48,004 nucleotides of DNA, taken from the NCBI GenBank assembly GCA_947479815.1, contig CANKAT010000016.1:1-48004 (forward strand), given 5' to 3'. This document shows positions 1-48,004 of the stretch, in pieces; position 1 is the stretch's first letter, and each line of letters opens with the position of its first letter. The translations under genes were made by a program, and so were the position numbers. This DNA comes from Sphingobacteriaceae bacterium. GTDB taxonomy: Bacteria > Bacteroidota > Bacteroidia > Sphingobacteriales > Sphingobacteriaceae. Under the pieces are notes generated by a model. It saw nothing but the letters and a program-made list of their open reading frames with translations. It had not been told where the DNA came from and made no database searches.

Positions 1-692
1 CGTGAAAGCCCAACTAGTATTGGTTGCCCCGTAATTTTTAAATGTTCAAGCTTTGCCAGTAACTCATAATTCTGTTCTAGAGTTTTGGCAAAACCGAATC
101 CAGGATCAATGACTAAATCTTTGACGCCTAATTCCTTCAATACTTGAATTTTTTCTGCAAAATATTGTGCAATTTCAACAATCAAGTTTGTATAATTTGT
201 TTGAGTAGCCATGGTTTGAGGAGTACCTCTCATGTGCATCATACTATAGGGCACTTTCAATTCTGAGATGGTTTTGAACATAGCAGGATCCATAGCCCCA
301 GCAGAGATATCATTGATCAGATCTGCACCTTCTGCGACTGCAGCTTTAGCTATTCCAGACCTGAACGTGTCAACAGAAAGTATAGCCTTGGGAAACTCTT
401 TAGCTATTGCCCTGATCACTGGGATTAAACGTTCAAATTCTAGTTCTTCTGTAATATGTTCAGCACCGGGCCTTGACGAATAGGCTCCGAGGTCGAGTAG
501 GTCTGCGCCTTCAGATAATAATTGTTCAGTTTTTCGCAATGCGTTCTTCAGATTATTGTTCTTTCCGCCATCGTAAAAGGAATCTGGCGTAAGATTCAGG
601 ACCCCCATTATCTTTGGCTTTGAAAGATTAATAAGGGTTCCGCGAACATTTAACGTTAATTTTTGTTGAAAAACTGTATTTTTATGCGCCAT
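1..692 (-). CDS. folP: Dihydropteroate synthase, C-terminus cut by the window edge
   Basis: This enzyme condenses p-aminobenzoate with hydroxymethyl-dihydropterin diphosphate to give 7,8-dihydropteroate in folate synthesis, in the cytoplasm. Translating the minus strand from the ATG at 692 gives MAHKNTVFQQ, then the first signature GVLNLTPDSFYDGG near residue 30 and the second, DPGFGFAKT, near residue 205. The middle carries the expected SVDTFR and DLINDISAG motifs of the TIM barrel. About 230 codons are present; the reading frame is still open at base 1, so roughly the last 40-50 residues lie outside. It is divergent from the DUF1599 gene, only 54 bp away, and a common Bacteroidota neighbourhood is folP, DUF1599 and DoxX genes together. 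The identification is firm. Confidence 0.95.
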   Translation of the reverse strand, partial: MAHKNTVFQQKLTLNVRGTLINLSKPKIMGVLNLTPDSFYDGGKNNNLKNALRKTEQLLSEGADLLDLGAYSSRPGAEHITEELEFERLIPVIRAIAKEFPKAILSVDTFRSGIAKAAVAEGADLINDISAGAMDPAMFKTISELKVPYSMMHMRGTPQTMATQTNYTNLIVEIAQYFAEKIQVLKELGVKDLVIDPGFGFAKTLEQNYELLAKLEHLKITGQPILVGLS

Positions 693-699
693 ATCAAGG

Positions 700-731
700 C
701 AAAATACCGATTAATTCATGGTTCTAACAAA
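700..731 (-). promoter_or_regulatory. Possible folP promoter
   Basis: On the minus strand a TTTG (731-728) is followed after 21 bases by TATTTTG (706-700). This resembles the Bacteroidota -33/-7 pattern (TTTG, then TAnnTTTG), although the -7 element is one base short. It sits 7 bases before the folP ATG, so the transcript would have almost no leader. This is pattern matching only. Confidence 0.3.
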
Positions 732-746
732 TAAAATATTAAGGCT

Positions 747-1298
747 TTGATAAATAAAACTTCAGTAGAATATGATGGTGTGATCAGGGTATGCAGGGAG
801 CTTTTTTTAAAGAAAAGCACTGATTACGGTACTGCATGGCGTATTTTGAGGATTTCTTCGATCACCGACCAGATCTTTATTAAAGCACAACGGATCCGGA
901 CTCTTGAGGAGAAAAAAATATCAAAAGTAGGTGAGAATATCACCTCTGAATATATTGGTATTGTTAATTATTGCGTCATTGCGATGATGCAGATTGATCT
1001 AGAGAATGATGATCGAACCGAACTTCCGGTTGATGAGGTTGAAATGTACTTCGATAAAAAAGTCAATGAGACCAAGGAATTGATGTTTGCCAAAAATCAT
1101 GATTATGGAGAAGCCTGGAGAGATATGCGCATCAGCTCTTTAACCGACCTTATTCTGATGAAAATTCTCAGAGTGAAGCAGATTGAAGATAATCTCGGAC
1201 ATACATTGGCTTCAGAAGGTGTTCGCGCAAATTATCAGGACATGCTGAATTATGCAGCTTTTGCCCTGATCAAGCTAGGACTGCATAAGGATTCATAG
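747..1298 (+). CDS. DUF1599 (Nmad1-type) domain protein
   Basis: This 183-residue protein consists of two copies of the DUF1599 unit. Copy one (about residues 15-80) has CRELFLKKSTDYGTAWRILR followed by ISSITDQIFIKAQRI; copy two (about 108-178) has TKELMFAKNHDYGEAWRDMR followed by ISSLTDLILMKILRV. The shared DYGxAWRxxRISSxTDxIxxK core is the family signature. The family has no established reaction; its domain name links it to nucleotide modification or metabolism in other contexts. The start is TTG: there is no in-frame ATG near the N-terminus, and the bases before it (AAGG) could act as a weak ribosome site. It lies between folP and the DoxX gene, a neighbourhood often seen in Bacteroidota. 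Confidence 0.85.
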   Translation: MINKTSVEYDGVIRVCRELFLKKSTDYGTAWRILRISSITDQIFIKAQRIRTLEEKKISKVGENITSEYIGIVNYCVIAMMQIDLENDDRTELPVDEVEMYFDKKVNETKELMFAKNHDYGEAWRDMRISSLTDLILMKILRVKQIEDNLGHTLASEGVRANYQDMLNYAAFALIKLGLHKDS

Positions 1299-1362
1299 GT
1301 CTAGTAATTCCGAATAATACGTATCCAATAATCATTTTTTAATAAAGCTATTCTATTCATCA

Positions 1363-2517
1363 ATGAAAAATATATCCTTGAATATCAGCCGAGCAATCGT
1401 AGGACTTCTTTTTATATTTTCTGGTCTGATCAAGGCCAATGATCCTTTGGGATTCGGATATAAGCTTCAGGAGTATTTTGAGGTATTTCATATCAGCTTT
1501 TTAAATGATTATGCGGTTTTACTCGCTATTTTATTGTGTACGCTGGAAATTGTTCTCGGCGCATTGCTTTTATTGGGATTTTGGAGTTCAAAAGTGGCTT
1601 GGGGTCTTCTTGTAATTATTATTTTCTTCACATTCCTTACATTTTATTCTGCATTTTTTGAGGTCGTAACCTCATGCGGCTGCTTTGGCGACGCAATACC
1701 CTTAACACCATGGCAGTCATTTTCTAAGGATATTATTCTATTAAGTTTGATTCTGCATCTTTTTTTAAGAAAGAACGAAATTTTGCCAGTGATAGCAGGT
1801 ATAAAAGCTCAGAAATTTATTGCTGCATTGGTGTTAATCTTATCGCTTGGTTTTGGAATATTTACTTATAGCTACCTTCCTATATTTGATTTCCTGCCTT
1901 ATAAGATCGGAAATAATATTCCGCAGCTGATGATTACTCCACCGGGAGCGGCTCCAGATGTTTATGAGATTACCTATAACCTTAAAAATAAGAGTAGCGA
2001 TGAAACAAAGTCGATGACAGATAAGGAATATCTGAAGACGCAAATATGGAAGGATAAGAATTGGGAGATTATAGGTGATCCGGTGAGTAAACTAATCAAA
2101 AAGGGATTTGACCTGAAAATCAAGGATCTGAAGATTACTGATAATCAGGGAACTGATTATAACCAAGAGATCCTCGAAAATCCATACTATAATCTGGTTA
2201 TCGTGGCCTATGATCTATCTAAAACCAATGCAATAGGCATTGGTAATTTGAATGCCCTTGCTATCAATGCTGCAGAAAATTACAATATACGAACGGTCCT
2301 ACTGACTTCAAACTCGGCGCAGGATGCGGAAATATTCAGCAAAAAAAACAAACTCGTAATGGAAGTTTTTTATGCAGATGGTATTCCATTGAAGAGTATG
2401 GTAAGGGCTAATCCGGGTGTACTTTTATTAAAGAATGGTATTGTGATTAATAAATGGCATTTTCGAAGCATGCCATCATATGATGAGCTGGTTGAGAGGT
2501 ATTTTGGTGCCAATTGA
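1363..2517 (+). CDS. DoxX-like (BT_3928-type) membrane protein with thioredoxin-like tail
   Basis: The N-terminal ~140 residues form a DoxX/MauE-like four-helix membrane domain (ISRAIVGLLFIFSGLIKAND is a typical opening), with the motif TSCGCFGD near residue 105 in a loop; these paired cysteines are typical of the group. A further membrane helix follows near 150-170. The rest (about 175-384) is soluble and ends in a thioredoxin-like fold (ANPGVLLLKNGIV then a terminal helix), but no CxxC active site is visible in that tail. A role in redox or disulphide handling at the membrane is plausible but not shown. It follows the DUF1599 gene by 64 bp and precedes aroK by 83 bp, all on the same strand. 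Confidence 0.8.
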   Translation: MKNISLNISRAIVGLLFIFSGLIKANDPLGFGYKLQEYFEVFHISFLNDYAVLLAILLCTLEIVLGALLLLGFWSSKVAWGLLVIIIFFTFLTFYSAFFEVVTSCGCFGDAIPLTPWQSFSKDIILLSLILHLFLRKNEILPVIAGIKAQKFIAALVLILSLGFGIFTYSYLPIFDFLPYKIGNNIPQLMITPPGAAPDVYEITYNLKNKSSDETKSMTDKEYLKTQIWKDKNWEIIGDPVSKLIKKGFDLKIKDLKITDNQGTDYNQEILENPYYNLVIVAYDLSKTNAIGIGNLNALAINAAENYNIRTVLLTSNSAQDAEIFSKKNKLVMEVFYADGIPLKSMVRANPGVLLLKNGIVINKWHFRSMPSYDELVERYFGAN

Positions 2518-2600
2518 TTTTTGGCAGCATTCATGCTGCTTATTTGAATTAATAGTTGAAGCAGCGCATTGCACTGCATGGAGGTTGAAATAATGAATTT

Positions 2601-3104
2601 ATGAAAGTATTTCTGGTTGGATTTATGGGTAGTGGTAAAACTACTATCGGCAAAAAATTAGCAAACTATTTAAAATGCGATTTTATCGATCTCGATAAAT
2701 TAATTGAAACTAAAGTTGGGATGAGCATTGTGCAGTATTTTGAACTTCATGGTGAAAGTGCTTTCCGTGATCTGGAAAGGGAGGTGCTTCAGAAAACAGA
2801 CTTCCCGGAAAATGTAATTATAGCTACCGGTGGTGGTGCACCTTGCTTTGGCGACAATATGTCTTGGATGAATGAAAACGGTCTGGTGGCCTACCTTTCA
2901 CTTTCGCCGAAAGCCCTTGCCAGCAGACTGGAGAACTCCAAAACCGACCGCCCCCTGATTAGGAATTTAAAAGGAGATGAATTGGAAGGTTTTATCAGTG
3001 CTAAACTTGCCGAACGCGAACCATTTTATAATCAATCTAAATTTGTGGTAAGTGCCAGTGATCTGACTGCAGAGCGGTTGGCTTTTTATTTGAATCTGGG
3101 CTGA
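2601..3104 (+). CDS. aroK: Shikimate kinase
   Basis: This kinase transfers phosphate from ATP to the 3-OH of shikimate in chorismate synthesis. The Walker A motif GSGKTTIG is at residues 11-18, the shikimate-binding DLDKLIE follows at about 32-38, FRDLEREV contributes substrate-binding Arg/Glu near 57-64, and the TGGGAP loop is near 78-83. The arginine-rich lid (KTDRPLI) is near residue 115. The length of 167 residues is normal. It starts with ATG 83 bp after the DoxX gene and is the last gene of the leftmost plus-strand run. Confidence 0.95.
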   Translation: MKVFLVGFMGSGKTTIGKKLANYLKCDFIDLDKLIETKVGMSIVQYFELHGESAFRDLEREVLQKTDFPENVIIATGGGAPCFGDNMSWMNENGLVAYLSLSPKALASRLENSKTDRPLIRNLKGDELEGFISAKLAEREPFYNQSKFVVSASDLTAERLAFYLNLG

Positions 3105-3244
3105 TTTGACCTGAATCAAGTTTAGGGATGAACGCTTAGGACAGTGAGTTTACAGGTTGAAAAATCAATCTCCTTTACAATTTTCATAAACTGCAAATTT
3201 CCTAATAATGTGATTGCAGAGAATAAATCATTCTTTCTATCGTA

Positions 3245-3278
3245 TAAAAAAGGCTAACGTACAATTTGTACGCTAGCC
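3245..3278 (-). terminator. Terminator of the DUF2231/rubrerythrin-like pair
   Basis: An 11-bp inverted repeat (3252-3262 paired with 3268-3278, one G-T wobble, 5-base loop) is followed on the minus strand by a run of T (complement of the A run at 3246-3251). It lies about 35 bp past the stop of the DUF2231 gene, as expected for an intrinsic terminator. Confidence 0.8.
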
Positions 3279-3313
3279 CTAACACCCACTAAAAATTTAT
3301 CACCAAGCCTTTT

Positions 3314-3799
3314 TTAATCGTCAGCTTCCTTTTCTAAATTATCTGCCGGAGCAGTAGTGCCGCTTGAAATTTCTGTATGTCTAATTTTGCCTCCCAAATA
3401 TCCTGCTCTTGCTACAAGTCCGAAACTTACTAATGAAATAAATAAAACAATAAAGGCTACTGATCTTGTCAATAGCGACTTTCTCAAAGTCAGGAACAAA
3501 GCTACAATAGAAGCAAGTCCTAAAATGATTAGTGATATTAAAGCAAATAGCGCGAAATCTTCATGTAGCTTAATGCTTTCTTCAACAACACCTTGTAAGT
3601 CTTCTACACTTTCTTCGGCAGCTTCACCAGTTAAATAAGCGATGCCAGCACCAACTGCAGAAATTATAAAAATGGTATAAGCCGCAATTTTTGTTTGATT
3701 GATTTTTGTATAAAGTCCTTGAACTAGTACTAGCCCACCTAATATGGATCCAAATACAGGAAGGTGGGTAATGAGTAAGTGAATATAGGTTTGGTTCAT
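3314..3799 (-). CDS. DUF2231-like four-helix membrane protein
   Basis: This 161-residue protein has four predicted membrane helices: about 10-28 (HLPVFGSILGGLVLVQGL), 38-56 (ending at YLTGEAAEE), 82-102, and 110-130. The opening HLLITHLPVFG and the TGEAAEE and HEDFA segments resemble DUF2231 family proteins, which have been suspected of binding haem or metal through conserved histidines; that function is not proven. The C-terminal tail is acidic. The gene begins 8 bp after the rubrerythrin-like lipoprotein gene, so the two are almost surely cotranscribed. A strong hairpin plus T run follows. Confidence 0.75.
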   Translation of the reverse strand: MNQTYIHLLITHLPVFGSILGGLVLVQGLYTKINQTKIAAYTIFIISAVGAGIAYLTGEAAEESVEDLQGVVEESIKLHEDFALFALISLIILGLASIVALFLTLRKSLLTRSVAFIVLFISLVSFGLVARAGYLGGKIRHTEISSGTTAPADNLEKEADD

Positions 3800-3807
3800 G
3801 ATCTATT

Positions 3808-4470
3808 TTATTGAAATACAATGAATTTTTCTCTGTTGGTTAATGAAAAGTCGCAATGTTTTGGTGCGTCAGTGTAGGTATTACCACAGGTAGGACAAAC
3901 AAAATATTTTGATGGTAAACTGTTTAAGGTATTGCTATTGATGTCACCCAAAGCTTGTTCAAAAAAGTATTTATGCTTTAGCTCTGTTTTCATGGCATAG
4001 CTAAGACTTAATACAGCTATTTGGTTCCCTGCTAGTGTGGCAGTTTTTAAAAACTCAGGGTACATGGTGTTCGCTTCATCGGCATCTTCAATAATATCAT
4101 CATACAAATTCTCTTTCGTAGTTTTTACTAAATATTTTTCAGTGATAACAGAAACTGTTTCGCCAGCATCTTCTATTACAACTTTATGATTGGCAGCATG
4201 AATACTTTCGGATACTGAAACTGCATTAAATAGTAAAGCAATATTATGATAGCCTTCTTCTTCGGCTTTCTTTGAAAATGCCTCATACTTTGCGGTCTTC
4301 TCACCTGCATAAGCCGATTTCATAATTTCTATCGTTTTTATTCCGGCCTCCATATGTTGCTTGTTTGTTATTTTCACTTCGGATACTGTTTTTTTATTGT
4401 CACATGAAGTCAGCACGAAGCAACTAATGAAGCCTAGTAATACACAACAGGATAAATTCATCTTTTTCAT
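3808..4470 (-). CDS. Rubrerythrin-like lipoprotein with incomplete rubredoxin knuckle
   Basis: The N-terminus is a lipoprotein signal ending at LTSC (Cys23), so the protein is expected on the outer face of a membrane. Residues about 40-170 resemble the rubrerythrin diiron bundle: AYAGEKTAKYEAF, an EEEGY segment, and two ExxH motifs (ESIHA and ELKHK). The C-terminus resembles the rubredoxin-like tail, CPTCGN (Cys192, Cys195) and KHC (Cys206), but the fourth ligand position reads Ser209 (codon TCA) instead of Cys. Cytosolic rubrerythrins reduce peroxide; an exported one would need another electron donor. It heads a two-gene unit with the DUF2231 membrane protein, with a CRP/FNR-like palindrome about 90 bp upstream. 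Confidence 0.75.
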   Translation of the reverse strand: MKKMNLSCCVLLGFISCFVLTSCDNKKTVSEVKITNKQHMEAGIKTIEIMKSAYAGEKTAKYEAFSKKAEEEGYHNIALLFNAVSVSESIHAANHKVVIEDAGETVSVITEKYLVKTTKENLYDDIIEDADEANTMYPEFLKTATLAGNQIAVLSLSYAMKTELKHKYFFEQALGDINSNTLNSLPSKYFVCPTCGNTYTDAPKHCDFSLTNREKFIVFQ

Positions 4471-4556
4471 TTCTTTGATTTAAGGATGAGCATTAGTAAA
4501 TCAATGACTTCATTCAGATACCATACTAAATGTCGACATACTATATCTGTAATAAT

Positions 4557-4570
4557 GTGATGAGTATCAC
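4557..4570 (-). promoter_or_regulatory. CRP/FNR-like dyad upstream of the rubrerythrin-like operon
   Basis: The sequence GTGAT-GAGT-ATCAC is a perfect inverted repeat with a 4-base centre, close to the half-sites bound by CRP/FNR-family regulators. It is about 87 bp before the start of the rubrerythrin-like gene. The assignment to that gene is inferred from position; the protein that binds is unknown. Confidence 0.4.
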
Positions 4571-4820
4571 CTTTTAAAATGATATTGAATTTTGTGAAGT
4601 GTGTTTAAGATTTGGTCGGTGATTTTATAGTGGGCAGAACCTTTAAATATAAATTTCGATCAAAATCAAAGCTGTACTCACAACATATGCTATTCAGCAG
4701 CCGAGCTTGGTTTAGTAATATCAAATTCCTGTTTGCCTGCGATCCTATGATTTGGTTTATAGGTATTCGTTCTAGTAGGTTGAAAAAACCGCTGATCGTA
4801 TTGGTTTTAAATTTGGCTAA

Positions 4821-4846
4821 AGGGCTTTATTTAGTTAATAAACCCT
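4821..4846 (-). terminator. Possible weak terminator after the PyrR-like gene
   Basis: AGGG(C)TTTATT and AATAAACCCT form a 10-bp stem with one bulged C and a 5-base loop, 34 bp past the stop of the PyrR-like gene. No strong T run follows, so this is a weak call. Confidence 0.3.
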
Positions 4847-4879
4847 AAATCTGTAAATCTGAACTTGATTGAGGTTCGG

Positions 4880-5407
4880 TTATGACAAATAAACTGCATC
4901 CTCTTCTGATTGATCATCAAGAACAACGTCCACATGTTCTTTTAAAATAGTTGCAAGTTCAAGCCCGGTAAAATCAGGTGAAACCGGAAAATTACGATGA
5001 CTGCGGTCAATTAAAACCAGGGTTCTGAGTTTCTTTAAAGGGATGTCAAGAAATACACCTAGTCCGTAGGCTAGTGCCCGGCCACTGTTTACCACATCAT
5101 CTACCAATATGACCACTTTGTTTGCAGCCAAATTAAGATCAAGATCTGAATTAGCTTCCAGATGTGAGCTATTTTTATTGATCTCAATCTTCATCAAGGT
5201 GATTTTTAATTTAGAAATAGATTCAAGGACTGTTTTCAGTCGTTGGGCTATCAAATAACCCTTATCAACGATGCCAGCCATGATTAACTCTTCTTCACCC
5301 AGGTTATCTTCCAGGATCTGATAGGCCATGCGATCAATTCGTTGTTCAATTTGCTTTTTATTGAGTATCAGTAATTTTTTAACAGCCATTTTCTTCTGAA
5401 ATTTCAT
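4880..5407 (-). CDS. PyrR-like phosphoribosyltransferase family protein
   Basis: This type I phosphoribosyltransferase has the PRPP-binding loop VILVDDVVNSGRAL at about residues 99-112, preceded by a long strand-helix core (LIMAGIVDKGYLIAQRL) and followed by LIDRSHRNFPV, as in PyrR-type proteins. PyrR proteins in other bacteria control pyrimidine genes or have uracil phosphoribosyltransferase activity; in Bacteroidota the role is less clear. The first ATG (5407) gives MKFQKKMAVKK; the internal ATG at 5389 (MAVKKLLILN) is an equally likely start. No pyrimidine genes are adjacent. It is followed on the same strand by a spacer and preceded by the small unknown protein. Confidence 0.75.
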   Translation of the reverse strand: MKFQKKMAVKKLLILNKKQIEQRIDRMAYQILEDNLGEEELIMAGIVDKGYLIAQRLKTVLESISKLKITLMKIEINKNSSHLEANSDLDLNLAANKVVILVDDVVNSGRALAYGLGVFLDIPLKKLRTLVLIDRSHRNFPVSPDFTGLELATILKEHVDVVLDDQSEEDAVYLS

Positions 5408-5479
5408 TTTAAATTACATATTCTAACTGAATTCCTACGGTTCTGTGCATTAAATAATTTAAGAGAGTATTCGCTGAAT

Positions 5480-5878
5480 TTATTGATAGGGGAAAAATAC
5501 AAAATTAGCGCCCTCTGGAACGATTACGAAAACACACATAAAACCATAAGGATCTTTATATTGTTTTATGAACCTGTCTTTTTTATCGGCTTGTATCAAA
5601 CCCTTTTCTACAAACTCTTCTACTGTAGATGCATGAATGCTCCAGCCAGTGTTCAGTTCGTTTCTATCTAGAATTGGTTCACCCAGTTTTACTTCATGCT
5701 GATGTGCTACGAAGATCGGGTATTCTGAAATTCCCTCTACCATGATTTCAATAGCAACCTCTTTGATAGATTCGTTGTAGAATTTTAAATCGAGCTCGAG
5801 GCTTTTCAGCGGACTTTCTTTTTCCTTTTTATTCCCCTCAGAATTTTCATCGGGGTTTAACAGATCTTTTATTTCCAT
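5480..5878 (-). CDS. Conserved hypothetical protein, 132 residues
   Basis: I do not recognise a named family. The first ~25 residues are highly charged and probably disordered (DENSEGNKKEKE). The remainder is a compact alpha/beta sequence, with VAIEIMVEGISEYPIFVAHQ in the middle and a C-terminus rich in aromatic and beta residues (GANFVFFPYQ). No signal peptide or membrane helix is visible, so it should be cytoplasmic. It starts 30 bp after the end of rlmD on the same strand and could be cotranscribed with it. Codon use matches its neighbours. Confidence 0.65.
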   Translation of the reverse strand: MEIKDLLNPDENSEGNKKEKESPLKSLELDLKFYNESIKEVAIEIMVEGISEYPIFVAHQHEVKLGEPILDRNELNTGWSIHASTVEEFVEKGLIQADKKDRFIKQYKDPYGFMCVFVIVPEGANFVFFPYQ

Positions 5879-5908
5879 GGCAATGGTTTGAAAGTGCCTT
5901 TTTATAAA

Positions 5909-7348
5909 TTAATTGGCTGTTTCTATTGTTTTTGCCTGATTTAGATTCAGGGTTAATAATACCACATTCTCAACATGTTGGGTATGTGGGAACATATCAA
6001 CGGGACGAATCCTGCTGACTTCATATTTATCCTTCATTAAAGCGATGTCACGGGCCTGTGTTGCTGCATTGCAGCTTACGTATACAATCTTTTCGGCTTC
6101 CATTTCAAGAAGGCGTTTTACTACATCTGCATGCATTCCTGCGCGCGGAGGATCGGTAATCACTACATCCGGCTTTCCATGGGTTTGAATAAACTCGGCA
6201 TTTAATATATCCTTCATATCACCAGCAAAGAAGCTGGTATTTTTAATGGCATTGATCTCCGAATTGATCTTCGCATCTTCAATGGCCGTAGGAACGTATT
6301 CAATTCCAACCACAGATTTAACAGATCCTGCAATAAAGTTGGCAATGGTGCCCGCACCGGTATACAGATCATACACCAGTTCATCGCCCTTGAAGCCTGC
6401 AAAATCTTTGGTGATTTTGTACAATTCAAATGCCTGTTCTGAATTGGTTTGATAAAATGATTTTGGACCGATTTTGAATTTGAGCCCATTCATATTTTCA
6501 AATATGTGATCAGCGCCTTCAAAAACGTGAATATCCTGATCAAAAATGGTGTCGTTCTTCTTTTGATTAATGATATAAAGTAGCGATTTAAGATTCTTAA
6601 ATTCATTGGATATGAATTCCATCATACCTGTAATTTGTTCTTGCTCAACATAGGCAAATACTACGATCACCATCAGTTCGCCCGTGCTCGAAGTGCGTAT
6701 AATCAGATTCCTCAATGAGCCTTCATGATTTTTCAGGTTATAAAAGGAGATTTTATTTGCTAATGCATATTCTCTTACCTTATTTCTGATATTATTTGAA
6801 GGATCTGCCTGTAGATAGCAATGTTCAATGTCTAGGATTTTATCAAATCGTCCCGGAATATGATACCCAAGGGCATTCATTTCCATCTCTTGATCACTGC
6901 GCATGTCACCATCCGTCAGCCAGCGTTTGTCTGAGAAGGTATATTCCAGCTTATTTCTATAATAACTTGTTTCTTTGGACCCCAGGATTGGTTCAATTCC
7001 GGATGTATCAACTTTAGCCAATCTTTGCAATGCATCAACCACACTTTTTTGCTTAAACAGAAGTTGTGCATCATACTTAAGATGCTGCCATTTACAGCCG
7101 CCACAAACACCAAAATGGGTGCAAAAAGGTTCAGTTCTATGCTCAGATGGTTTAACTATGCTCTGAATTCTGCCTTCGTAGAATTTCTTCTTTCTTCGTA
7201 AGAGTTCAACATCTACAACATCTCCAGGAACGGCTTTATCGATGAAGATTACTAGATCATCTGATTTACCTACACCTTTACCTTCTTCGGCAATATCAAT
7301 TACTTGGATGTTATTTAAAAATTTTTTGTCGGCCGGAATTTTTTTCAT
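5909..7348 (-). CDS. rlmD: 23S rRNA (uracil-5-)-methyltransferase, RlmD/TrmA family
   Basis: This SAM-dependent enzyme makes 5-methyluridine in 23S rRNA (possibly U1939 and/or U747; family members differ). It has a TRAM domain (about residues 10-65), then an iron-sulphur cysteine cluster (CTHFGVCGGCKW, about 76-87, plus a later DIEHC), the SAM-binding DLYTGAGTIA near 325, and the catalytic VSCNAATQARD near 440 after DPPRAG. The ATG at 7348 (MKKIPADKK) is preferred over the TTG at 7357, which overlaps a perfect TAnnTTTG -7 element. The length of about 479 residues is normal for the family. Confidence 0.9.
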   Translation of the reverse strand: MKKIPADKKFLNNIQVIDIAEEGKGVGKSDDLVIFIDKAVPGDVVDVELLRRKKKFYEGRIQSIVKPSEHRTEPFCTHFGVCGGCKWQHLKYDAQLLFKQKSVVDALQRLAKVDTSGIEPILGSKETSYYRNKLEYTFSDKRWLTDGDMRSDQEMEMNALGYHIPGRFDKILDIEHCYLQADPSNNIRNKVREYALANKISFYNLKNHEGSLRNLIIRTSSTGELMVIVVFAYVEQEQITGMMEFISNEFKNLKSLLYIINQKKNDTIFDQDIHVFEGADHIFENMNGLKFKIGPKSFYQTNSEQAFELYKITKDFAGFKGDELVYDLYTGAGTIANFIAGSVKSVVGIEYVPTAIEDAKINSEINAIKNTSFFAGDMKDILNAEFIQTHGKPDVVITDPPRAGMHADVVKRLLEMEAEKIVYVSCNAATQARDIALMKDKYEVSRIRPVDMFPHTQHVENVVLLTLNLNQAKTIETAN

Positions 7349-7354
7349 GAGCGC

Positions 7355-7362
7355 CAAAATTA
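7355..7362 (-). promoter_or_regulatory. -7 element next to rlmD
   Basis: TAATTTTG on the minus strand matches the Bacteroidota -7 consensus TAnnTTTG exactly and ends only 6 bases before the rlmD ATG. Transcription would then begin at about the start codon (a leaderless mRNA). No clear TTTG -33 element is found 19-21 bases upstream, which lowers confidence. Confidence 0.35.
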
Positions 7363-7582
7363 AAGATTTTTATGTTAGAAAAGGGGGGAATGGGTGAGAT
7401 ATTGGGGCTGAGCCAAGACCTATCCTGAAATAGGGCAGGATTTTGATGAAGATTGGGTCAAATAATTATTAAAATACTACTGATTGTTAAAATTCAAACA
7501 GCGCATCAATTAAATTGGATAATTCTGAAATTTCGCGACTCATGATTTTTTTCTTTGCTAATTCCACAAAATACAATAATAC

Positions 7583-7604
7583 ATACCAAAAACCAAATTG
7601 GTAT
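7583..7604. repeat. Inverted repeat downstream of tetR
   Basis: ATACCAA (7583-7589) and TTGGTAT (7598-7604) form a perfect 7-bp dyad with an 8-base centre, in the 284-bp spacer between rlmD and the end of tetR. It has operator-like geometry, but no gene start is obviously associated with it and it lacks a T run. The rest of this spacer shows nothing recognisable. Confidence 0.3.
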
Positions 7605-7632
7605 AATAGTTTAACAATTAGTTGACATGGAA

Positions 7633-8208
7633 TTATTTTACGGCAGCTTTTACTAGGTAGGGTAGAATTTCTTTTTGGAAGGATATAAAATTTTTACGTA
7701 CATCCGAATCGCTTACTGATGTAAATGCGAATGAGAAAACGATACTTTTACTTGCCTTGATCAAAAATCGCAGTCGCGCGATGTAATCATCTGCTTTAAA
7801 TAGTGGGGTTTTATTGAACGATTCTATTAAAAGATTTTCAAGATCGTCTGAAAGAGTTTTTAGAAATTCTTGCGAGTTGGCTGATTCACGGATAAACTCC
7901 CATCCGATAAATTCATTGCAAACCGTGTAAGAAAGTCGGCTAGTTTTAAGAATGATCATACTCAAGTAGGCTTCCTCATCCAAATCATCTGTAGGGTTAT
8001 GAGTGATTTCATGTACGCTATGCTGAATATATTCCATCAGGATGGCTTGCAAGAGGAGTTCCTTACTTTCAAAGTACTTATAAATGGTAGCCTTAGCTAT
8101 TTTAGCACGCTTGGCTATTTCATTAACACTGGTTTTATGATAGCCATATTTACGAAACAGGTCTTGCGCAGCTTTTTTAATACTTTCTTTGATCTTATCT
8201 ACTTCCAT
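7633..8208 (-). CDS. TetR/AcrR family transcriptional regulator
   Basis: The N-terminal ~55 residues are a typical TetR helix-turn-helix: AAQDLFRKYGYHKTSVNEIA, then KRAKIAKATIYKYF and ESKELLL. The remaining ~135 residues form the helical ligand-binding and dimer domain, which is too variable to predict a ligand. At 191 residues it is normal length. It starts one base after the stop of the Rieske-like lipoprotein gene, which itself overlaps pheS, so the three are very probably one transcript. Its targets are unknown; no obvious efflux genes are adjacent. Confidence 0.88.
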   Translation of the reverse strand: MEVDKIKESIKKAAQDLFRKYGYHKTSVNEIAKRAKIAKATIYKYFESKELLLQAILMEYIQHSVHEITHNPTDDLDEEAYLSMIILKTSRLSYTVCNEFIGWEFIRESANSQEFLKTLSDDLENLLIESFNKTPLFKADDYIARLRFLIKASKSIVFSFAFTSVSDSDVRKNFISFQKEILPYLVKAAVK

Positions 8209-8209
8209 T

Positions 8210-8626
8210 TCAATTAACTACCGTCAGGTCAAAATTAGTAATAATTACTCTATATTCCTTTAGTCCTCTCTGTGCAGGGGCCTTGGCTGGTGATCCATCA
8301 AACAAGGAGAACTTTGCACCACTGCATGGATCTGTTGCAGTGAGGTTCGGATTGTCAGGAACTATGGCACATTTCTTCTGCGGATCTACAGAACTACAAC
8401 GATCATAAGCTACGTAAGCGCCATCTGCTCTGCGATAAATTATCAGTCCTGCAACTCCTGTATTTGCTTGATTATTAACTAGTAACAAGCCATTTTGACT
8501 ACGGATAGTAAACTCCTGAAGGGTAATTTTATAGCTTACATAAACATCAGGAATCCTGTCTATATTATCTTTGCTACACGATATCAAAGTGCTGAGAATG
8601 AATATACAAACCAGATTAATTTTCAT
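8210..8626 (-). CDS. Lipoprotein with degenerate Rieske-like domain
   Basis: A lipoprotein signal ends at LISC (Cys17). The 138-residue protein then shows a Rieske-like pattern: YVAYDRC, a second Cys-containing loop (KKCAIVPDNP), then DPCSGAKFSLFDG and PAQRGLKEYRV, which mirrors the CPCHGSxFD...GPA...L..Y arrangement of Rieske proteins. The histidine ligands are absent (PCSGAKF instead of PCHGS), so it probably cannot hold a normal 2Fe-2S cluster. Such lipoproteins are widespread in Bacteroidota with unknown function. Its ATG overlaps the pheS stop (TGATG), and tetR follows after one base. Confidence 0.7.
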   Translation of the reverse strand: MKINLVCIFILSTLISCSKDNIDRIPDVYVSYKITLQEFTIRSQNGLLLVNNQANTGVAGLIIYRRADGAYVAYDRCSSVDPQKKCAIVPDNPNLTATDPCSGAKFSLFDGSPAKAPAQRGLKEYRVIITNFDLTVVN

Positions 8627-9660
8627 CAGATCATTTCTGATTGGAATTGTTTTAGAAAGCGAATATCATTTTCGGAAAATAGTCTCAGGTCTTTGATCTG
8701 GTATTTTAGATTCGTGATTCGTTCTATTCCCATTCCGAAAGCATAACCGGTATATTTCTTACTGTCGATATTTGTATTTTCGAGGACATTTGGATCAACC
8801 ATTCCGCATCCCAATATTTCTACCCATCCGCTATGTTTACAAAATTGGCATCCATCGCCTTTACAGATGGAGCAGGAAATGTCCATCTCGGCCGAAGGTT
8901 CGGTAAATGGAAAATAACTTGGCCTGAATCGAACTTTTGTTCCCTCTCCAAATAACTCCTGAACAAAATAGAAAAGTGTTTGCTTCAGATCAGCAAAGGA
9001 TACATTTTCATCAATATACAATCCTTCAACTTGATGGAAAAAGCAATGCGCTCGTGCAGAAATAGCCTCATTCCGGTACACTCTTCCGGGCATTATGGCT
9101 CTGAAGGGAGGTTTCCCTGCTTCCATCATACGAACCTGAACAGAGGAGGTATGCGTTCTTAGGGCTATATCGCCTTTTTCTCCGCCTTTTTTGATGAAGA
9201 AGGTGTCTTGCATATCTCTTGCAGGATGCTCTTCCGGGAAGTTTAAGGCCGAGAAATTATGCCAGTCATCTTCAACTTCAGGCCCTTCAGCAACATTAAA
9301 ACCGAGCTTCTTGAAAATCTCAATGATCTCTTTTCTAACCAGAGATAAAGGATGGCGTGCACCTATTTCAAAACCTTCGCCCGGTAATGTAAGGTCTTGT
9401 TCTGATTTTGAACTGTTATCATCGGTTTCAGAACCATCTTTAAGTGTCTGGTATTTTGCTTCTGCCAATTGCTTGAATTCATTCAAAACCTTTCCAAACG
9501 TTCGTTTATCTTCAGATGATACCGTTTTGAATTCTTCAAACAGATCTTTAATAATTCCTTTGGTTCCTAAAAAACGAATTCTGAATGATTCCAACTCCTC
9601 TGCATTTTTTGACTGAAAGGAGTTGATTTCTGCGGTATACTGATTAATTTTTTCCTGCAT
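8626..9660 (-). CDS. pheS: Phenylalanyl-tRNA synthetase alpha subunit
   Basis: This is the catalytic subunit of the (alpha-beta)2 enzyme that charges tRNA-Phe. An N-terminal coiled coil (about 1-85) precedes the class II core: HPLSLVRKEI, EVEDDWHNFSALNFPEEHPA, DTFFI, motif 2 region RTHTSSVQVRMM and RVYRNEAISARAHCFFHQVEG, then the cysteine-bearing segment CSICKGDGCQFCKHSGW and motif 3 GMGIERI near residue 315. The length (344) is normal. pheT is not in the window. It lies 47 bp after kbl and overlaps the lipoprotein gene by one base. Confidence 0.96.
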   Translation of the reverse strand: MQEKINQYTAEINSFQSKNAEELESFRIRFLGTKGIIKDLFEEFKTVSSEDKRTFGKVLNEFKQLAEAKYQTLKDGSETDDNSSKSEQDLTLPGEGFEIGARHPLSLVRKEIIEIFKKLGFNVAEGPEVEDDWHNFSALNFPEEHPARDMQDTFFIKKGGEKGDIALRTHTSSVQVRMMEAGKPPFRAIMPGRVYRNEAISARAHCFFHQVEGLYIDENVSFADLKQTLFYFVQELFGEGTKVRFRPSYFPFTEPSAEMDISCSICKGDGCQFCKHSGWVEILGCGMVDPNVLENTNIDSKKYTGYAFGMGIERITNLKYQIKDLRLFSENDIRFLKQFQSEMI

Positions 9661-9707
9661 GATACATGATATATTAGGGCTAAAAACTCCCTTTTTTAAT
9701 CTCTTAT

Positions 9708-10898
9708 TTATTTTATTACGCCACGTTTAACTCCAACTTTAGTAAATGCGGAGATCGCCTTGTCTAATTGTTCTCTAGTATGTGATGCAGATAATTGCAC
9801 CCTTATTCTAGCTTTTCCTTTTGGCACCACCGGAAAGTAAAATCCAATTACGTAGATTCCTTCCTGTAAGAGGTCAGCGGCAAAATCCTGTGCTAGTTTT
9901 GCGTCATAAAGCATGATGGGCACAATTGGATGTGTTCCCGGCTTAATGTCAAATCCCGCGTCAGTCATTTTTTCACGGAAATATAGTGTATTTTCTTCTA
10001 GCTTGTCCCTAAGCTCTGTGCTTTCGCTAAGCATGTCTAAAACTTCAATTGAAGCACCTACAATAGAAGGTGCCAGGGTATTTGAGAATAGGTATGGTCT
10101 TGAACGCTGACGAAGAATATTAATTACTTCTTTTGGACCTGATGTAAAACCTCCGGATGCACCGCCTAATGCCTTGCCTAGTGTACCTGTGATTAGGTCT
10201 ACTCTACCCATAACGTGATGATGCTCATGAGTTCCTCGTCCGGTTTTTCCTAAAAATCCTGAAGAATGACATTCATCGATCATTACTAAGGCCTGATATT
10301 TATCTGCCAGGTTGCAGATTTTATCAAGCTGGGCAATGGTTCCATCCATTGAGAAAGATCCATCTGTAACTATAATGCGATGACGTAAATTTTGTGTTTC
10401 TTTTAATTTTTCTTCCAGATCTGCCATATCATCATGAAGGTAACGAAAGCGCTGAGCCTTACAAAGTCGTACCCCGTCAATGATGGAAGCATGGTTCAAT
10501 GAATCAGAGATTATTGCATCTTGGTCATCAAATAAAGGCTCAAATACACCGCCATTAGCATCAAATGCGGCTGCATACAGAATCGTATCTTCAGTTCCCA
10601 GGAATTTGGAAATCTTTTCTTCAAGTTCTTTATGAATATCTTGTGTTCCGCAAATAAACCTAACAGAGGCCATGCCGAATCCATGAGAATCCATAGTCTT
10701 TTTGGCAGCCTCAATCACTCTTGGATGTGATGCCAAACCCAGGTAATTGTTCGCACAAAAATTAATTACTTCCTGTCCGCCCTGAATCTTAATTTCAGCA
10801 CCCTGAGGAGTGATAATAATGCGCTCACGCTTGTATAGCCCAGCTTTTTCAATCTCCTCTAGCTCTTTCTCCAATACCGGTTTAAGGGTTTTATACAT
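9708..10898 (-). CDS. kbl: Glycine C-acetyltransferase (2-amino-3-ketobutyrate CoA ligase)
   Basis: This PLP enzyme cleaves 2-amino-3-oxobutyrate with CoA to glycine and acetyl-CoA, the second step of threonine catabolism. It belongs to the alpha-oxoamine synthase family: [12 protein letters not shown] near residue 50, [13 protein letters not shown] near 93, the PLP-stacking [10 protein letters not shown] near 133, [10 protein letters not shown] near 207, and the Schiff-base lysine in GTLGKALGG near 243. The 396-residue length is normal. The partner threonine dehydrogenase is encoded separately at 16806-17750. The start ATG at 10898 is preceded by a 262-bp divergent spacer. Confidence 0.95.
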
Positions 10899-11096
10899 AA
10901 TATCCTTGATTAGAATCTGTAAAATTACAAATTCTACAGACTTCCTGATAAACTAGTCCATGTTATGTTCTAAATTTTTATGAATTGCAACCTAAATCGT
11001 AGCTAGCATGCGCGTGCTCATTAAATTACCTTTAAAAAATGGATCAAAAGCCAAGCTCAAAATTAATTTAAATAACTATTAGCTAACTGTAAACTC

Positions 11097-11128
11097 TTTG
11101 AAATTATTCCTGTTCAGTGCAACTTTTG
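11097..11128 (+). promoter_or_regulatory. Likely promoter of the DUF5686 gene
   Basis: TTTG (11097-11100) is followed after exactly 20 bases by AACTTTTG (11121-11128), a 7-of-8 match to TAnnTTTG. The predicted transcription start is about 25 bases before the ATG at 11161. Spacing and sequence fit the Bacteroidota housekeeping promoter. Confidence 0.5.
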
Positions 11129-11160
11129 GCAGATAATCTTCATCTTTATAAAAAAAATAA

Positions 11161-13614
11161 ATGAGATCACTTTACATTTGTCTGCTGTTTCTAATCTTTT
11201 CTATTCACGCAAATTCTCAGTCTATCCTATTAAAAGGTAGTATAAAGGATACCGGGGGGCAAACAGTTCCATTTGCCAGTGTGTATGAAAAAGGTACAAC
11301 CCGTGGAACTTCGGCAAACAGTGAGGGCGAGTATCAGCTTAAATTATCTCCCGGCAAGCATACACTTATTTTTAAAGCCATCGGGTTCAAACAGGAGAGC
11401 AAAGACCTTGACTTAAGAGCTGCCCAAATCTTAGATATTGTTTTAACCCCGGCTATTTATGAGCTGAATGACGTGGTGGTGAATGCTTTTTCAGAAGATC
11501 CTGCCTATGAAGTGATCAAAAACGCAATTCGTACCCGAAAGCGTCATCTTACAGAACCTGATCAATATACAGCAGATGTCTATATCAAGGGTTTACAGAA
11601 GCTTTTATCGGCTCCTAAAAAATTTCTGGGTCGAAATATCGATGATATTGGTAAGCAAATGGGTTTGGATTCAAATAGAAAAGGAATTCTTTATTTATCG
11701 GAATCTGAATCGAAGATCAGCTTCCTACAGCCAGATAAACTGAAGGAAGAAATGATATCCTCTAAGGTTTCAGGAAGTAATCGTTCTTTTAGTTTTAACC
11801 GGGCATCTGATATCAAGATAAATTTTTATGAAAATCAATTGGATCTGGAAGGCTTGAGTAATCGTCCTTTTATTTCACCCATTGCAGAAAATGCCCTGTT
11901 TTATTATAAATACAGGTTGCTCGGAACAAGCATAGAGAATGGTGAAATGGTCAATAAGATCGAGCTTATTCCAAGGCGTAATGCAGACCCAGTTTTTCGC
12001 GGGCTGATTTATATTCTTGAAGATAGTTGGAGGATCCATAGTGCAGATTTATTTATTACCAAAGAGGCAAATATTAATTTTGTGGATACCCTGAACATTC
12101 GCCAGGAATTTATTCCGGTAAATTCAAAAGTTTGGATGCCATCGTCTGTGAGGTATGATTTTACTGGTGGACTGCTTGGTTTCAGGTTTGCAGGATATTA
12201 CATCGCACTCTTTAAAAATTATAATCTGAATGCGGGTTTAAAGAAAAAAGAATTTACAGAAGTCTTAAAAATCACTCGAGAGGTCAATAAAAAGGATTCC
12301 ACCTATTGGAAGCAGGCGCGCCCCATCCCTCTCACTGTTGAAGAACAAATTGACTATACAAAAAAAGAAGTTTTGGCAGCCAAGCGGGAGTCAAAAACCT
12401 ATCTCGACTCACTCGATAAAGTCAGTAATAAAATAAAGCCTCTCAGATTACTGGTTGGATCGGGATACAACCCAAGAAATCGATTTAAAAAGGCATATTT
12501 TCGTTTTGGCTCACTTCTTAATTCCGTTTTTTATAATACTGTAGAAGGCTTTGGCTTAAATTATCAAGCCTCTTATTCAAAACAGATCGATTCACTCACC
12601 AATAAATTTCTCAGTCTTACTGGTAAAGTGAGATATGGTTGGTCTAGTGAAAAATTACACGGAAGCTTTTCTGGAACCCTACCTCTTGAAAGTTCAAGAA
12701 TTAGTTTTAATATTGGAACTGATGTTTTAGATCTGAATAGCAATGCAACTATTATTCAATCAGGTAACTCATTAAACTCTCTTTTTTACGAACGTAATTT
12801 GCTTAAACTTTATGAAAGCAAATTTCTGAATTTCTCAGTTTCAAAGCCTTTTGGCAGTGTTCAAACAAGTTTAACTGCATCCTGGTCAAGCCGTCAATCC
12901 CTTCAGAATAGCTCAGATTATACGATCAGAGATTGGCACAGTAGGGCATTTACTTCCAACAATCCATTACTTCCTGGCGCAGATATTCCACTTTTTCCTA
13001 GAAATCAGGCATTTAAGCTAGGGCTTAGAGCAACTTATGCCTTCAGTAACGACTATGCAACGTATCCAGCAGGTAAATTTTTTAGGCCTTCAAAATATCC
13101 CCAACTGGGAATAAATTATGCCAAAGGTATCCGTGGGATATTTGGTTCTGATGTGGATTATGATCTTGTGTCATTCGATCTCACCAAATCTGATATTAAA
13201 CTCGGGCTTTTAGGGAAATCATCATTCTGGGTTGGAGCAGGCAAGTTTTTGAATGCTAAAAGCATTTATTTTACTGATTTTAAGCATTTTAAAGGCAATA
13301 GAACATTGGCCTATACTCCTGCAGTCAATAATTTTCTCTATCTGGATTACTATAATTTCAGCACTGCTGATCAGTATTTTGATGCTCATATAGAACATAA
13401 TTTTTCAGGCTTTATAACCAATAAAGTGCCGCTTTTACGTAAGCTCAAATTAAGTGAGATTGCAGGGTTTAATTACCTGAGCACCCCTGCACTTAATAAT
13501 TATTCGGAAGTTTATTTCGGACTTCAATTTCTCAACATGCGGGTATTATATGGAATGTCTGATGCCAATGGTAAGAAAGTAGATAAAGGTTTTAGGATTG
13601 CGGTTAACCTCTAA
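11161..13614 (+). CDS. DUF5686 / carboxypeptidase-regulatory-like outer-membrane protein
   Basis: A Sec signal (residues 1-19, ending at SQS) is followed by a carboxypeptidase regulatory-like beta-sandwich (about 22-105: LKGSIKDTGGQTVPFASVYE, then GTSANSEGEYQL). The remainder matches the DUF5686 family, which includes long beta-rich, probably barrel-forming outer-membrane proteins; the sequence ends in alternating hydrophobic strands (FRIAVNL), as outer-membrane barrels often do. No substrate can be named. It is 817 residues, normal for the family, and is divergent from kbl with its own likely promoter. Confidence 0.8.
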   Translation: MRSLYICLLFLIFSIHANSQSILLKGSIKDTGGQTVPFASVYEKGTTRGTSANSEGEYQLKLSPGKHTLIFKAIGFKQESKDLDLRAAQILDIVLTPAIYELNDVVVNAFSEDPAYEVIKNAIRTRKRHLTEPDQYTADVYIKGLQKLLSAPKKFLGRNIDDIGKQMGLDSNRKGILYLSESESKISFLQPDKLKEEMISSKVSGSNRSFSFNRASDIKINFYENQLDLEGLSNRPFISPIAENALFYYKYRLLGTSIENGEMVNKIELIPRRNADPVFRGLIYILEDSWRIHSADLFITKEANINFVDTLNIRQEFIPVNSKVWMPSSVRYDFTGGLLGFRFAGYYIALFKNYNLNAGLKKKEFTEVLKITREVNKKDSTYWKQARPIPLTVEEQIDYTKKEVLAAKRESKTYLDSLDKVSNKIKPLRLLVGSGYNPRNRFKKAYFRFGSLLNSVFYNTVEGFGLNYQASYSKQIDSLTNKFLSLTGKVRYGWSSEKLHGSFSGTLPLESSRISFNIGTDVLDLNSNATIIQSGNSLNSLFYERNLLKLYESKFLNFSVSKPFGSVQTSLTASWSSRQSLQNSSDYTIRDWHSRAFTSNNPLLPGADIPLFPRNQAFKLGLRATYAFSNDYATYPAGKFFRPSKYPQLGINYAKGIRGIFGSDVDYDLVSFDLTKSDIKLGLLGKSSFWVGAGKFLNAKSIYFTDFKHFKGNRTLAYTPAVNNFLYLDYYNFSTADQYFDAHIEHNFSGFITNKVPLLRKLKLSEIAGFNYLSTPALNNYSEVYFGLQFLNMRVLYGMSDANGKKVDKGFRIAVNL

Positions 13615-13634
13615 AATTCAGGCTTTAGCAATAG

Positions 13635-13665
13635 TTGTATTAATTAAATGCTAGCCGTATCTTTG
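13635..13665 (+). promoter_or_regulatory. Promoter of trhO
   Basis: TTG (13635-13637), a 20-base spacer, then TATCTTTG (13658-13665), a perfect TAnnTTTG. The trhO ATG is at 13705, leaving a leader of about 33 bases. This is the best Bacteroidota-type promoter in the window. Confidence 0.65.
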
Positions 13666-13704
13666 TAGCGCATTAAACGCTGTTTGCAACAGTATCAATG
13701 AATT

Positions 13705-14658
13705 ATGATCAAATACCAAACACTACTCTACTATTGTTATAGTAGAATTGCTGATGCAGAACAATTTGCATCAAGCCATCTTCAATTTTGTAATTCTTTA
13801 AATCTTGTAGGGAGAATAATCGTTGCTGATGAGGGGCTTAACGGCACCGTTTCCGGGAATGCTGAATCTTGTAAGGTATATATGGAAACCCTTCATGCGG
13901 ATCCCCGTTTTGCTAAGATCGATTTTAAGATCGATGATGTAGATCAACCTTCATTCATAAAAATGCATTGCCGCTACAAGGCTGAGATCGTTCATTCAGG
14001 GCTCAGAGATCCGGGCATTATTGATCCGGAGACCAAGACAGGTATACACCTAGAGCCTGAAGATTTTGTTAAAATGAAGGATGATGAAGATGTCGTCATT
14101 GTCGATGTCAGATCAAATTACGAGCATTCTATTGGTCGTTTTAAAAATGCAATCACTTTTGACATGGAGAACTTCCGTGATTTTCCGGAAAAGATCAATG
14201 AGCTTGCAAAATATAAGAACAAAAAGATCGTCACCTATTGCACAGGTGGAATAAAATGCGAAAAAGCCTCCGCTTTATTGCTACATGAGGGTTTTGAAAA
14301 TGTTTATCAACTGCATGGGGGTATCATTAAATATGGTAAAGAAGCAGGGGGAGAAGACTTTGAAGGCAAGTGTTACGTATTCGATAATCGTGTTGCAGTT
14401 GATGTTAATTCTGTGAATCCGGTTGTGATTTCTACCTGCCGTAATTGTGGAGCGCATACAACTAAAATGATCAATTGTGCTAACCCTGAATGTAATGAGC
14501 ATTTTACTCAGTGTGATGCCTGTGGCGAAAAGCTTGATGGAGCCTGCTCCGATAGCTGTCAGTCGCATCCGCGCATCCGTGCTTATGATGGTACGGGATA
14601 CTATGTTAAAGTTCCGCAGCCCATCAATAAAGAGAAATTAAAACCAGTTAAAGCATAA
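13705..14658 (+). CDS. trhO: tRNA uridine(34) hydroxylase, rhodanese-domain
   Basis: TrhO (formerly YceA) hydroxylates U34 of certain tRNAs as a step toward 5-(carboxy)methoxyuridine. The N-terminal ~95 residues form an acylphosphatase-like domain (GRIIVADEGLNGTVSG), then a rhodanese domain (about 120-220) with the active-site loop TYCTGGIKCEKA around Cys179. A C-terminal cysteine-rich region (CRNCGAHTTKMINCANPEC, CDACGEKLDGAC) follows. The length of 317 residues fits the family. The gene has a clear promoter and is 31 bp before the esterase gene. Confidence 0.93.
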   Translation: MIKYQTLLYYCYSRIADAEQFASSHLQFCNSLNLVGRIIVADEGLNGTVSGNAESCKVYMETLHADPRFAKIDFKIDDVDQPSFIKMHCRYKAEIVHSGLRDPGIIDPETKTGIHLEPEDFVKMKDDEDVVIVDVRSNYEHSIGRFKNAITFDMENFRDFPEKINELAKYKNKKIVTYCTGGIKCEKASALLLHEGFENVYQLHGGIIKYGKEAGGEDFEGKCYVFDNRVAVDVNSVNPVVISTCRNCGAHTTKMINCANPECNEHFTQCDACGEKLDGACSDSCQSHPRIRAYDGTGYYVKVPQPINKEKLKPVKA

Positions 14659-14689
14659 GCGGAAACCATTTTTCCTTAAATTTTATTCA

Positions 14690-15469
14690 ATGAAAAAATT
14701 ACTATCACTCTTCATTCTAGCATTTTTTATGCATCAGGTATCGTTCGCACAGGATAAATCTCTGTATACCAAAGAACAATTTATAAAAAAAGGGGATACC
14801 CTTAATTATAGGATGTTGCTTCCTGAAAATTTTGATTCTACAAAGGAGTATCCTGTTTTATTTTTCTTACATGGAGCAGGTGAACGTGGCCATGATAATG
14901 AAGCGCAGCTGATGCATGGAAGCAAGCTTTTTTTAAAACCGGAACTCAGGAAGAATTTTCCGGCGATCGTTATTTTTCCTCAATGTCCAAAAAACGATTA
15001 CTGGGCAAATGTAAAGCAAGGTGATGGGAAAATTAATGAACGTTTTAGCTTTCAAAAAGGAGGAAAACCAGGAAAAGCAATGAACTTACTCATGGGTCTT
15101 TTGGGAAAATTCAAGGCTGAGAAATTTACAGATAATGATCGTTTTTATGTTGGAGGCCTTTCAATGGGGGCAATGGGAACTTTTGAACTGCTCAGAAGAA
15201 AGCCTAAAGCTTTTGCTTCTGCATTTGCTATTTGCGGTGGTGATCATGTAGAAAATGTAAAAAAATATAAAAAGGTTCCAATATGGGTTTTCCATGGAGG
15301 TAAGGATACGACCGTGCCAATTGTAAAATCAGAAATTGTGGTGAATGAATTGAAAAGGTTACAAGGGAATGTGAAGTTCAGTATTTATCCTGAAGCGGGT
15401 CATAACAGCTGGGATGCTGCATTTGCAGAGCCTGAATTCTTGTCCTGGCTGTTTTCTTTTAAAAAATAA
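14690..15469 (+). CDS. Exported alpha/beta-hydrolase (esterase/prolyl-oligopeptidase-like)
   Basis: A signal peptide (1-20, ending FAQ) precedes a single alpha/beta-hydrolase domain. The oxyanion segment FFLHGAGERGHDN is near residue 60, the nucleophile elbow GLSMGAMG near 165 (Ser in GxSxG), the acid is probably the Asp in HGGKDTTVP near 205, and the histidine is in PEAGHNSWD near 240. This resembles exported phospholipase/carboxylesterase- and feruloyl-esterase-like proteins of Bacteroidota; the substrate cannot be told. At 259 residues it is complete. It may be cotranscribed with trhO, and it ends directly against the opposing gene at 15470. Confidence 0.8.
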   Translation: MKKLLSLFILAFFMHQVSFAQDKSLYTKEQFIKKGDTLNYRMLLPENFDSTKEYPVLFFLHGAGERGHDNEAQLMHGSKLFLKPELRKNFPAIVIFPQCPKNDYWANVKQGDGKINERFSFQKGGKPGKAMNLLMGLLGKFKAEKFTDNDRFYVGGLSMGAMGTFELLRRKPKAFASAFAICGGDHVENVKKYKKVPIWVFHGGKDTTVPIVKSEIVVNELKRLQGNVKFSIYPEAGHNSWDAAFAEPEFLSWLFSFKK

Positions 15470-15925
15470 TTATTCCTGTTCCGGATCTTTTGTGATTATT
15501 GCTGCCTTAAATCTGGGTTTATAAGCCGTTTTAGGTTGCTGGTTTTGTTCTTCTTTAGTTTCAACTTTCGGTACTTCTGAAACTGGAATTGCTGCCTTAA
15601 ATCTGGGCTTATAAGCTGGTTTAGGTGTAGTTATTTCACCATCAACAAGCTCCTTTTTAATTTCGCTTTCTATTGATGTAGTTGTATTTACGGGCAGTTC
15701 AGATATGCTTATTGGATTTGATAGTGTAATGGGTTCAGCTTTTGGAACTTCCTTAAGTAGGTATGCACGTCGGAGTTTATTGAACCAGAACTTCTTGCTG
15801 TGGTCGAAACTTTTTTCACCCATTTCATTGAAATGACTGTTGAATTCAGAAAATAATGCCTGTTCAGTGTTTTTAAGCTGAACAGGATCAATCTTTTTCT
15901 TAATTAGGAATTCTTCAAAGGTCAT
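15470..15925 (-). CDS. Unknown protein with in-frame 30-residue repeat
   Basis: I do not recognise the family. The N-terminal ~60 residues are helical and charged (MTFEEFLIKKKIDP, then WFNKLRRAYLLKE). The C-terminal half is low-complexity and probably disordered, and carries AYKPRFKAAI twice, 30 residues apart (about 105-114 and 133-142). No signal or membrane helix is present. It lies 11 bp after the YebC-family gene on the same strand and its stop abuts the stop of the opposing esterase gene. A cytoplasmic basic, possibly nucleic-acid-associated protein is a guess only. Confidence 0.6.
   Translation of the reverse strand: MTFEEFLIKKKIDPVQLKNTEQALFSEFNSHFNEMGEKSFDHSKKFWFNKLRRAYLLKEVPKAEPITLSNPISISELPVNTTTSIESEIKKELVDGEITTPKPAYKPRFKAAIPVSEVPKVETKEEQNQQPKTAYKPRFKAAIITKDPEQE
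15498..15625. repeat. 38-bp tandem-type duplication inside the unknown gene
   Basis: Bases 15498-15535 and 15588-15625 are nearly identical (three differences), with an exact 90-bp offset, so the duplication preserves the reading frame. The near-identity at DNA level suggests a recent event or gene conversion. Confidence 0.8.
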
Positions 15926-15936
15926 TTTTTTTATTA

Positions 15937-16662
15937 CTATTCGGCCATATTATGGTATACAGCCTGTACATCATCGTCTTCTTCGAGTTTATCAATCAGC
16001 TTAAATACATCTGCAGCCTGCTCTTCAGTAACCGCAGAAGTTGATTGGGCTATGCGCTCAAGTTTTGCACTGATCACCGGGATGCCCTTTTCTTCCAATG
16101 CTTTCTGCATTTGACCAAAGTCTTCAAATGAAGTATGTATTACTCCAATATCTTTTCCGGTTTCATCAACTTCTACATACAGATCTTCAAGGCCTGCATC
16201 AATCAATTCGAGCTCTAGCTCATCTATTTCTAGGTCGCCCGGATCAAAACAGAAAACAGATTTGCGGCTGAATATAAAGTCTAATGAGCCAGTTTTTCCT
16301 AGCGCGCCATTCGTTTTATTGAAATAACTGCGCACATTCGCCACTGTCCGGTTGGTATTATCGGTGGCAGTTTCTATTAGGATTGCAATGCCATGTGGGG
16401 CATAGCCTTCATAAACAATTTCTTCATAATTACTTTCATCTTTATTGGAGGCTCTTTTTATAGCTGCTTCAACAGTATGCTTTGGCATATTTACTGCTTT
16501 TGCATTCTGCATGGCAGTTCTAAGTCTGGAGTTGGCGTCAGGGTTTGATCCCCCATCCTTTACGGCCATAACAATTTCTTTACCTAGGCGCGTAAATTGT
16601 ACCGCCATTTTTGCCCAGCGCTTGAATTTTCTTTCTTTACGGAACTCGAATGCTCTTCCCAT
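15937..16662 (-). CDS. YebC/PmpR (TACO1) family protein
   Basis: The family signature is clear: MGRAFEFRKERKFKRWAKMA, then TRLGKEIVMAVKDGGSNPDA and NAKAVNMPKHTVEAAIKRAS, followed by YEGYAPHGIAILIE and TDNTNRTVANVRSYF. Family members have been described as DNA-binding regulators and, more recently, as factors that help ribosomes through difficult proline-rich stretches. The length (241) is normal. It is cytoplasmic. It lies 143 bp downstream of the threonine dehydrogenase gene and 11 bp before the small unknown gene. Confidence 0.93.
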   Translation of the reverse strand: MGRAFEFRKERKFKRWAKMAVQFTRLGKEIVMAVKDGGSNPDANSRLRTAMQNAKAVNMPKHTVEAAIKRASNKDESNYEEIVYEGYAPHGIAILIETATDNTNRTVANVRSYFNKTNGALGKTGSLDFIFSRKSVFCFDPGDLEIDELELELIDAGLEDLYVEVDETGKDIGVIHTSFEDFGQMQKALEEKGIPVISAKLERIAQSTSAVTEEQAADVFKLIDKLEEDDDVQAVYHNMAE

Positions 16663-16805
16663 TACTGTACTATTTTCTAATTTATTTCTAAAAATGAATT
16701 TCTTATTTTTTATTTATTTCTGCCGAATCTGCAGCTATTTTTCCGATTTTTTGGCATTGAGGGTTTTAAATTTTCAATGGTTTTTTCAAGGAGTAATTTA
16801 TGGCA

Positions 16806-17750
16806 TTATTTTCTTAAATTGTTAAGCATATCTGCTGTCATTTTCGATAGATTGAATTCAGGTCTCCAATTCCAGTCAGACTGTGCCTGATTATCATTAA
16901 TGGATTTAGGCCAGCCTGCTGCAATTGCCTGTCTTTGATCGTATTCTGTATAGCCTAATTTAAAGCTGGGAATATGCTTCCGTATTTCTTCAGCCAACAC
17001 CTCAGGCGTAAAGCTCATCCCTGTTAAATTATAGGATGAACGAACATTTATTTTTTCTTTTGGAGCATCCATTAATTCTATGGTTCCGCGAATTGCATCA
17101 TCCATATACATCATGGGGAGTTCTGTATCTGCAGAAAGAAAGCTTTGATAACTGCCTTTTTTCAATGCATCATGAAATATATGGATGGCATAATCAGTAG
17201 TTCCCCCTCCGGGTGCTGCCTTCCAGCTGATCAATCCTGGATATCTGATGCTGCGTATATCGAGTCCATAGCGCTCGAAATAATATTCACACCAGCGCTC
17301 ACCCGCCAGTTTACTGATACCATAAACCGTATTAGGGTCCATGATACAATACTGAGGCGTTTTATCTTTTGGTGAATTTGGTCCAAAGACCGCAATTGAA
17401 CTGGGCCAGTAAAGCCGAGCGGTTTTATACTCTAAGGCAAGTTCTAACACATTCAACAATCCATTCATGTTCAAATCCCAGGCTAATTTGGGATTCTGTT
17501 CACCCGTTGCCGAGAGTAGTGCAGCCAAAAGGTAAACCTGTGTAGGCTTGTATTTTCGGAAAAGTTGATTGAGAATATCTTTATCTAGTACATTGATAAA
17601 CTCAAAAGGACCGGCATTTTTAATGTCATAGTCCGGACGCCGAATATCGCATGCTATGACATTCCCATCGCCATAGTTTTTTCTTAATTCGGTTACTAAT
17701 TCTGTTCCTATTTGTCCATTGGAGCCAATAACTACAATTTTTTCAAGCAT
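16806..17750 (-). CDS. L-threonine 3-dehydrogenase, SDR (epimerase-like) type
   Basis: This NAD-dependent enzyme oxidises threonine to 2-amino-3-oxobutyrate. It has the extended-SDR GxxGxxG (GSNGQIG, residues 9-15), a DIRRP loop binding the adenosine, and the active site YGISK after the catalytic Ser/Thr strand PSSIAVFG. The segments LNMNGLLNVLELA, RYPGLISW and GGGTTDYAIHIF are characteristic of the short-chain threonine dehydrogenases of bacteroidetes and animals, not of general sugar epimerases. At 314 residues it is complete. It pairs functionally with kbl 6 kb away. A perfect -7 element lies 16 bases before the ATG. Confidence 0.85.
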   Translation of the reverse strand: MLEKIVVIGSNGQIGTELVTELRKNYGDGNVIACDIRRPDYDIKNAGPFEFINVLDKDILNQLFRKYKPTQVYLLAALLSATGEQNPKLAWDLNMNGLLNVLELALEYKTARLYWPSSIAVFGPNSPKDKTPQYCIMDPNTVYGISKLAGERWCEYYFERYGLDIRSIRYPGLISWKAAPGGGTTDYAIHIFHDALKKGSYQSFLSADTELPMMYMDDAIRGTIELMDAPKEKINVRSSYNLTGMSFTPEVLAEEIRKHIPSFKLGYTEYDQRQAIAAGWPKSINDNQAQSDWNWRPEFNLSKMTADMLNNLRK

Positions 17751-17766
17751 TCTAATTGGTTTTGCT

Positions 17767-17774
17767 CAAAGTTA
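17767..17774 (-). promoter_or_regulatory. -7 element of the threonine dehydrogenase gene
   Basis: TAACTTTG on the minus strand is an exact match to TAnnTTTG and lies 16 bases before the start codon at 17750. No clear -33 TTG is seen at the right distance, so it is probable but not certain. Confidence 0.4.
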
Positions 17775-17820
17775 AAAAATTTATGGAGGGCATTGGAATT
17801 TAATGGTTCGTCCAGCTTAT

Positions 17821-20800
17821 TTAATTGAACTTTGAAACTAAGGCAAAGCTTTTTTTATACCTTTTTATTTGTCCTGCCAGATTAAATATTTCTGCATTTA
17901 CCAGGTATATTCCAACAGTGGCAAGCTGGTTTTGCTCGTTTAAGCCATCCCAAATAAATGTGCCTTCAGCATTGAGGGTGAAATTATTTAAAAGCTTCTT
18001 TATCAGAACACCTTGATCATTATAGATAGAAACAGTTGCAATTTCTCCAGCAGCAGCCAACTTGTATTTCACTTCAAACACATCTTCAAATCCATCATTG
18101 TCTGGCGAAAATGTTTTTGTTACGATACTAAAATCTTCATTTGTATCTATCACATCCGATAGTTGAGAATTTTGATATCCAGGGGTGGCACCTCCCGATG
18201 CCGAAGTGGCCGATCTTAAATTTCCAGCTTCGCTGGCTGGTTTGTGTAGCTTACTGCGTTCCAGAGATACGCCTTCTGTAGTTTTGATCAGGGGGAAGTG
18301 CATCTTTTCATTATAACTCAATTGGTCGATCATTTTTCCACTACTTATCAGCACTGCAATACCCGCATCATCATTAAAACCTGGCAATGAGCTTATTTTA
18401 TATAGAGCACCTTGATTTTTTACTAGGTATTCTTGCTTGATATTATCTAGATTGGAACTCAAGGCTAAATAATTGCCTGGCTCTAAAATGAATTGTTTTC
18501 TGCTGATCTGTCGAATGGAGTTGACAGTATCCAAATTGATTCGTGCAATTGACAAATCTTTAAGATCAATTGAATGGCTGGTGTTATTATAAATCTCAAC
18601 AAAATCTGAACCGCCTGGCCTAGGATTAAACAGAATTTCTGAAAGTAACACATCATTCTTTTCAATTTTTGGAGTTAGTTGAACTTCTGCAGAGTTGAAT
18701 GCTGTTGTGATCCCAATATTATCGCAATCTCCAATATTGGAAACGGTAATTCGGTAGGTTTGACCTCGTGTTAAGGGGGCCTTATATTTCAGTATTACCT
18801 TGTCGAAATTTGGCTCTTGGGGTATAGCATATTCAGGATTTCCTACTCCATTATTCAGCTGAAAATTTACTGGAATAGAAGCCTTCAGGCTATCGATTGA
18901 TTTATTGAAACTTAATACAATACTGATGCTATCCAGGATTTCAAATTCTATTAATTTTAAAGCATCACTTGACGAATTTTGCCGATAAACCGAATTCCTC
19001 CTTCCTGGTGTTCCACCGGTAGTATCCTTGCTGCTGTTCCAATTCTGAAAGTTGGGGCAAATGGAATTAGGATTTATTAATTCAAGGGAATATCCGCCTT
19101 TTCTTTTTTCTGCATCTCTGAACCATGTTGGAATATAATTGATCTGCTGAATTATACGTCCTTTATTATTTCTCAATTCAATGGTATCTGATTGATTATT
19201 CAAGCTTGACCAACCCGGTATACCCATTGCCTTTCCATAAGTTTTGAATTCCAGGGTGTCTTTTTCTGAGCATATTATCAGGTATGATCCAGGGGCAATT
19301 TCACCGGATAGAAACGTGTAATTTTTCCCATACGATAGCCCCTTGAGCTTTACAGTATTTTCTGTAGGGTTAAATAATTCGATGAATTCTGCCTCTGGTA
19401 GTCCAATTACTGGAAAAGGATCTGCAAAGATTTCATTGATTAAGATTGGATATTCTATTTCTGGTACCATAGCGATCCCGAAAGTTGAATTTTTGTTAGT
19501 TACATTAATGGGTTTTCCTGAACAGCTGAAGAGTGAATCGGCTTTTAGAATATATTTTTCACCTTCGCTGAACTTTTGTTTAAAGGTTAACTTGATACGT
19601 TTATAGGAAGCATCTATGTTTATTTTGAATGCTTGCTCATTTCCATTTCTGATACTGAAATTTGAAGCTTTTAAATAGCTGGTATCAGGAATTTGGTTGA
19701 AATACACGTCAATACTGCTTTCTGAAAAGATATGTAAAGAATCGATCTTGAATTCCAATTCTGAAAATCTGGGATAATCTAAACTGTTCTTCCTACCTGG
19801 CGTTCCGCCTGTTTCATCCGTTGAGGATCCCCAGTTATAAAATCCATTACAATCGTTTTTAACGACATCTATTTTTTCCAATGTCCATCCGCCAGTTTGC
19901 TTTTTTGGGTCCTTGTACCATTTTTCTGAATAATTCACCGAGTCTACCATCCTGCTTTTGAAACTTTTTAAAACGATCTGATCTGAGCTATTGTTCAATG
20001 AAGGCCAAGGAGAAATACCCAATGTTTTTCCAAAGCTTTTGTATTGAAGGGTATCAGCAGCTGGGCAAATAATCAGATATTGATTTGGAGGCAGCAGGTA
20101 TTTTTTTAAGATTCCTTTGGTTTGTGTATCGTTAATATTCCATCCTTCCAGATCAACTGTGTCTGTTCCGGGATTAAACAATTCAATAAATTCAGCCAGT
20201 GGTAGACCAACTTCAGGTGAGGGATCGGCAAATAGTTCTGTGATGAATACCTTTGCGGTATCTAGCCTTGCCGGTAGAGGAGGAGGTGGTGGTGGGAGAG
20301 TAGGAAGCGCAGGAATATTAAAACTGAATGGAGAAGAACTGCTAAAAGTATTTCCGCTGCAGTCTTTTATTCCGTTAATCATCAATTGATACGATGCGCC
20401 TGCTTTGAATTTTTCGCTGAACTTGACCAAAACCTGTTTAAAGTCTCCACTGCTTTTAATTTCTTTAATCTGACTTGAAATGGGAGCTAATAAAAAATTA
20501 TCCGTTGTCAAAGCGCTATTATTTAAAGGTTTGTTAAAATATACTAAAAGGGTAGTATCGGATAAACGATTCAAACTATCCGCTTTTAAGGGTTTTTGAT
20601 CAAAATTGGCTATGAATACAGAATTTTGCTTGCCTGGAGTGCCGCCCGAAGCATCATTAGAACTTATCCAATTAAAAATCCCTTCGCAAATGGAGGTGGG
20701 ACTCACGCGTTCGAGACTCCATCCTCCCAGTTTTTTCAACGGTTCACGGTGCCAACTATCTGTATAGGAAATAGAATCTACCAAAGTATTTAAATGATCC

Positions 20801-22065
20801 TTGATAGATATCATATCCCCGCTGTTGTTCAGTGATGGCCAGGAGGAAAGGCCCAAAACGTTTCCGAATTTCTTAAATTCAGCGGTGTCTGCCTTAGCGC
20901 AAAGTATTAAATAGGAGTTGGGAGAAATGCTAATATTCCCAAAAGAACCTGAACTCGAGAGGTCGCTTAACTTCCAATTATAAAGCGATATGGTTTCATT
21001 ACTGGAATTTAAAAGTTCAATGTATTCAACCGATGGCAGATCGATTTGCGGTGCCGGATCAGCAAATATTTCATTGATAATGATATCTCTGAATTTAGAC
21101 TTATATGGTTTAATATAATTGAATGATGCCTGATTTTTATTTTGAATTAAATTTCCATTTTTATCCTTAACATTCACTATAGTGAGATTATACTGGCCTG
21201 TTTTTAATTCAGAATTCAATTTGATCTTGAATTTTGCCGGATCGGAGCTTGTTTGGATATTATTTATTTGTCCTGTGAAATTAGTTAAACTAAATTTTGC
21301 AGGATTTTTAACCCCAATACTATCCATGGCCTCATTAAAGGTTACTTCTAAGGTATTTGAGTCTATCACTGAAACTCCCTTTAATTCGGGCGGACTCGTA
21401 TCTAAAATTATGGGCTCGATTTTGAAATCATCGAAAAAATGTTTTTGAAAAAAACTGGATGTGGATTGTTGAATAAAAATACCGAAAAAAGAGGAATTTG
21501 TAAAGCTAATATCTCTGGATGTTCCCTCTGTAACAAAGGAATTATTCGTTCCAGTTAAATCCCGTTCAAGACTAAAAAGTCCGTCATTATTTCTGGTAAC
21601 CCGAACTCTGATCGTGTTATTGCTTGTATTTGTTGTTCCGTTTATTCCATCAATTAGCTTGATGCTGGTACTGTTTAAGCCAGATCGTTTATACAGGCAG
21701 ATTTCATCATCGGTATTTCCAATCCGAATAAAATATCCATTGATCAAACTACTTTTAAGATCTGCTTGGTCTGATATTAAATAAATGTCTACAAAGTTTG
21801 ATCCTGATGTATTAAACTGAAGATTGATCCAGAACTCCCATTTGGAATTTAATGCAAGCGTATTAGGGGTACTGATAAAAAAGCTACCCGAGCTCAGACT
21901 GGAATTGGACCTGAGTCTATTCGCTAGAACAATAAAATCAGTGCCGTTATTTCCGGTAGTCCACACTGGATTCAATAAAAAATTACCATCGCTAAAATCA
22001 TCATTAAGCTGTGCACGCACTACATAGCTATATAAAAGAAGTACTATTATTAAAATCTTTCTCAT
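17821..22065 (-). CDS. Large modular surface protein with four lamin-tail domains
   Basis: This 1414-residue protein has a signal peptide (1-18, ending VRA), a jelly-roll-like N-terminal domain (about 20-215), then an SbsA/Big_5-like Ig domain (about 220-315). Four lamin-tail (LTD) modules begin near residues 325, 603, 873 and 1137; each of the first three has (I/L)xNE/TE(I/L)FADP, a PSLNN or SSLNN segment, and ends in GGTPG(K/R). Ig-like Big_5 domains separate them, and a proline run (PPPPPP) lies near 590. The C-terminus (from about 1315, TFSPDNDGFEDVF) resembles FlgD/CHU_C-type cell-surface domains, which suggests export by the type IX system. The function is unknown, perhaps adhesion or nucleic-acid binding. 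It is divergent from asd. Confidence 0.82.
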   Translation of the reverse strand: MRKILIIVLLLYSYVVRAQLNDDFSDGNFLLNPVWTTGNNGTDFIVLANRLRSNSSLSSGSFFISTPNTLALNSKWEFWINLQFNTSGSNFVDIYLISDQADLKSSLINGYFIRIGNTDDEICLYKRSGLNSTSIKLIDGINGTTNTSNNTIRVRVTRNNDGLFSLERDLTGTNNSFVTEGTSRDISFTNSSFFGIFIQQSTSSFFQKHFFDDFKIEPIILDTSPPELKGVSVIDSNTLEVTFNEAMDSIGVKNPAKFSLTNFTGQINNIQTSSDPAKFKIKLNSELKTGQYNLTIVNVKDKNGNLIQNKNQASFNYIKPYKSKFRDIIINEIFADPAPQIDLPSVEYIELLNSSNETISLYNWKLSDLSSSGSFGNISISPNSYLILCAKADTAEFKKFGNVLGLSSWPSLNNSGDMISIKDHLNTLVDSISYTDSWHREPLKKLGGWSLERVSPTSICEGIFNWISSNDASGGTPGKQNSVFIANFDQKPLKADSLNRLSDTTLLVYFNKPLNNSALTTDNFLLAPISSQIKEIKSSGDFKQVLVKFSEKFKAGASYQLMINGIKDCSGNTFSSSSPFSFNIPALPTLPPPPPPLPARLDTAKVFITELFADPSPEVGLPLAEFIELFNPGTDTVDLEGWNINDTQTKGILKKYLLPPNQYLIICPAADTLQYKSFGKTLGISPWPSLNNSSDQIVLKSFKSRMVDSVNYSEKWYKDPKKQTGGWTLEKIDVVKNDCNGFYNWGSSTDETGGTPGRKNSLDYPRFSELEFKIDSLHIFSESSIDVYFNQIPDTSYLKASNFSIRNGNEQAFKINIDASYKRIKLTFKQKFSEGEKYILKADSLFSCSGKPINVTNKNSTFGIAMVPEIEYPILINEIFADPFPVIGLPEAEFIELFNPTENTVKLKGLSYGKNYTFLSGEIAPGSYLIICSEKDTLEFKTYGKAMGIPGWSSLNNQSDTIELRNNKGRIIQQINYIPTWFRDAEKRKGGYSLELINPNSICPNFQNWNSSKDTTGGTPGRRNSVYRQNSSSDALKLIEFEILDSISIVLSFNKSIDSLKASIPVNFQLNNGVGNPEYAIPQEPNFDKVILKYKAPLTRGQTYRITVSNIGDCDNIGITTAFNSAEVQLTPKIEKNDVLLSEILFNPRPGGSDFVEIYNNTSHSIDLKDLSIARINLDTVNSIRQISRKQFILEPGNYLALSSNLDNIKQEYLVKNQGALYKISSLPGFNDDAGIAVLISSGKMIDQLSYNEKMHFPLIKTTEGVSLERSKLHKPASEAGNLRSATSASGGATPGYQNSQLSDVIDTNEDFSIVTKTFSPDNDGFEDVFEVKYKLAAAGEIATVSIYNDQGVLIKKLLNNFTLNAEGTFIWDGLNEQNQLATVGIYLVNAEIFNLAGQIKRYKKSFALVSKFN

Positions 22066-22125
22066 TTCTACCTATAAAAGCAGAATTAAATTAAGATTTT
22101 GGTCTATAACATTTAAAAGCAATGA

Positions 22126-22171
22126 GTTTACGGTAAGATTTATATAGTAAACGGTTCTATTATCAATAGAA
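22126..22171. repeat. Two dyads in the asd / surface-protein divergent spacer
   Basis: GTTTAC (22126-22131) pairs with GTAAAC (22147-22152), and directly after it TTCTATT (22155-22161) pairs with AATAGAA (22165-22171) around a 3-base centre. Either could be an operator; neither is strong. The 225-bp spacer holds no other recognisable signal. Confidence 0.3.
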
Positions 22172-22290
22172 TGCAAGATTTAGATCAAAAATTTGCTCAA
22201 GAGGCAGGTTAAACCAATTAAATGACCAAACAATTTCCCATATTTGCCTTGATAATAATAAATGTTCAAATTTTTTAAAAAACAAAAAAA

Positions 22291-23280
22291 ATGAAAGTTG
22301 CAGTAGTAGGCGCTACCGGCCTTGTAGGTTCGGTGATGTTAAAAGTTTTAGCAGAGCGCAATTTCCCCCTTAGTGAATTGATCCCGGTTGCTTCAGCAAA
22401 TAGCGCAGGTAAACAGATTGAATTCAAGGGTAAAAAGTATACTGTTGTGACCATGGATGATGCCATTGCTATGAAGCCAGATGTAGCATTATTCTCTGCT
22501 GGTGGAGGAACCTCCCTAGAAAGCGCACCCCGCTTTGCTGCCGTAGGTACAACAGTAATTGATAATTCATCTGCCTGGCGGATGGATCCAGATAAGAAAT
22601 TAATCGTGCCAGAAGTGAATGCCAATGAACTTACCGCTCAGGATAAGATTATTGCCAATCCGAATTGTTCAACGATACAAATGGTGGTGGTTTTGAAACC
22701 ACTGCATGATAAATATAAAATTAAACGTGTTGTAGTTTCAACCTATCAGTCTGTTACGGGCACTGGTGTTAAAGCCGTAGACCAAATGATGAATGAGCGT
22801 AAAGGGATTGTCGGACCAATGGCATATGCCTATCCGATTGACCTGAATGTAATTCCTCAGATCGATGTATTTCAAGACAATGGATATACCAAGGAAGAGA
22901 TGAAAATGATTCTTGAAACAAAAAAGATCATGGGAGATGATTCTATTCGCGTAACTGCAACAACTGTTCGTATCCCAGTTATGGGTGGGCATTCTGAATC
23001 AGTTAATATTGAATTTGAAAAGGATTTTGATCTAAATGAGGTACGTGCAATTCTGGAAAAGGAAGAAGGTATACTCGTTGTGGATGATCCAGCAAATTTA
23101 AAGTACCCAATGCCAATGGATGCTCATGAAAAAGATGAGGTTCTTGTTGGAAGAATAAGAAGAGATGAATCTCAGGATAAAACCTTAAATCTTTGGATTG
23201 TTGCCGATAATCTTCGAAAAGGAGCAGCAACCAATGCTGTTCAAATAGCCGAATACCTAATGGCTAAAAAATTGATCTAG
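22291..23280 (+). CDS. asd: Aspartate-semialdehyde dehydrogenase
   Basis: This enzyme makes aspartate semialdehyde from aspartyl phosphate with NADPH, feeding lysine, threonine and methionine synthesis. The NADP loop GATGLVG is at residues 7-13, the SAGGGTSLE segment near 69, the nucleophile is Cys126 in NPNCSTIQ, SVTGTGVKAVDQM is near 155, and the active-site histidine is in GGHSESV near 230. At 329 residues it is normal length. A strong terminator follows the stop by about 25 bp. Confidence 0.96.
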   Translation: MKVAVVGATGLVGSVMLKVLAERNFPLSELIPVASANSAGKQIEFKGKKYTVVTMDDAIAMKPDVALFSAGGGTSLESAPRFAAVGTTVIDNSSAWRMDPDKKLIVPEVNANELTAQDKIIANPNCSTIQMVVVLKPLHDKYKIKRVVVSTYQSVTGTGVKAVDQMMNERKGIVGPMAYAYPIDLNVIPQIDVFQDNGYTKEEMKMILETKKIMGDDSIRVTATTVRIPVMGGHSESVNIEFEKDFDLNEVRAILEKEEGILVVDDPANLKYPMPMDAHEKDEVLVGRIRRDESQDKTLNLWIVADNLRKGAATNAVQIAEYLMAKKLI

Positions 23281-23304
23281 TTTTTTGATCTACTCATACT
23301 ATAG

Positions 23305-23330
23305 CCCGGTGAATTTCGCCGGGTTTTTTT
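23305..23330 (+). terminator. Intrinsic terminator of asd
   Basis: CCCGGTGA (23305-23312) pairs with TCGCCGGG (23316-23323) around a 3-base loop with one G-T wobble, followed by seven T residues. This is a textbook intrinsic terminator right after the asd stop. Confidence 0.92.
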
Positions 23331-23609
23331 GTACCATACAGTTCCAAAGTCATAGGATTCAAAATTGTCTGACTCTCCCATTCCTTTTTTAGTACGATCA
23401 GCCATTCTTAAAAATGCTGTAATATTCCACAATTTAAACCTTTCCAATTTCTTCTTTGAACGGCGAACCTTTAATAAATTTTTCTATCTCAATATTAGTT
23501 TTCGCGCAAACTATTTTTTGTAATACGCTAATCAATAAATTATTATGAAATTTTTACTTTGTTCTATTTTTATAAAAGGCAATAGGATTATTACAATTAT
23601 TACATAAAA
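23331..23609. other. Noncoding spacer before the sigma gene
   Basis: About 280 bp of AT-rich DNA between the asd terminator and the palindrome before the ECF sigma gene. No gene is seen. TTACA-like words occur several times toward its right end. No convincing TAnnTTTG promoter was found. Confidence 0.5.
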
Positions 23610-23633
23610 TTTACATTATATTTATAATGTAAA
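23610..23633. promoter_or_regulatory. 24-bp perfect palindrome just before the ECF sigma gene
   Basis: TTTACATTATA (23610-23620) and TATAATGTAAA (23623-23633) are exact reverse complements separated by TT. The dyad ends 11 bases before the preferred sigma ATG (23645). It could be an operator for the sigma operon, or an RNA hairpin covering the translation start. The sequence is certain; the function is inferred. Confidence 0.6.
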
Positions 23634-23644
23634 CTGAATTGCAC

Positions 23645-24214
23645 ATGCAAAAGAAAAAACAGATTTGTGATTTTGAGCTTATCTCCCGGATTAAGGAAGG
23701 TGATGAATCAGCATTTCGAATTGTTTTTGACTTGTATTCCAGTAAATTATACGCTTTCAGTTATCGTTTTCTAAAAGAAAAGGAACCTTGTCAGGAGGTT
23801 GTTCAGGAAGTTTTTTTAAACCTTTGGATAAACCGGGCTAAGCTTGATAATCAATATCCAATCGCACCCTACTTATACACCATCACCCGCAGACTTACTC
23901 TTAACGTTTTGCGTCATGTTGCAACATCGCAGTGTGCAATGGATAAAATGTGGCTTAATGTTAAAAAGGTCAGTAATGAGACCGAAGAGGAAGTTTTTTT
24001 GGAGGATCTTTCCCGATTTACTGAGCAGGTATTATCCAAAATGCCAAAACAGCAACAATTGATATTTAGAATGAGCAGACATCAGGAGTTAAGCTATGAT
24101 GAAATTGCTGATGAATTGAATATATCAAGAAATACAGTTAAGAATCATTTAGTAGCAGCACTTAAAACGCTCCGTACCCAATTAAATAAGGCATTTTCTA
24201 TTTTCTTCTTCTAG
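23645..24214 (+). CDS. ECF RNA polymerase sigma factor, Bacteroidota type
   Basis: Region 2 (about residues 15-80: ESAFRIVFDLYSSKLYAFSY, then EVVQEVFLNLWINR) and region 4 (about 130-180: MPKQQQLIFRMSRHQELSYD followed by EIADELNISRNTVKNHL) are clear, and no anti-sigma-like extension is seen. It most resembles the Bacteroidota expansion of ECF sigma factors that sit with FecR proteins and SusC transporters. ATG at 23645 (MQKKKQ) is preferred over the upstream TTG at 23639. The fecR gene follows after 110 bp. Expected target: its own locus, including susC. Confidence 0.92.
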   Translation: MQKKKQICDFELISRIKEGDESAFRIVFDLYSSKLYAFSYRFLKEKEPCQEVVQEVFLNLWINRAKLDNQYPIAPYLYTITRRLTLNVLRHVATSQCAMDKMWLNVKKVSNETEEEVFLEDLSRFTEQVLSKMPKQQQLIFRMSRHQELSYDEIADELNISRNTVKNHLVAALKTLRTQLNKAFSIFFF

Positions 24215-24324
24215 AGTTTTAGCTGTCGACTGTTGTTTTTGAAAAAATAATTGAAGACAGACTAGTCCTCTTTTCATTTTCAGGTGTATAAGCTATAATT
24301 CGATGAGTCACGATTAATGCATTT

Positions 24325-25539
24325 ATGAATCAAAATAAGTTGATAGAACTTTTAGAGCTTTTTGTTGATGGTGGGATCAGCAAAGAGGAATACGACCTAT
24401 TGTTTGATTATATCCGTGCAAATTCGGAGGATGAAGAATTAAATATCGCAATCGATACTGTTTTTAAAAATTCCAAAAAGTTCAATCCTCTTAATAGTGA
24501 GGATAAGGAGCTGCTTTTTCAAAACATAATTAGAAATAATCATTTTGATAGTGAAATTCAGGATAAAATAGAAATTGTCTCATCATTCGCTCCGCGTTTG
24601 TGGTATCAACTGGGTATTGCAGCAAGTATATTAATTTTGATTACAACCGGTTTATACTTTTATAAGAATAGAACTGTAGATGATAAAATAGCAATGCAAG
24701 TTGTTGAGCCTAAAGAAGCTATCATTACACCTGGTGATGATAAGGCAATTTTAACACTTTCTGATGGTACTAAAATTATTTTAGAAGATGCAAAGAATGG
24801 AATTCTTGCTAACCAGGCAGGTGTCAGTATTCAAAAAACATCGGATGGTGAATTACTTTATTCTTTCTCAAATTCTGCAAATAGTGTTACTCATGCTGAA
24901 GAAAATATTCTCTATAATAAGATTGAAACGCCAATTGGAGGTAAATATCAGGTAAACCTGCCTGATGGAAGTAAGGTTTGGCTTAATTCTTCATCTTCGT
25001 TACGATTTTCTGCTCTTTTTAATGGGGATACGCGTGAAGTCGAGTTGATTGGTGAAGCATATTTTGATGTTTCCAAAAATAAGAGTAAACCTTTCAGAGT
25101 GATTACAAAAGATCAGATCGTAGAGGTTTTGGGAACCCAGTTCAATATAAATTCATATTCGGATGAAGGGCCTATAAAAACTACTTTGATTGAAGGCTCA
25201 GTCAAAATTATATATAAAGATAAGGTAGTGTTATTAAGTCCGGGACAACAGTTTCAGCCAAAGGAATTAGTTTCAGCAGTGGTTGAAGCAGATACTGAAG
25301 AAGTTGTAGCCTGGAAGGATGGGTATTTTGTGTTTAAAAATGAAGATATCAAAAGTATTATGCGAAAAATATCTCGCTGGTATAATGTTGAGGTCAGCTA
25401 TAGTGGGAATATTCCTGAAGTTGGCTTTGGAGGAAATATATCAAGATCAAAAGATATTTCAGAAGTTCTGGATGTTCTTCAATTAACTAATGCTATTCAT
25501 TTCAAAGTAGAAGGAAGGAGGATCACCGTTATGCGATGA
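24325..25539 (+). CDS. FecR-family anti-sigma factor
   Basis: This is an inner-membrane anti-sigma protein that receives a signal from the STN domain of the cognate TonB transporter. The cytoplasmic N-terminus (1-90, LIELLELFVDGGISKEEYDL) is followed by one membrane helix (about 94-112), then a periplasmic FecR domain (about 200-295: TPIGGKYQVNLPDGSKVWLN, then GEAYFDVSKN) and a C-terminal DUF4974 domain (about 330-404: FKNEDIKSIMRKISRWYNVE). At 404 residues it is normal. It lies between the ECF sigma and susC genes, so the three should form one signalling chain. Confidence 0.93.
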   Translation: MNQNKLIELLELFVDGGISKEEYDLLFDYIRANSEDEELNIAIDTVFKNSKKFNPLNSEDKELLFQNIIRNNHFDSEIQDKIEIVSSFAPRLWYQLGIAASILILITTGLYFYKNRTVDDKIAMQVVEPKEAIITPGDDKAILTLSDGTKIILEDAKNGILANQAGVSIQKTSDGELLYSFSNSANSVTHAEENILYNKIETPIGGKYQVNLPDGSKVWLNSSSSLRFSALFNGDTREVELIGEAYFDVSKNKSKPFRVITKDQIVEVLGTQFNINSYSDEGPIKTTLIEGSVKIIYKDKVVLLSPGQQFQPKELVSAVVEADTEEVVAWKDGYFVFKNEDIKSIMRKISRWYNVEVSYSGNIPEVGFGGNISRSKDISEVLDVLQLTNAIHFKVEGRRITVMR

Positions 25540-25574
25540 AGCAAACAAAATCGATAATACGGTAATCTTAAAAA

Positions 25575-25601
25575 ACCAAGAGCGGTTGCAACGCTCCTGG
25601 T
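25575..25601 (+). terminator. Hairpin between fecR and susC
   Basis: ACCAAGAGCG (25575-25584) pairs with CGCTCCTGGT (25592-25601) with one A-C mismatch and a 7-base loop; ATTTTGG follows. It could be an attenuator or weak terminator that separates low-level sigma/anti-sigma expression from high-level susC expression, or an RNA-processing site. Confidence 0.5.
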
Positions 25602-25665
25602 CAATTTTGGATTGCCAATTTAATTGTAGTACACAAGTATTAACTAAATCCAAACACGCAAATAT

Positions 25666-28600
25666 ATGAAATTACATTCATTAACCTTATGTAGGCCCTC
25701 TAACTACATAATAAAGCCATTGTTGATGATAAAACTAATTTTTGTTTTATTGATAACAGTATTCCTTCAAGTAAGCAGTGCTGAATCATTTTCTCAAACA
25801 GTCAGTCTGAAGTTTAGAAACACTAAACTTGAAATTGTACTAAAGGAGATTAGCAACCAAACGGGCTATGATCTGGTGTATATTACACCATTGATCAATG
25901 AAGCTAAACCAGTAAGTATCAATTTTAACAATGCACATCTCATAGATGTCCTTGAAAAATCTTTTTCTAATCAAGCACTTACTTATGCAATAAGTAATAA
26001 TACGATCATCGTTCAGCAGAAATCAAGTTCTTTTGCTCCTGATGCACTTATTGACATTAAAAATCTAACCGAAAAGGCGCTTCCATCCGAAATAAAAGGA
26101 CTGGTAACTGATTCAAAAGGTGATGGGCTGATCGGTGTAAGTGTCAAAGTAAAAGGCACTACAATAGGTGTAAGTACTGACGTTAATGGTCGTTATTCCA
26201 TTAACGTTCCTGATGGCTCATCAGTTCTAGTCTTCACCTACATAGGATATACAACTAAAGAGGTTTCTATATCTGGTCGTACAAGTATGGATGTTCAATT
26301 GGTACAAAATGCGGAGTCGTTGCAAGAGATAGTGGTTGTAGGTTATGGAACCCAAAAGAAAAGCGACTTAACTGGATCAATCGTTTCAGTAACTGCAAAA
26401 GATATCAAAGATCAGGCCTTTTCTAACATTAACCAAGCCCTTCAGGGTAAAGTTGCAGGTGTTACTTTTACAAGTACCTCAGGTGATCCGGGAGAAGGAG
26501 TAAACGTAAGAATACGTGGTTTGAATACATTTGGAAGTTCTGGTCCACTCTATGTAGTTGATGGAATGCCAATGAGTTCTGCTGATATTAACAATATAAA
26601 TCCGAATGATATTGAATCAACAACTGTTTTAAAAGATGGATCTGCCGCTGCAATTTATGGTTCAAGATCAGCAAATGGAGTGATTATCCTGACTACTAAA
26701 AGCGGTGGTAGTCAAACGCCTCAGGTTAGTTTCAATTCTTATTACGGTATTCAGTCATTCAATAAATTCATTCCTTTGATGAATTCGCAGCAGATGGCTG
26801 ATGTGATCAATGAAGCACATGTAAATGGAAATTTCTATCCATTACAACCGGCAATGAATGATCCCGCTAATCTTGCGAACAGTACTGATTGGCAAGATGA
26901 AGCAATCAACCCTGCACCTATTCAGGATCACTCCATTTCTATTATAGGAGGAAATCCAAATGCAAAATATGCTGTTTCAGGTGGTGTTTTTGATCAGGAA
27001 GGCGTAATGGCGTTTCGTACGTTTAAACGCTATTATTCCAGAGTGAAAACAGAATTTAAAATTGGTAAATTAACTGTTGGACAAACTTTAATTGCTAGTA
27101 GGGATCAAGGATTGAACCTTAATTTTGGTAATAACCTTGATTTGGCCTATATGATGGGTGCTGCACCAACGATGAAAGTTTATGACCCTACAAATGACAG
27201 TGGATATGCAGGCCCACAGCCTGCAGTTACTGGGGTAAATAATCGGGATAATATTTTAGGCCGACGCGATATGAACCGTGCATACACCTGGGATAATAAA
27301 ATGATAGGAACTGCATACGCATCCTATAAAATCTTACCTGATTTGGAGTTTAAGGTTAATGCCGGTCTTAACTATGGAACTAACAGGTTCAAGAATTATG
27401 TTCCTATGTTTCAGATGAATAACAGAGGTAGTACCTCGAGGTCATTGTCTGAAAGTTTATCAGAATCTTATGAATACCTGATTGAAAATACCCTTTCCTA
27501 CAATAAAGTAATCGCAAAAAACTACCGCGTTAATTTATTGGCAGGTTATACTCAGCAAAATTTCATGAGTAATTTCCTTTCGGGTACTAAAAGAGATTTC
27601 CCAAGCAATGATATACAAGCTTTAAGCGCAGGTACTGGATCCTTTACCGTAAATGGTAACCAGGCAGAAAATGCATTGCGCTCCTACTTAGGAAGAGCTA
27701 ACGTTACTTTATTTGACAAATATTTGGTGACTGCCACTATACGACGTGATGGTTCTTCCAGATTTGGTGAAACTAATAGGTATGGTAACTTCCCATCTTT
27801 GGCCTTTGGTTGGAATTTGGATCAGGAAAATTTCCTAAAGGATTCAAAATTAATCAGTGGATTAAAACTTAGAACAAGCTGGGGCCAATTAGGTAATCAG
27901 GATTTTGGAAATTATGCTAATCAGACGGTAGTTTCTACTTCTTCGCGTTATTTCCTTGGTGCAGATGTTTTAGCTCCTGCTGCTGTTGTAAATTCATTAG
28001 GAAATCCAGATTTGCGTTGGGAAAGAACTACTCAAACTAATATTGGTTTTGACCTTAGTTTGCTTCAAAATAAAATATCATTTACCGCAGATTATTGGGT
28101 TAAACAAACTGATGGTATAATTGTTCGCACGCCAATATCTACTGTTACTGGATTTGGTCGTGATTCAGGCCCTTATCAAAATGCCGCTAAACTGGAAAAT
28201 AAAGGGATGGAATTCATGCTTAGTTATAGAGGCGATGTTGGTAAACTTCAATATTCTGTTTCTGCCAATGCAGCTGCTGTGAAAAACAAAGTTATTTCAT
28301 TGGGAACTGGTACCAGTATCATTAATCTTCTTAATAACGTTTATTATTCAGGTACAAACGTTATTACTAAGCCAGGATTGCCAATGTCAACGTTCTATGG
28401 TCATATATCAGATGGTATTTTTCAGACTCAAGCAGAGATTGATGCTCATGCTAGCCAGCCTGGAGCAAAGCCTGGTGATGTAAGATTCAGAGATGTCAAC
28501 GGCGATAAAAAAATTGATGCAAATGACAGGACTAATATCGGCGATCCATGGCCAGACTTTGATTATGGATTTTCTGGTAATGCTTCCTATAAAGGCTTTG

Positions 28601-29070
28601 ACATGAACATGAGCTTTTATGGAACACAAGGAAAGCAACTTTATGATGCTCAGGGAGTTTATTTAGAGACGGCGCAAGGTGAGTGGAATAATAAAACCAC
28701 AATGCTTAATCGTTGGAAAGGGCCAGGTACATCTAATACCTTACCAAGGGCTGTTCGTGGTGATACCAATCAGAACAACCGTGGACAATCACGTTATGTC
28801 TTGGATGCAGATTTCTTAAGAATGCAAAATTTCCAGATTGGTTATACTCTTCCGCAGAATTTGATTAAAAGAGTAGGGGCAAGAAATGCAAGAGTATATT
28901 TCAACGGCCAGAATCTACTTACGTTTACAAAGTACCCTAATTACAATGCGGATACTCTGGGCGGTGCAGGCTATAATGACGATACAATGAGCCCATTGGG
29001 TTTTGGTGTAGATACAGGATCAAGTCCTATACCAAGTGTCTATTCATTTGGAGTTAATTTAACCTTCTAA
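25666..29070 (+). CDS. SusC/RagA-type TonB-dependent outer-membrane transporter with STN domain
   Basis: This 1134-residue importer takes a ligand through the outer membrane using TonB energy. A long signal region (about 1-44, ending SFSQ) leads to an STN signalling domain (about 50-120: FRNTKLEIVLKEISNQTGYD), a carboxypeptidase regulatory-like domain (about 143-215), the SusC plug start EIVVVGYGTQKKSDLTGSI near 222-240, the plug proper (LQGKVAGV, RIRGLNTFGSSGPLYVVDGM) and a 22-strand barrel ending SFGVNLTF. The STN domain fits control through the adjacent FecR and ECF sigma. Substrate: unknown, but the downstream locus argues for something other than a plain polysaccharide. Confidence 0.95.
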   Translation: MKLHSLTLCRPSNYIIKPLLMIKLIFVLLITVFLQVSSAESFSQTVSLKFRNTKLEIVLKEISNQTGYDLVYITPLINEAKPVSINFNNAHLIDVLEKSFSNQALTYAISNNTIIVQQKSSSFAPDALIDIKNLTEKALPSEIKGLVTDSKGDGLIGVSVKVKGTTIGVSTDVNGRYSINVPDGSSVLVFTYIGYTTKEVSISGRTSMDVQLVQNAESLQEIVVVGYGTQKKSDLTGSIVSVTAKDIKDQAFSNINQALQGKVAGVTFTSTSGDPGEGVNVRIRGLNTFGSSGPLYVVDGMPMSSADINNINPNDIESTTVLKDGSAAAIYGSRSANGVIILTTKSGGSQTPQVSFNSYYGIQSFNKFIPLMNSQQMADVINEAHVNGNFYPLQPAMNDPANLANSTDWQDEAINPAPIQDHSISIIGGNPNAKYAVSGGVFDQEGVMAFRTFKRYYSRVKTEFKIGKLTVGQTLIASRDQGLNLNFGNNLDLAYMMGAAPTMKVYDPTNDSGYAGPQPAVTGVNNRDNILGRRDMNRAYTWDNKMIGTAYASYKILPDLEFKVNAGLNYGTNRFKNYVPMFQMNNRGSTSRSLSESLSESYEYLIENTLSYNKVIAKNYRVNLLAGYTQQNFMSNFLSGTKRDFPSNDIQALSAGTGSFTVNGNQAENALRSYLGRANVTLFDKYLVTATIRRDGSSRFGETNRYGNFPSLAFGWNLDQENFLKDSKLISGLKLRTSWGQLGNQDFGNYANQTVVSTSSRYFLGADVLAPAAVVNSLGNPDLRWERTTQTNIGFDLSLLQNKISFTADYWVKQTDGIIVRTPISTVTGFGRDSGPYQNAAKLENKGMEFMLSYRGDVGKLQYSVSANAAAVKNKVISLGTGTSIINLLNNVYYSGTNVITKPGLPMSTFYGHISDGIFQTQAEIDAHASQPGAKPGDVRFRDVNGDKKIDANDRTNIGDPWPDFDYGFSGNASYKGFDMNMSFYGTQGKQLYDAQGVYLETAQGEWNNKTTMLNRWKGPGTSNTLPRAVRGDTNQNNRGQSRYVLDADFLRMQNFQIGYTLPQNLIKRVGARNARVYFNGQNLLTFTKYPNYNADTLGGAGYNDDTMSPLGFGVDTGSSPIPSVYSFGVNLTF

Positions 29071-29132
29071 GGAATAATTTACACCGGTTTGTCATTCTAA
29101 TTATTCATTAAGAAATTTTAAAAATAAAGAAA

Positions 29133-30557
29133 ATGGAAAAGTTAAAATTTGCTATAACTACCTTCATAATATTAATATTATTTAGTGGTTGTGATAAAGA
29201 ATTTCTCGAAAAATCTCCGCCTGATGCTCTTACAGTTGTTGGGTTTTACAATTCTGCAGAACGTGCACAATTAGGAGTCAATGCAATATATGTGTCAGCT
29301 CAAACTGCATGGAGTGAAAACGTGATGAGGATACAAGATGTCCCTTCAGGTGATCTGATACTTTCAAATACTACTCCTTTAGAATACAATAATTTTACCT
29401 ATTACCCTGCTCTTACTCAAATACATACTAGTTGGAGTGGGCTGTATGAGGGTGTTATTAGGGCTAATGGAGTAATTAAAAATGTGCCAACTATTAATAT
29501 GGCTGATGCATTAAAGAATCAATATGTTGGTGAAGCTAAATTTCTGAGAGCACTGAACTATTTCACACTCACCAATCTCTTTGGAGCCGTGCCTTTAGTT
29601 ACTGAGCCTTTAGCAAATACGGATGCTGCACTTATAGCCAAAACTCCGGTTGCTGATATTAATAAAGTAATCATTGCCGACCTATTAGCTGCCGAAGCTG
29701 GCTTGCCAGTTTCTTACAGTGGAAGCAATTTAGGTAGGGCTACAAAAGGTGCTGCACAAGCTCTTTTAGGTAAAGTGTATTTGTATAATAAGGATTATAC
29801 CAATGCTGAAAAATATTTTAGCCTGGTTATAGCATCTAATACATACAGCCTCATGGATAATTTCCAAGAAGTATGGCATCGTAGTTTTGAGAACAATAAA
29901 GAATCGATTTTTGAACTGCAATATGCCGATATAGGCGGAAGTGGTAGCAATAATAAAAATGCAACCATGTTGCCCGCGGTTAATGGTGCAACTGGTTCAA
30001 CGCTTGCTACAAAAAGAGCGTATGATGCATTTGATCCAGGAGATCCACGCAGAGAGATGACAATATTTAAATCTGGAGATGTTTTTGCTCCTAATGTGAG
30101 TGCAGCCCTCTCTGTATTTAACCCAACATGGTCAGCAAGTGGTTATGCAGTTAAAAAAGGAATGTGGCCGATCATGTACGTGAATGGAAGTGGAATCAAT
30201 TATCCAATCATTCGATTTGCTGATGTATTACTGATGTATGCTGAGGCGGCAAATGAGCTTAATCAAATTGATAAAGCCCGCGATGCTGTTAATAGAGTTC
30301 GTCAGCGCCCATCCGTAATGATGCCTAAACTGACCGCTACTGATACTGGAACAAAACAAACGATGTTTGATGCTATTGTTAAAGAAAGAAGAGTGGAACT
30401 TATGTTTGAATTTCAACGGTTTATGGACTTACAACGTTGGGGCCTAGCTGCAACTGTATTAGCGCCTCTTGGATATCAGGCAAAACATGCTTTATTCCCG
30501 ATTCCTCAGCTTGAATTGGATATAAATCCTAAGCTAACGCAAAATCCGAACTGGTAG
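29133..30557 (+). CDS. SusD/RagB-type surface lipoprotein
   Basis: This is the substrate-binding lid partner of the SusC protein. A lipoprotein signal ends at LFSGC (Cys21). The SusD fold shows its usual marks: EFLEKSPPDALTVVGFYNSA near the start, YVGEAKFLRALNYFTLTNLF with the TPR-like helices, and the C-terminal AEAANELNQIDKARDAVNRV, VKERRVELMFEFQRFMDLQR and the ending FPIPQLELDINPKLTQNPNW. At 474 residues it is typical. It follows susC by 62 bp and is followed by a hairpin before the catabolic genes. Confidence 0.95.
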   Translation: MEKLKFAITTFIILILFSGCDKEFLEKSPPDALTVVGFYNSAERAQLGVNAIYVSAQTAWSENVMRIQDVPSGDLILSNTTPLEYNNFTYYPALTQIHTSWSGLYEGVIRANGVIKNVPTINMADALKNQYVGEAKFLRALNYFTLTNLFGAVPLVTEPLANTDAALIAKTPVADINKVIIADLLAAEAGLPVSYSGSNLGRATKGAAQALLGKVYLYNKDYTNAEKYFSLVIASNTYSLMDNFQEVWHRSFENNKESIFELQYADIGGSGSNNKNATMLPAVNGATGSTLATKRAYDAFDPGDPRREMTIFKSGDVFAPNVSAALSVFNPTWSASGYAVKKGMWPIMYVNGSGINYPIIRFADVLLMYAEAANELNQIDKARDAVNRVRQRPSVMMPKLTATDTGTKQTMFDAIVKERRVELMFEFQRFMDLQRWGLAATVLAPLGYQAKHALFPIPQLELDINPKLTQNPNW

Positions 30558-30591
30558 ATCTAGATTTACTTTCGAGTTTTGATTTTATTAT

Positions 30592-30623
30592 AGGGATGCT
30601 TTGATTTTTTTCATTGCATCCCT
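30592..30623 (+). terminator. Probable terminator after susD
   Basis: AGGGATGC (30592-30599) and GCATCCCT (30616-30623) form a perfect 8-bp stem with a T-rich 16-base loop, about 35 bp past the susD stop. A T-rich stretch lies about 12 bases further on. It may separate susCD from the catabolic operon. Confidence 0.5.
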
Positions 30624-30801
30624 AAATAAAAACTTATTTTTTTGTGTTGATGTCATAAAACTTGGTATTTGGGTATTCGTTGGCCTATCCTAAGTTAATA
30701 CTGAAGATATTTTCCTTTTTTATCAATAAATTTAGTAAACACAATCTTGTTCATTAATTTAAGGGTATCTTTTTAAAAAATTCTTTTGATGGACTTAAAA
30801 T

Positions 30802-32121
30802 TTGTCCGAAATTGAATCAAATTCTAAAGATTATGGTTTTCCACCGGCAAATAAAAGCAAACAGTTGAAACGCAGAGAGGTATTAAAAGGCTTATCGCTT
30901 TTACCATTAATTGATTTATCACCCTTAAAATATTGGGGGCAGACCCTACTTGTGAACAATGAGTATTCAGCCTCGTCTAGTTCTAAATATTCATTAGATC
31001 CCAATTTACATACAAATGCATTCGTAATGGATGGTCATATCCATATGATGAGCCGGCAGCTATTGCAGGGCCTTGATATAGGCCAGCGTTATTCGGATGG
31101 CCATGTTGATTTGCCTAGAGCAATACAAGGGGGCCTTGATGCATTTTTCTTCTCAGTTTATACTCCCGAGCCTTATTATGAATCAAGGCATGAAGTAAAA
31201 AATACGTTTCGAGTTGTAGAACTTGCTTTAGCTCAGATTGAGAAAAACAATAAGATTATTGAACTTGCCAGAACTGCTTCAGAAATTGAAAAAATTAATA
31301 AACGCGGAAAAATAGCTGCTTTTCTTGACCTAGAAGGCGGTTTTGATTTGGATGGTGATCTGAATATACTCCGTGCACTTTATCGTCTAGGGCTCCGGTC
31401 TGCTCAATTGACGGCACATAATGAAACCAATGGGTTTATTGATTCTTGCTATGGTAAAAAACTATGGGGAGGCTTGAATGACCACGGCCGTGCGGTTGTA
31501 AAAGAAATGAATCGTTTAGGAATACTAATCAATGTGGCACATGCATCTGATGATGCCATTCTTCAGGCAGTAGAAACTAGTCAGGATCCAGTACTTTATA
31601 CCCATGGAGGATTTCGTGGAATTGTAAATAATGCCAGATGTATCTCAGATGAATGCGCAACAGCAATTGCAGCCAAAGGGGGTGTTATGGGTATTCAGTT
31701 CGGAAGTAGTTTTAACAATCCGAAGTATGCTGCATGGCAGGCATCAAAGCCTAAAGTAAAGGCAATTGAAACATCATTGCCAAAGGAAGCCAAAATATTA
31801 GCCATTGAAGAGATTGATCGGCAGATAGCTAAAGATCTGCCATTTGTTCATAAAGAAGTAATACCAGATGAGTATTGGATGGGAGTTGATCAGCTTGCTA
31901 AGGTGATTGACTATGGTGTACGTTTAGTTGGCGATGATCATATTGCATTGGGTTCTGATTTTGATGGCGGCCCGCCGCTGCCAAGGCAAATCAAGGATGT
32001 AAGTGATTATCCTCAAATGACTTTGGCTATGCAGGAATTAGGCTATTCTGAAAAGCGGATTCGGAAAATATTGGGACTAAATTGGTTAAGGGTAATTCGT
32101 GAGGTCACAGAAAAAAATTAA
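30802..32121 (+). CDS. Exported M19 (membrane-type) dipeptidase with altered metal motif
   Basis: M19 enzymes cleave dipeptides, often with a D-residue at the C-terminus. Here family ligands are the Glu of LDLEGG near 178, the His of NVAHASD near 248, the His of YTHGGF near 271 and the Asp in GSDFDGG near 386. The N-terminal motif is DGHIH (His79, His81), where family members usually have HxD. The N-terminus carries KRREVLKGLSLLPL (residues 23-36), a Tat-like signal shared in style with later genes, behind a 20-residue extension. The start is TTG: an in-frame TAA lies six bases upstream and no in-frame ATG occurs before residue 76. It is the first gene of the catabolic run. Confidence 0.85.
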   Translation: MSEIESNSKDYGFPPANKSKQLKRREVLKGLSLLPLIDLSPLKYWGQTLLVNNEYSASSSSKYSLDPNLHTNAFVMDGHIHMMSRQLLQGLDIGQRYSDGHVDLPRAIQGGLDAFFFSVYTPEPYYESRHEVKNTFRVVELALAQIEKNNKIIELARTASEIEKINKRGKIAAFLDLEGGFDLDGDLNILRALYRLGLRSAQLTAHNETNGFIDSCYGKKLWGGLNDHGRAVVKEMNRLGILINVAHASDDAILQAVETSQDPVLYTHGGFRGIVNNARCISDECATAIAAKGGVMGIQFGSSFNNPKYAAWQASKPKVKAIETSLPKEAKILAIEEIDRQIAKDLPFVHKEVIPDEYWMGVDQLAKVIDYGVRLVGDDHIALGSDFDGGPPLPRQIKDVSDYPQMTLAMQELGYSEKRIRKILGLNWLRVIREVTEKN

Positions 32122-32204
32122 CACATTTTTTTGAATCTTGATTTAAGGTTCAAAACATATTTTCAATAAATAATTGATTAGAATATTTATTAAAACAAAC
32201 AGAA

Positions 32205-33884
32205 ATGAAACGTAGAAATGTACTTAAGACTTTGTCTCTTTTACCGCTGGCGGGAACCGCAATTCCCCTAAATTCAATATTTGCATCTCCTGTTGCTGGA
32301 TCTGCTAAAGCACCATTCAATCCTCTGGGGCCGGTAGAGGTTACATTAGAATCATTTCTAGATAAAAATAATATCTACAGGACACATGGAATAGAACCCA
32401 TTATCAATTGCAGAGGTATTTTCACCATTATTGGTGGATCCTTAAAACGTCCTCAGACTAAGGCGGCCATGGAAGCGGCTTCCCATAATTTTGCGCAGAT
32501 GGATGAGGTGGCTGATGGAATTGGCCAGTCTCTGGCAGATCTTACCGGTGCTGAGTGGGGTGTGGTTTCGGCCGGATGTGCAGCTGGCCTAAAGTTGGTA
32601 ACTGCAGCAGTTGTTTCAGGTGGCGACCCTGAAAAATTGGTTCGTATTCCTCATCTGGAAGGGCTTAAAAAAACAGAGGTAATCGTGCCTATAACCTCTC
32701 GAAATGCATATGATCATTCTATTCGGAATATTGGAGTAACGATGGTTAATGTATCTACTCTTGAAGAATTAAAGAATGCAATTAATCCTAAAACAGCCCT
32801 GATTTATATGGTTAATGGCGATAACACCTGGACTGGAGCCCCAATGTCATTAGAGAATATTTCGGCAATTGCTAAAGCAAAAAATATTCCTGTCTTGTTT
32901 GATGCGGCCAATGAAGTACTTACATTCCCTCCCGTACATTTAAAGCGCGGAGCAAGCATTGTTGCTTATAGTGGTGGTAAGGCAATCTGTGGACCGCAAT
33001 CATGCGGATTGATTTTAGGACAAAAAGATATTTTAATGGCTGCATGGCAGGCTAGTGCTCCTCATCATGGGCCTTGTCGAGATAATAAAGTGGATCGCGA
33101 TGAAATGTTTGGTATGGTTGCCGCAGTAAAAACATGGAAGGAAATGGATCATGAGGCTGTACATAAGCAGTGGTATTCCTATCTAGATCATATTATCAAG
33201 AAAGTTTCCGAAATAAAAAGCGTGAAAACTATGGTACACGTGCCGTCTACCCTATCAGGACTATCAAATGTGTCTCCTGAGGTTGTTATAACTTGGGATG
33301 CGGATGTATTAAATATTACGGGAGCCGAAATGGCCGATGAGCTTGGTAAAAATAAGCCAAGAATTGCAGTTGCCAGTGGAGGAGGTCGCGGTAAAGATTC
33401 TAATATTAATGGAATTGCTGTTACCACCATTGGAATGCAGGCAGGCGAAGAAAAAATCGCTGCTAATCGAATTTTTGAAGTATTAACCGCAAAAAGAAAT
33501 CCTATAACCAAAGAATTAAAAGCTCCTGCGGCAAATATTTCAGGTACCTGGGATGTGAATGTGAAGTTTTATAATAGCGAGGATAAACACAAGTTATTTA
33601 TTGAGCAGGATGGAAACTGGATCAAGGGAACACATCAGGGTGGATTTGCAGTGAATGACTTGGCCGGTTCTATTGAAGGCGATACGGTGAAATTACAGAG
33701 TTCTGTACGTTTGATAGGAGATTCTATAATTTATACCTTCACCGGTACGTTGTCAGGAGATAAGCTTTCAGGTAATTTATTTATGGGAGAGTACCGAAGT
33801 GCAAAGTTCATCGCTACAAAAAATAATAAACCAGCATCAAAGAAGCCAGTTTTTGTTCCTTCAGGAGCACCACTTTCCAGTTAA
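32205..33884 (+). CDS. SelA-like PLP enzyme, exported, copy 1, with C-terminal beta domain
   Basis: This fold-type I PLP enzyme resembles SelA and D-glucosaminate-6-phosphate ammonia lyase (DgaE), which eliminate ammonia from 2-amino sugar acids. The PLP lysine is Lys259 in VAYSGGKAICGPQ, and the pyridine-binding Asp is Asp233 in LFDAANEV; the IINCRGIFTIIGGS opening is typical. Unlike cytosolic relatives, it begins with a Tat-type signal (MKRRNVLKTLSLLPLAG) and carries an extra beta-rich domain (about 447-540, GTWDVNVKFY to EYRSAKFIATK). It is the most divergent of the three copies (PCRDN where the others have PGRDN; a different loop near 205). It precedes amidohydrolase A by 46 bp. The reaction is inferred. 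Confidence 0.8.
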   Translation: MKRRNVLKTLSLLPLAGTAIPLNSIFASPVAGSAKAPFNPLGPVEVTLESFLDKNNIYRTHGIEPIINCRGIFTIIGGSLKRPQTKAAMEAASHNFAQMDEVADGIGQSLADLTGAEWGVVSAGCAAGLKLVTAAVVSGGDPEKLVRIPHLEGLKKTEVIVPITSRNAYDHSIRNIGVTMVNVSTLEELKNAINPKTALIYMVNGDNTWTGAPMSLENISAIAKAKNIPVLFDAANEVLTFPPVHLKRGASIVAYSGGKAICGPQSCGLILGQKDILMAAWQASAPHHGPCRDNKVDRDEMFGMVAAVKTWKEMDHEAVHKQWYSYLDHIIKKVSEIKSVKTMVHVPSTLSGLSNVSPEVVITWDADVLNITGAEMADELGKNKPRIAVASGGGRGKDSNINGIAVTTIGMQAGEEKIAANRIFEVLTAKRNPITKELKAPAANISGTWDVNVKFYNSEDKHKLFIEQDGNWIKGTHQGGFAVNDLAGSIEGDTVKLQSSVRLIGDSIIYTFTGTLSGDKLSGNLFMGEYRSAKFIATKNNKPASKKPVFVPSGAPLSS

Positions 33885-33930
33885 TAAAAAAATACCTAAA
33901 TTGAATTTTAACTATTAAAAACCATACACA

Positions 33931-35238
33931 ATGAACAACAAACTTCTAAAAACAATCAGGGCGCATTTTTATATGTTATTTTTTGCTGCTTGTCTCATTT
34001 CTCAAGCAAATCTTCAGGCTCAGGAGATTGATATGCTTATCAAAGGTGGACACGTTATTGATCCAAAAAATAAGATTGATGGAATAATGGACGTTGCAAT
34101 TAAGGATGGTAAGATATTTCGGGTTGCTTCAAATATTCCTGCTAATACTTCCAAGAAAACGGTTAATGCAACAGGATTGTATGTCTCACCTGGTTTTATT
34201 GATATGCATGTGCATGTTTTTGCCGGTGCTGAAGATCCTGGATACAAAGGCTTTGAAATTTCAAATGGTTTCGGTAGCGTTGCACCCGATGATTTCACCT
34301 TTCGCTCAGGAGTAACTACCGTGGTAGATGCCGGTTCGTCAGGATGGAGAAACTTTCCGGAGTTTAAAAAACAAACGATAGATCATTCTCAAACCCGCGT
34401 ACTTGCCTTTATAAGTATTGCAGGTTATGGTATGGTTGGAACTGTTCATGCACAAGATACTACAGATATGAATCCGGTAACTACTGCTTTTATCATGAAT
34501 GAGTATCCGGATATAATTGTTGGAATAAAAGCTCATCATTATCAGGGGCATGATTTTACTCCTGTTGATCGTGCTATTGCCGCAGGAAGGAAAACAAATA
34601 AGCCAATTATTGTAGACTTTGGCTCAAGTACTCCTAAATTATCTATTGAAGAACTGTTTATGAAACATTTCCGACCAGGTGATATTTTTACACATACTTT
34701 TTCAGGAAACGCAGCAACTAATTTAACCCCTGGTGGACGCGAGCCAATTGTGGATGCGAATAATAAAGTAAAACCGTTCATTTTTGAAGCGCAAAAACAA
34801 GGGAGGATCTTTGATGTAGGCCATGGTGGAGGAGCTTTTGTGTGGGCTACAGCAATCAATGCATTTAAGCAGGGATTCTATCCCAATACAATCAGTACCG
34901 ATTTATATAGAAACAGTAGAAATGCTGGAATGAAGGATATGGCTAATGTGATGTCTAAGTTTTTAAATATGGGTATGTCTATTCAGGATGTAATAGTACG
35001 TTCAACCTGGAATCCTGCCAATGTGATACAACATACAGATTTAGGTCATCTAAGTGTTGGCGCTGAGGCGGATGTTTCAGTATTCAATATTCGTGAGGGT
35101 AAATTCGGGTATTTGGATGCCCGGGGTTCTGTATTAAATGGAACCAAGAAACTGGAGGCTGAACTTACGCTTCGTGCAGGAAAAGTTGCATGGGACCTAA
35201 ATGGTCTTAGTGGACCACAGTGGGATGCAGTAAAGTAA
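33931..35238 (+). CDS. Exported amidohydrolase/deacetylase-family metallohydrolase, type A, copy 1
   Basis: This protein belongs to the amidohydrolase superfamily group of EF_0837/Atu3266-type proteins, commonly called deacetylase-family metallohydrolases. A Sec signal ends near LQA (residue 30), then MLIKGGHVIDPKN begins the beta-sandwich. Metal-site candidates: His93 and His95 (DMHVH), Lys200 (VGIKAHHY, the usual carboxylated-lysine place), His255 (FTHTF), His298 (VGHGGG) and Asp324 (STD). As I recall cytosolic relatives, they have VHIG where this one has VDFG (Asp229). The product is expected in the periplasm. Neighbours: SelA-like copy 1 upstream and type B downstream (40 bp). The likely substrate is an N-acyl amino acid, amino-sugar acid or cyclic amide. 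Confidence 0.82.
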   Translation: MNNKLLKTIRAHFYMLFFAACLISQANLQAQEIDMLIKGGHVIDPKNKIDGIMDVAIKDGKIFRVASNIPANTSKKTVNATGLYVSPGFIDMHVHVFAGAEDPGYKGFEISNGFGSVAPDDFTFRSGVTTVVDAGSSGWRNFPEFKKQTIDHSQTRVLAFISIAGYGMVGTVHAQDTTDMNPVTTAFIMNEYPDIIVGIKAHHYQGHDFTPVDRAIAAGRKTNKPIIVDFGSSTPKLSIEELFMKHFRPGDIFTHTFSGNAATNLTPGGREPIVDANNKVKPFIFEAQKQGRIFDVGHGGGAFVWATAINAFKQGFYPNTISTDLYRNSRNAGMKDMANVMSKFLNMGMSIQDVIVRSTWNPANVIQHTDLGHLSVGAEADVSVFNIREGKFGYLDARGSVLNGTKKLEAELTLRAGKVAWDLNGLSGPQWDAVK

Positions 35239-35278
35239 ATTACAATTGAATTAGAACAAGTCATTAATAATTAATGCT

Positions 35279-36580
35279 ATGGAAATGCTAAAGAGGAATA
35301 AAATAAATGCGACAGTATTGCTGTATGCTATGATGCGCGATTTTAGAACAAATGCTGTTATCCTATTTCTATTGATCCTTTTTGGCATTTCCAATAATAT
35401 ACATGCTCAAGAAATCGATCTTTTATTAAAAGGAGGGCGTGTTATTGATGCCAAAAATAAGATCGATGCCAAGTTAGATGTTGCTGTAAAAGATGGTAAA
35501 ATATTCAAAGTGGCCTCTGGCATACCTACAACTGAGGCAAAAAAAGTGGTGGATGTAAGTGGTTTGATTGTTTCGCCCGGCCTGATTAATATGCATACAC
35601 ATGTTTACGCCGGAAGTAAACCGGGATTTACCGATGGAACATCAAGCCAACTGCCTGATGCCTTTGCACCGCGTGCTGGCATAACTACAGTTGTTGATGC
35701 GGGAACTTCAGGTTGGCTTACCTTCCCTGATTTCAAAGCTAAAATCATTGATGGATCTAATACCCGTGTTCTTGCTTTCCTAAGTATTGCAGCCTCCGGA
35801 TATTCTGTAGATAAAGAACAGGAAAATATCAGTGGTATGGATGCTCAGAAAACTGCCGAAACAGTAAAAAAATATTCGGATATTTTGGTTGGTGTAAGAA
35901 TTGGCCGCTATGAAACAGATGATAACTGGACTCCCTTTGATCGGGCAGTTGAAGCAGCAACCTTATCAAATACTCCACTTTTTGTGGAGTGTCATTTGCC
36001 AAAATATTCACTTGAAGATCAGCTAAAGCATATGCGTCCTGGTGATATTATGACTCATGCCTTTGAAAATGTTGCAGAACGAATGACAGTTGTTGATGAA
36101 CAGGGTAAAGTAAGACCTTTTGTAAAGGAAGCTCAGAAACGGGGAATACTCTTTGATATTGGTCATGGAGGTGGAGGCTTTTGGTTTAATCAAGCTATTC
36201 CTGCCTTTCGGCAAGGGCTTTTCCCCAATTCTTTTGGTACGGATGAGCATCGTACAAGCATGAATTCAGGAATGAAAACCATGTTAAACGTGATGTCAAA
36301 ATATCTCAATATGGGTATGGGTTTACCAGACATTATTGCTCGCGGTAGCTGGAATGCAGCCAAGTCGATTAAAAGAGATGACCTTGGAAATTTGTCTGTT
36401 GGCTCTGTTGCAGATATTGCAGTATTGAGTGTTAACACAGGGAAATTTGGCTTTGTTGACTCCGGGAATAATAAGATCAACGGAGATCGTAAGTTTGAAG
36501 CAGAGCTAACTGTGAGGGCTGGAAAAATAATTTGGGATCTGAACGGACTATCCGCCAAAAATATGGCCACAACTAATTAA
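35279..36580 (+). CDS. Exported amidohydrolase-family protein, type B, copy 1
   Basis: This is a paralogue of type A with the same layout: a signal region (about 1-44, ending HAQ), then EIDLLLKGGRVIDAKN. It keeps His106 and His108 (NMHTH), His260 (MTHAF), the GHGGGG histidine and the GTDEH aspartate. However, the carboxylated-lysine position reads Arg207 (LVGVRIGRY), and the next strand has FVECH (Glu237, His239) instead of the VHIG that I recall for cytosolic relatives. The metal centre should differ from type A: possibly one metal, or a different role. ATG at 35279 is used; Met3, Met18 or Met19 could be the true start. It is 32 bp before SelA-like copy 2. Confidence 0.82.
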   Translation: MEMLKRNKINATVLLYAMMRDFRTNAVILFLLILFGISNNIHAQEIDLLLKGGRVIDAKNKIDAKLDVAVKDGKIFKVASGIPTTEAKKVVDVSGLIVSPGLINMHTHVYAGSKPGFTDGTSSQLPDAFAPRAGITTVVDAGTSGWLTFPDFKAKIIDGSNTRVLAFLSIAASGYSVDKEQENISGMDAQKTAETVKKYSDILVGVRIGRYETDDNWTPFDRAVEAATLSNTPLFVECHLPKYSLEDQLKHMRPGDIMTHAFENVAERMTVVDEQGKVRPFVKEAQKRGILFDIGHGGGGFWFNQAIPAFRQGLFPNSFGTDEHRTSMNSGMKTMLNVMSKYLNMGMGLPDIIARGSWNAAKSIKRDDLGNLSVGSVADIAVLSVNTGKFGFVDSGNNKINGDRKFEAELTVRAGKIIWDLNGLSAKNMATTN

Positions 36581-36612
36581 TTAAAAAACAAAAAATCTAA
36601 AATATATTCAAT

Positions 36613-38256
36613 ATGAAACGCAGAAATGTAATTAAAGGCTTAGCCTTGCTTCCAGTAGCAGGGAGTATTATTTCTCAAAAGTCTGTTGTTGCGGCACCCA
36701 TCACAAGTGCTAATTCAGTCAATATATTGCCTGTGACTGAAGCATCATTCATGGCTGATACAAATATCTTCAGAAGAATTGGTGTAGAACCCGTTATTAA
36801 TTGCATGGGTACTTACACAATTATTGGGGGTTCAATTGAACGGCCAGCTGTGCGTGAGGCTATGGAAGCTGCATCACATAATTTTGTGCAATATGATGAA
36901 TTGGCAGATGCTATCGGACAGCGTCTAGCAGACCTTACCGGTGCAGAATGGGGAATGGTTTCTGCTGGATGTGCCGCTGGTCTTAAACATATTACTGCGG
37001 CTTGCGTTACGGGCGGTAATCCTGAAAAGCTGATCCGCATTCCTGATCTCAGCGGTTTTGATAAAACCGAAGTGATCATCCCGAGGTATTCCCGCAATGC
37101 CTATGATCATGGTATTCGAAATATAGGTGTAACTATCGTTCATGTGAGTACCCCCGAAGAACTTGAAAATGCAATCAATTCGAAAACGGCAATGATCTAT
37201 CTATCTGCAGGCTCGCAATCTGAAGCTGGACAGCCACTTTCACTAGAAGCTATCTCTGCAATTGCAAAGCCCAAAAATATTCCTGTTCTGATTGATGTGG
37301 CAGCTCAAAACCTGACCATTCCTCCTGTGCATTTTAAAAGAGGTGCTACCTTGGTAGCCTATAGTGGCGGAAAGGCAATTTGTGGTCCGCAGTGTGCCGG
37401 ACTCATGCTCGGTGATAAATCTATTTTGATGTCTGCATGGCAGGCAAGCTCGCCGCACCATGGTCCTGGACGAGATAATAAAGTTGGGCGTGAAGAAATG
37501 ATTGGTATGATGGCGGCTGTTGAAGATTGGGTAAAACGTGATCATTCCGGCGATTGGAAAAAATGGTTATCCTGGTTAGATACTATTTCAAAGAAAATAT
37601 CAGGTATCGATGGAATTAAGATCACAATCACAGAACCAGCTGGTTTGTCAAATAAGTCGCCGGTATTGAAAGTAAGCTGGGATCCTGCAAAATTGCATGT
37701 AACTGGTTTTGAAATAGCCGAAGAACTGGGACGGAATAAGCCAAGAATTGCTCTGGCTGCAAGAGACGAAAGCGATGGCATAACTTCTGTAAATATTACT
37801 ACCGGACAAATGCAGGCTGGAGAAGAAAAAATTATTGCCGAGCGCTTGTATGAAGTGCTTTCCAAGAATCGTCAAGCCAAGCCTGAAATGTCAGCTCCTG
37901 CAGCTAATCTGAATGGTACTTGGGATGTAAGTATAAAATTCTTTAGTAGTACAAGTCAGCATAGCTTTAATATAGTTCAGGATGGTAACTGGTTTTCTGG
38001 CACACATAAGGCAGATTTTGACACAAGAAACCTGGCGGGTACTATTGACGGTAGTCAAATTAAATTTGAGAGTACAATAAAAATCATTGCTGATAATATT
38101 AATTATTTGTTCCAGGGCACAGTAAACGGTGATACCATGTCTGGAGATATTCACTTGGGTGAGTACAGAACGGCTAAATTTACTGCTATCCGAAATTCTG
38201 CAAAACCTGCACGGAAAAGAATTCAGATTCCTGGTGGCCCACCTTTGGCTACCTAA
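36613..38256 (+). CDS. SelA-like PLP enzyme, exported, copy 2, with C-terminal beta domain
   Basis: Same architecture as copy 1: a Tat-type signal (MKRRNVIKGLALLPVAG), PLP fold with Lys254 in VAYSGGKAICGPQ and Asp228 in LIDVAAQN, and the extra C-terminal domain from about residue 435 (GTWDVSIKFF to EYRTAKFTAI). It is closer to copy 3 than to copy 1 by eye (RYSR(N/Q), IRIPDL, HHGPGRDNK shared). It closes the first A-B-SelA cassette and is followed by a strong terminator. Presumed function: beta-elimination of ammonia from a hydroxylated amino acid in the periplasm; the substrate is not known. Confidence 0.8.
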   Translation: MKRRNVIKGLALLPVAGSIISQKSVVAAPITSANSVNILPVTEASFMADTNIFRRIGVEPVINCMGTYTIIGGSIERPAVREAMEAASHNFVQYDELADAIGQRLADLTGAEWGMVSAGCAAGLKHITAACVTGGNPEKLIRIPDLSGFDKTEVIIPRYSRNAYDHGIRNIGVTIVHVSTPEELENAINSKTAMIYLSAGSQSEAGQPLSLEAISAIAKPKNIPVLIDVAAQNLTIPPVHFKRGATLVAYSGGKAICGPQCAGLMLGDKSILMSAWQASSPHHGPGRDNKVGREEMIGMMAAVEDWVKRDHSGDWKKWLSWLDTISKKISGIDGIKITITEPAGLSNKSPVLKVSWDPAKLHVTGFEIAEELGRNKPRIALAARDESDGITSVNITTGQMQAGEEKIIAERLYEVLSKNRQAKPEMSAPAANLNGTWDVSIKFFSSTSQHSFNIVQDGNWFSGTHKADFDTRNLAGTIDGSQIKFESTIKIIADNINYLFQGTVNGDTMSGDIHLGEYRTAKFTAIRNSAKPARKRIQIPGGPPLAT

Positions 38257-38263
38257 TTAATCG

Positions 38264-38295
38264 CCCTGCTGGTGATAGCTCCAGCAGGGTATTTT
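38264..38295 (+). terminator. Terminator after SelA-like copy 2
   Basis: CCCTGCTGG (38264-38272) and CCAGCAGGG (38281-38289) form a perfect 9-bp GC-rich stem with an 8-base loop, followed by TATTTTG. It splits the catabolic locus into two transcription units, or allows partial read-through into the CBM9-like gene. Confidence 0.8.
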
Positions 38296-38351
38296 GTTAT
38301 TAAGCTTCATAATTTTTTAGAACTATTCATCAATAAACTACCAATAATTTA

Positions 38352-39089
38352 ATGAAAAAATTTAGAACGATTACCTCTGTTATTCTTCTTTTGACAGTTT
38401 TTATACCAATGGTTTATTCACAGAATTCATCAACTAATGCCGAACTTTCAGCCTACTCTGTAAAAAGAGCCGTTCAGGGAGTGAATGTGAACGATAAATG
38501 GAATGATGCTGCCTGGAAGGGTGTAGAATCAGTTAAAATTCAAAATTATATGGGCGAAATGCCCAAATTTAAACCTCAGGCAGAGGCAAAAATGGTATAT
38601 GATGATCAGTTTATTTACGTGATCTACCGAGTCAAAGATCGCTACGTTCGCAGTATAACCCAAAAAATCAATGGTAAAGTGTGGGAGGATTCAGCAGTTG
38701 AATTCTTTTTCTCGCCAGAAGCAAATAATCCCATCAATTACTTTAACCTGGAGATCAATTGTGGAGGCACTCCTTTATTTCATCATAAAAAAGGAAAACC
38801 AACAGTTGAGGATATTCAGAAAATAGAGATCGCAGCCTCATTGCCAAAGGTGGTTGATCCAGAAATAACTAAGCGTGTTACTTGGACCATGTCTTTCAAA
38901 ATACCGTTAGACATGCTTGAAAAATATACCAATGTGGTTCGTCCAAAGACCGGTGTTTCTTGGAGAGCTAATTTTTATAAGATCGCAGAAATAAATTCCA
39001 ATAAGCATTATATTACATGGAATGAAGTTAAAAATCCTAAGCCTCAATTTCACTTACCTCAATTTTTCGGGGTATTAAATTTTCAGTAA
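38352..39089 (+). CDS. Exported CBM9-like carbohydrate-binding family protein
   Basis: A Sec signal (1-23, ending VYSQ) precedes one CBM9-like beta-sandwich (about 40-243). The marks are VNVNDKWNDAAWKGV, then AEAKMVYDDQFIYVIYRVKD, VWEDSAVEFFFSP and WTMSFKIPLDML, a pattern common to the family 9-like proteins of Bacteroidota. Classic CBM9 modules bind reducing ends of sugars, but many free-standing exported homologues have no known ligand. It opens the second half of the locus after a terminator and lies 29 bp before amidohydrolase A copy 2. It may present substrate to the exported enzymes. Confidence 0.8.
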   Translation: MKKFRTITSVILLLTVFIPMVYSQNSSTNAELSAYSVKRAVQGVNVNDKWNDAAWKGVESVKIQNYMGEMPKFKPQAEAKMVYDDQFIYVIYRVKDRYVRSITQKINGKVWEDSAVEFFFSPEANNPINYFNLEINCGGTPLFHHKKGKPTVEDIQKIEIAASLPKVVDPEITKRVTWTMSFKIPLDMLEKYTNVVRPKTGVSWRANFYKIAEINSNKHYITWNEVKNPKPQFHLPQFFGVLNFQ

Positions 39090-39118
39090 AACTGGTGTCT
39101 ATATAAATTACCGTTAAC

Positions 39119-40411
39119 ATGAAGTTTTTGTTCAATAAAAATGTTATTTCTAAAAAGGCTTATTACAGGTTCTCAATAGGTATTGTTCTATTGATCATTT
39201 GTCAATTTGGCTATGCTCAGGAAATCGATATTTTATTAAAGGGCGCCCATCTTATTGATCCCAAAAACAAGATCGATTCCAAAATGGATGTGGGAATTGT
39301 AAATGGCAAGATAGCTCGTGTAGCTAAAGATATTCCTATAGGATCTGCTGCGAAAATCATTGATGTAACTGGATTTTATATCTCTCCTGGGATAATCGAT
39401 ATGCATGTTCATGTTTTTCAGGGTACCGATAAATACAGCACATCGGTTGGTAATTCTTCACGCAGTCAGCAAGCTGATGCATTCTCTTTCAGAGCAGGTG
39501 TTACTACTGTTGTAGATGCCGGATCTTCTGGCTGGAGGAATTTCCCTTTGTTTAAAGAACAAACCATTGATAAATCGCAAACAAGAATTCTGGCTTTCCT
39601 CAACGTAATTGGCAATGGAATGATTGGCCGTTTTCAGGAACAAGATGTGAATGACATGAATCCTGTCATGAATGCTCACATGATCAACAGACTTTATCCA
39701 ACTATTCTTGTTGGTATTAAATCTGCGCATTATTGGGGTGAATTTACCTCTGTAGATAAGGCTGTTGAGTCAGGTAAGCTTGCAAATGTGCCAATAATGG
39801 TTGATTTTGGTGAGCATAATCCGGCTAATTCTATCGAGTCTTTATTTTTAAAACACCTTCGTCCTGGAGATATTTTTACCCATACATTTTCTGAGATCAG
39901 TACCGGAAGAGAGTCTGTTGTGGATGAAAAAACAAGAAAAGTAAAACCTTTTGTATTTGAAGCACAAAAACGGGGGGTTATTTTTGATGTTGGACACGGT
40001 GGTGGTGCATTTTCATGGGCACAGGCCGTTCCTGCATTTCAGCAGGGTTTTTACCCGAATGTGATAAGTTCAGACTTGCATGATCAGAGCATGAATAGCG
40101 GAATGAAGGATATGGCGAATGTGATGTCTAAATTTCTCGCTATGGGAATGAGTCTTCAAGATGTCATTTTGAGGTCTACCTGGAATCCCGCACAGGTAAT
40201 TAAACGTCCAGACCTTGGTCATTTAAGTGTTGGTTCAGAGGCTGATTTGGCAGTTTTCAAGGTTCGAGAAGGAGAATTTGGCTACACTGATGTGCGCAAA
40301 ATTGCTGTATCAGGAACTAAAAAGTTAGAGGCAGAATTAACGATTCGAGCAGGTAAAGTGGTATGGGATCTGAATGGCCTGAGCGGACAGAAATGGACGA
40401 TAGAAAAATAA
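39119..40411 (+). CDS. Exported amidohydrolase/deacetylase-family metallohydrolase, type A, copy 2
   Basis: This is a close paralogue of the gene at 33931. A Sec signal ends near YAQ (residue 34), then EIDILLKGAHLIDPKN. It keeps His96/His98 (DMHVH), Lys201 (VGIKSAHY), His255 (FTHTF), the GHGGGA histidine and the SSD aspartate, with Asp229 again in VDFG. The type A mark GSSGWRNFP is shared exactly with copy 1. Differences cluster in the loop around residues 100-125 and 165-205, which may change substrate choice. It opens the second A-B-SelA cassette; type B copy 2 follows after 24 bp. Confidence 0.82.
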   Translation: MKFLFNKNVISKKAYYRFSIGIVLLIICQFGYAQEIDILLKGAHLIDPKNKIDSKMDVGIVNGKIARVAKDIPIGSAAKIIDVTGFYISPGIIDMHVHVFQGTDKYSTSVGNSSRSQQADAFSFRAGVTTVVDAGSSGWRNFPLFKEQTIDKSQTRILAFLNVIGNGMIGRFQEQDVNDMNPVMNAHMINRLYPTILVGIKSAHYWGEFTSVDKAVESGKLANVPIMVDFGEHNPANSIESLFLKHLRPGDIFTHTFSEISTGRESVVDEKTRKVKPFVFEAQKRGVIFDVGHGGGAFSWAQAVPAFQQGFYPNVISSDLHDQSMNSGMKDMANVMSKFLAMGMSLQDVILRSTWNPAQVIKRPDLGHLSVGSEADLAVFKVREGEFGYTDVRKIAVSGTKKLEAELTIRAGKVVWDLNGLSGQKWTIEK

Positions 40412-40435
40412 AATGTTAAAATAATTTTAAGAATA

Positions 40436-41704
40436 ATGAAAACTTATATAAGTAATTCCAATTCAAAGACTTTTGCATTTAAAATACGCTTAGTTGTATT
40501 ATTTGCATTTTTAATAGTGCCTAGGTTGATACAAGCCCAGGAAATTGATCTTTTATTAAAAGGGGGACGAGTATTAGATCCCAAAAATAGTTTGGATTCA
40601 AAAATGGATGTGGCTGTAAAAGACGGAAAGATTTATCGTATTGCAGCTGAAATCCCTTCTTCAAGTGCAAAAAAAGTATTGGATGTTAGCGGTTTGCTTG
40701 TGTCTCCGGGATTGATTAATATCCATACTCACGTTTATGCAGGAAGTAAACCGGGCTTTGCTGATGGTCAGTCCAGTCAGTTACCTGATGCTTTTGCGCC
40801 TCGATCAGGTATTACCACGGTAGTTGATGCCGGTACTACTGGATGGCGAACCTTCCCTGATTTTAAGTCAAAGGTGGTTGACCCTTCTTTAACCCGTGTT
40901 TTGGCCTTTATTAATATTTTCGAGACCGGTTTTAGCGCAGGCTCAGCAATTGAACCCGATTTAAATACATTAGATGTTCAAATGACTGTGGATGCCATCA
41001 AAAAATATCCTGATTTTATTGTGGGTACCCGTATTGGACATTATAAAGGTAAAAGCTGGATTCCATTTGATAAGGCTTCTGAAGCTGCCAAAATTGCGGA
41101 TAAACCTCTTTTTGTTGAATGCCACATGCCTGAGTATTCTCTAGAAGATCAATTAAAAAGAATGCGTTCTGGTGATATCATTACGCACTCTTTTGAAAAT
41201 GTTTCAGAACGAATGCCTATTGTAGATGAACAGGGTAAACTGAGAGCCTTTGTTCTGGAGGCACAAAATAGAGGGGTTTTGTTTGATGTAGGTCATGGAG
41301 GTGTTGGATTCTGGTTTAACCAGGCAATACCTGCATTAAAACAGGGCCTTCTGCCAAATTCTTTTGGTACAGATGAACACAGAACAAGTATGAATGCAGG
41401 GATGAAGAATATGTTAAACGTGATGTCAAAATACTTGACAATAGGCATGAGCATTCCAGACATCATTGCCAGTGGAAGTTGGAAACCTGCCAAATCAATT
41501 AAAAGAGAAGATCTTGGTAATTTGAGTGTTGGTTCTGTAGCTGATATCGCTGTTTTAAGTATTTTAAACGGTAAATATGGCTATGTAGATTCTGGCGGTA
41601 ACCGGATTGAAGGCAATCAAAAGTTTGAAGCAGAATTGACAGTAAGAGCTGGTCGAATTATTTGGGATCTGAATGGCCTGGCAGCCACGCCTTATACAAA
41701 ATAG
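40436..41704 (+). CDS. Exported amidohydrolase-family protein, type B, copy 2
   Basis: This is a close paralogue of the gene at 35279. A signal ends near QAQ (residue 35), then EIDLLLKGGRVLDPKN. It has His97/His99 (NIHTH), Arg199 (VGTRIGHY) in place of the carboxylated lysine, Glu228 and His230 in FVECHMPEYS, and the FGTDEHRTSMN segment shared exactly with copy 1. So the K-to-R change is fixed in both type B copies and is not a one-off mutation. The gene is 36 bp before SelA-like copy 3. Confidence 0.82.
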   Translation: MKTYISNSNSKTFAFKIRLVVLFAFLIVPRLIQAQEIDLLLKGGRVLDPKNSLDSKMDVAVKDGKIYRIAAEIPSSSAKKVLDVSGLLVSPGLINIHTHVYAGSKPGFADGQSSQLPDAFAPRSGITTVVDAGTTGWRTFPDFKSKVVDPSLTRVLAFINIFETGFSAGSAIEPDLNTLDVQMTVDAIKKYPDFIVGTRIGHYKGKSWIPFDKASEAAKIADKPLFVECHMPEYSLEDQLKRMRSGDIITHSFENVSERMPIVDEQGKLRAFVLEAQNRGVLFDVGHGGVGFWFNQAIPALKQGLLPNSFGTDEHRTSMNAGMKNMLNVMSKYLTIGMSIPDIIASGSWKPAKSIKREDLGNLSVGSVADIAVLSILNGKYGYVDSGGNRIEGNQKFEAELTVRAGRIIWDLNGLAATPYTK

Positions 41705-41740
41705 AAAAAGGATTTTTTAGTTAAAATATAGTATAACAGC

Positions 41741-43402
41741 ATGAAACGCAGAGATGTAATTAAGGGACTGGCTATGTTACCGGTTGTTGGAAGTGTTCTA
41801 TCAAGTGATTCGGTTTTGGCAGGAACTGTTACAGAAAATAAATCTTTAGCGCAAAGTTCAGAATCGCTAAGTACATTGAATTCCTTTTTGTCAGAAACTA
41901 ATATATACAGAACAATGGGTGTTGAGCCCATCATCAATTGTAGGGGCTCTTATACCATTATAGGAGGGTCAATCAAAAGGCCAAAAGTCAAACTTGCCTT
42001 AGAAGCGGCCAGCACAAACTTTGTACAGCTCGATGAGCTTGCTGAAGCTGTTGGAAAGCGTCTTGCAGAGCTCACAAAATCAGAATGGGGAATGGTTTCT
42101 TCAGGATGTGCAGCCGGAGTAAAACATATTACGGCAGCTTGCGTTACTGGTGGAAGCCCAGAAAGACTCATCCGCATTCCTGATCTTACCGGATTTGAAA
42201 AAACGGAGGTTATCATTCCAAGATATTCTCGCCAGCACTATGATCATGCAGTCCGGAATATTGGTGTAAAAATAATCACTGTATCTACTCCTGAAGAATT
42301 AGAAAAGGCCATCAATTCAAAAACTGCAATGATCTACCTTACTTCAGGCACGCCTGGTGCTGCTTCTGATACAGGTCAGCCCTTATCTTTAGAGGTGATT
42401 GCCTCAATAGCTAAACCAAAAAATATTCCAATTTTGATGGATGCCGCAGCAGAGAGTTTGACCATTCCACCCTATCATTTAAAGAGAGGAGCAGATATAG
42501 TAGCCTACAGCGGTGGTAAAACTATCCGTGGCCCGCAGTCGGCAGGATTAATGCTCGGAAATAAAAATATTTTATTAGCCGCATGGCAGGCAAGTGCTCC
42601 GCATCATGGCCCGGGCCGCGACAATAAACTAGATCGTGATGAAATTGTAGGAATGGTTGCAGCAGTTGAAGACTGGCTAGAGCGGGATCATGAGGGGGAG
42701 TGGAAAAGATGGCTTAGTTGGCTTGACGTCATATCAAAGAAAGTTACTCAGATCAATGGTATAAGCACCAAGGTTGTTGAACCCATCAATTTGAACAATA
42801 AATATCCGGTACTTCATATTATCTGGGATCCTGAAAAATTTTACGTTACAGGATATGAAATTGCAGAAGAAGTGGGAAGAAATAAGCCAAGAATAGCTCT
42901 TGGAAATCGAGATGAACCTGATGGTACAACCTCCATACAGATTACGCCGGGGCACATGCAGGTGGGTGAAGAAAAGATTGTTGCCGACCGGTTATTTGAA
43001 GTATTATCGAAAAAGCGTAGCCCAAAGCCCGAGATGAAAACGCCCGCAATAAACCTAAGCGGACGATGGGATGTTGAAGTTCACTATGCATTAAGTACCA
43101 GCCAGCATTCTTTTACGATTGAACAGGATGGAAACTGGATTCAGGGAACTCATAAAGGAGATCTGGACACTAAAAATATGGTGGGTACAATTGATGGAGA
43201 TGAAGTGAAGATTAAGAGTACGATTCCTATCGTTGGGAATATTATTATTTACCTTTTCTCCGGAAAAGTGAGTGGTGATACCATATCAGGAGATATCCAT
43301 ATGGGTGAATACCTAACAGCAAAATTTACAGCAAAGCGAAATAAAACTAAGCTTCCGCGTCAAAAAGTGATGATTCCGGGAGGTCAGCCTTTAGCTACCT
43401 GA
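41741..43402 (+). CDS. SelA-like PLP enzyme, exported, copy 3, with C-terminal beta domain
   Basis: A Tat-type signal (MKRRDVIKGLAMLPVVG), PLP Lys260 in VAYSGGKTIRGPQ, Asp234 in LMDAAAES, and the extra C-terminal beta domain (GRWDVEVHYA to EYLTAKFTAK) are present. It has a 3-residue longer loop near 205 (GTPGAASDTGQP) and IRG where copies 1 and 2 have ICG just after the PLP lysine, a change near the active site. The 553-residue length includes about 110 residues beyond the cytosolic family. It closes the second cassette; the amidohydrolase_2 gene follows after 35 bp. Confidence 0.8.
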   Translation: MKRRDVIKGLAMLPVVGSVLSSDSVLAGTVTENKSLAQSSESLSTLNSFLSETNIYRTMGVEPIINCRGSYTIIGGSIKRPKVKLALEAASTNFVQLDELAEAVGKRLAELTKSEWGMVSSGCAAGVKHITAACVTGGSPERLIRIPDLTGFEKTEVIIPRYSRQHYDHAVRNIGVKIITVSTPEELEKAINSKTAMIYLTSGTPGAASDTGQPLSLEVIASIAKPKNIPILMDAAAESLTIPPYHLKRGADIVAYSGGKTIRGPQSAGLMLGNKNILLAAWQASAPHHGPGRDNKLDRDEIVGMVAAVEDWLERDHEGEWKRWLSWLDVISKKVTQINGISTKVVEPINLNNKYPVLHIIWDPEKFYVTGYEIAEEVGRNKPRIALGNRDEPDGTTSIQITPGHMQVGEEKIVADRLFEVLSKKRSPKPEMKTPAINLSGRWDVEVHYALSTSQHSFTIEQDGNWIQGTHKGDLDTKNMVGTIDGDEVKIKSTIPIVGNIIIYLFSGKVSGDTISGDIHMGEYLTAKFTAKRNKTKLPRQKVMIPGGQPLAT

Positions 43403-43437
43403 TCATAAATATTTAATAAATATTAAACCATTTTTCC

Positions 43438-44391
43438 ATGAAACGTAGAGATTTAATTAAAGGAATCACAGCAGTGCCCTTACTTAGTGCTTTAAATCCG
43501 ATTGCATCTGTTTTAGCCTCAAATTCTGGCAAAAGCTTCAAAAAGCGCCTGGTTATTGATACTCATGTTGAGACCTGGAATTTTGATCCAAGATTCCCTT
43601 TTAAACATCCTGAGAATCCAAATTTAAAAGTGGCTATAGAGGCTCCAATTGAGAATCAGGTTAAACAAATGAAAGATTTTGATCTCAAATATGGAGTTCT
43701 TATCAATCCGCGTTATTATGGATGGGATAATTCATACATGGCTAATAATCTTAAAACTTATCCTAAGCAGTTTGTTGCGCATGGTTTATTGAATCCACAT
43801 GATCCCAAAATAGTAGATAATCTCAGATATTGGGTAAATGAACATGGCTTTCAGGGTATGCGTTTCAGCCCGATTTACACGCCCAAAGAAACCTGGTTAA
43901 ACTCTCCGGAACATTATCCTCTTTGGAAGGAAGCAGAAAAATTGGGGCTTTGTTTCAACTATTATATTGTTCCCCACCAAATGCCAATGCTGGCAGATAT
44001 GGCAGAGCGCTTTCCGGGTGTAAAAATTGTAGTTGACCATGCAGGAAAACCTGATCTGAAAGCCGCAGATTGCTGGCCTGAATTCAAGAAAATGTTTAAA
44101 CTAAGCCGTTTCTCAAATGTTTGGATAAGTAATTCAGAGCCCTATGAAATGTCTGAGATCAAGAAGTATCCCTATGAAGATACATTGCCGTTTTATAAGG
44201 CCATTTATGAAGAGTTTGGAGCCAAGCAGATTATTTGGGGTACCGGCTATCCTTTTCCAAGATGGGAACTGCCAATGGATAAAGAGCTGGAGTTTATGGA
44301 TAAGTACTGTAATTTCTACACGGATAACGATCTTGACCTGATCATGGGGAAAAATGCCCTTGGTATATGGAAATTTCCTGGAAAATCCTGA
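43438..44391 (+). CDS. Exported amidohydrolase_2 / lactonase-like TIM-barrel protein with altered active site
   Basis: A Tat-type signal (MKRRDLIKGITAVPLL) precedes a COG3618/amidohydrolase_2 barrel, a group that includes sugar-lactone and pyrone-dicarboxylate lactonases. Conserved context is visible: DTHVETWNF (41-49), HGFQGMRFSP, VVDHAGKPD with His201, and IIWGTGYPFP. Two usual key residues are replaced: the HxH motif reads HVE (His43, Glu45), and the Asp of WGSDWP is Gly270 in WGTGYP. It may use a different metal set, act without metal, or be inactive. The position after the second cassette suggests a lactone or cyclic intermediate as substrate. Confidence 0.75.
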   Translation: MKRRDLIKGITAVPLLSALNPIASVLASNSGKSFKKRLVIDTHVETWNFDPRFPFKHPENPNLKVAIEAPIENQVKQMKDFDLKYGVLINPRYYGWDNSYMANNLKTYPKQFVAHGLLNPHDPKIVDNLRYWVNEHGFQGMRFSPIYTPKETWLNSPEHYPLWKEAEKLGLCFNYYIVPHQMPMLADMAERFPGVKIVVDHAGKPDLKAADCWPEFKKMFKLSRFSNVWISNSEPYEMSEIKKYPYEDTLPFYKAIYEEFGAKQIIWGTGYPFPRWELPMDKELEFMDKYCNFYTDNDLDLIMGKNALGIWKFPGKS

Positions 44392-44463
44392 ATGTAAACT
44401 TTCAACTGAACAACATCAAATTTAAACGAAATTGCTACATAGATAATACTTATTATTACACAC

Positions 44464-45387
44464 ATGAGATATAGTTTCCAGTTATTGCTTTCCTTGTGCT
44501 TGCTGATATTACCCTTACAATCTTTGTTCGCTCAAGCTATTCCCAAAGAGGAACTAATCTTTTTGACTTCTGCCTGGAAAGGTGAACGTTTTGAGGATGG
44601 TCGCCCACGAATCCCTGACGAGTTGTTGAACCGTGCAAAGTCGATTGGTATTGAAGAGGCCTGGCAAATATTAAATAATGAAGGCTATTTGTATCAATAT
44701 GAGCGAAATTGGAAAATATTACATGAAGATGAAAAGGTTATTGGAAGGGCTTTAACTGCTTTTTATATGCCTATTCGTCCTGATGTGGAAAAGAATATCG
44801 TAGATCGTGCTGCCGCAGAAGGCAAACAAGGCAGGCATTTGCACTGGCCTATTAATATGCTTACCAAAGGTGATGTGTATGTTGCTGATAATGAAGGTAG
44901 AGTAGGGTCACTGATGGGTGATAACCTTGGAAATGTGATTTATAAAAACTCAGGAAATGGAGTAATATTTGATGGGTTTGCCCGCGACGTGGATGGATTG
45001 GCCGAGATCAAGGGATTTAATGCCTTTGTAAGAGATTTTGCACCCCAGTTTTTACAGGGTGTTGTGTTGATGGGTTTGAATACTCCGGTTACAATTGGAC
45101 AAGCCATTGTTTTACCTGGAGACCTAGTTATTGCTGGCCGTGCCGGGGTAGTATTTATTCCTGCTCATATGGCTGAACAGGTTATTGCTACTGCAGAATT
45201 CATTGCTTCAAAAGATCGTTTTGGCCATGAGATGATCAAAAGTGGAGCCTATAAGGCGGGGCAGGTTGATACACAATGGAGCGAAGAAATCAGAGTAGAA
45301 TACATGAAGTGGCTGGAAAAAAATCCAAAAGAAAAAAAGATCAGCCGCGCTCAGCTTGATCAATTTATGTTAAAAAGAACCTGGTAA
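44464..45387 (+). CDS. Exported RraA-like (class II pyruvate aldolase / HMG aldolase family) protein
   Basis: A Sec signal (1-24, ending FAQ) and an added N-terminal helical region (about 25-90) precede the RraA/HMG-aldolase fold. The fold shows the family motif GDNLG (Gly152-Asp153) and, about 20 residues later, DGFARD (Arg174, Asp175), which in active aldolases bind the metal and pyruvate enolate. Such enzymes split 4-hydroxy-2-oxo acids to pyruvate plus a second oxo acid; RraA itself inhibits RNase E. Export and the intact G-D...R-D motif favour an enzyme here. At 307 residues it is longer than usual because of the N-terminal part. BASS transporter gene follows by 23 bp. Confidence 0.78.
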   Translation: MRYSFQLLLSLCLLILPLQSLFAQAIPKEELIFLTSAWKGERFEDGRPRIPDELLNRAKSIGIEEAWQILNNEGYLYQYERNWKILHEDEKVIGRALTAFYMPIRPDVEKNIVDRAAAEGKQGRHLHWPINMLTKGDVYVADNEGRVGSLMGDNLGNVIYKNSGNGVIFDGFARDVDGLAEIKGFNAFVRDFAPQFLQGVVLMGLNTPVTIGQAIVLPGDLVIAGRAGVVFIPAHMAEQVIATAEFIASKDRFGHEMIKSGAYKAGQVDTQWSEEIRVEYMKWLEKNPKEKKISRAQLDQFMLKRTW

Positions 45388-45410
45388 TATTTTCCCTTAA
45401 ATTAAATCGG

Positions 45411-46523
45411 ATGAAACCTATTTTTAAAATTGTATTGGGAATTGGCATTTTATGCATACTCACTGCACTTACCTTGTATCTGCTCAACAGATCTACTGAT
45501 GCCGAGCCATTTCTGATTGCATCACTCATATCTATTGCCATTGGAATTCGGGGTGTATCAGCTTTAAAAGGATTTGCCTATCCTGTAATGATCTTCGGTG
45601 TAGTTTCTACAGCAATGATCTTTCCTCAGTATTTTCTTGAGATCAATGGCTTTAAATTATCTGGCCTGATTACTCCCCTCATTCAGTTAATCATGTTTGG
45701 AATGGGTATTACTATGAGCTACAGAGATTTTATTGGAGTATTTAAATCTCCTAAAGGAGTTCTTGTAGGGGTTTCAAGCCATTTTATAATCATGCCTTTG
45801 CTAGGGTTTGGATTGGCAACTTTCAGTGGTTTTACTCCCGAAATTGCAGCAGGCATGATTCTGATCGGATGCGCACCGAATGCTGTTGCAGCAAACGTTA
45901 TTTCATATCTGGCAAAAGCTAACCTAGCTCTATCCATTACACTTACTTCACTAGCAACCTTATTAGCTCCTTTCCTCACACCCCTACTGATGAAGTTATT
46001 AGGAGGTTCATTCATTGAGATCAATGTACTTGATATGATGTGGGACATTATGAAAATGGTCATTTTGCCAGTCACACTCGCTATGGTAATCAATGAACTC
46101 CTGAAGGATAAAATGAAGTGGATTAATGCGGTAATGCCCATTGTATCTATGTTTGGTATCGCATTTATCATTATAATTGTTACTGCCGTAGGTCGTGAAA
46201 GTCTTTTAAAAGTCGGTCCACTTCTTATACTATTAGTTTTGATTCATAACCTCATGGGCTATACCTTAGGATATTGGTTTGCTCGCTTGTTTAAAATGAG
46301 TGAAAAGGATTCCAGAACTATTGCAATTAATGTAGGGATGCAGAATGCTGGTCTTTCAAAAGGCCTAGCCTATGGAATGGGTAAGCTTGGAACCGTCGGA
46401 CTTGCACCAATGATCTATGGTCCGATGATGAACATCACCGGTTCTATTCTGGCATCTTACTGGAAAGGAAACCCCATTTCAGAACCTGATGGAAAAGATG
46501 AAATTAATCAACAAAAAAAATAA
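45411..46523 (+). CDS. BASS-family (bile acid:Na+ symporter-like) organic-anion transporter
   Basis: About ten membrane helices fill residues 5-350. Family marks include MFGMGITMSYRDF near 95, LIGCAPNAVAANVISYLAKA near 158-177 with the crossover segment, and MQNAGLSKGLAYGMG near 305-320, which supply the sodium sites and substrate crossover region. Relatives move bile acids, pantoate and other organic anions. In this context it is the likely inner-membrane entry route for an acid product (2-oxo acid or similar) made in the periplasm. It sits between the exported aldolase-like gene and an exported NTF2-like gene. Confidence 0.88.
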   Translation: MKPIFKIVLGIGILCILTALTLYLLNRSTDAEPFLIASLISIAIGIRGVSALKGFAYPVMIFGVVSTAMIFPQYFLEINGFKLSGLITPLIQLIMFGMGITMSYRDFIGVFKSPKGVLVGVSSHFIIMPLLGFGLATFSGFTPEIAAGMILIGCAPNAVAANVISYLAKANLALSITLTSLATLLAPFLTPLLMKLLGGSFIEINVLDMMWDIMKMVILPVTLAMVINELLKDKMKWINAVMPIVSMFGIAFIIIIVTAVGRESLLKVGPLLILLVLIHNLMGYTLGYWFARLFKMSEKDSRTIAINVGMQNAGLSKGLAYGMGKLGTVGLAPMIYGPMMNITGSILASYWKGNPISEPDGKDEINQQKK

Positions 46524-46529
46524 ATAATC

Positions 46530-46958
46530 ATGCTCAACTACTTAAAAATTTTCACTTTACTTACTGTAATTAGTCTGAATGCACAGGCTCAATCCAAAAA
46601 AGAAACACAAATTGCAAAGCTGGTCATCGCTATTAATAATGCCATCATCAATACAGACAGCCTTACTTTAAAGGACCTCACTTGCGAGGAATTAAGTTAT
46701 GGACATTCTGCTGGGTTAATTCAGGATCAGAAAGCATTTATTGCAGGAGTATTGAACGGACCTACATTTTTTAAAAGTATTGAACCCTTTGATCAGAAAA
46801 TTACAATGGCAGGTAAAAATGCAATTGTAAGACATATTGTAACTGCTAAGGCTGTAAATAAAGGGAATCCATTAGATTTAAAATTTGGGAACATAATGGT
46901 TTGGCAGAAAAAGCATGGCAAGTGGAAGTTGCTTGCGCGACAAGGCTATAAGCTATAA
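46530..46958 (+). CDS. Exported NTF2-like (DUF4440/SnoaL-type) small protein
   Basis: A Sec signal (1-20, ending AQA) is followed by a cone-shaped NTF2-like domain: IAKLVIAINNAIINTDSLTL, ELSYGHSAGLI, and a C-terminal sheet with FGNIMVWQKKHGKWKLLARQ. Fold members range from enzymes (isomerases, dehydratases) to binding proteins, and the function cannot be read from sequence. Bacteroidota homologues often sit in sugar or organic-acid loci. It begins 6 bp after the transporter stop and 9 bp before the aldolase gene, so it belongs to the operon. Exported location fits the periplasmic part of the pathway. Confidence 0.75.
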   Translation: MLNYLKIFTLLTVISLNAQAQSKKETQIAKLVIAINNAIINTDSLTLKDLTCEELSYGHSAGLIQDQKAFIAGVLNGPTFFKSIEPFDQKITMAGKNAIVRHIVTAKAVNKGNPLDLKFGNIMVWQKKHGKWKLLARQGYKL

Positions 46959-46967
46959 TTTAAAAAG

Positions 46968-47639
46968 ATGAATTTAAAAACAGAGCTTTCAAGGCTTATA
47001 AAAGAACAGGGAATTGTGCCATTGTACTACTCGGCTGATGCTGAAGTAAGTATTGATCTGATGAGGGCAATGTATGCAGGGGGCATTAGAACTACTGAAT
47101 ATGCAGATCGCGGTGATCGTGCATTGAAAAATTTCCGGGAGATGCGCAAAGTATGTGATGCCGAATTACCCGGAATGCGATTAGGTATTGGTACAATAAA
47201 AACTTTGGAATCTGCCCAAACTTATATTGATGAAGGCGCAGAATTTTTGGTATGCCCAGGAATTTTGGAGTCTGTGATTGAATTGTCTGACAAGAATGAT
47301 CTTCTATGTGTTCCTGGTTGTATGACCCCCAGCGAAATCATTCGAGCCGAAACTTGCGGGGCAAAGATTGTTAAGCTGTTCCCAGCAAATACCTTAGGTC
47401 CATCATTTATTGAAGCAGTGCAGGCACTTTTTCAAGATATTGTTTTTTTACCTACAGGCGGTATTGAACTTAACGAAGAAAATCTTAGAAGCTGGTTTAG
47501 AGTTGGAGTTTGCGCAGTTGGGGGTAGTAAAATGATTACCAAGGACGTGATTGAAAATAAGCGATATGATCACTTAGCCGCAGAGTCTAAAAGAGCGCTT
47601 GAGCTCATCAGTTTAATCAGAGAAAGTTTTAAAAAGTAA
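46968..47639 (+). CDS. KHG/KDPG-type class I aldolase, cytoplasmic
   Basis: This enzyme cleaves a 2-oxo-3-deoxy (phospho)sugar acid or 4-hydroxy-2-oxoglutarate to pyruvate plus an aldehyde. The TIM barrel shows Glu44 (TTEYADRGD), GIGTIKT near 73-79, CPGI near 96, VPGCMTPSE near 115-123, the Schiff-base lysine Lys136 in KIVKLFPA, and PTGGIE near 165. No signal peptide is present, unlike most proteins upstream, so it acts in the cytoplasm after uptake. At 223 residues it is normal length. In DgaE/DgaF-type loci a related aldolase uses the product of the SelA-like ammonia lyase, which supports the pathway model. Confidence 0.88.
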   Translation: MNLKTELSRLIKEQGIVPLYYSADAEVSIDLMRAMYAGGIRTTEYADRGDRALKNFREMRKVCDAELPGMRLGIGTIKTLESAQTYIDEGAEFLVCPGILESVIELSDKNDLLCVPGCMTPSEIIRAETCGAKIVKLFPANTLGPSFIEAVQALFQDIVFLPTGGIELNEENLRSWFRVGVCAVGGSKMITKDVIENKRYDHLAAESKRALELISLIRESFKK

Positions 47640-47663
47640 TATTTTTCAATATTCTATCAAAAA

Positions 47664-48004
47664 ATGAACGAATCATTATATAAATACATGAAAGTTGGCT
47701 TGGTCCACTTTATGGCTTTCCCTGCAACGATCAAGGGAGAAGGTCCGGTGCTTGAAACCATTCGAAAGATTGCTGTAGATGACTATTTTAGTGCCATTGA
47801 GATCACAACGATTAAAGACACTGAGCAACGAATGGCAGTAAAAAAAATGCTTGAAACATCGCATATGACCATCGCTTATGGTGCTCAGCCAAGATTATTA
47901 ACTACCGGTCTAAACATTAATCATCTGGTTGAAGAGGAACGTCAAAAGGCATTACAAAATTTAATGGCCGGAATTGACGAGGCTTATGAATTAGGTGCAA
48001 CAAG
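47664..48004 (+). CDS. Sugar phosphate isomerase/epimerase-like TIM barrel, cut by the window edge
   Basis: Translating from the ATG at 47664 gives MNESLYKYMKVGLVHFMAFP, then an open frame to the window end (113 codons seen). The first strand KVGLVHFMAFP, followed by a helix (LETIRKIAVDDYFSAIEITT) and a later MTIAYGAQPRLL strand, resembles the xylose-isomerase-like/AP-endonuclease 2 superfamily. No signal peptide is visible. It starts 24 bp after the aldolase gene. The C-terminal half with the metal ligands lies outside, so the reaction is unknown; an isomerase feeding the cytoplasmic aldolase is one option. Confidence 0.7.
   Translation, partial: MNESLYKYMKVGLVHFMAFPATIKGEGPVLETIRKIAVDDYFSAIEITTIKDTEQRMAVKKMLETSHMTIAYGAQPRLLTTGLNINHLVEEERQKALQNLMAGIDEAYELGAT

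Follow-up and report, generated by a model that had tools for sequence, protein, structure and literature searches.

Organization of the locus

The window, by which we mean the whole stretch of 48,004 nucleotides that was analyzed, ends in a row of 19 genes on the + strand. The first four encode an ECF sigma factor (23639..24214; Sigma70_r4_2, 54.1 bits; Sigma70_r2, 39.6 bits; no signal), a FecR anti-sigma factor (24325..25539; FecR, 69.1 bits; FecR_C, 78 bits), a SusC-like TonB-dependent outer-membrane transporter (25666..29070; Plug, 89.1 bits; CarbopepD_reg_2, 60.2 bits) and a SusD-like lipoprotein with a lipobox (29133..30557; SusD_RagB, 138.8 bits; SusD-like_3, 80.2 bits), that is a SusC/SusD pair with its regulator as judged by Pfam. 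The SusC-like protein has an STN-like stretch, whose score of 27.1 bits is slightly below the STN cut-off of 28.4. Then comes an M19 dipeptidase gene (30802..32121; Peptidase_M19, 280.4 bits), the ORF of which was called with a TTG start; its orthologs in loci L009, L011, L012 and L015 begin with MKRRD. It is followed by genes for three DgaE/SelA-like fold-type I PLP enzymes, SelA1 (32205..33884, with an extra C-terminal domain), SelA2 (36613..38256) and SelA3 (41741..43402), and for four amidohydrolases/deacetylases, two of a type A (AHA1, 33931..35238; AHA2, 39119..40411) and two of a type B (AHB1, 35279..36580; AHB2, 40436..41704). The block of type A amidohydrolase, type B amidohydrolase and SelA occurs twice, flanking a CBM9_2 gene (38352..39089; 130.8 bits).

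Downstream lies a gene for an Amidohydro_2 protein (43438..44391; 125 bits), which is related to the hydrolases of 2-pyrone-4,6-dicarboxylate and sulfomuconolactone. It reaches 63.5 bits with NF042924 (cut-off 500), its best solved relative is 2ffi, and it is a candidate lactonase. The row continues with an RraA-like aldolase-family protein (44464..45387; RraA-like, 64 bits), a BASS-family, PanS-like inner-membrane carrier (45411..46523; SBF, 127 bits; 209.3 with the PanS model NF047939, cut-off 400), a DUF4440 protein (46530..46958; 47.4 bits) and a KHG/KDPG aldolase-family protein (46968..47639). The latter is above the Pfam cut-off (Aldolase, 112.6 bits) and under its curated NCBIfam cut-offs, narrowly so for TIGR01182 (147.7 against 156.05). 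The last gene, open at the contig end (47664..48004), is TIM-barrel isomerase/epimerase-like, as judged by its complete ortholog (AP_endonuc_2, 62.9 bits). Every gene named in a preliminary description of this DNA was found by ORF calling and Pfam/NCBIfam matches, in the order given there; the CBM9_2 and DUF4440 proteins were absent from that list. Its statement that the locus has no glycoside hydrolase also held, since no glycoside hydrolase or polysaccharide lyase family matched among the 19 proteins in Pfam; there was only the CBM9_2 protein. Nothing in the window operon was recognized as a sugar kinase, a sugar dehydrogenase or a glyceraldehyde dehydrogenase.

The operon extends beyond the window. 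The window ends at the contig end, which shares an exact 35-base overlap with the end of contig C31, and on C31 the TIM-barrel gene is followed by genes for a 2-hydroxyacid dehydrogenase, two RidA lipoproteins and a glycerate kinase. The order of these tail genes is kept in 7/7 orthologous loci. Because its order recurs in other genomes, the gene row goes beyond chance.

Predicted export of the enzymes

Export signals were called by a simple home-made rule, not by SignalP. This rule assigned Tat-type signals to the M19 dipeptidase, the three PLP enzymes and the Amidohydro_2 protein, and Sec-type signals to the amidohydrolases and the RraA-like, CBM9 and DUF4440 proteins; AHA1 was flagged as a lipoprotein, its orthologs being of Sec type in 7/8 cases. 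From M19 through DUF4440, all proteins except the membrane carrier therefore have an export-type N-terminus (Tat, Sec or lipoprotein) by the rule, and none was called on the aldolase, the TIM barrel, the dehydrogenase and the kinase. The same compartment split recurs, by the same rule and with few exceptions, across the orthologous operons.

The proteins called as Tat substrates combine a twin-Arg signal with a hydrophobic stretch, and TatC is present in the genome, so that their export is predicted. In all 14 DgaE-like genes of the genome, KRRx[LVI][LI]K is encoded at the N-terminus or close to it. For one of them, on contig C29, the mechanical ORF call begins 12 residues earlier. In a sample of 50 DgaE-like proteins found by their core domain, 47 satisfy the Tat rule; the other three (one Sec, two none by the rule) all show an N-terminal RR by eye. 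The preliminary description had seen signal sequences on nearly all enzymes before the carrier and none on the aldolase and isomerase, which agrees with these calls, and a cytoplasmic location of the SelA-like proteins and amidohydrolases, which would have contradicted its scheme, is opposed by the predicted export and the presence of TatC. Judged from these N-termini, an extracytoplasmic location of the enzymes is well supported.

The PLP enzymes

DgaE is the ammonia-lyase and DgaF the aldolase of the Salmonella D-glucosaminate route DgaABCDEF. The NCBIfam scan covered SelA1 and SelA2, for which the best match was the DgaE family model TIGR01437 (137.2 and 143.8 bits); SelA3, assigned by alignment, was picked up by this model when the genome was searched (143.9 bits). 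The three scores of 137-144 bits are far under the cut-off of 385.3, and with the other DgaE model, NF047797, SelA1 and SelA2 reached at best 138.5 (cut-off 600). No match above a DgaE-model cut-off was obtained in the genome search. Among 117 other sampled Bacteroidota genomes, no DgaE-like gene was found at E 1e-15. The lysine of a YSGGK motif is conserved in the SelA alignment, the motif and an Asp at position 228 being invariant in 38 rows and aligning with the DgaE sequence; we take these two residues to bind PLP. These data assign SelA1-3 a fold-type I core with both residues; their ammonia-lyase activity is putative.

The AlphaFold2 model of SelA2 matches both 7lc0 (DgaE, TM 0.86 by target) and 8t7j (Cap15), which ranks first among the structure matches, on a par with DgaE. 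The exported PLP enzymes could thus be O2-using oxidases or decarboxylases like Cap15, which has a SelA-like fold, and, by location, PvdN, with RidA hydrolyzing the oxidation imine and beta-hydroxy-alpha-amino acids being oxidized outside the inner membrane. PvdN, periplasmic according to a title cited in PMC7497351, is also an O2-using fold-type I PLP enzyme. We consider this reading rather unlikely, since by sequence profile DgaE is nearer (2.8e-34) and Cap15 only second (8.1e-26), and since the aldolase gene of the operon and the DgoK and KDPGal aldolase of a sister cluster (see below) point to 2-keto-3-deoxy acids.

The amidohydrolases

All four amidohydrolases match Amidohydro_1 in Pfam (52.2 bits for AHA2, 45.6 for AHB2). 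The NCBIfam scan covered AHA1 and AHB1, which are both above the cut-off of 371 of NF006689, the PRK09237/COG3964 amidohydrolase-deacetylase model (433.1 and 406.6 bits); AHA2 is 61% identical to AHA1 and AHB2 67% identical to AHB1. An AlphaFold2 model of AHB1 was obtained with a pLDDT of 89.1. Metal ligands were compared in an alignment of 113 rows, of which 109 are homologues and four are repeats of window rows, with reference residues from the 2ogj/2ics alignments and a strand numbering that we assume. AHA1, of type A, shows the pattern HxH, Lys, Asp, His, Asp, and in AHB1, of type B, the strand-4 Lys is replaced by Arg and the strand-5 His by Glu. In 109/109 homologues Asp or Glu takes the place of the strand-5 His, which rules out the full 2ogj/2ics ligand set (HxH, Lys, His, His, Asp) for these proteins. 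The strand-4 Lys is Arg in 20/109 homologues (22/113 rows) and Cys in one, HxH is lost in two, and the strand-6 His and strand-8 Asp are found in all. Type B proteins, which lack the usual metal ligands in this alignment, may therefore act otherwise than as hydrolases.

The EF_0837-type trio consists of a COG3964 amidohydrolase, a SelA-like protein and a KDPG aldolase, and the same three families occur here in one operon. EF_0837, as well as 2ics/2ogj, can be aligned with two of the amidohydrolases. Unlike the trio, they stay under the TIGR03583 cut-off of 432.15 (237.7 and 216.9 bits), have the strand-5 substitution and are predicted to be exported.

RidA genes and gene neighborhoods

The two RidA genes of C31 score 56.1 and 49.9 bits with PF01042 (cut-off 27.3), their orthologs 50.4 and 54.4 bits. 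Both proteins, predicted to be exported lipoproteins, have a C-terminal Arg in a HARSAVG motif, presumably the catalytic Arg of RidA. Of the 10 exported RidA genes in the whole genome, seven are found no more than 10 kb from a DgaE-like gene, in windows that make up 4.6% of the genome (p 4e-8), and three lie away from any; 6/8 are near when tandem pairs are collapsed (10 kb; p 2e-7) and 5/10 within 5 kb (p 8e-6). None of the three cytoplasmic RidA genes is near a DgaE-like gene.

We compared the neighbors of 40 sampled DgaE-like loci with those of 20 arbitrary loci. An amidohydrolase was found beside the DgaE-like gene in 22/40 against 0/20, and RidA in 20/40 against 1/20. RraA, SMP30, M19, CBM9, Amidohydro_2 and KDPG-aldolase were not significantly enriched in this sample, nor was GSDH (13/40 against 3/20, p 0.13). 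In 15 Dyadobacter loci the PLP gene had no recognized amidohydrolase or RidA nearby, and the 12 sampled acidobacterial loci had an amidohydrolase in one case and RidA in two. The co-occurrence in other genomes anticipated in the preliminary description is borne out, with RidA in addition.

The presence of M19 in the window operon, of M81 and gamma-glutamyltransferase (GGT) in the sister cluster C9 and of RidA in both could also indicate peptide or conjugate nutrients. M19 and GGT would free an S- or O-substituted amino acid, the amidohydrolases would de-N-acylate it, and PLP-dependent beta-elimination would give 2-aminoacrylate for hydrolysis by RidA, as a periplasmic counterpart of mercapturate breakdown. 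However, GGT occurs in only 3/40 sampled loci, and the single locus of the 40 that has M19 (L165) is orthologous to the window operon. Sugar acids also agree better with glycerate kinase, aldolase, gluconolactonase and GSDH-type dehydrogenases, and the characterized homologue DgaE works on an amino sugar acid, as the name of 7lc0 tells. We regard this explanation as very improbable.

Sister clusters and the nature of the substrate

In the C29 cluster, one strand carries genes for a DgaE-like protein, three amidohydrolases, DgoK (KDGal kinase), a KDPGal-type aldolase scoring above the cut-off of TIGR01182, an MFS protein similar to galactonate transporters, and an enzyme that resembles galactonate dehydratase and has a Tat-like N-terminus. 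GSDH-family sugar dehydrogenases are found in the C35, C34 and C9 clusters and, by similarity, in C19; C35 also has a gluconolactonase, and C9 has RidA beside M81 and GGT. DgoK and the KDPGal aldolase of C29, together with the aldolase-family gene of the operon, suggest a 2-keto-3-deoxy acid as the class of product. The genome has no AA10 LPMO, the LPMO family searched, and one GH18 match, which weakens chitin-derived N-acetylglucosaminate among the substrates proposed previously; the sugar-acid class as such is backed by the sister clusters.

A simple N-acyl-D-amino acid or D-peptide, similar to N-acyl-D-serine or -threonine and originating from peptidoglycan or from secondary metabolites, would also account for M19 together with deacylases, the sugar-type tail then serving only for hydroxy-amino acids. 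D-serine and D-threonine are also deaminated by OngC, according to the available part of PMC9537276. This substrate seems unlikely to us, as three paralogous PLP enzymes and four deacylases in one operon, CBM9 and the tail with glycerate kinase hint at something more complex and derived from sugar, and the sister cluster has DgoK.

A proposed periplasmic pathway and its relation to known systems

Predicted export, operon structure, conservation and co-occurrence are supported by these sequence comparisons, and we somewhat favor the view that the operon handles an amino-sugar-acid-like nutrient, with the nitrogen chemistry in the periplasm. As to each reaction, the order of flux, the role of the BASS carrier and the substrate class (a 2-acylamino-2-deoxy-aldonate or -aldarate), we infer the following. 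SusCD, controlled by ECF sigma/FecR through a presumed trans-envelope signaling, would bring the substrate over the outer membrane. In the periplasm, M19 would cut an aminoacyl or peptide bond; lactone opening may fall to the Tat-exported Amidohydro_2 protein, and the Sec-exported amidohydrolases would take off the N-acyl group. The Tat-exported PLP enzymes would then eliminate the 3-hydroxyl, giving the enamine/imine of a 2-keto-3-deoxy acid, and the membrane-anchored RidA lipoproteins would hydrolyze the imine to release ammonia. BASS would move inward the keto acid, or pyruvate freed by the RraA-like protein; the cytoplasmic aldolase would cleave the imported keto acid, whose C3 half would become a phosphoglycerate through the action of the isomerase, the hydroxyacid dehydrogenase and the glycerate kinase. 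Periplasmic deacylation and deamination, as proposed earlier, gain from the predicted export, the co-occurrence, the exported RidA and the sister clusters, and lose from a PLP model equally near Cap15; the earlier scheme is partly supported and, as written, leaves the tail of hydroxyacid dehydrogenase and glycerate kinase unaccounted for.

The enzymes of the Dga route are intracellular and work on a phosphorylated substrate. The locus shares with it the homologous fold-type I PLP family (7lc0), a KHG/KDPG-type aldolase gene and, if our reading holds, nitrogen from a 2-amino sugar acid. It differs by SusCD and BASS, predicted Tat export, N-deacylases, exported RidA and PLP scores far under the DgaE equivalog cut-off, with no PTS recognized in the window operon. 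PvdN is Tat-exported. It is likewise a fold-type I PLP enzyme in the periplasm, a location that is predicted here, but it is a single, biosynthetic enzyme of pyoverdine maturation, and its account in the available part of PMC7497351 makes no mention of RidA or deacylase partners. Salmonella takes in the Dga substrate by a PTS, according to PMC4987338.

In the Ong route of Pseudoalteromonas, as described in the accessible parts of PMC9537276 and PMC12017989, OngB belongs to the amidohydrolases of D-aminoacylase type (subtype V), OngC is a fold-type III PLP enzyme and inner-membrane import is of SSS type. OngB, OngC and OngD act as deacylase, PLP deaminase and RidA on N-acetylglucosaminate and are predicted to be cytoplasmic; once ongD was deleted, growth on this substrate was lost (PMC9537276, same part). 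Compared with these descriptions of Ong (OngB, OngC, OngD, KdgK), the locus has in common a deacylase, a putative PLP deaminase, RidA, TonB-dependent import and, if our reading holds, an unphosphorylated amino sugar acid, but its enzymes have other folds and subfamilies and are predicted to be exported. Membership in the Ong oxidative chitin route was rejected: the RidA partner matches, and the OngB-type deacetylase, the fold-type III deaminase and the cytoplasmic location do not. The pathway would resemble the Dga and Ong routes of the cytoplasm, moved to another compartment and with its enzymes in several copies. If this is true, a PLP enzyme and its helper protein, which are normally intracellular, would work outside the inner membrane, and the leftover acid would be imported as food.

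Gene content of the operon and its continuation on a second contig

The window is the full length (48,004 bases) of contig C16, one of 157 contigs in a genome of 3.2 Mb, and the operon under study occupies the part of it from position 23,639 onwards. According to the ORF coordinates, its genes lie on the + strand throughout, and neighbours from SelA1 (32205-33884), the first of three DgaE/SelA-like PLP enzymes, to the TIM-barrel gene are 6-95 bases apart. The preliminary description had listed the genes from the ECF sigma factor to the carrier and the aldolase, and ORF calls and family scans found every gene it named to be correct, but a CBM9_2 gene (38352-39089) and a DUF4440 gene (46530-46958) had been overlooked. 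A block of type A amidohydrolase, type B amidohydrolase and SelA-like genes is present in two copies flanking the CBM9 gene. The named records closest to the PLP enzyme come from Sphingobacteriaceae, namely MAGs labelled Pedobacter schmidteae (95 and 92%) and Daejeonella (89%). A scan of the window predicted 61 promoters (shuffles 57.9, sd 6.5) and 18 terminators (shuffles 14.6, sd 3.9), with no excess of either. Between SelA2 (36613-38256) and the CBM9 gene, a strong hairpin at 38263-38290 (10 pairs, 7 of them G-C) is followed by a T-rich stretch and could be a partial terminator damping expression of the second block.

The final ORF of the window runs off the contig end. Contig C31 of the same genome opens with 35 bases identical to the end of the window and carries the reading frame on. 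Downstream of the TIM barrel it has genes for a D-2-hydroxyacid dehydrogenase, a pair of RidA proteins bearing lipoprotein signals, and a glycerate kinase. All 7 orthologous loci read in other genomes (L100-L106) keep this arrangement, from the aldolase through the TIM barrel, the dehydrogenase and both RidA genes to the kinase. In one of these, L103, the orthologs scored 62.9 bits with PF01261 (TIM barrel), 198.4 bits with 2-Hacid_dh_C (dehydrogenase), 50.4 and 54.4 bits with PF01042 (the two RidA), and 414.7 bits with Gly_kinase and 399.1 with TIGR00045, above its cut-off of 168.45 (kinase). In Daejeonella sp. H1SJ63, whose public record bears no MAG label, the orthologous operon is divided between two contigs (L010 and L104).

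Predicted compartments of the operon products

We assigned N-termini by a simple rule, in which a twin-Arg plus a hydrophobic stretch denotes Tat, a hydrophobic stretch Sec and a lipobox a lipoprotein. By this rule the M19 dipeptidase, SelA1, SelA2, SelA3 (41741-43402) and the Amidohydro_2 protein are Tat-type; Sec-type signals were called for three of the four COG3964-type amidohydrolases and for the CBM9, RraA-like and DUF4440 proteins; the operon RidA proteins are lipoproteins; and the aldolase, TIM barrel, dehydrogenase and kinase carry no signal. The remaining amidohydrolase, the type A protein AHA1, was called a lipoprotein, probably wrongly, since 7/8 of its orthologs are Sec-type. The same split was predicted in orthologous operons with few exceptions, truncated and duplicate ORFs being left out. 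Predicted export of the SelA-like and amidohydrolase proteins, with a signal-free aldolase and TIM barrel, agrees with the preliminary description, which had placed deacylation and deamination in the periplasm. Since cofactor loading of PLP enzymes generally takes place in the cytoplasm and Tat exports folded proteins, Tat is the expected route for them; TatC is encoded in the genome.

Copy number and Tat motif of the DgaE-like family

A search with TIGR01437, the DgaE-family model, retrieved 14 DgaE-like genes from the genome at E < 1e-30, a further weak match on C28 (6e-7) being excluded. All 14 encode KRRx[LVI][LI]K at or near the N-terminus. Since a TIGR01437 census of 118 evenly drawn Bacteroidota genomes gave a match at 1e-15 in this genome alone, the neighbourhood of such genes was studied in 20 known carriers, a non-random set preselected for the gene. 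Among the matches listed, these carry 1 to 18 copies: 13-18 in six Daejeonella/Pedobacter-like genomes of 2.5-4.3 Mb, 9 in a seventh, 7-15 in each of four acidobacterial genomes (G133-G136, stretches L063, L070, L072 and L075) and 1-3 in the remaining nine. Forty sampled loci yielded 50 ORFs by our own core model, and 47 pass the Tat rule; the other three (one Sec, two with no signal by rule) have an N-terminal RR by eye. Both the 14 genes and the 50 ORFs were found via the core domain and not via the Tat motif. One of the two patterns in the scan that gave L007-L077 was the peptide MKRR[ND]V[IL]K, and Tat motifs there are therefore not independent evidence.

Neighbours of DgaE-like genes

The 40 loci were taken at roughly every fourth row among the matches listed for the 20 carriers, and rows overlapping other picks or noticed as orthologs of the window operon were swapped for adjacent ones; towards the end of the second set the picks were less regular. 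The sample still includes one window-operon ortholog (L165), two loci overlapping by 2.9 kb (L140 and L143) and one without a PLP gene at our threshold (L168), which was counted in the denominator. As controls we used 20 stretches of 17 kb, placed arbitrarily by hand at round coordinates on long contigs of bacteroidote genomes belonging to the same set. Amidohydrolases were found beside DgaE-like genes at 22/40 loci and in 0/20 controls (Fisher p 8e-6) and RidA at 20/40 and 1/20 (p 4e-4), Fisher and binomial p values being guides only because the genomes are related and the loci not independent. A signal-like N-terminus was present in 44/45 of these amidohydrolase genes and 19/23 of the RidA genes.

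Among the neighbour families tested, strong enrichment was restricted to these two. Loci against controls gave 16/40 and 3/20 for SusC, 13/40 and 3/20 for GSDH, 5/40 and 0/20 for T432-type genes, 3/40 and 0/20 for GGT, 1/40 and 1/20 for M19, 0/40 and 1/20 for KDPG aldolase, and 0/40 and 0/20 for Amidohydro_2; BASS and cytochrome each gave 7/40 and 0/20, RraA and SMP30 each 4/40 and 0/20. The co-occurrence expected from the preliminary description held strongly for amidohydrolases, and RidA joins them, but was not strong for RraA and BASS. Judged by eye, 21 of the 28 bacteroidote loci have an amidohydrolase, 18 a RidA and 27 either one; the corresponding counts for the 12 acidobacterial loci are 1 for amidohydrolase and 2 for RidA, suggesting that acidobacterial DgaE-like genes, mostly without these neighbours, have another use or belong to dispersed pathways. 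The sequences give good support to both predicted export and co-occurrence, and confidence in the two is high.

RidA proteins

The genome has 13 RidA ORFs (15 domain matches), sorted by eye from their N-termini into 10 exported and 3 not. A DgaE-like gene lies within 10 kb of 7/10 exported and 0/3 non-exported RidA; 10-kb windows round DgaE-like genes make up 4.6% of the genome (p about 4e-8, or 2e-7 with tandem pairs collapsed, C16 and C31 being treated as adjacent). Both RidA of the window operon possess the C-terminal Arg. A 2012 J Biol Chem title, cited in PMC9537276, states that the YjgF/RidA family deaminates enamine/imine intermediates of PLP enzymes, and an excerpt of PMC9537276 reports that in the Ong (N-acetylglucosaminate) route RidA is required for growth on N-acetylglucosaminate, its step being not known. 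The best single indication that the PLP reaction takes place outside and gives an imine is the presence of two predicted exported RidA in one operon with predicted exported PLP enzymes.

Other RidA forms were also seen. An exported-type 397-aa protein on C53 (L083:5958-7151) has three RidA-like domain matches in tandem; a SusCD pair and further exported-type proteins are encoded nearby, and no DgaE-like gene was seen there. On C1 (L084:8875-9971), two adjoining RidA genes without a DgaE-like neighbour encode Tat-type signals much like those of the PLP enzymes (MKRREILKGLTILPLAG).

Protein models and active sites

The AlphaFold2 model of SelA2 (pLDDT 86) consists of a PLP core and an all-beta domain of eight strands (residues 435-527, window 37915-38193), which is aligned in SelA1 and SelA3. 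This C-terminal domain occurs in PLP enzymes of about 530-560 residues and is missing from those of ~400-440; the 50 fold matches listed were all to PLP-core proteins, none to this beta-barrel. The best solved matches of the model were Cap15 (8t7j, E 1.9e-26) and DgaE (7lc0, E 3.1e-26). Cap15 is described in an excerpt of PMC7497351 as an O2-dependent decarboxylase of a beta-hydroxy-alpha-amino acid, which would be a different chemistry from the DgaE ammonia-lyase reaction. The structural matches do not decide between the two; by sequence DgaE is favoured.

For the type B amidohydrolase AHB1 (model pLDDT 89), the best matches were 8je0, 8wzy, 2ics and 2ogj. The exported branch to which the four window amidohydrolases (33931-41704) belong has no solved member among the best matches. 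In an alignment in which sequences identical past residue 60 were merged, ORFs of 350 aa or less removed and the four window proteins entered twice, the strand-5 metal-ligand His is replaced by Asp or Glu in 109/109 homologues, and the strand-4 Lys by Arg in 20/109, including both window type B proteins. These substitutions indicate that the metal site of the exported branch differs from that of the aligned solved structures. Types A and B may represent two different activities, or type B may be non-catalytic.

Sister clusters

Contig C29 of the same genome (L089:6048-14804 and L091:1-10187) encodes on one strand a SusC-like protein, a SusD-like lipoprotein (by eye), a DgaE-like enzyme, three amidohydrolases, a sulfatase, a galactonate-dehydratase-like enzyme with a Tat-like N-terminus, a further protein, DgoK (PF05035, 200 bits), a KDPGal-type aldolase (TIGR01182, 173.9, above the cut-off of 156.05), a galactonate-transporter-like MFS protein and RraA. 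This cluster may encode a periplasmic pathway that yields KDGal, with sulfated galactosamine perhaps as the starting material. C35 encodes a cytochrome-GSDH fusion (PF07995, 310.6 bits), a DgaE-like enzyme, an SMP30 gluconolactonase, an exported RidA, a second, weak GSDH match, RraA, BASS and DUF4440. C34 combines GlcNAc 2-epimerase family proteins, GSDH-cytochrome, a RidA lipoprotein, a protein judged NagB-like from its sequence, a DgaE-like enzyme and an amidohydrolase. RidA, DgaE-like, GSDH, at least two amidohydrolases, SMP30, RraA and BASS occur together in L026, L027, L037 and L038 (mostly Chitinophagaceae), L026 having the same run minus RraA. GSDH enzymes use PQQ. A Tat-type protein of ~430 aa with no Pfam match heads a C9-type cluster by SusCD in L150, L151, L152 and L003:4386-5684, and a relative, judged by eye, follows GGT at L003:17318-18688.

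Proposed pathway and substrate

From this gene content, an aldose would be oxidised to a lactone by the GSDH-type dehydrogenases of the sister clusters, the ring would be opened by their SMP30, the N-acyl group would be taken off, ammonia would then be eliminated, and a 2-keto-3-deoxy acid would be imported. The window operon has the later steps of this sequence, Amidohydro_2 perhaps standing in for SMP30; because it has no GSDH-type dehydrogenase, its substrate may come pre-oxidised. A deacylase, ammonia-lyase and RidA logic is, on balance, likely; amino sugar acids as the candidate substrate class are plausible, though we would not yet lean on them. Chitin or LPMO action was not favoured as the substrate source, the genome giving no AA10 match (the sole LPMO family searched) and one GH18 match.

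The aldolase, TIM barrel, hydroxyacid dehydrogenase and glycerate kinase fit the conversion of a C3 product via glycerate to phosphoglycerate. With tartronate semialdehyde as the aldehyde half, an amino-aldaric or amino-uronic acid would be the substrate; with glyceraldehyde in its place, the operon lacks an aldehyde dehydrogenase. The TIM barrel gave no NCBIfam match to hydroxypyruvate isomerase at 1e-5 and matched IolO and D-psicose 3-epimerase weakly, which makes the tartronate-semialdehyde idea, with its amino-aldaric substrate, a guess.

Significance

PLP-dependent catabolism and imine-quenching RidA are regarded as cytoplasmic. A literature search on exported RidA, Tat-exported PLP enzymes and SelA-like or Daejeonella loci, with most subscription journals outside its scope, found no title describing such a system. 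The window system would work like Dga (the DgaE ammonia-lyase route) and Ong, although by membership tests it belongs to neither. We tentatively propose, still short of an even expectation, that PLP-dependent nitrogen removal has here been transferred as a whole to the periplasm: ammonia-lyases exported by Tat, exported deacylases and RidA, and the sugar dehydrogenases and lactonases of the sister clusters would form a previously undescribed oxidative pathway for N-acyl amino sugars, importing the nitrogen-free keto acid alone, with 13-18 PLP genes in clusters each tuned to another substrate.

If true, amino-sugar ammonia would be released outside the inner membrane and carbon alone taken in. 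This would give a testable role to many genes of Sphingobacteriaceae, Chitinophagaceae and Acidobacteriota that family searches name only SelA/aminotransferase-V-like, amidohydrolase, RraA or RidA, and it also predicts that oxidised N-acyl amino sugars form a class of nutrients that has drawn little attention.
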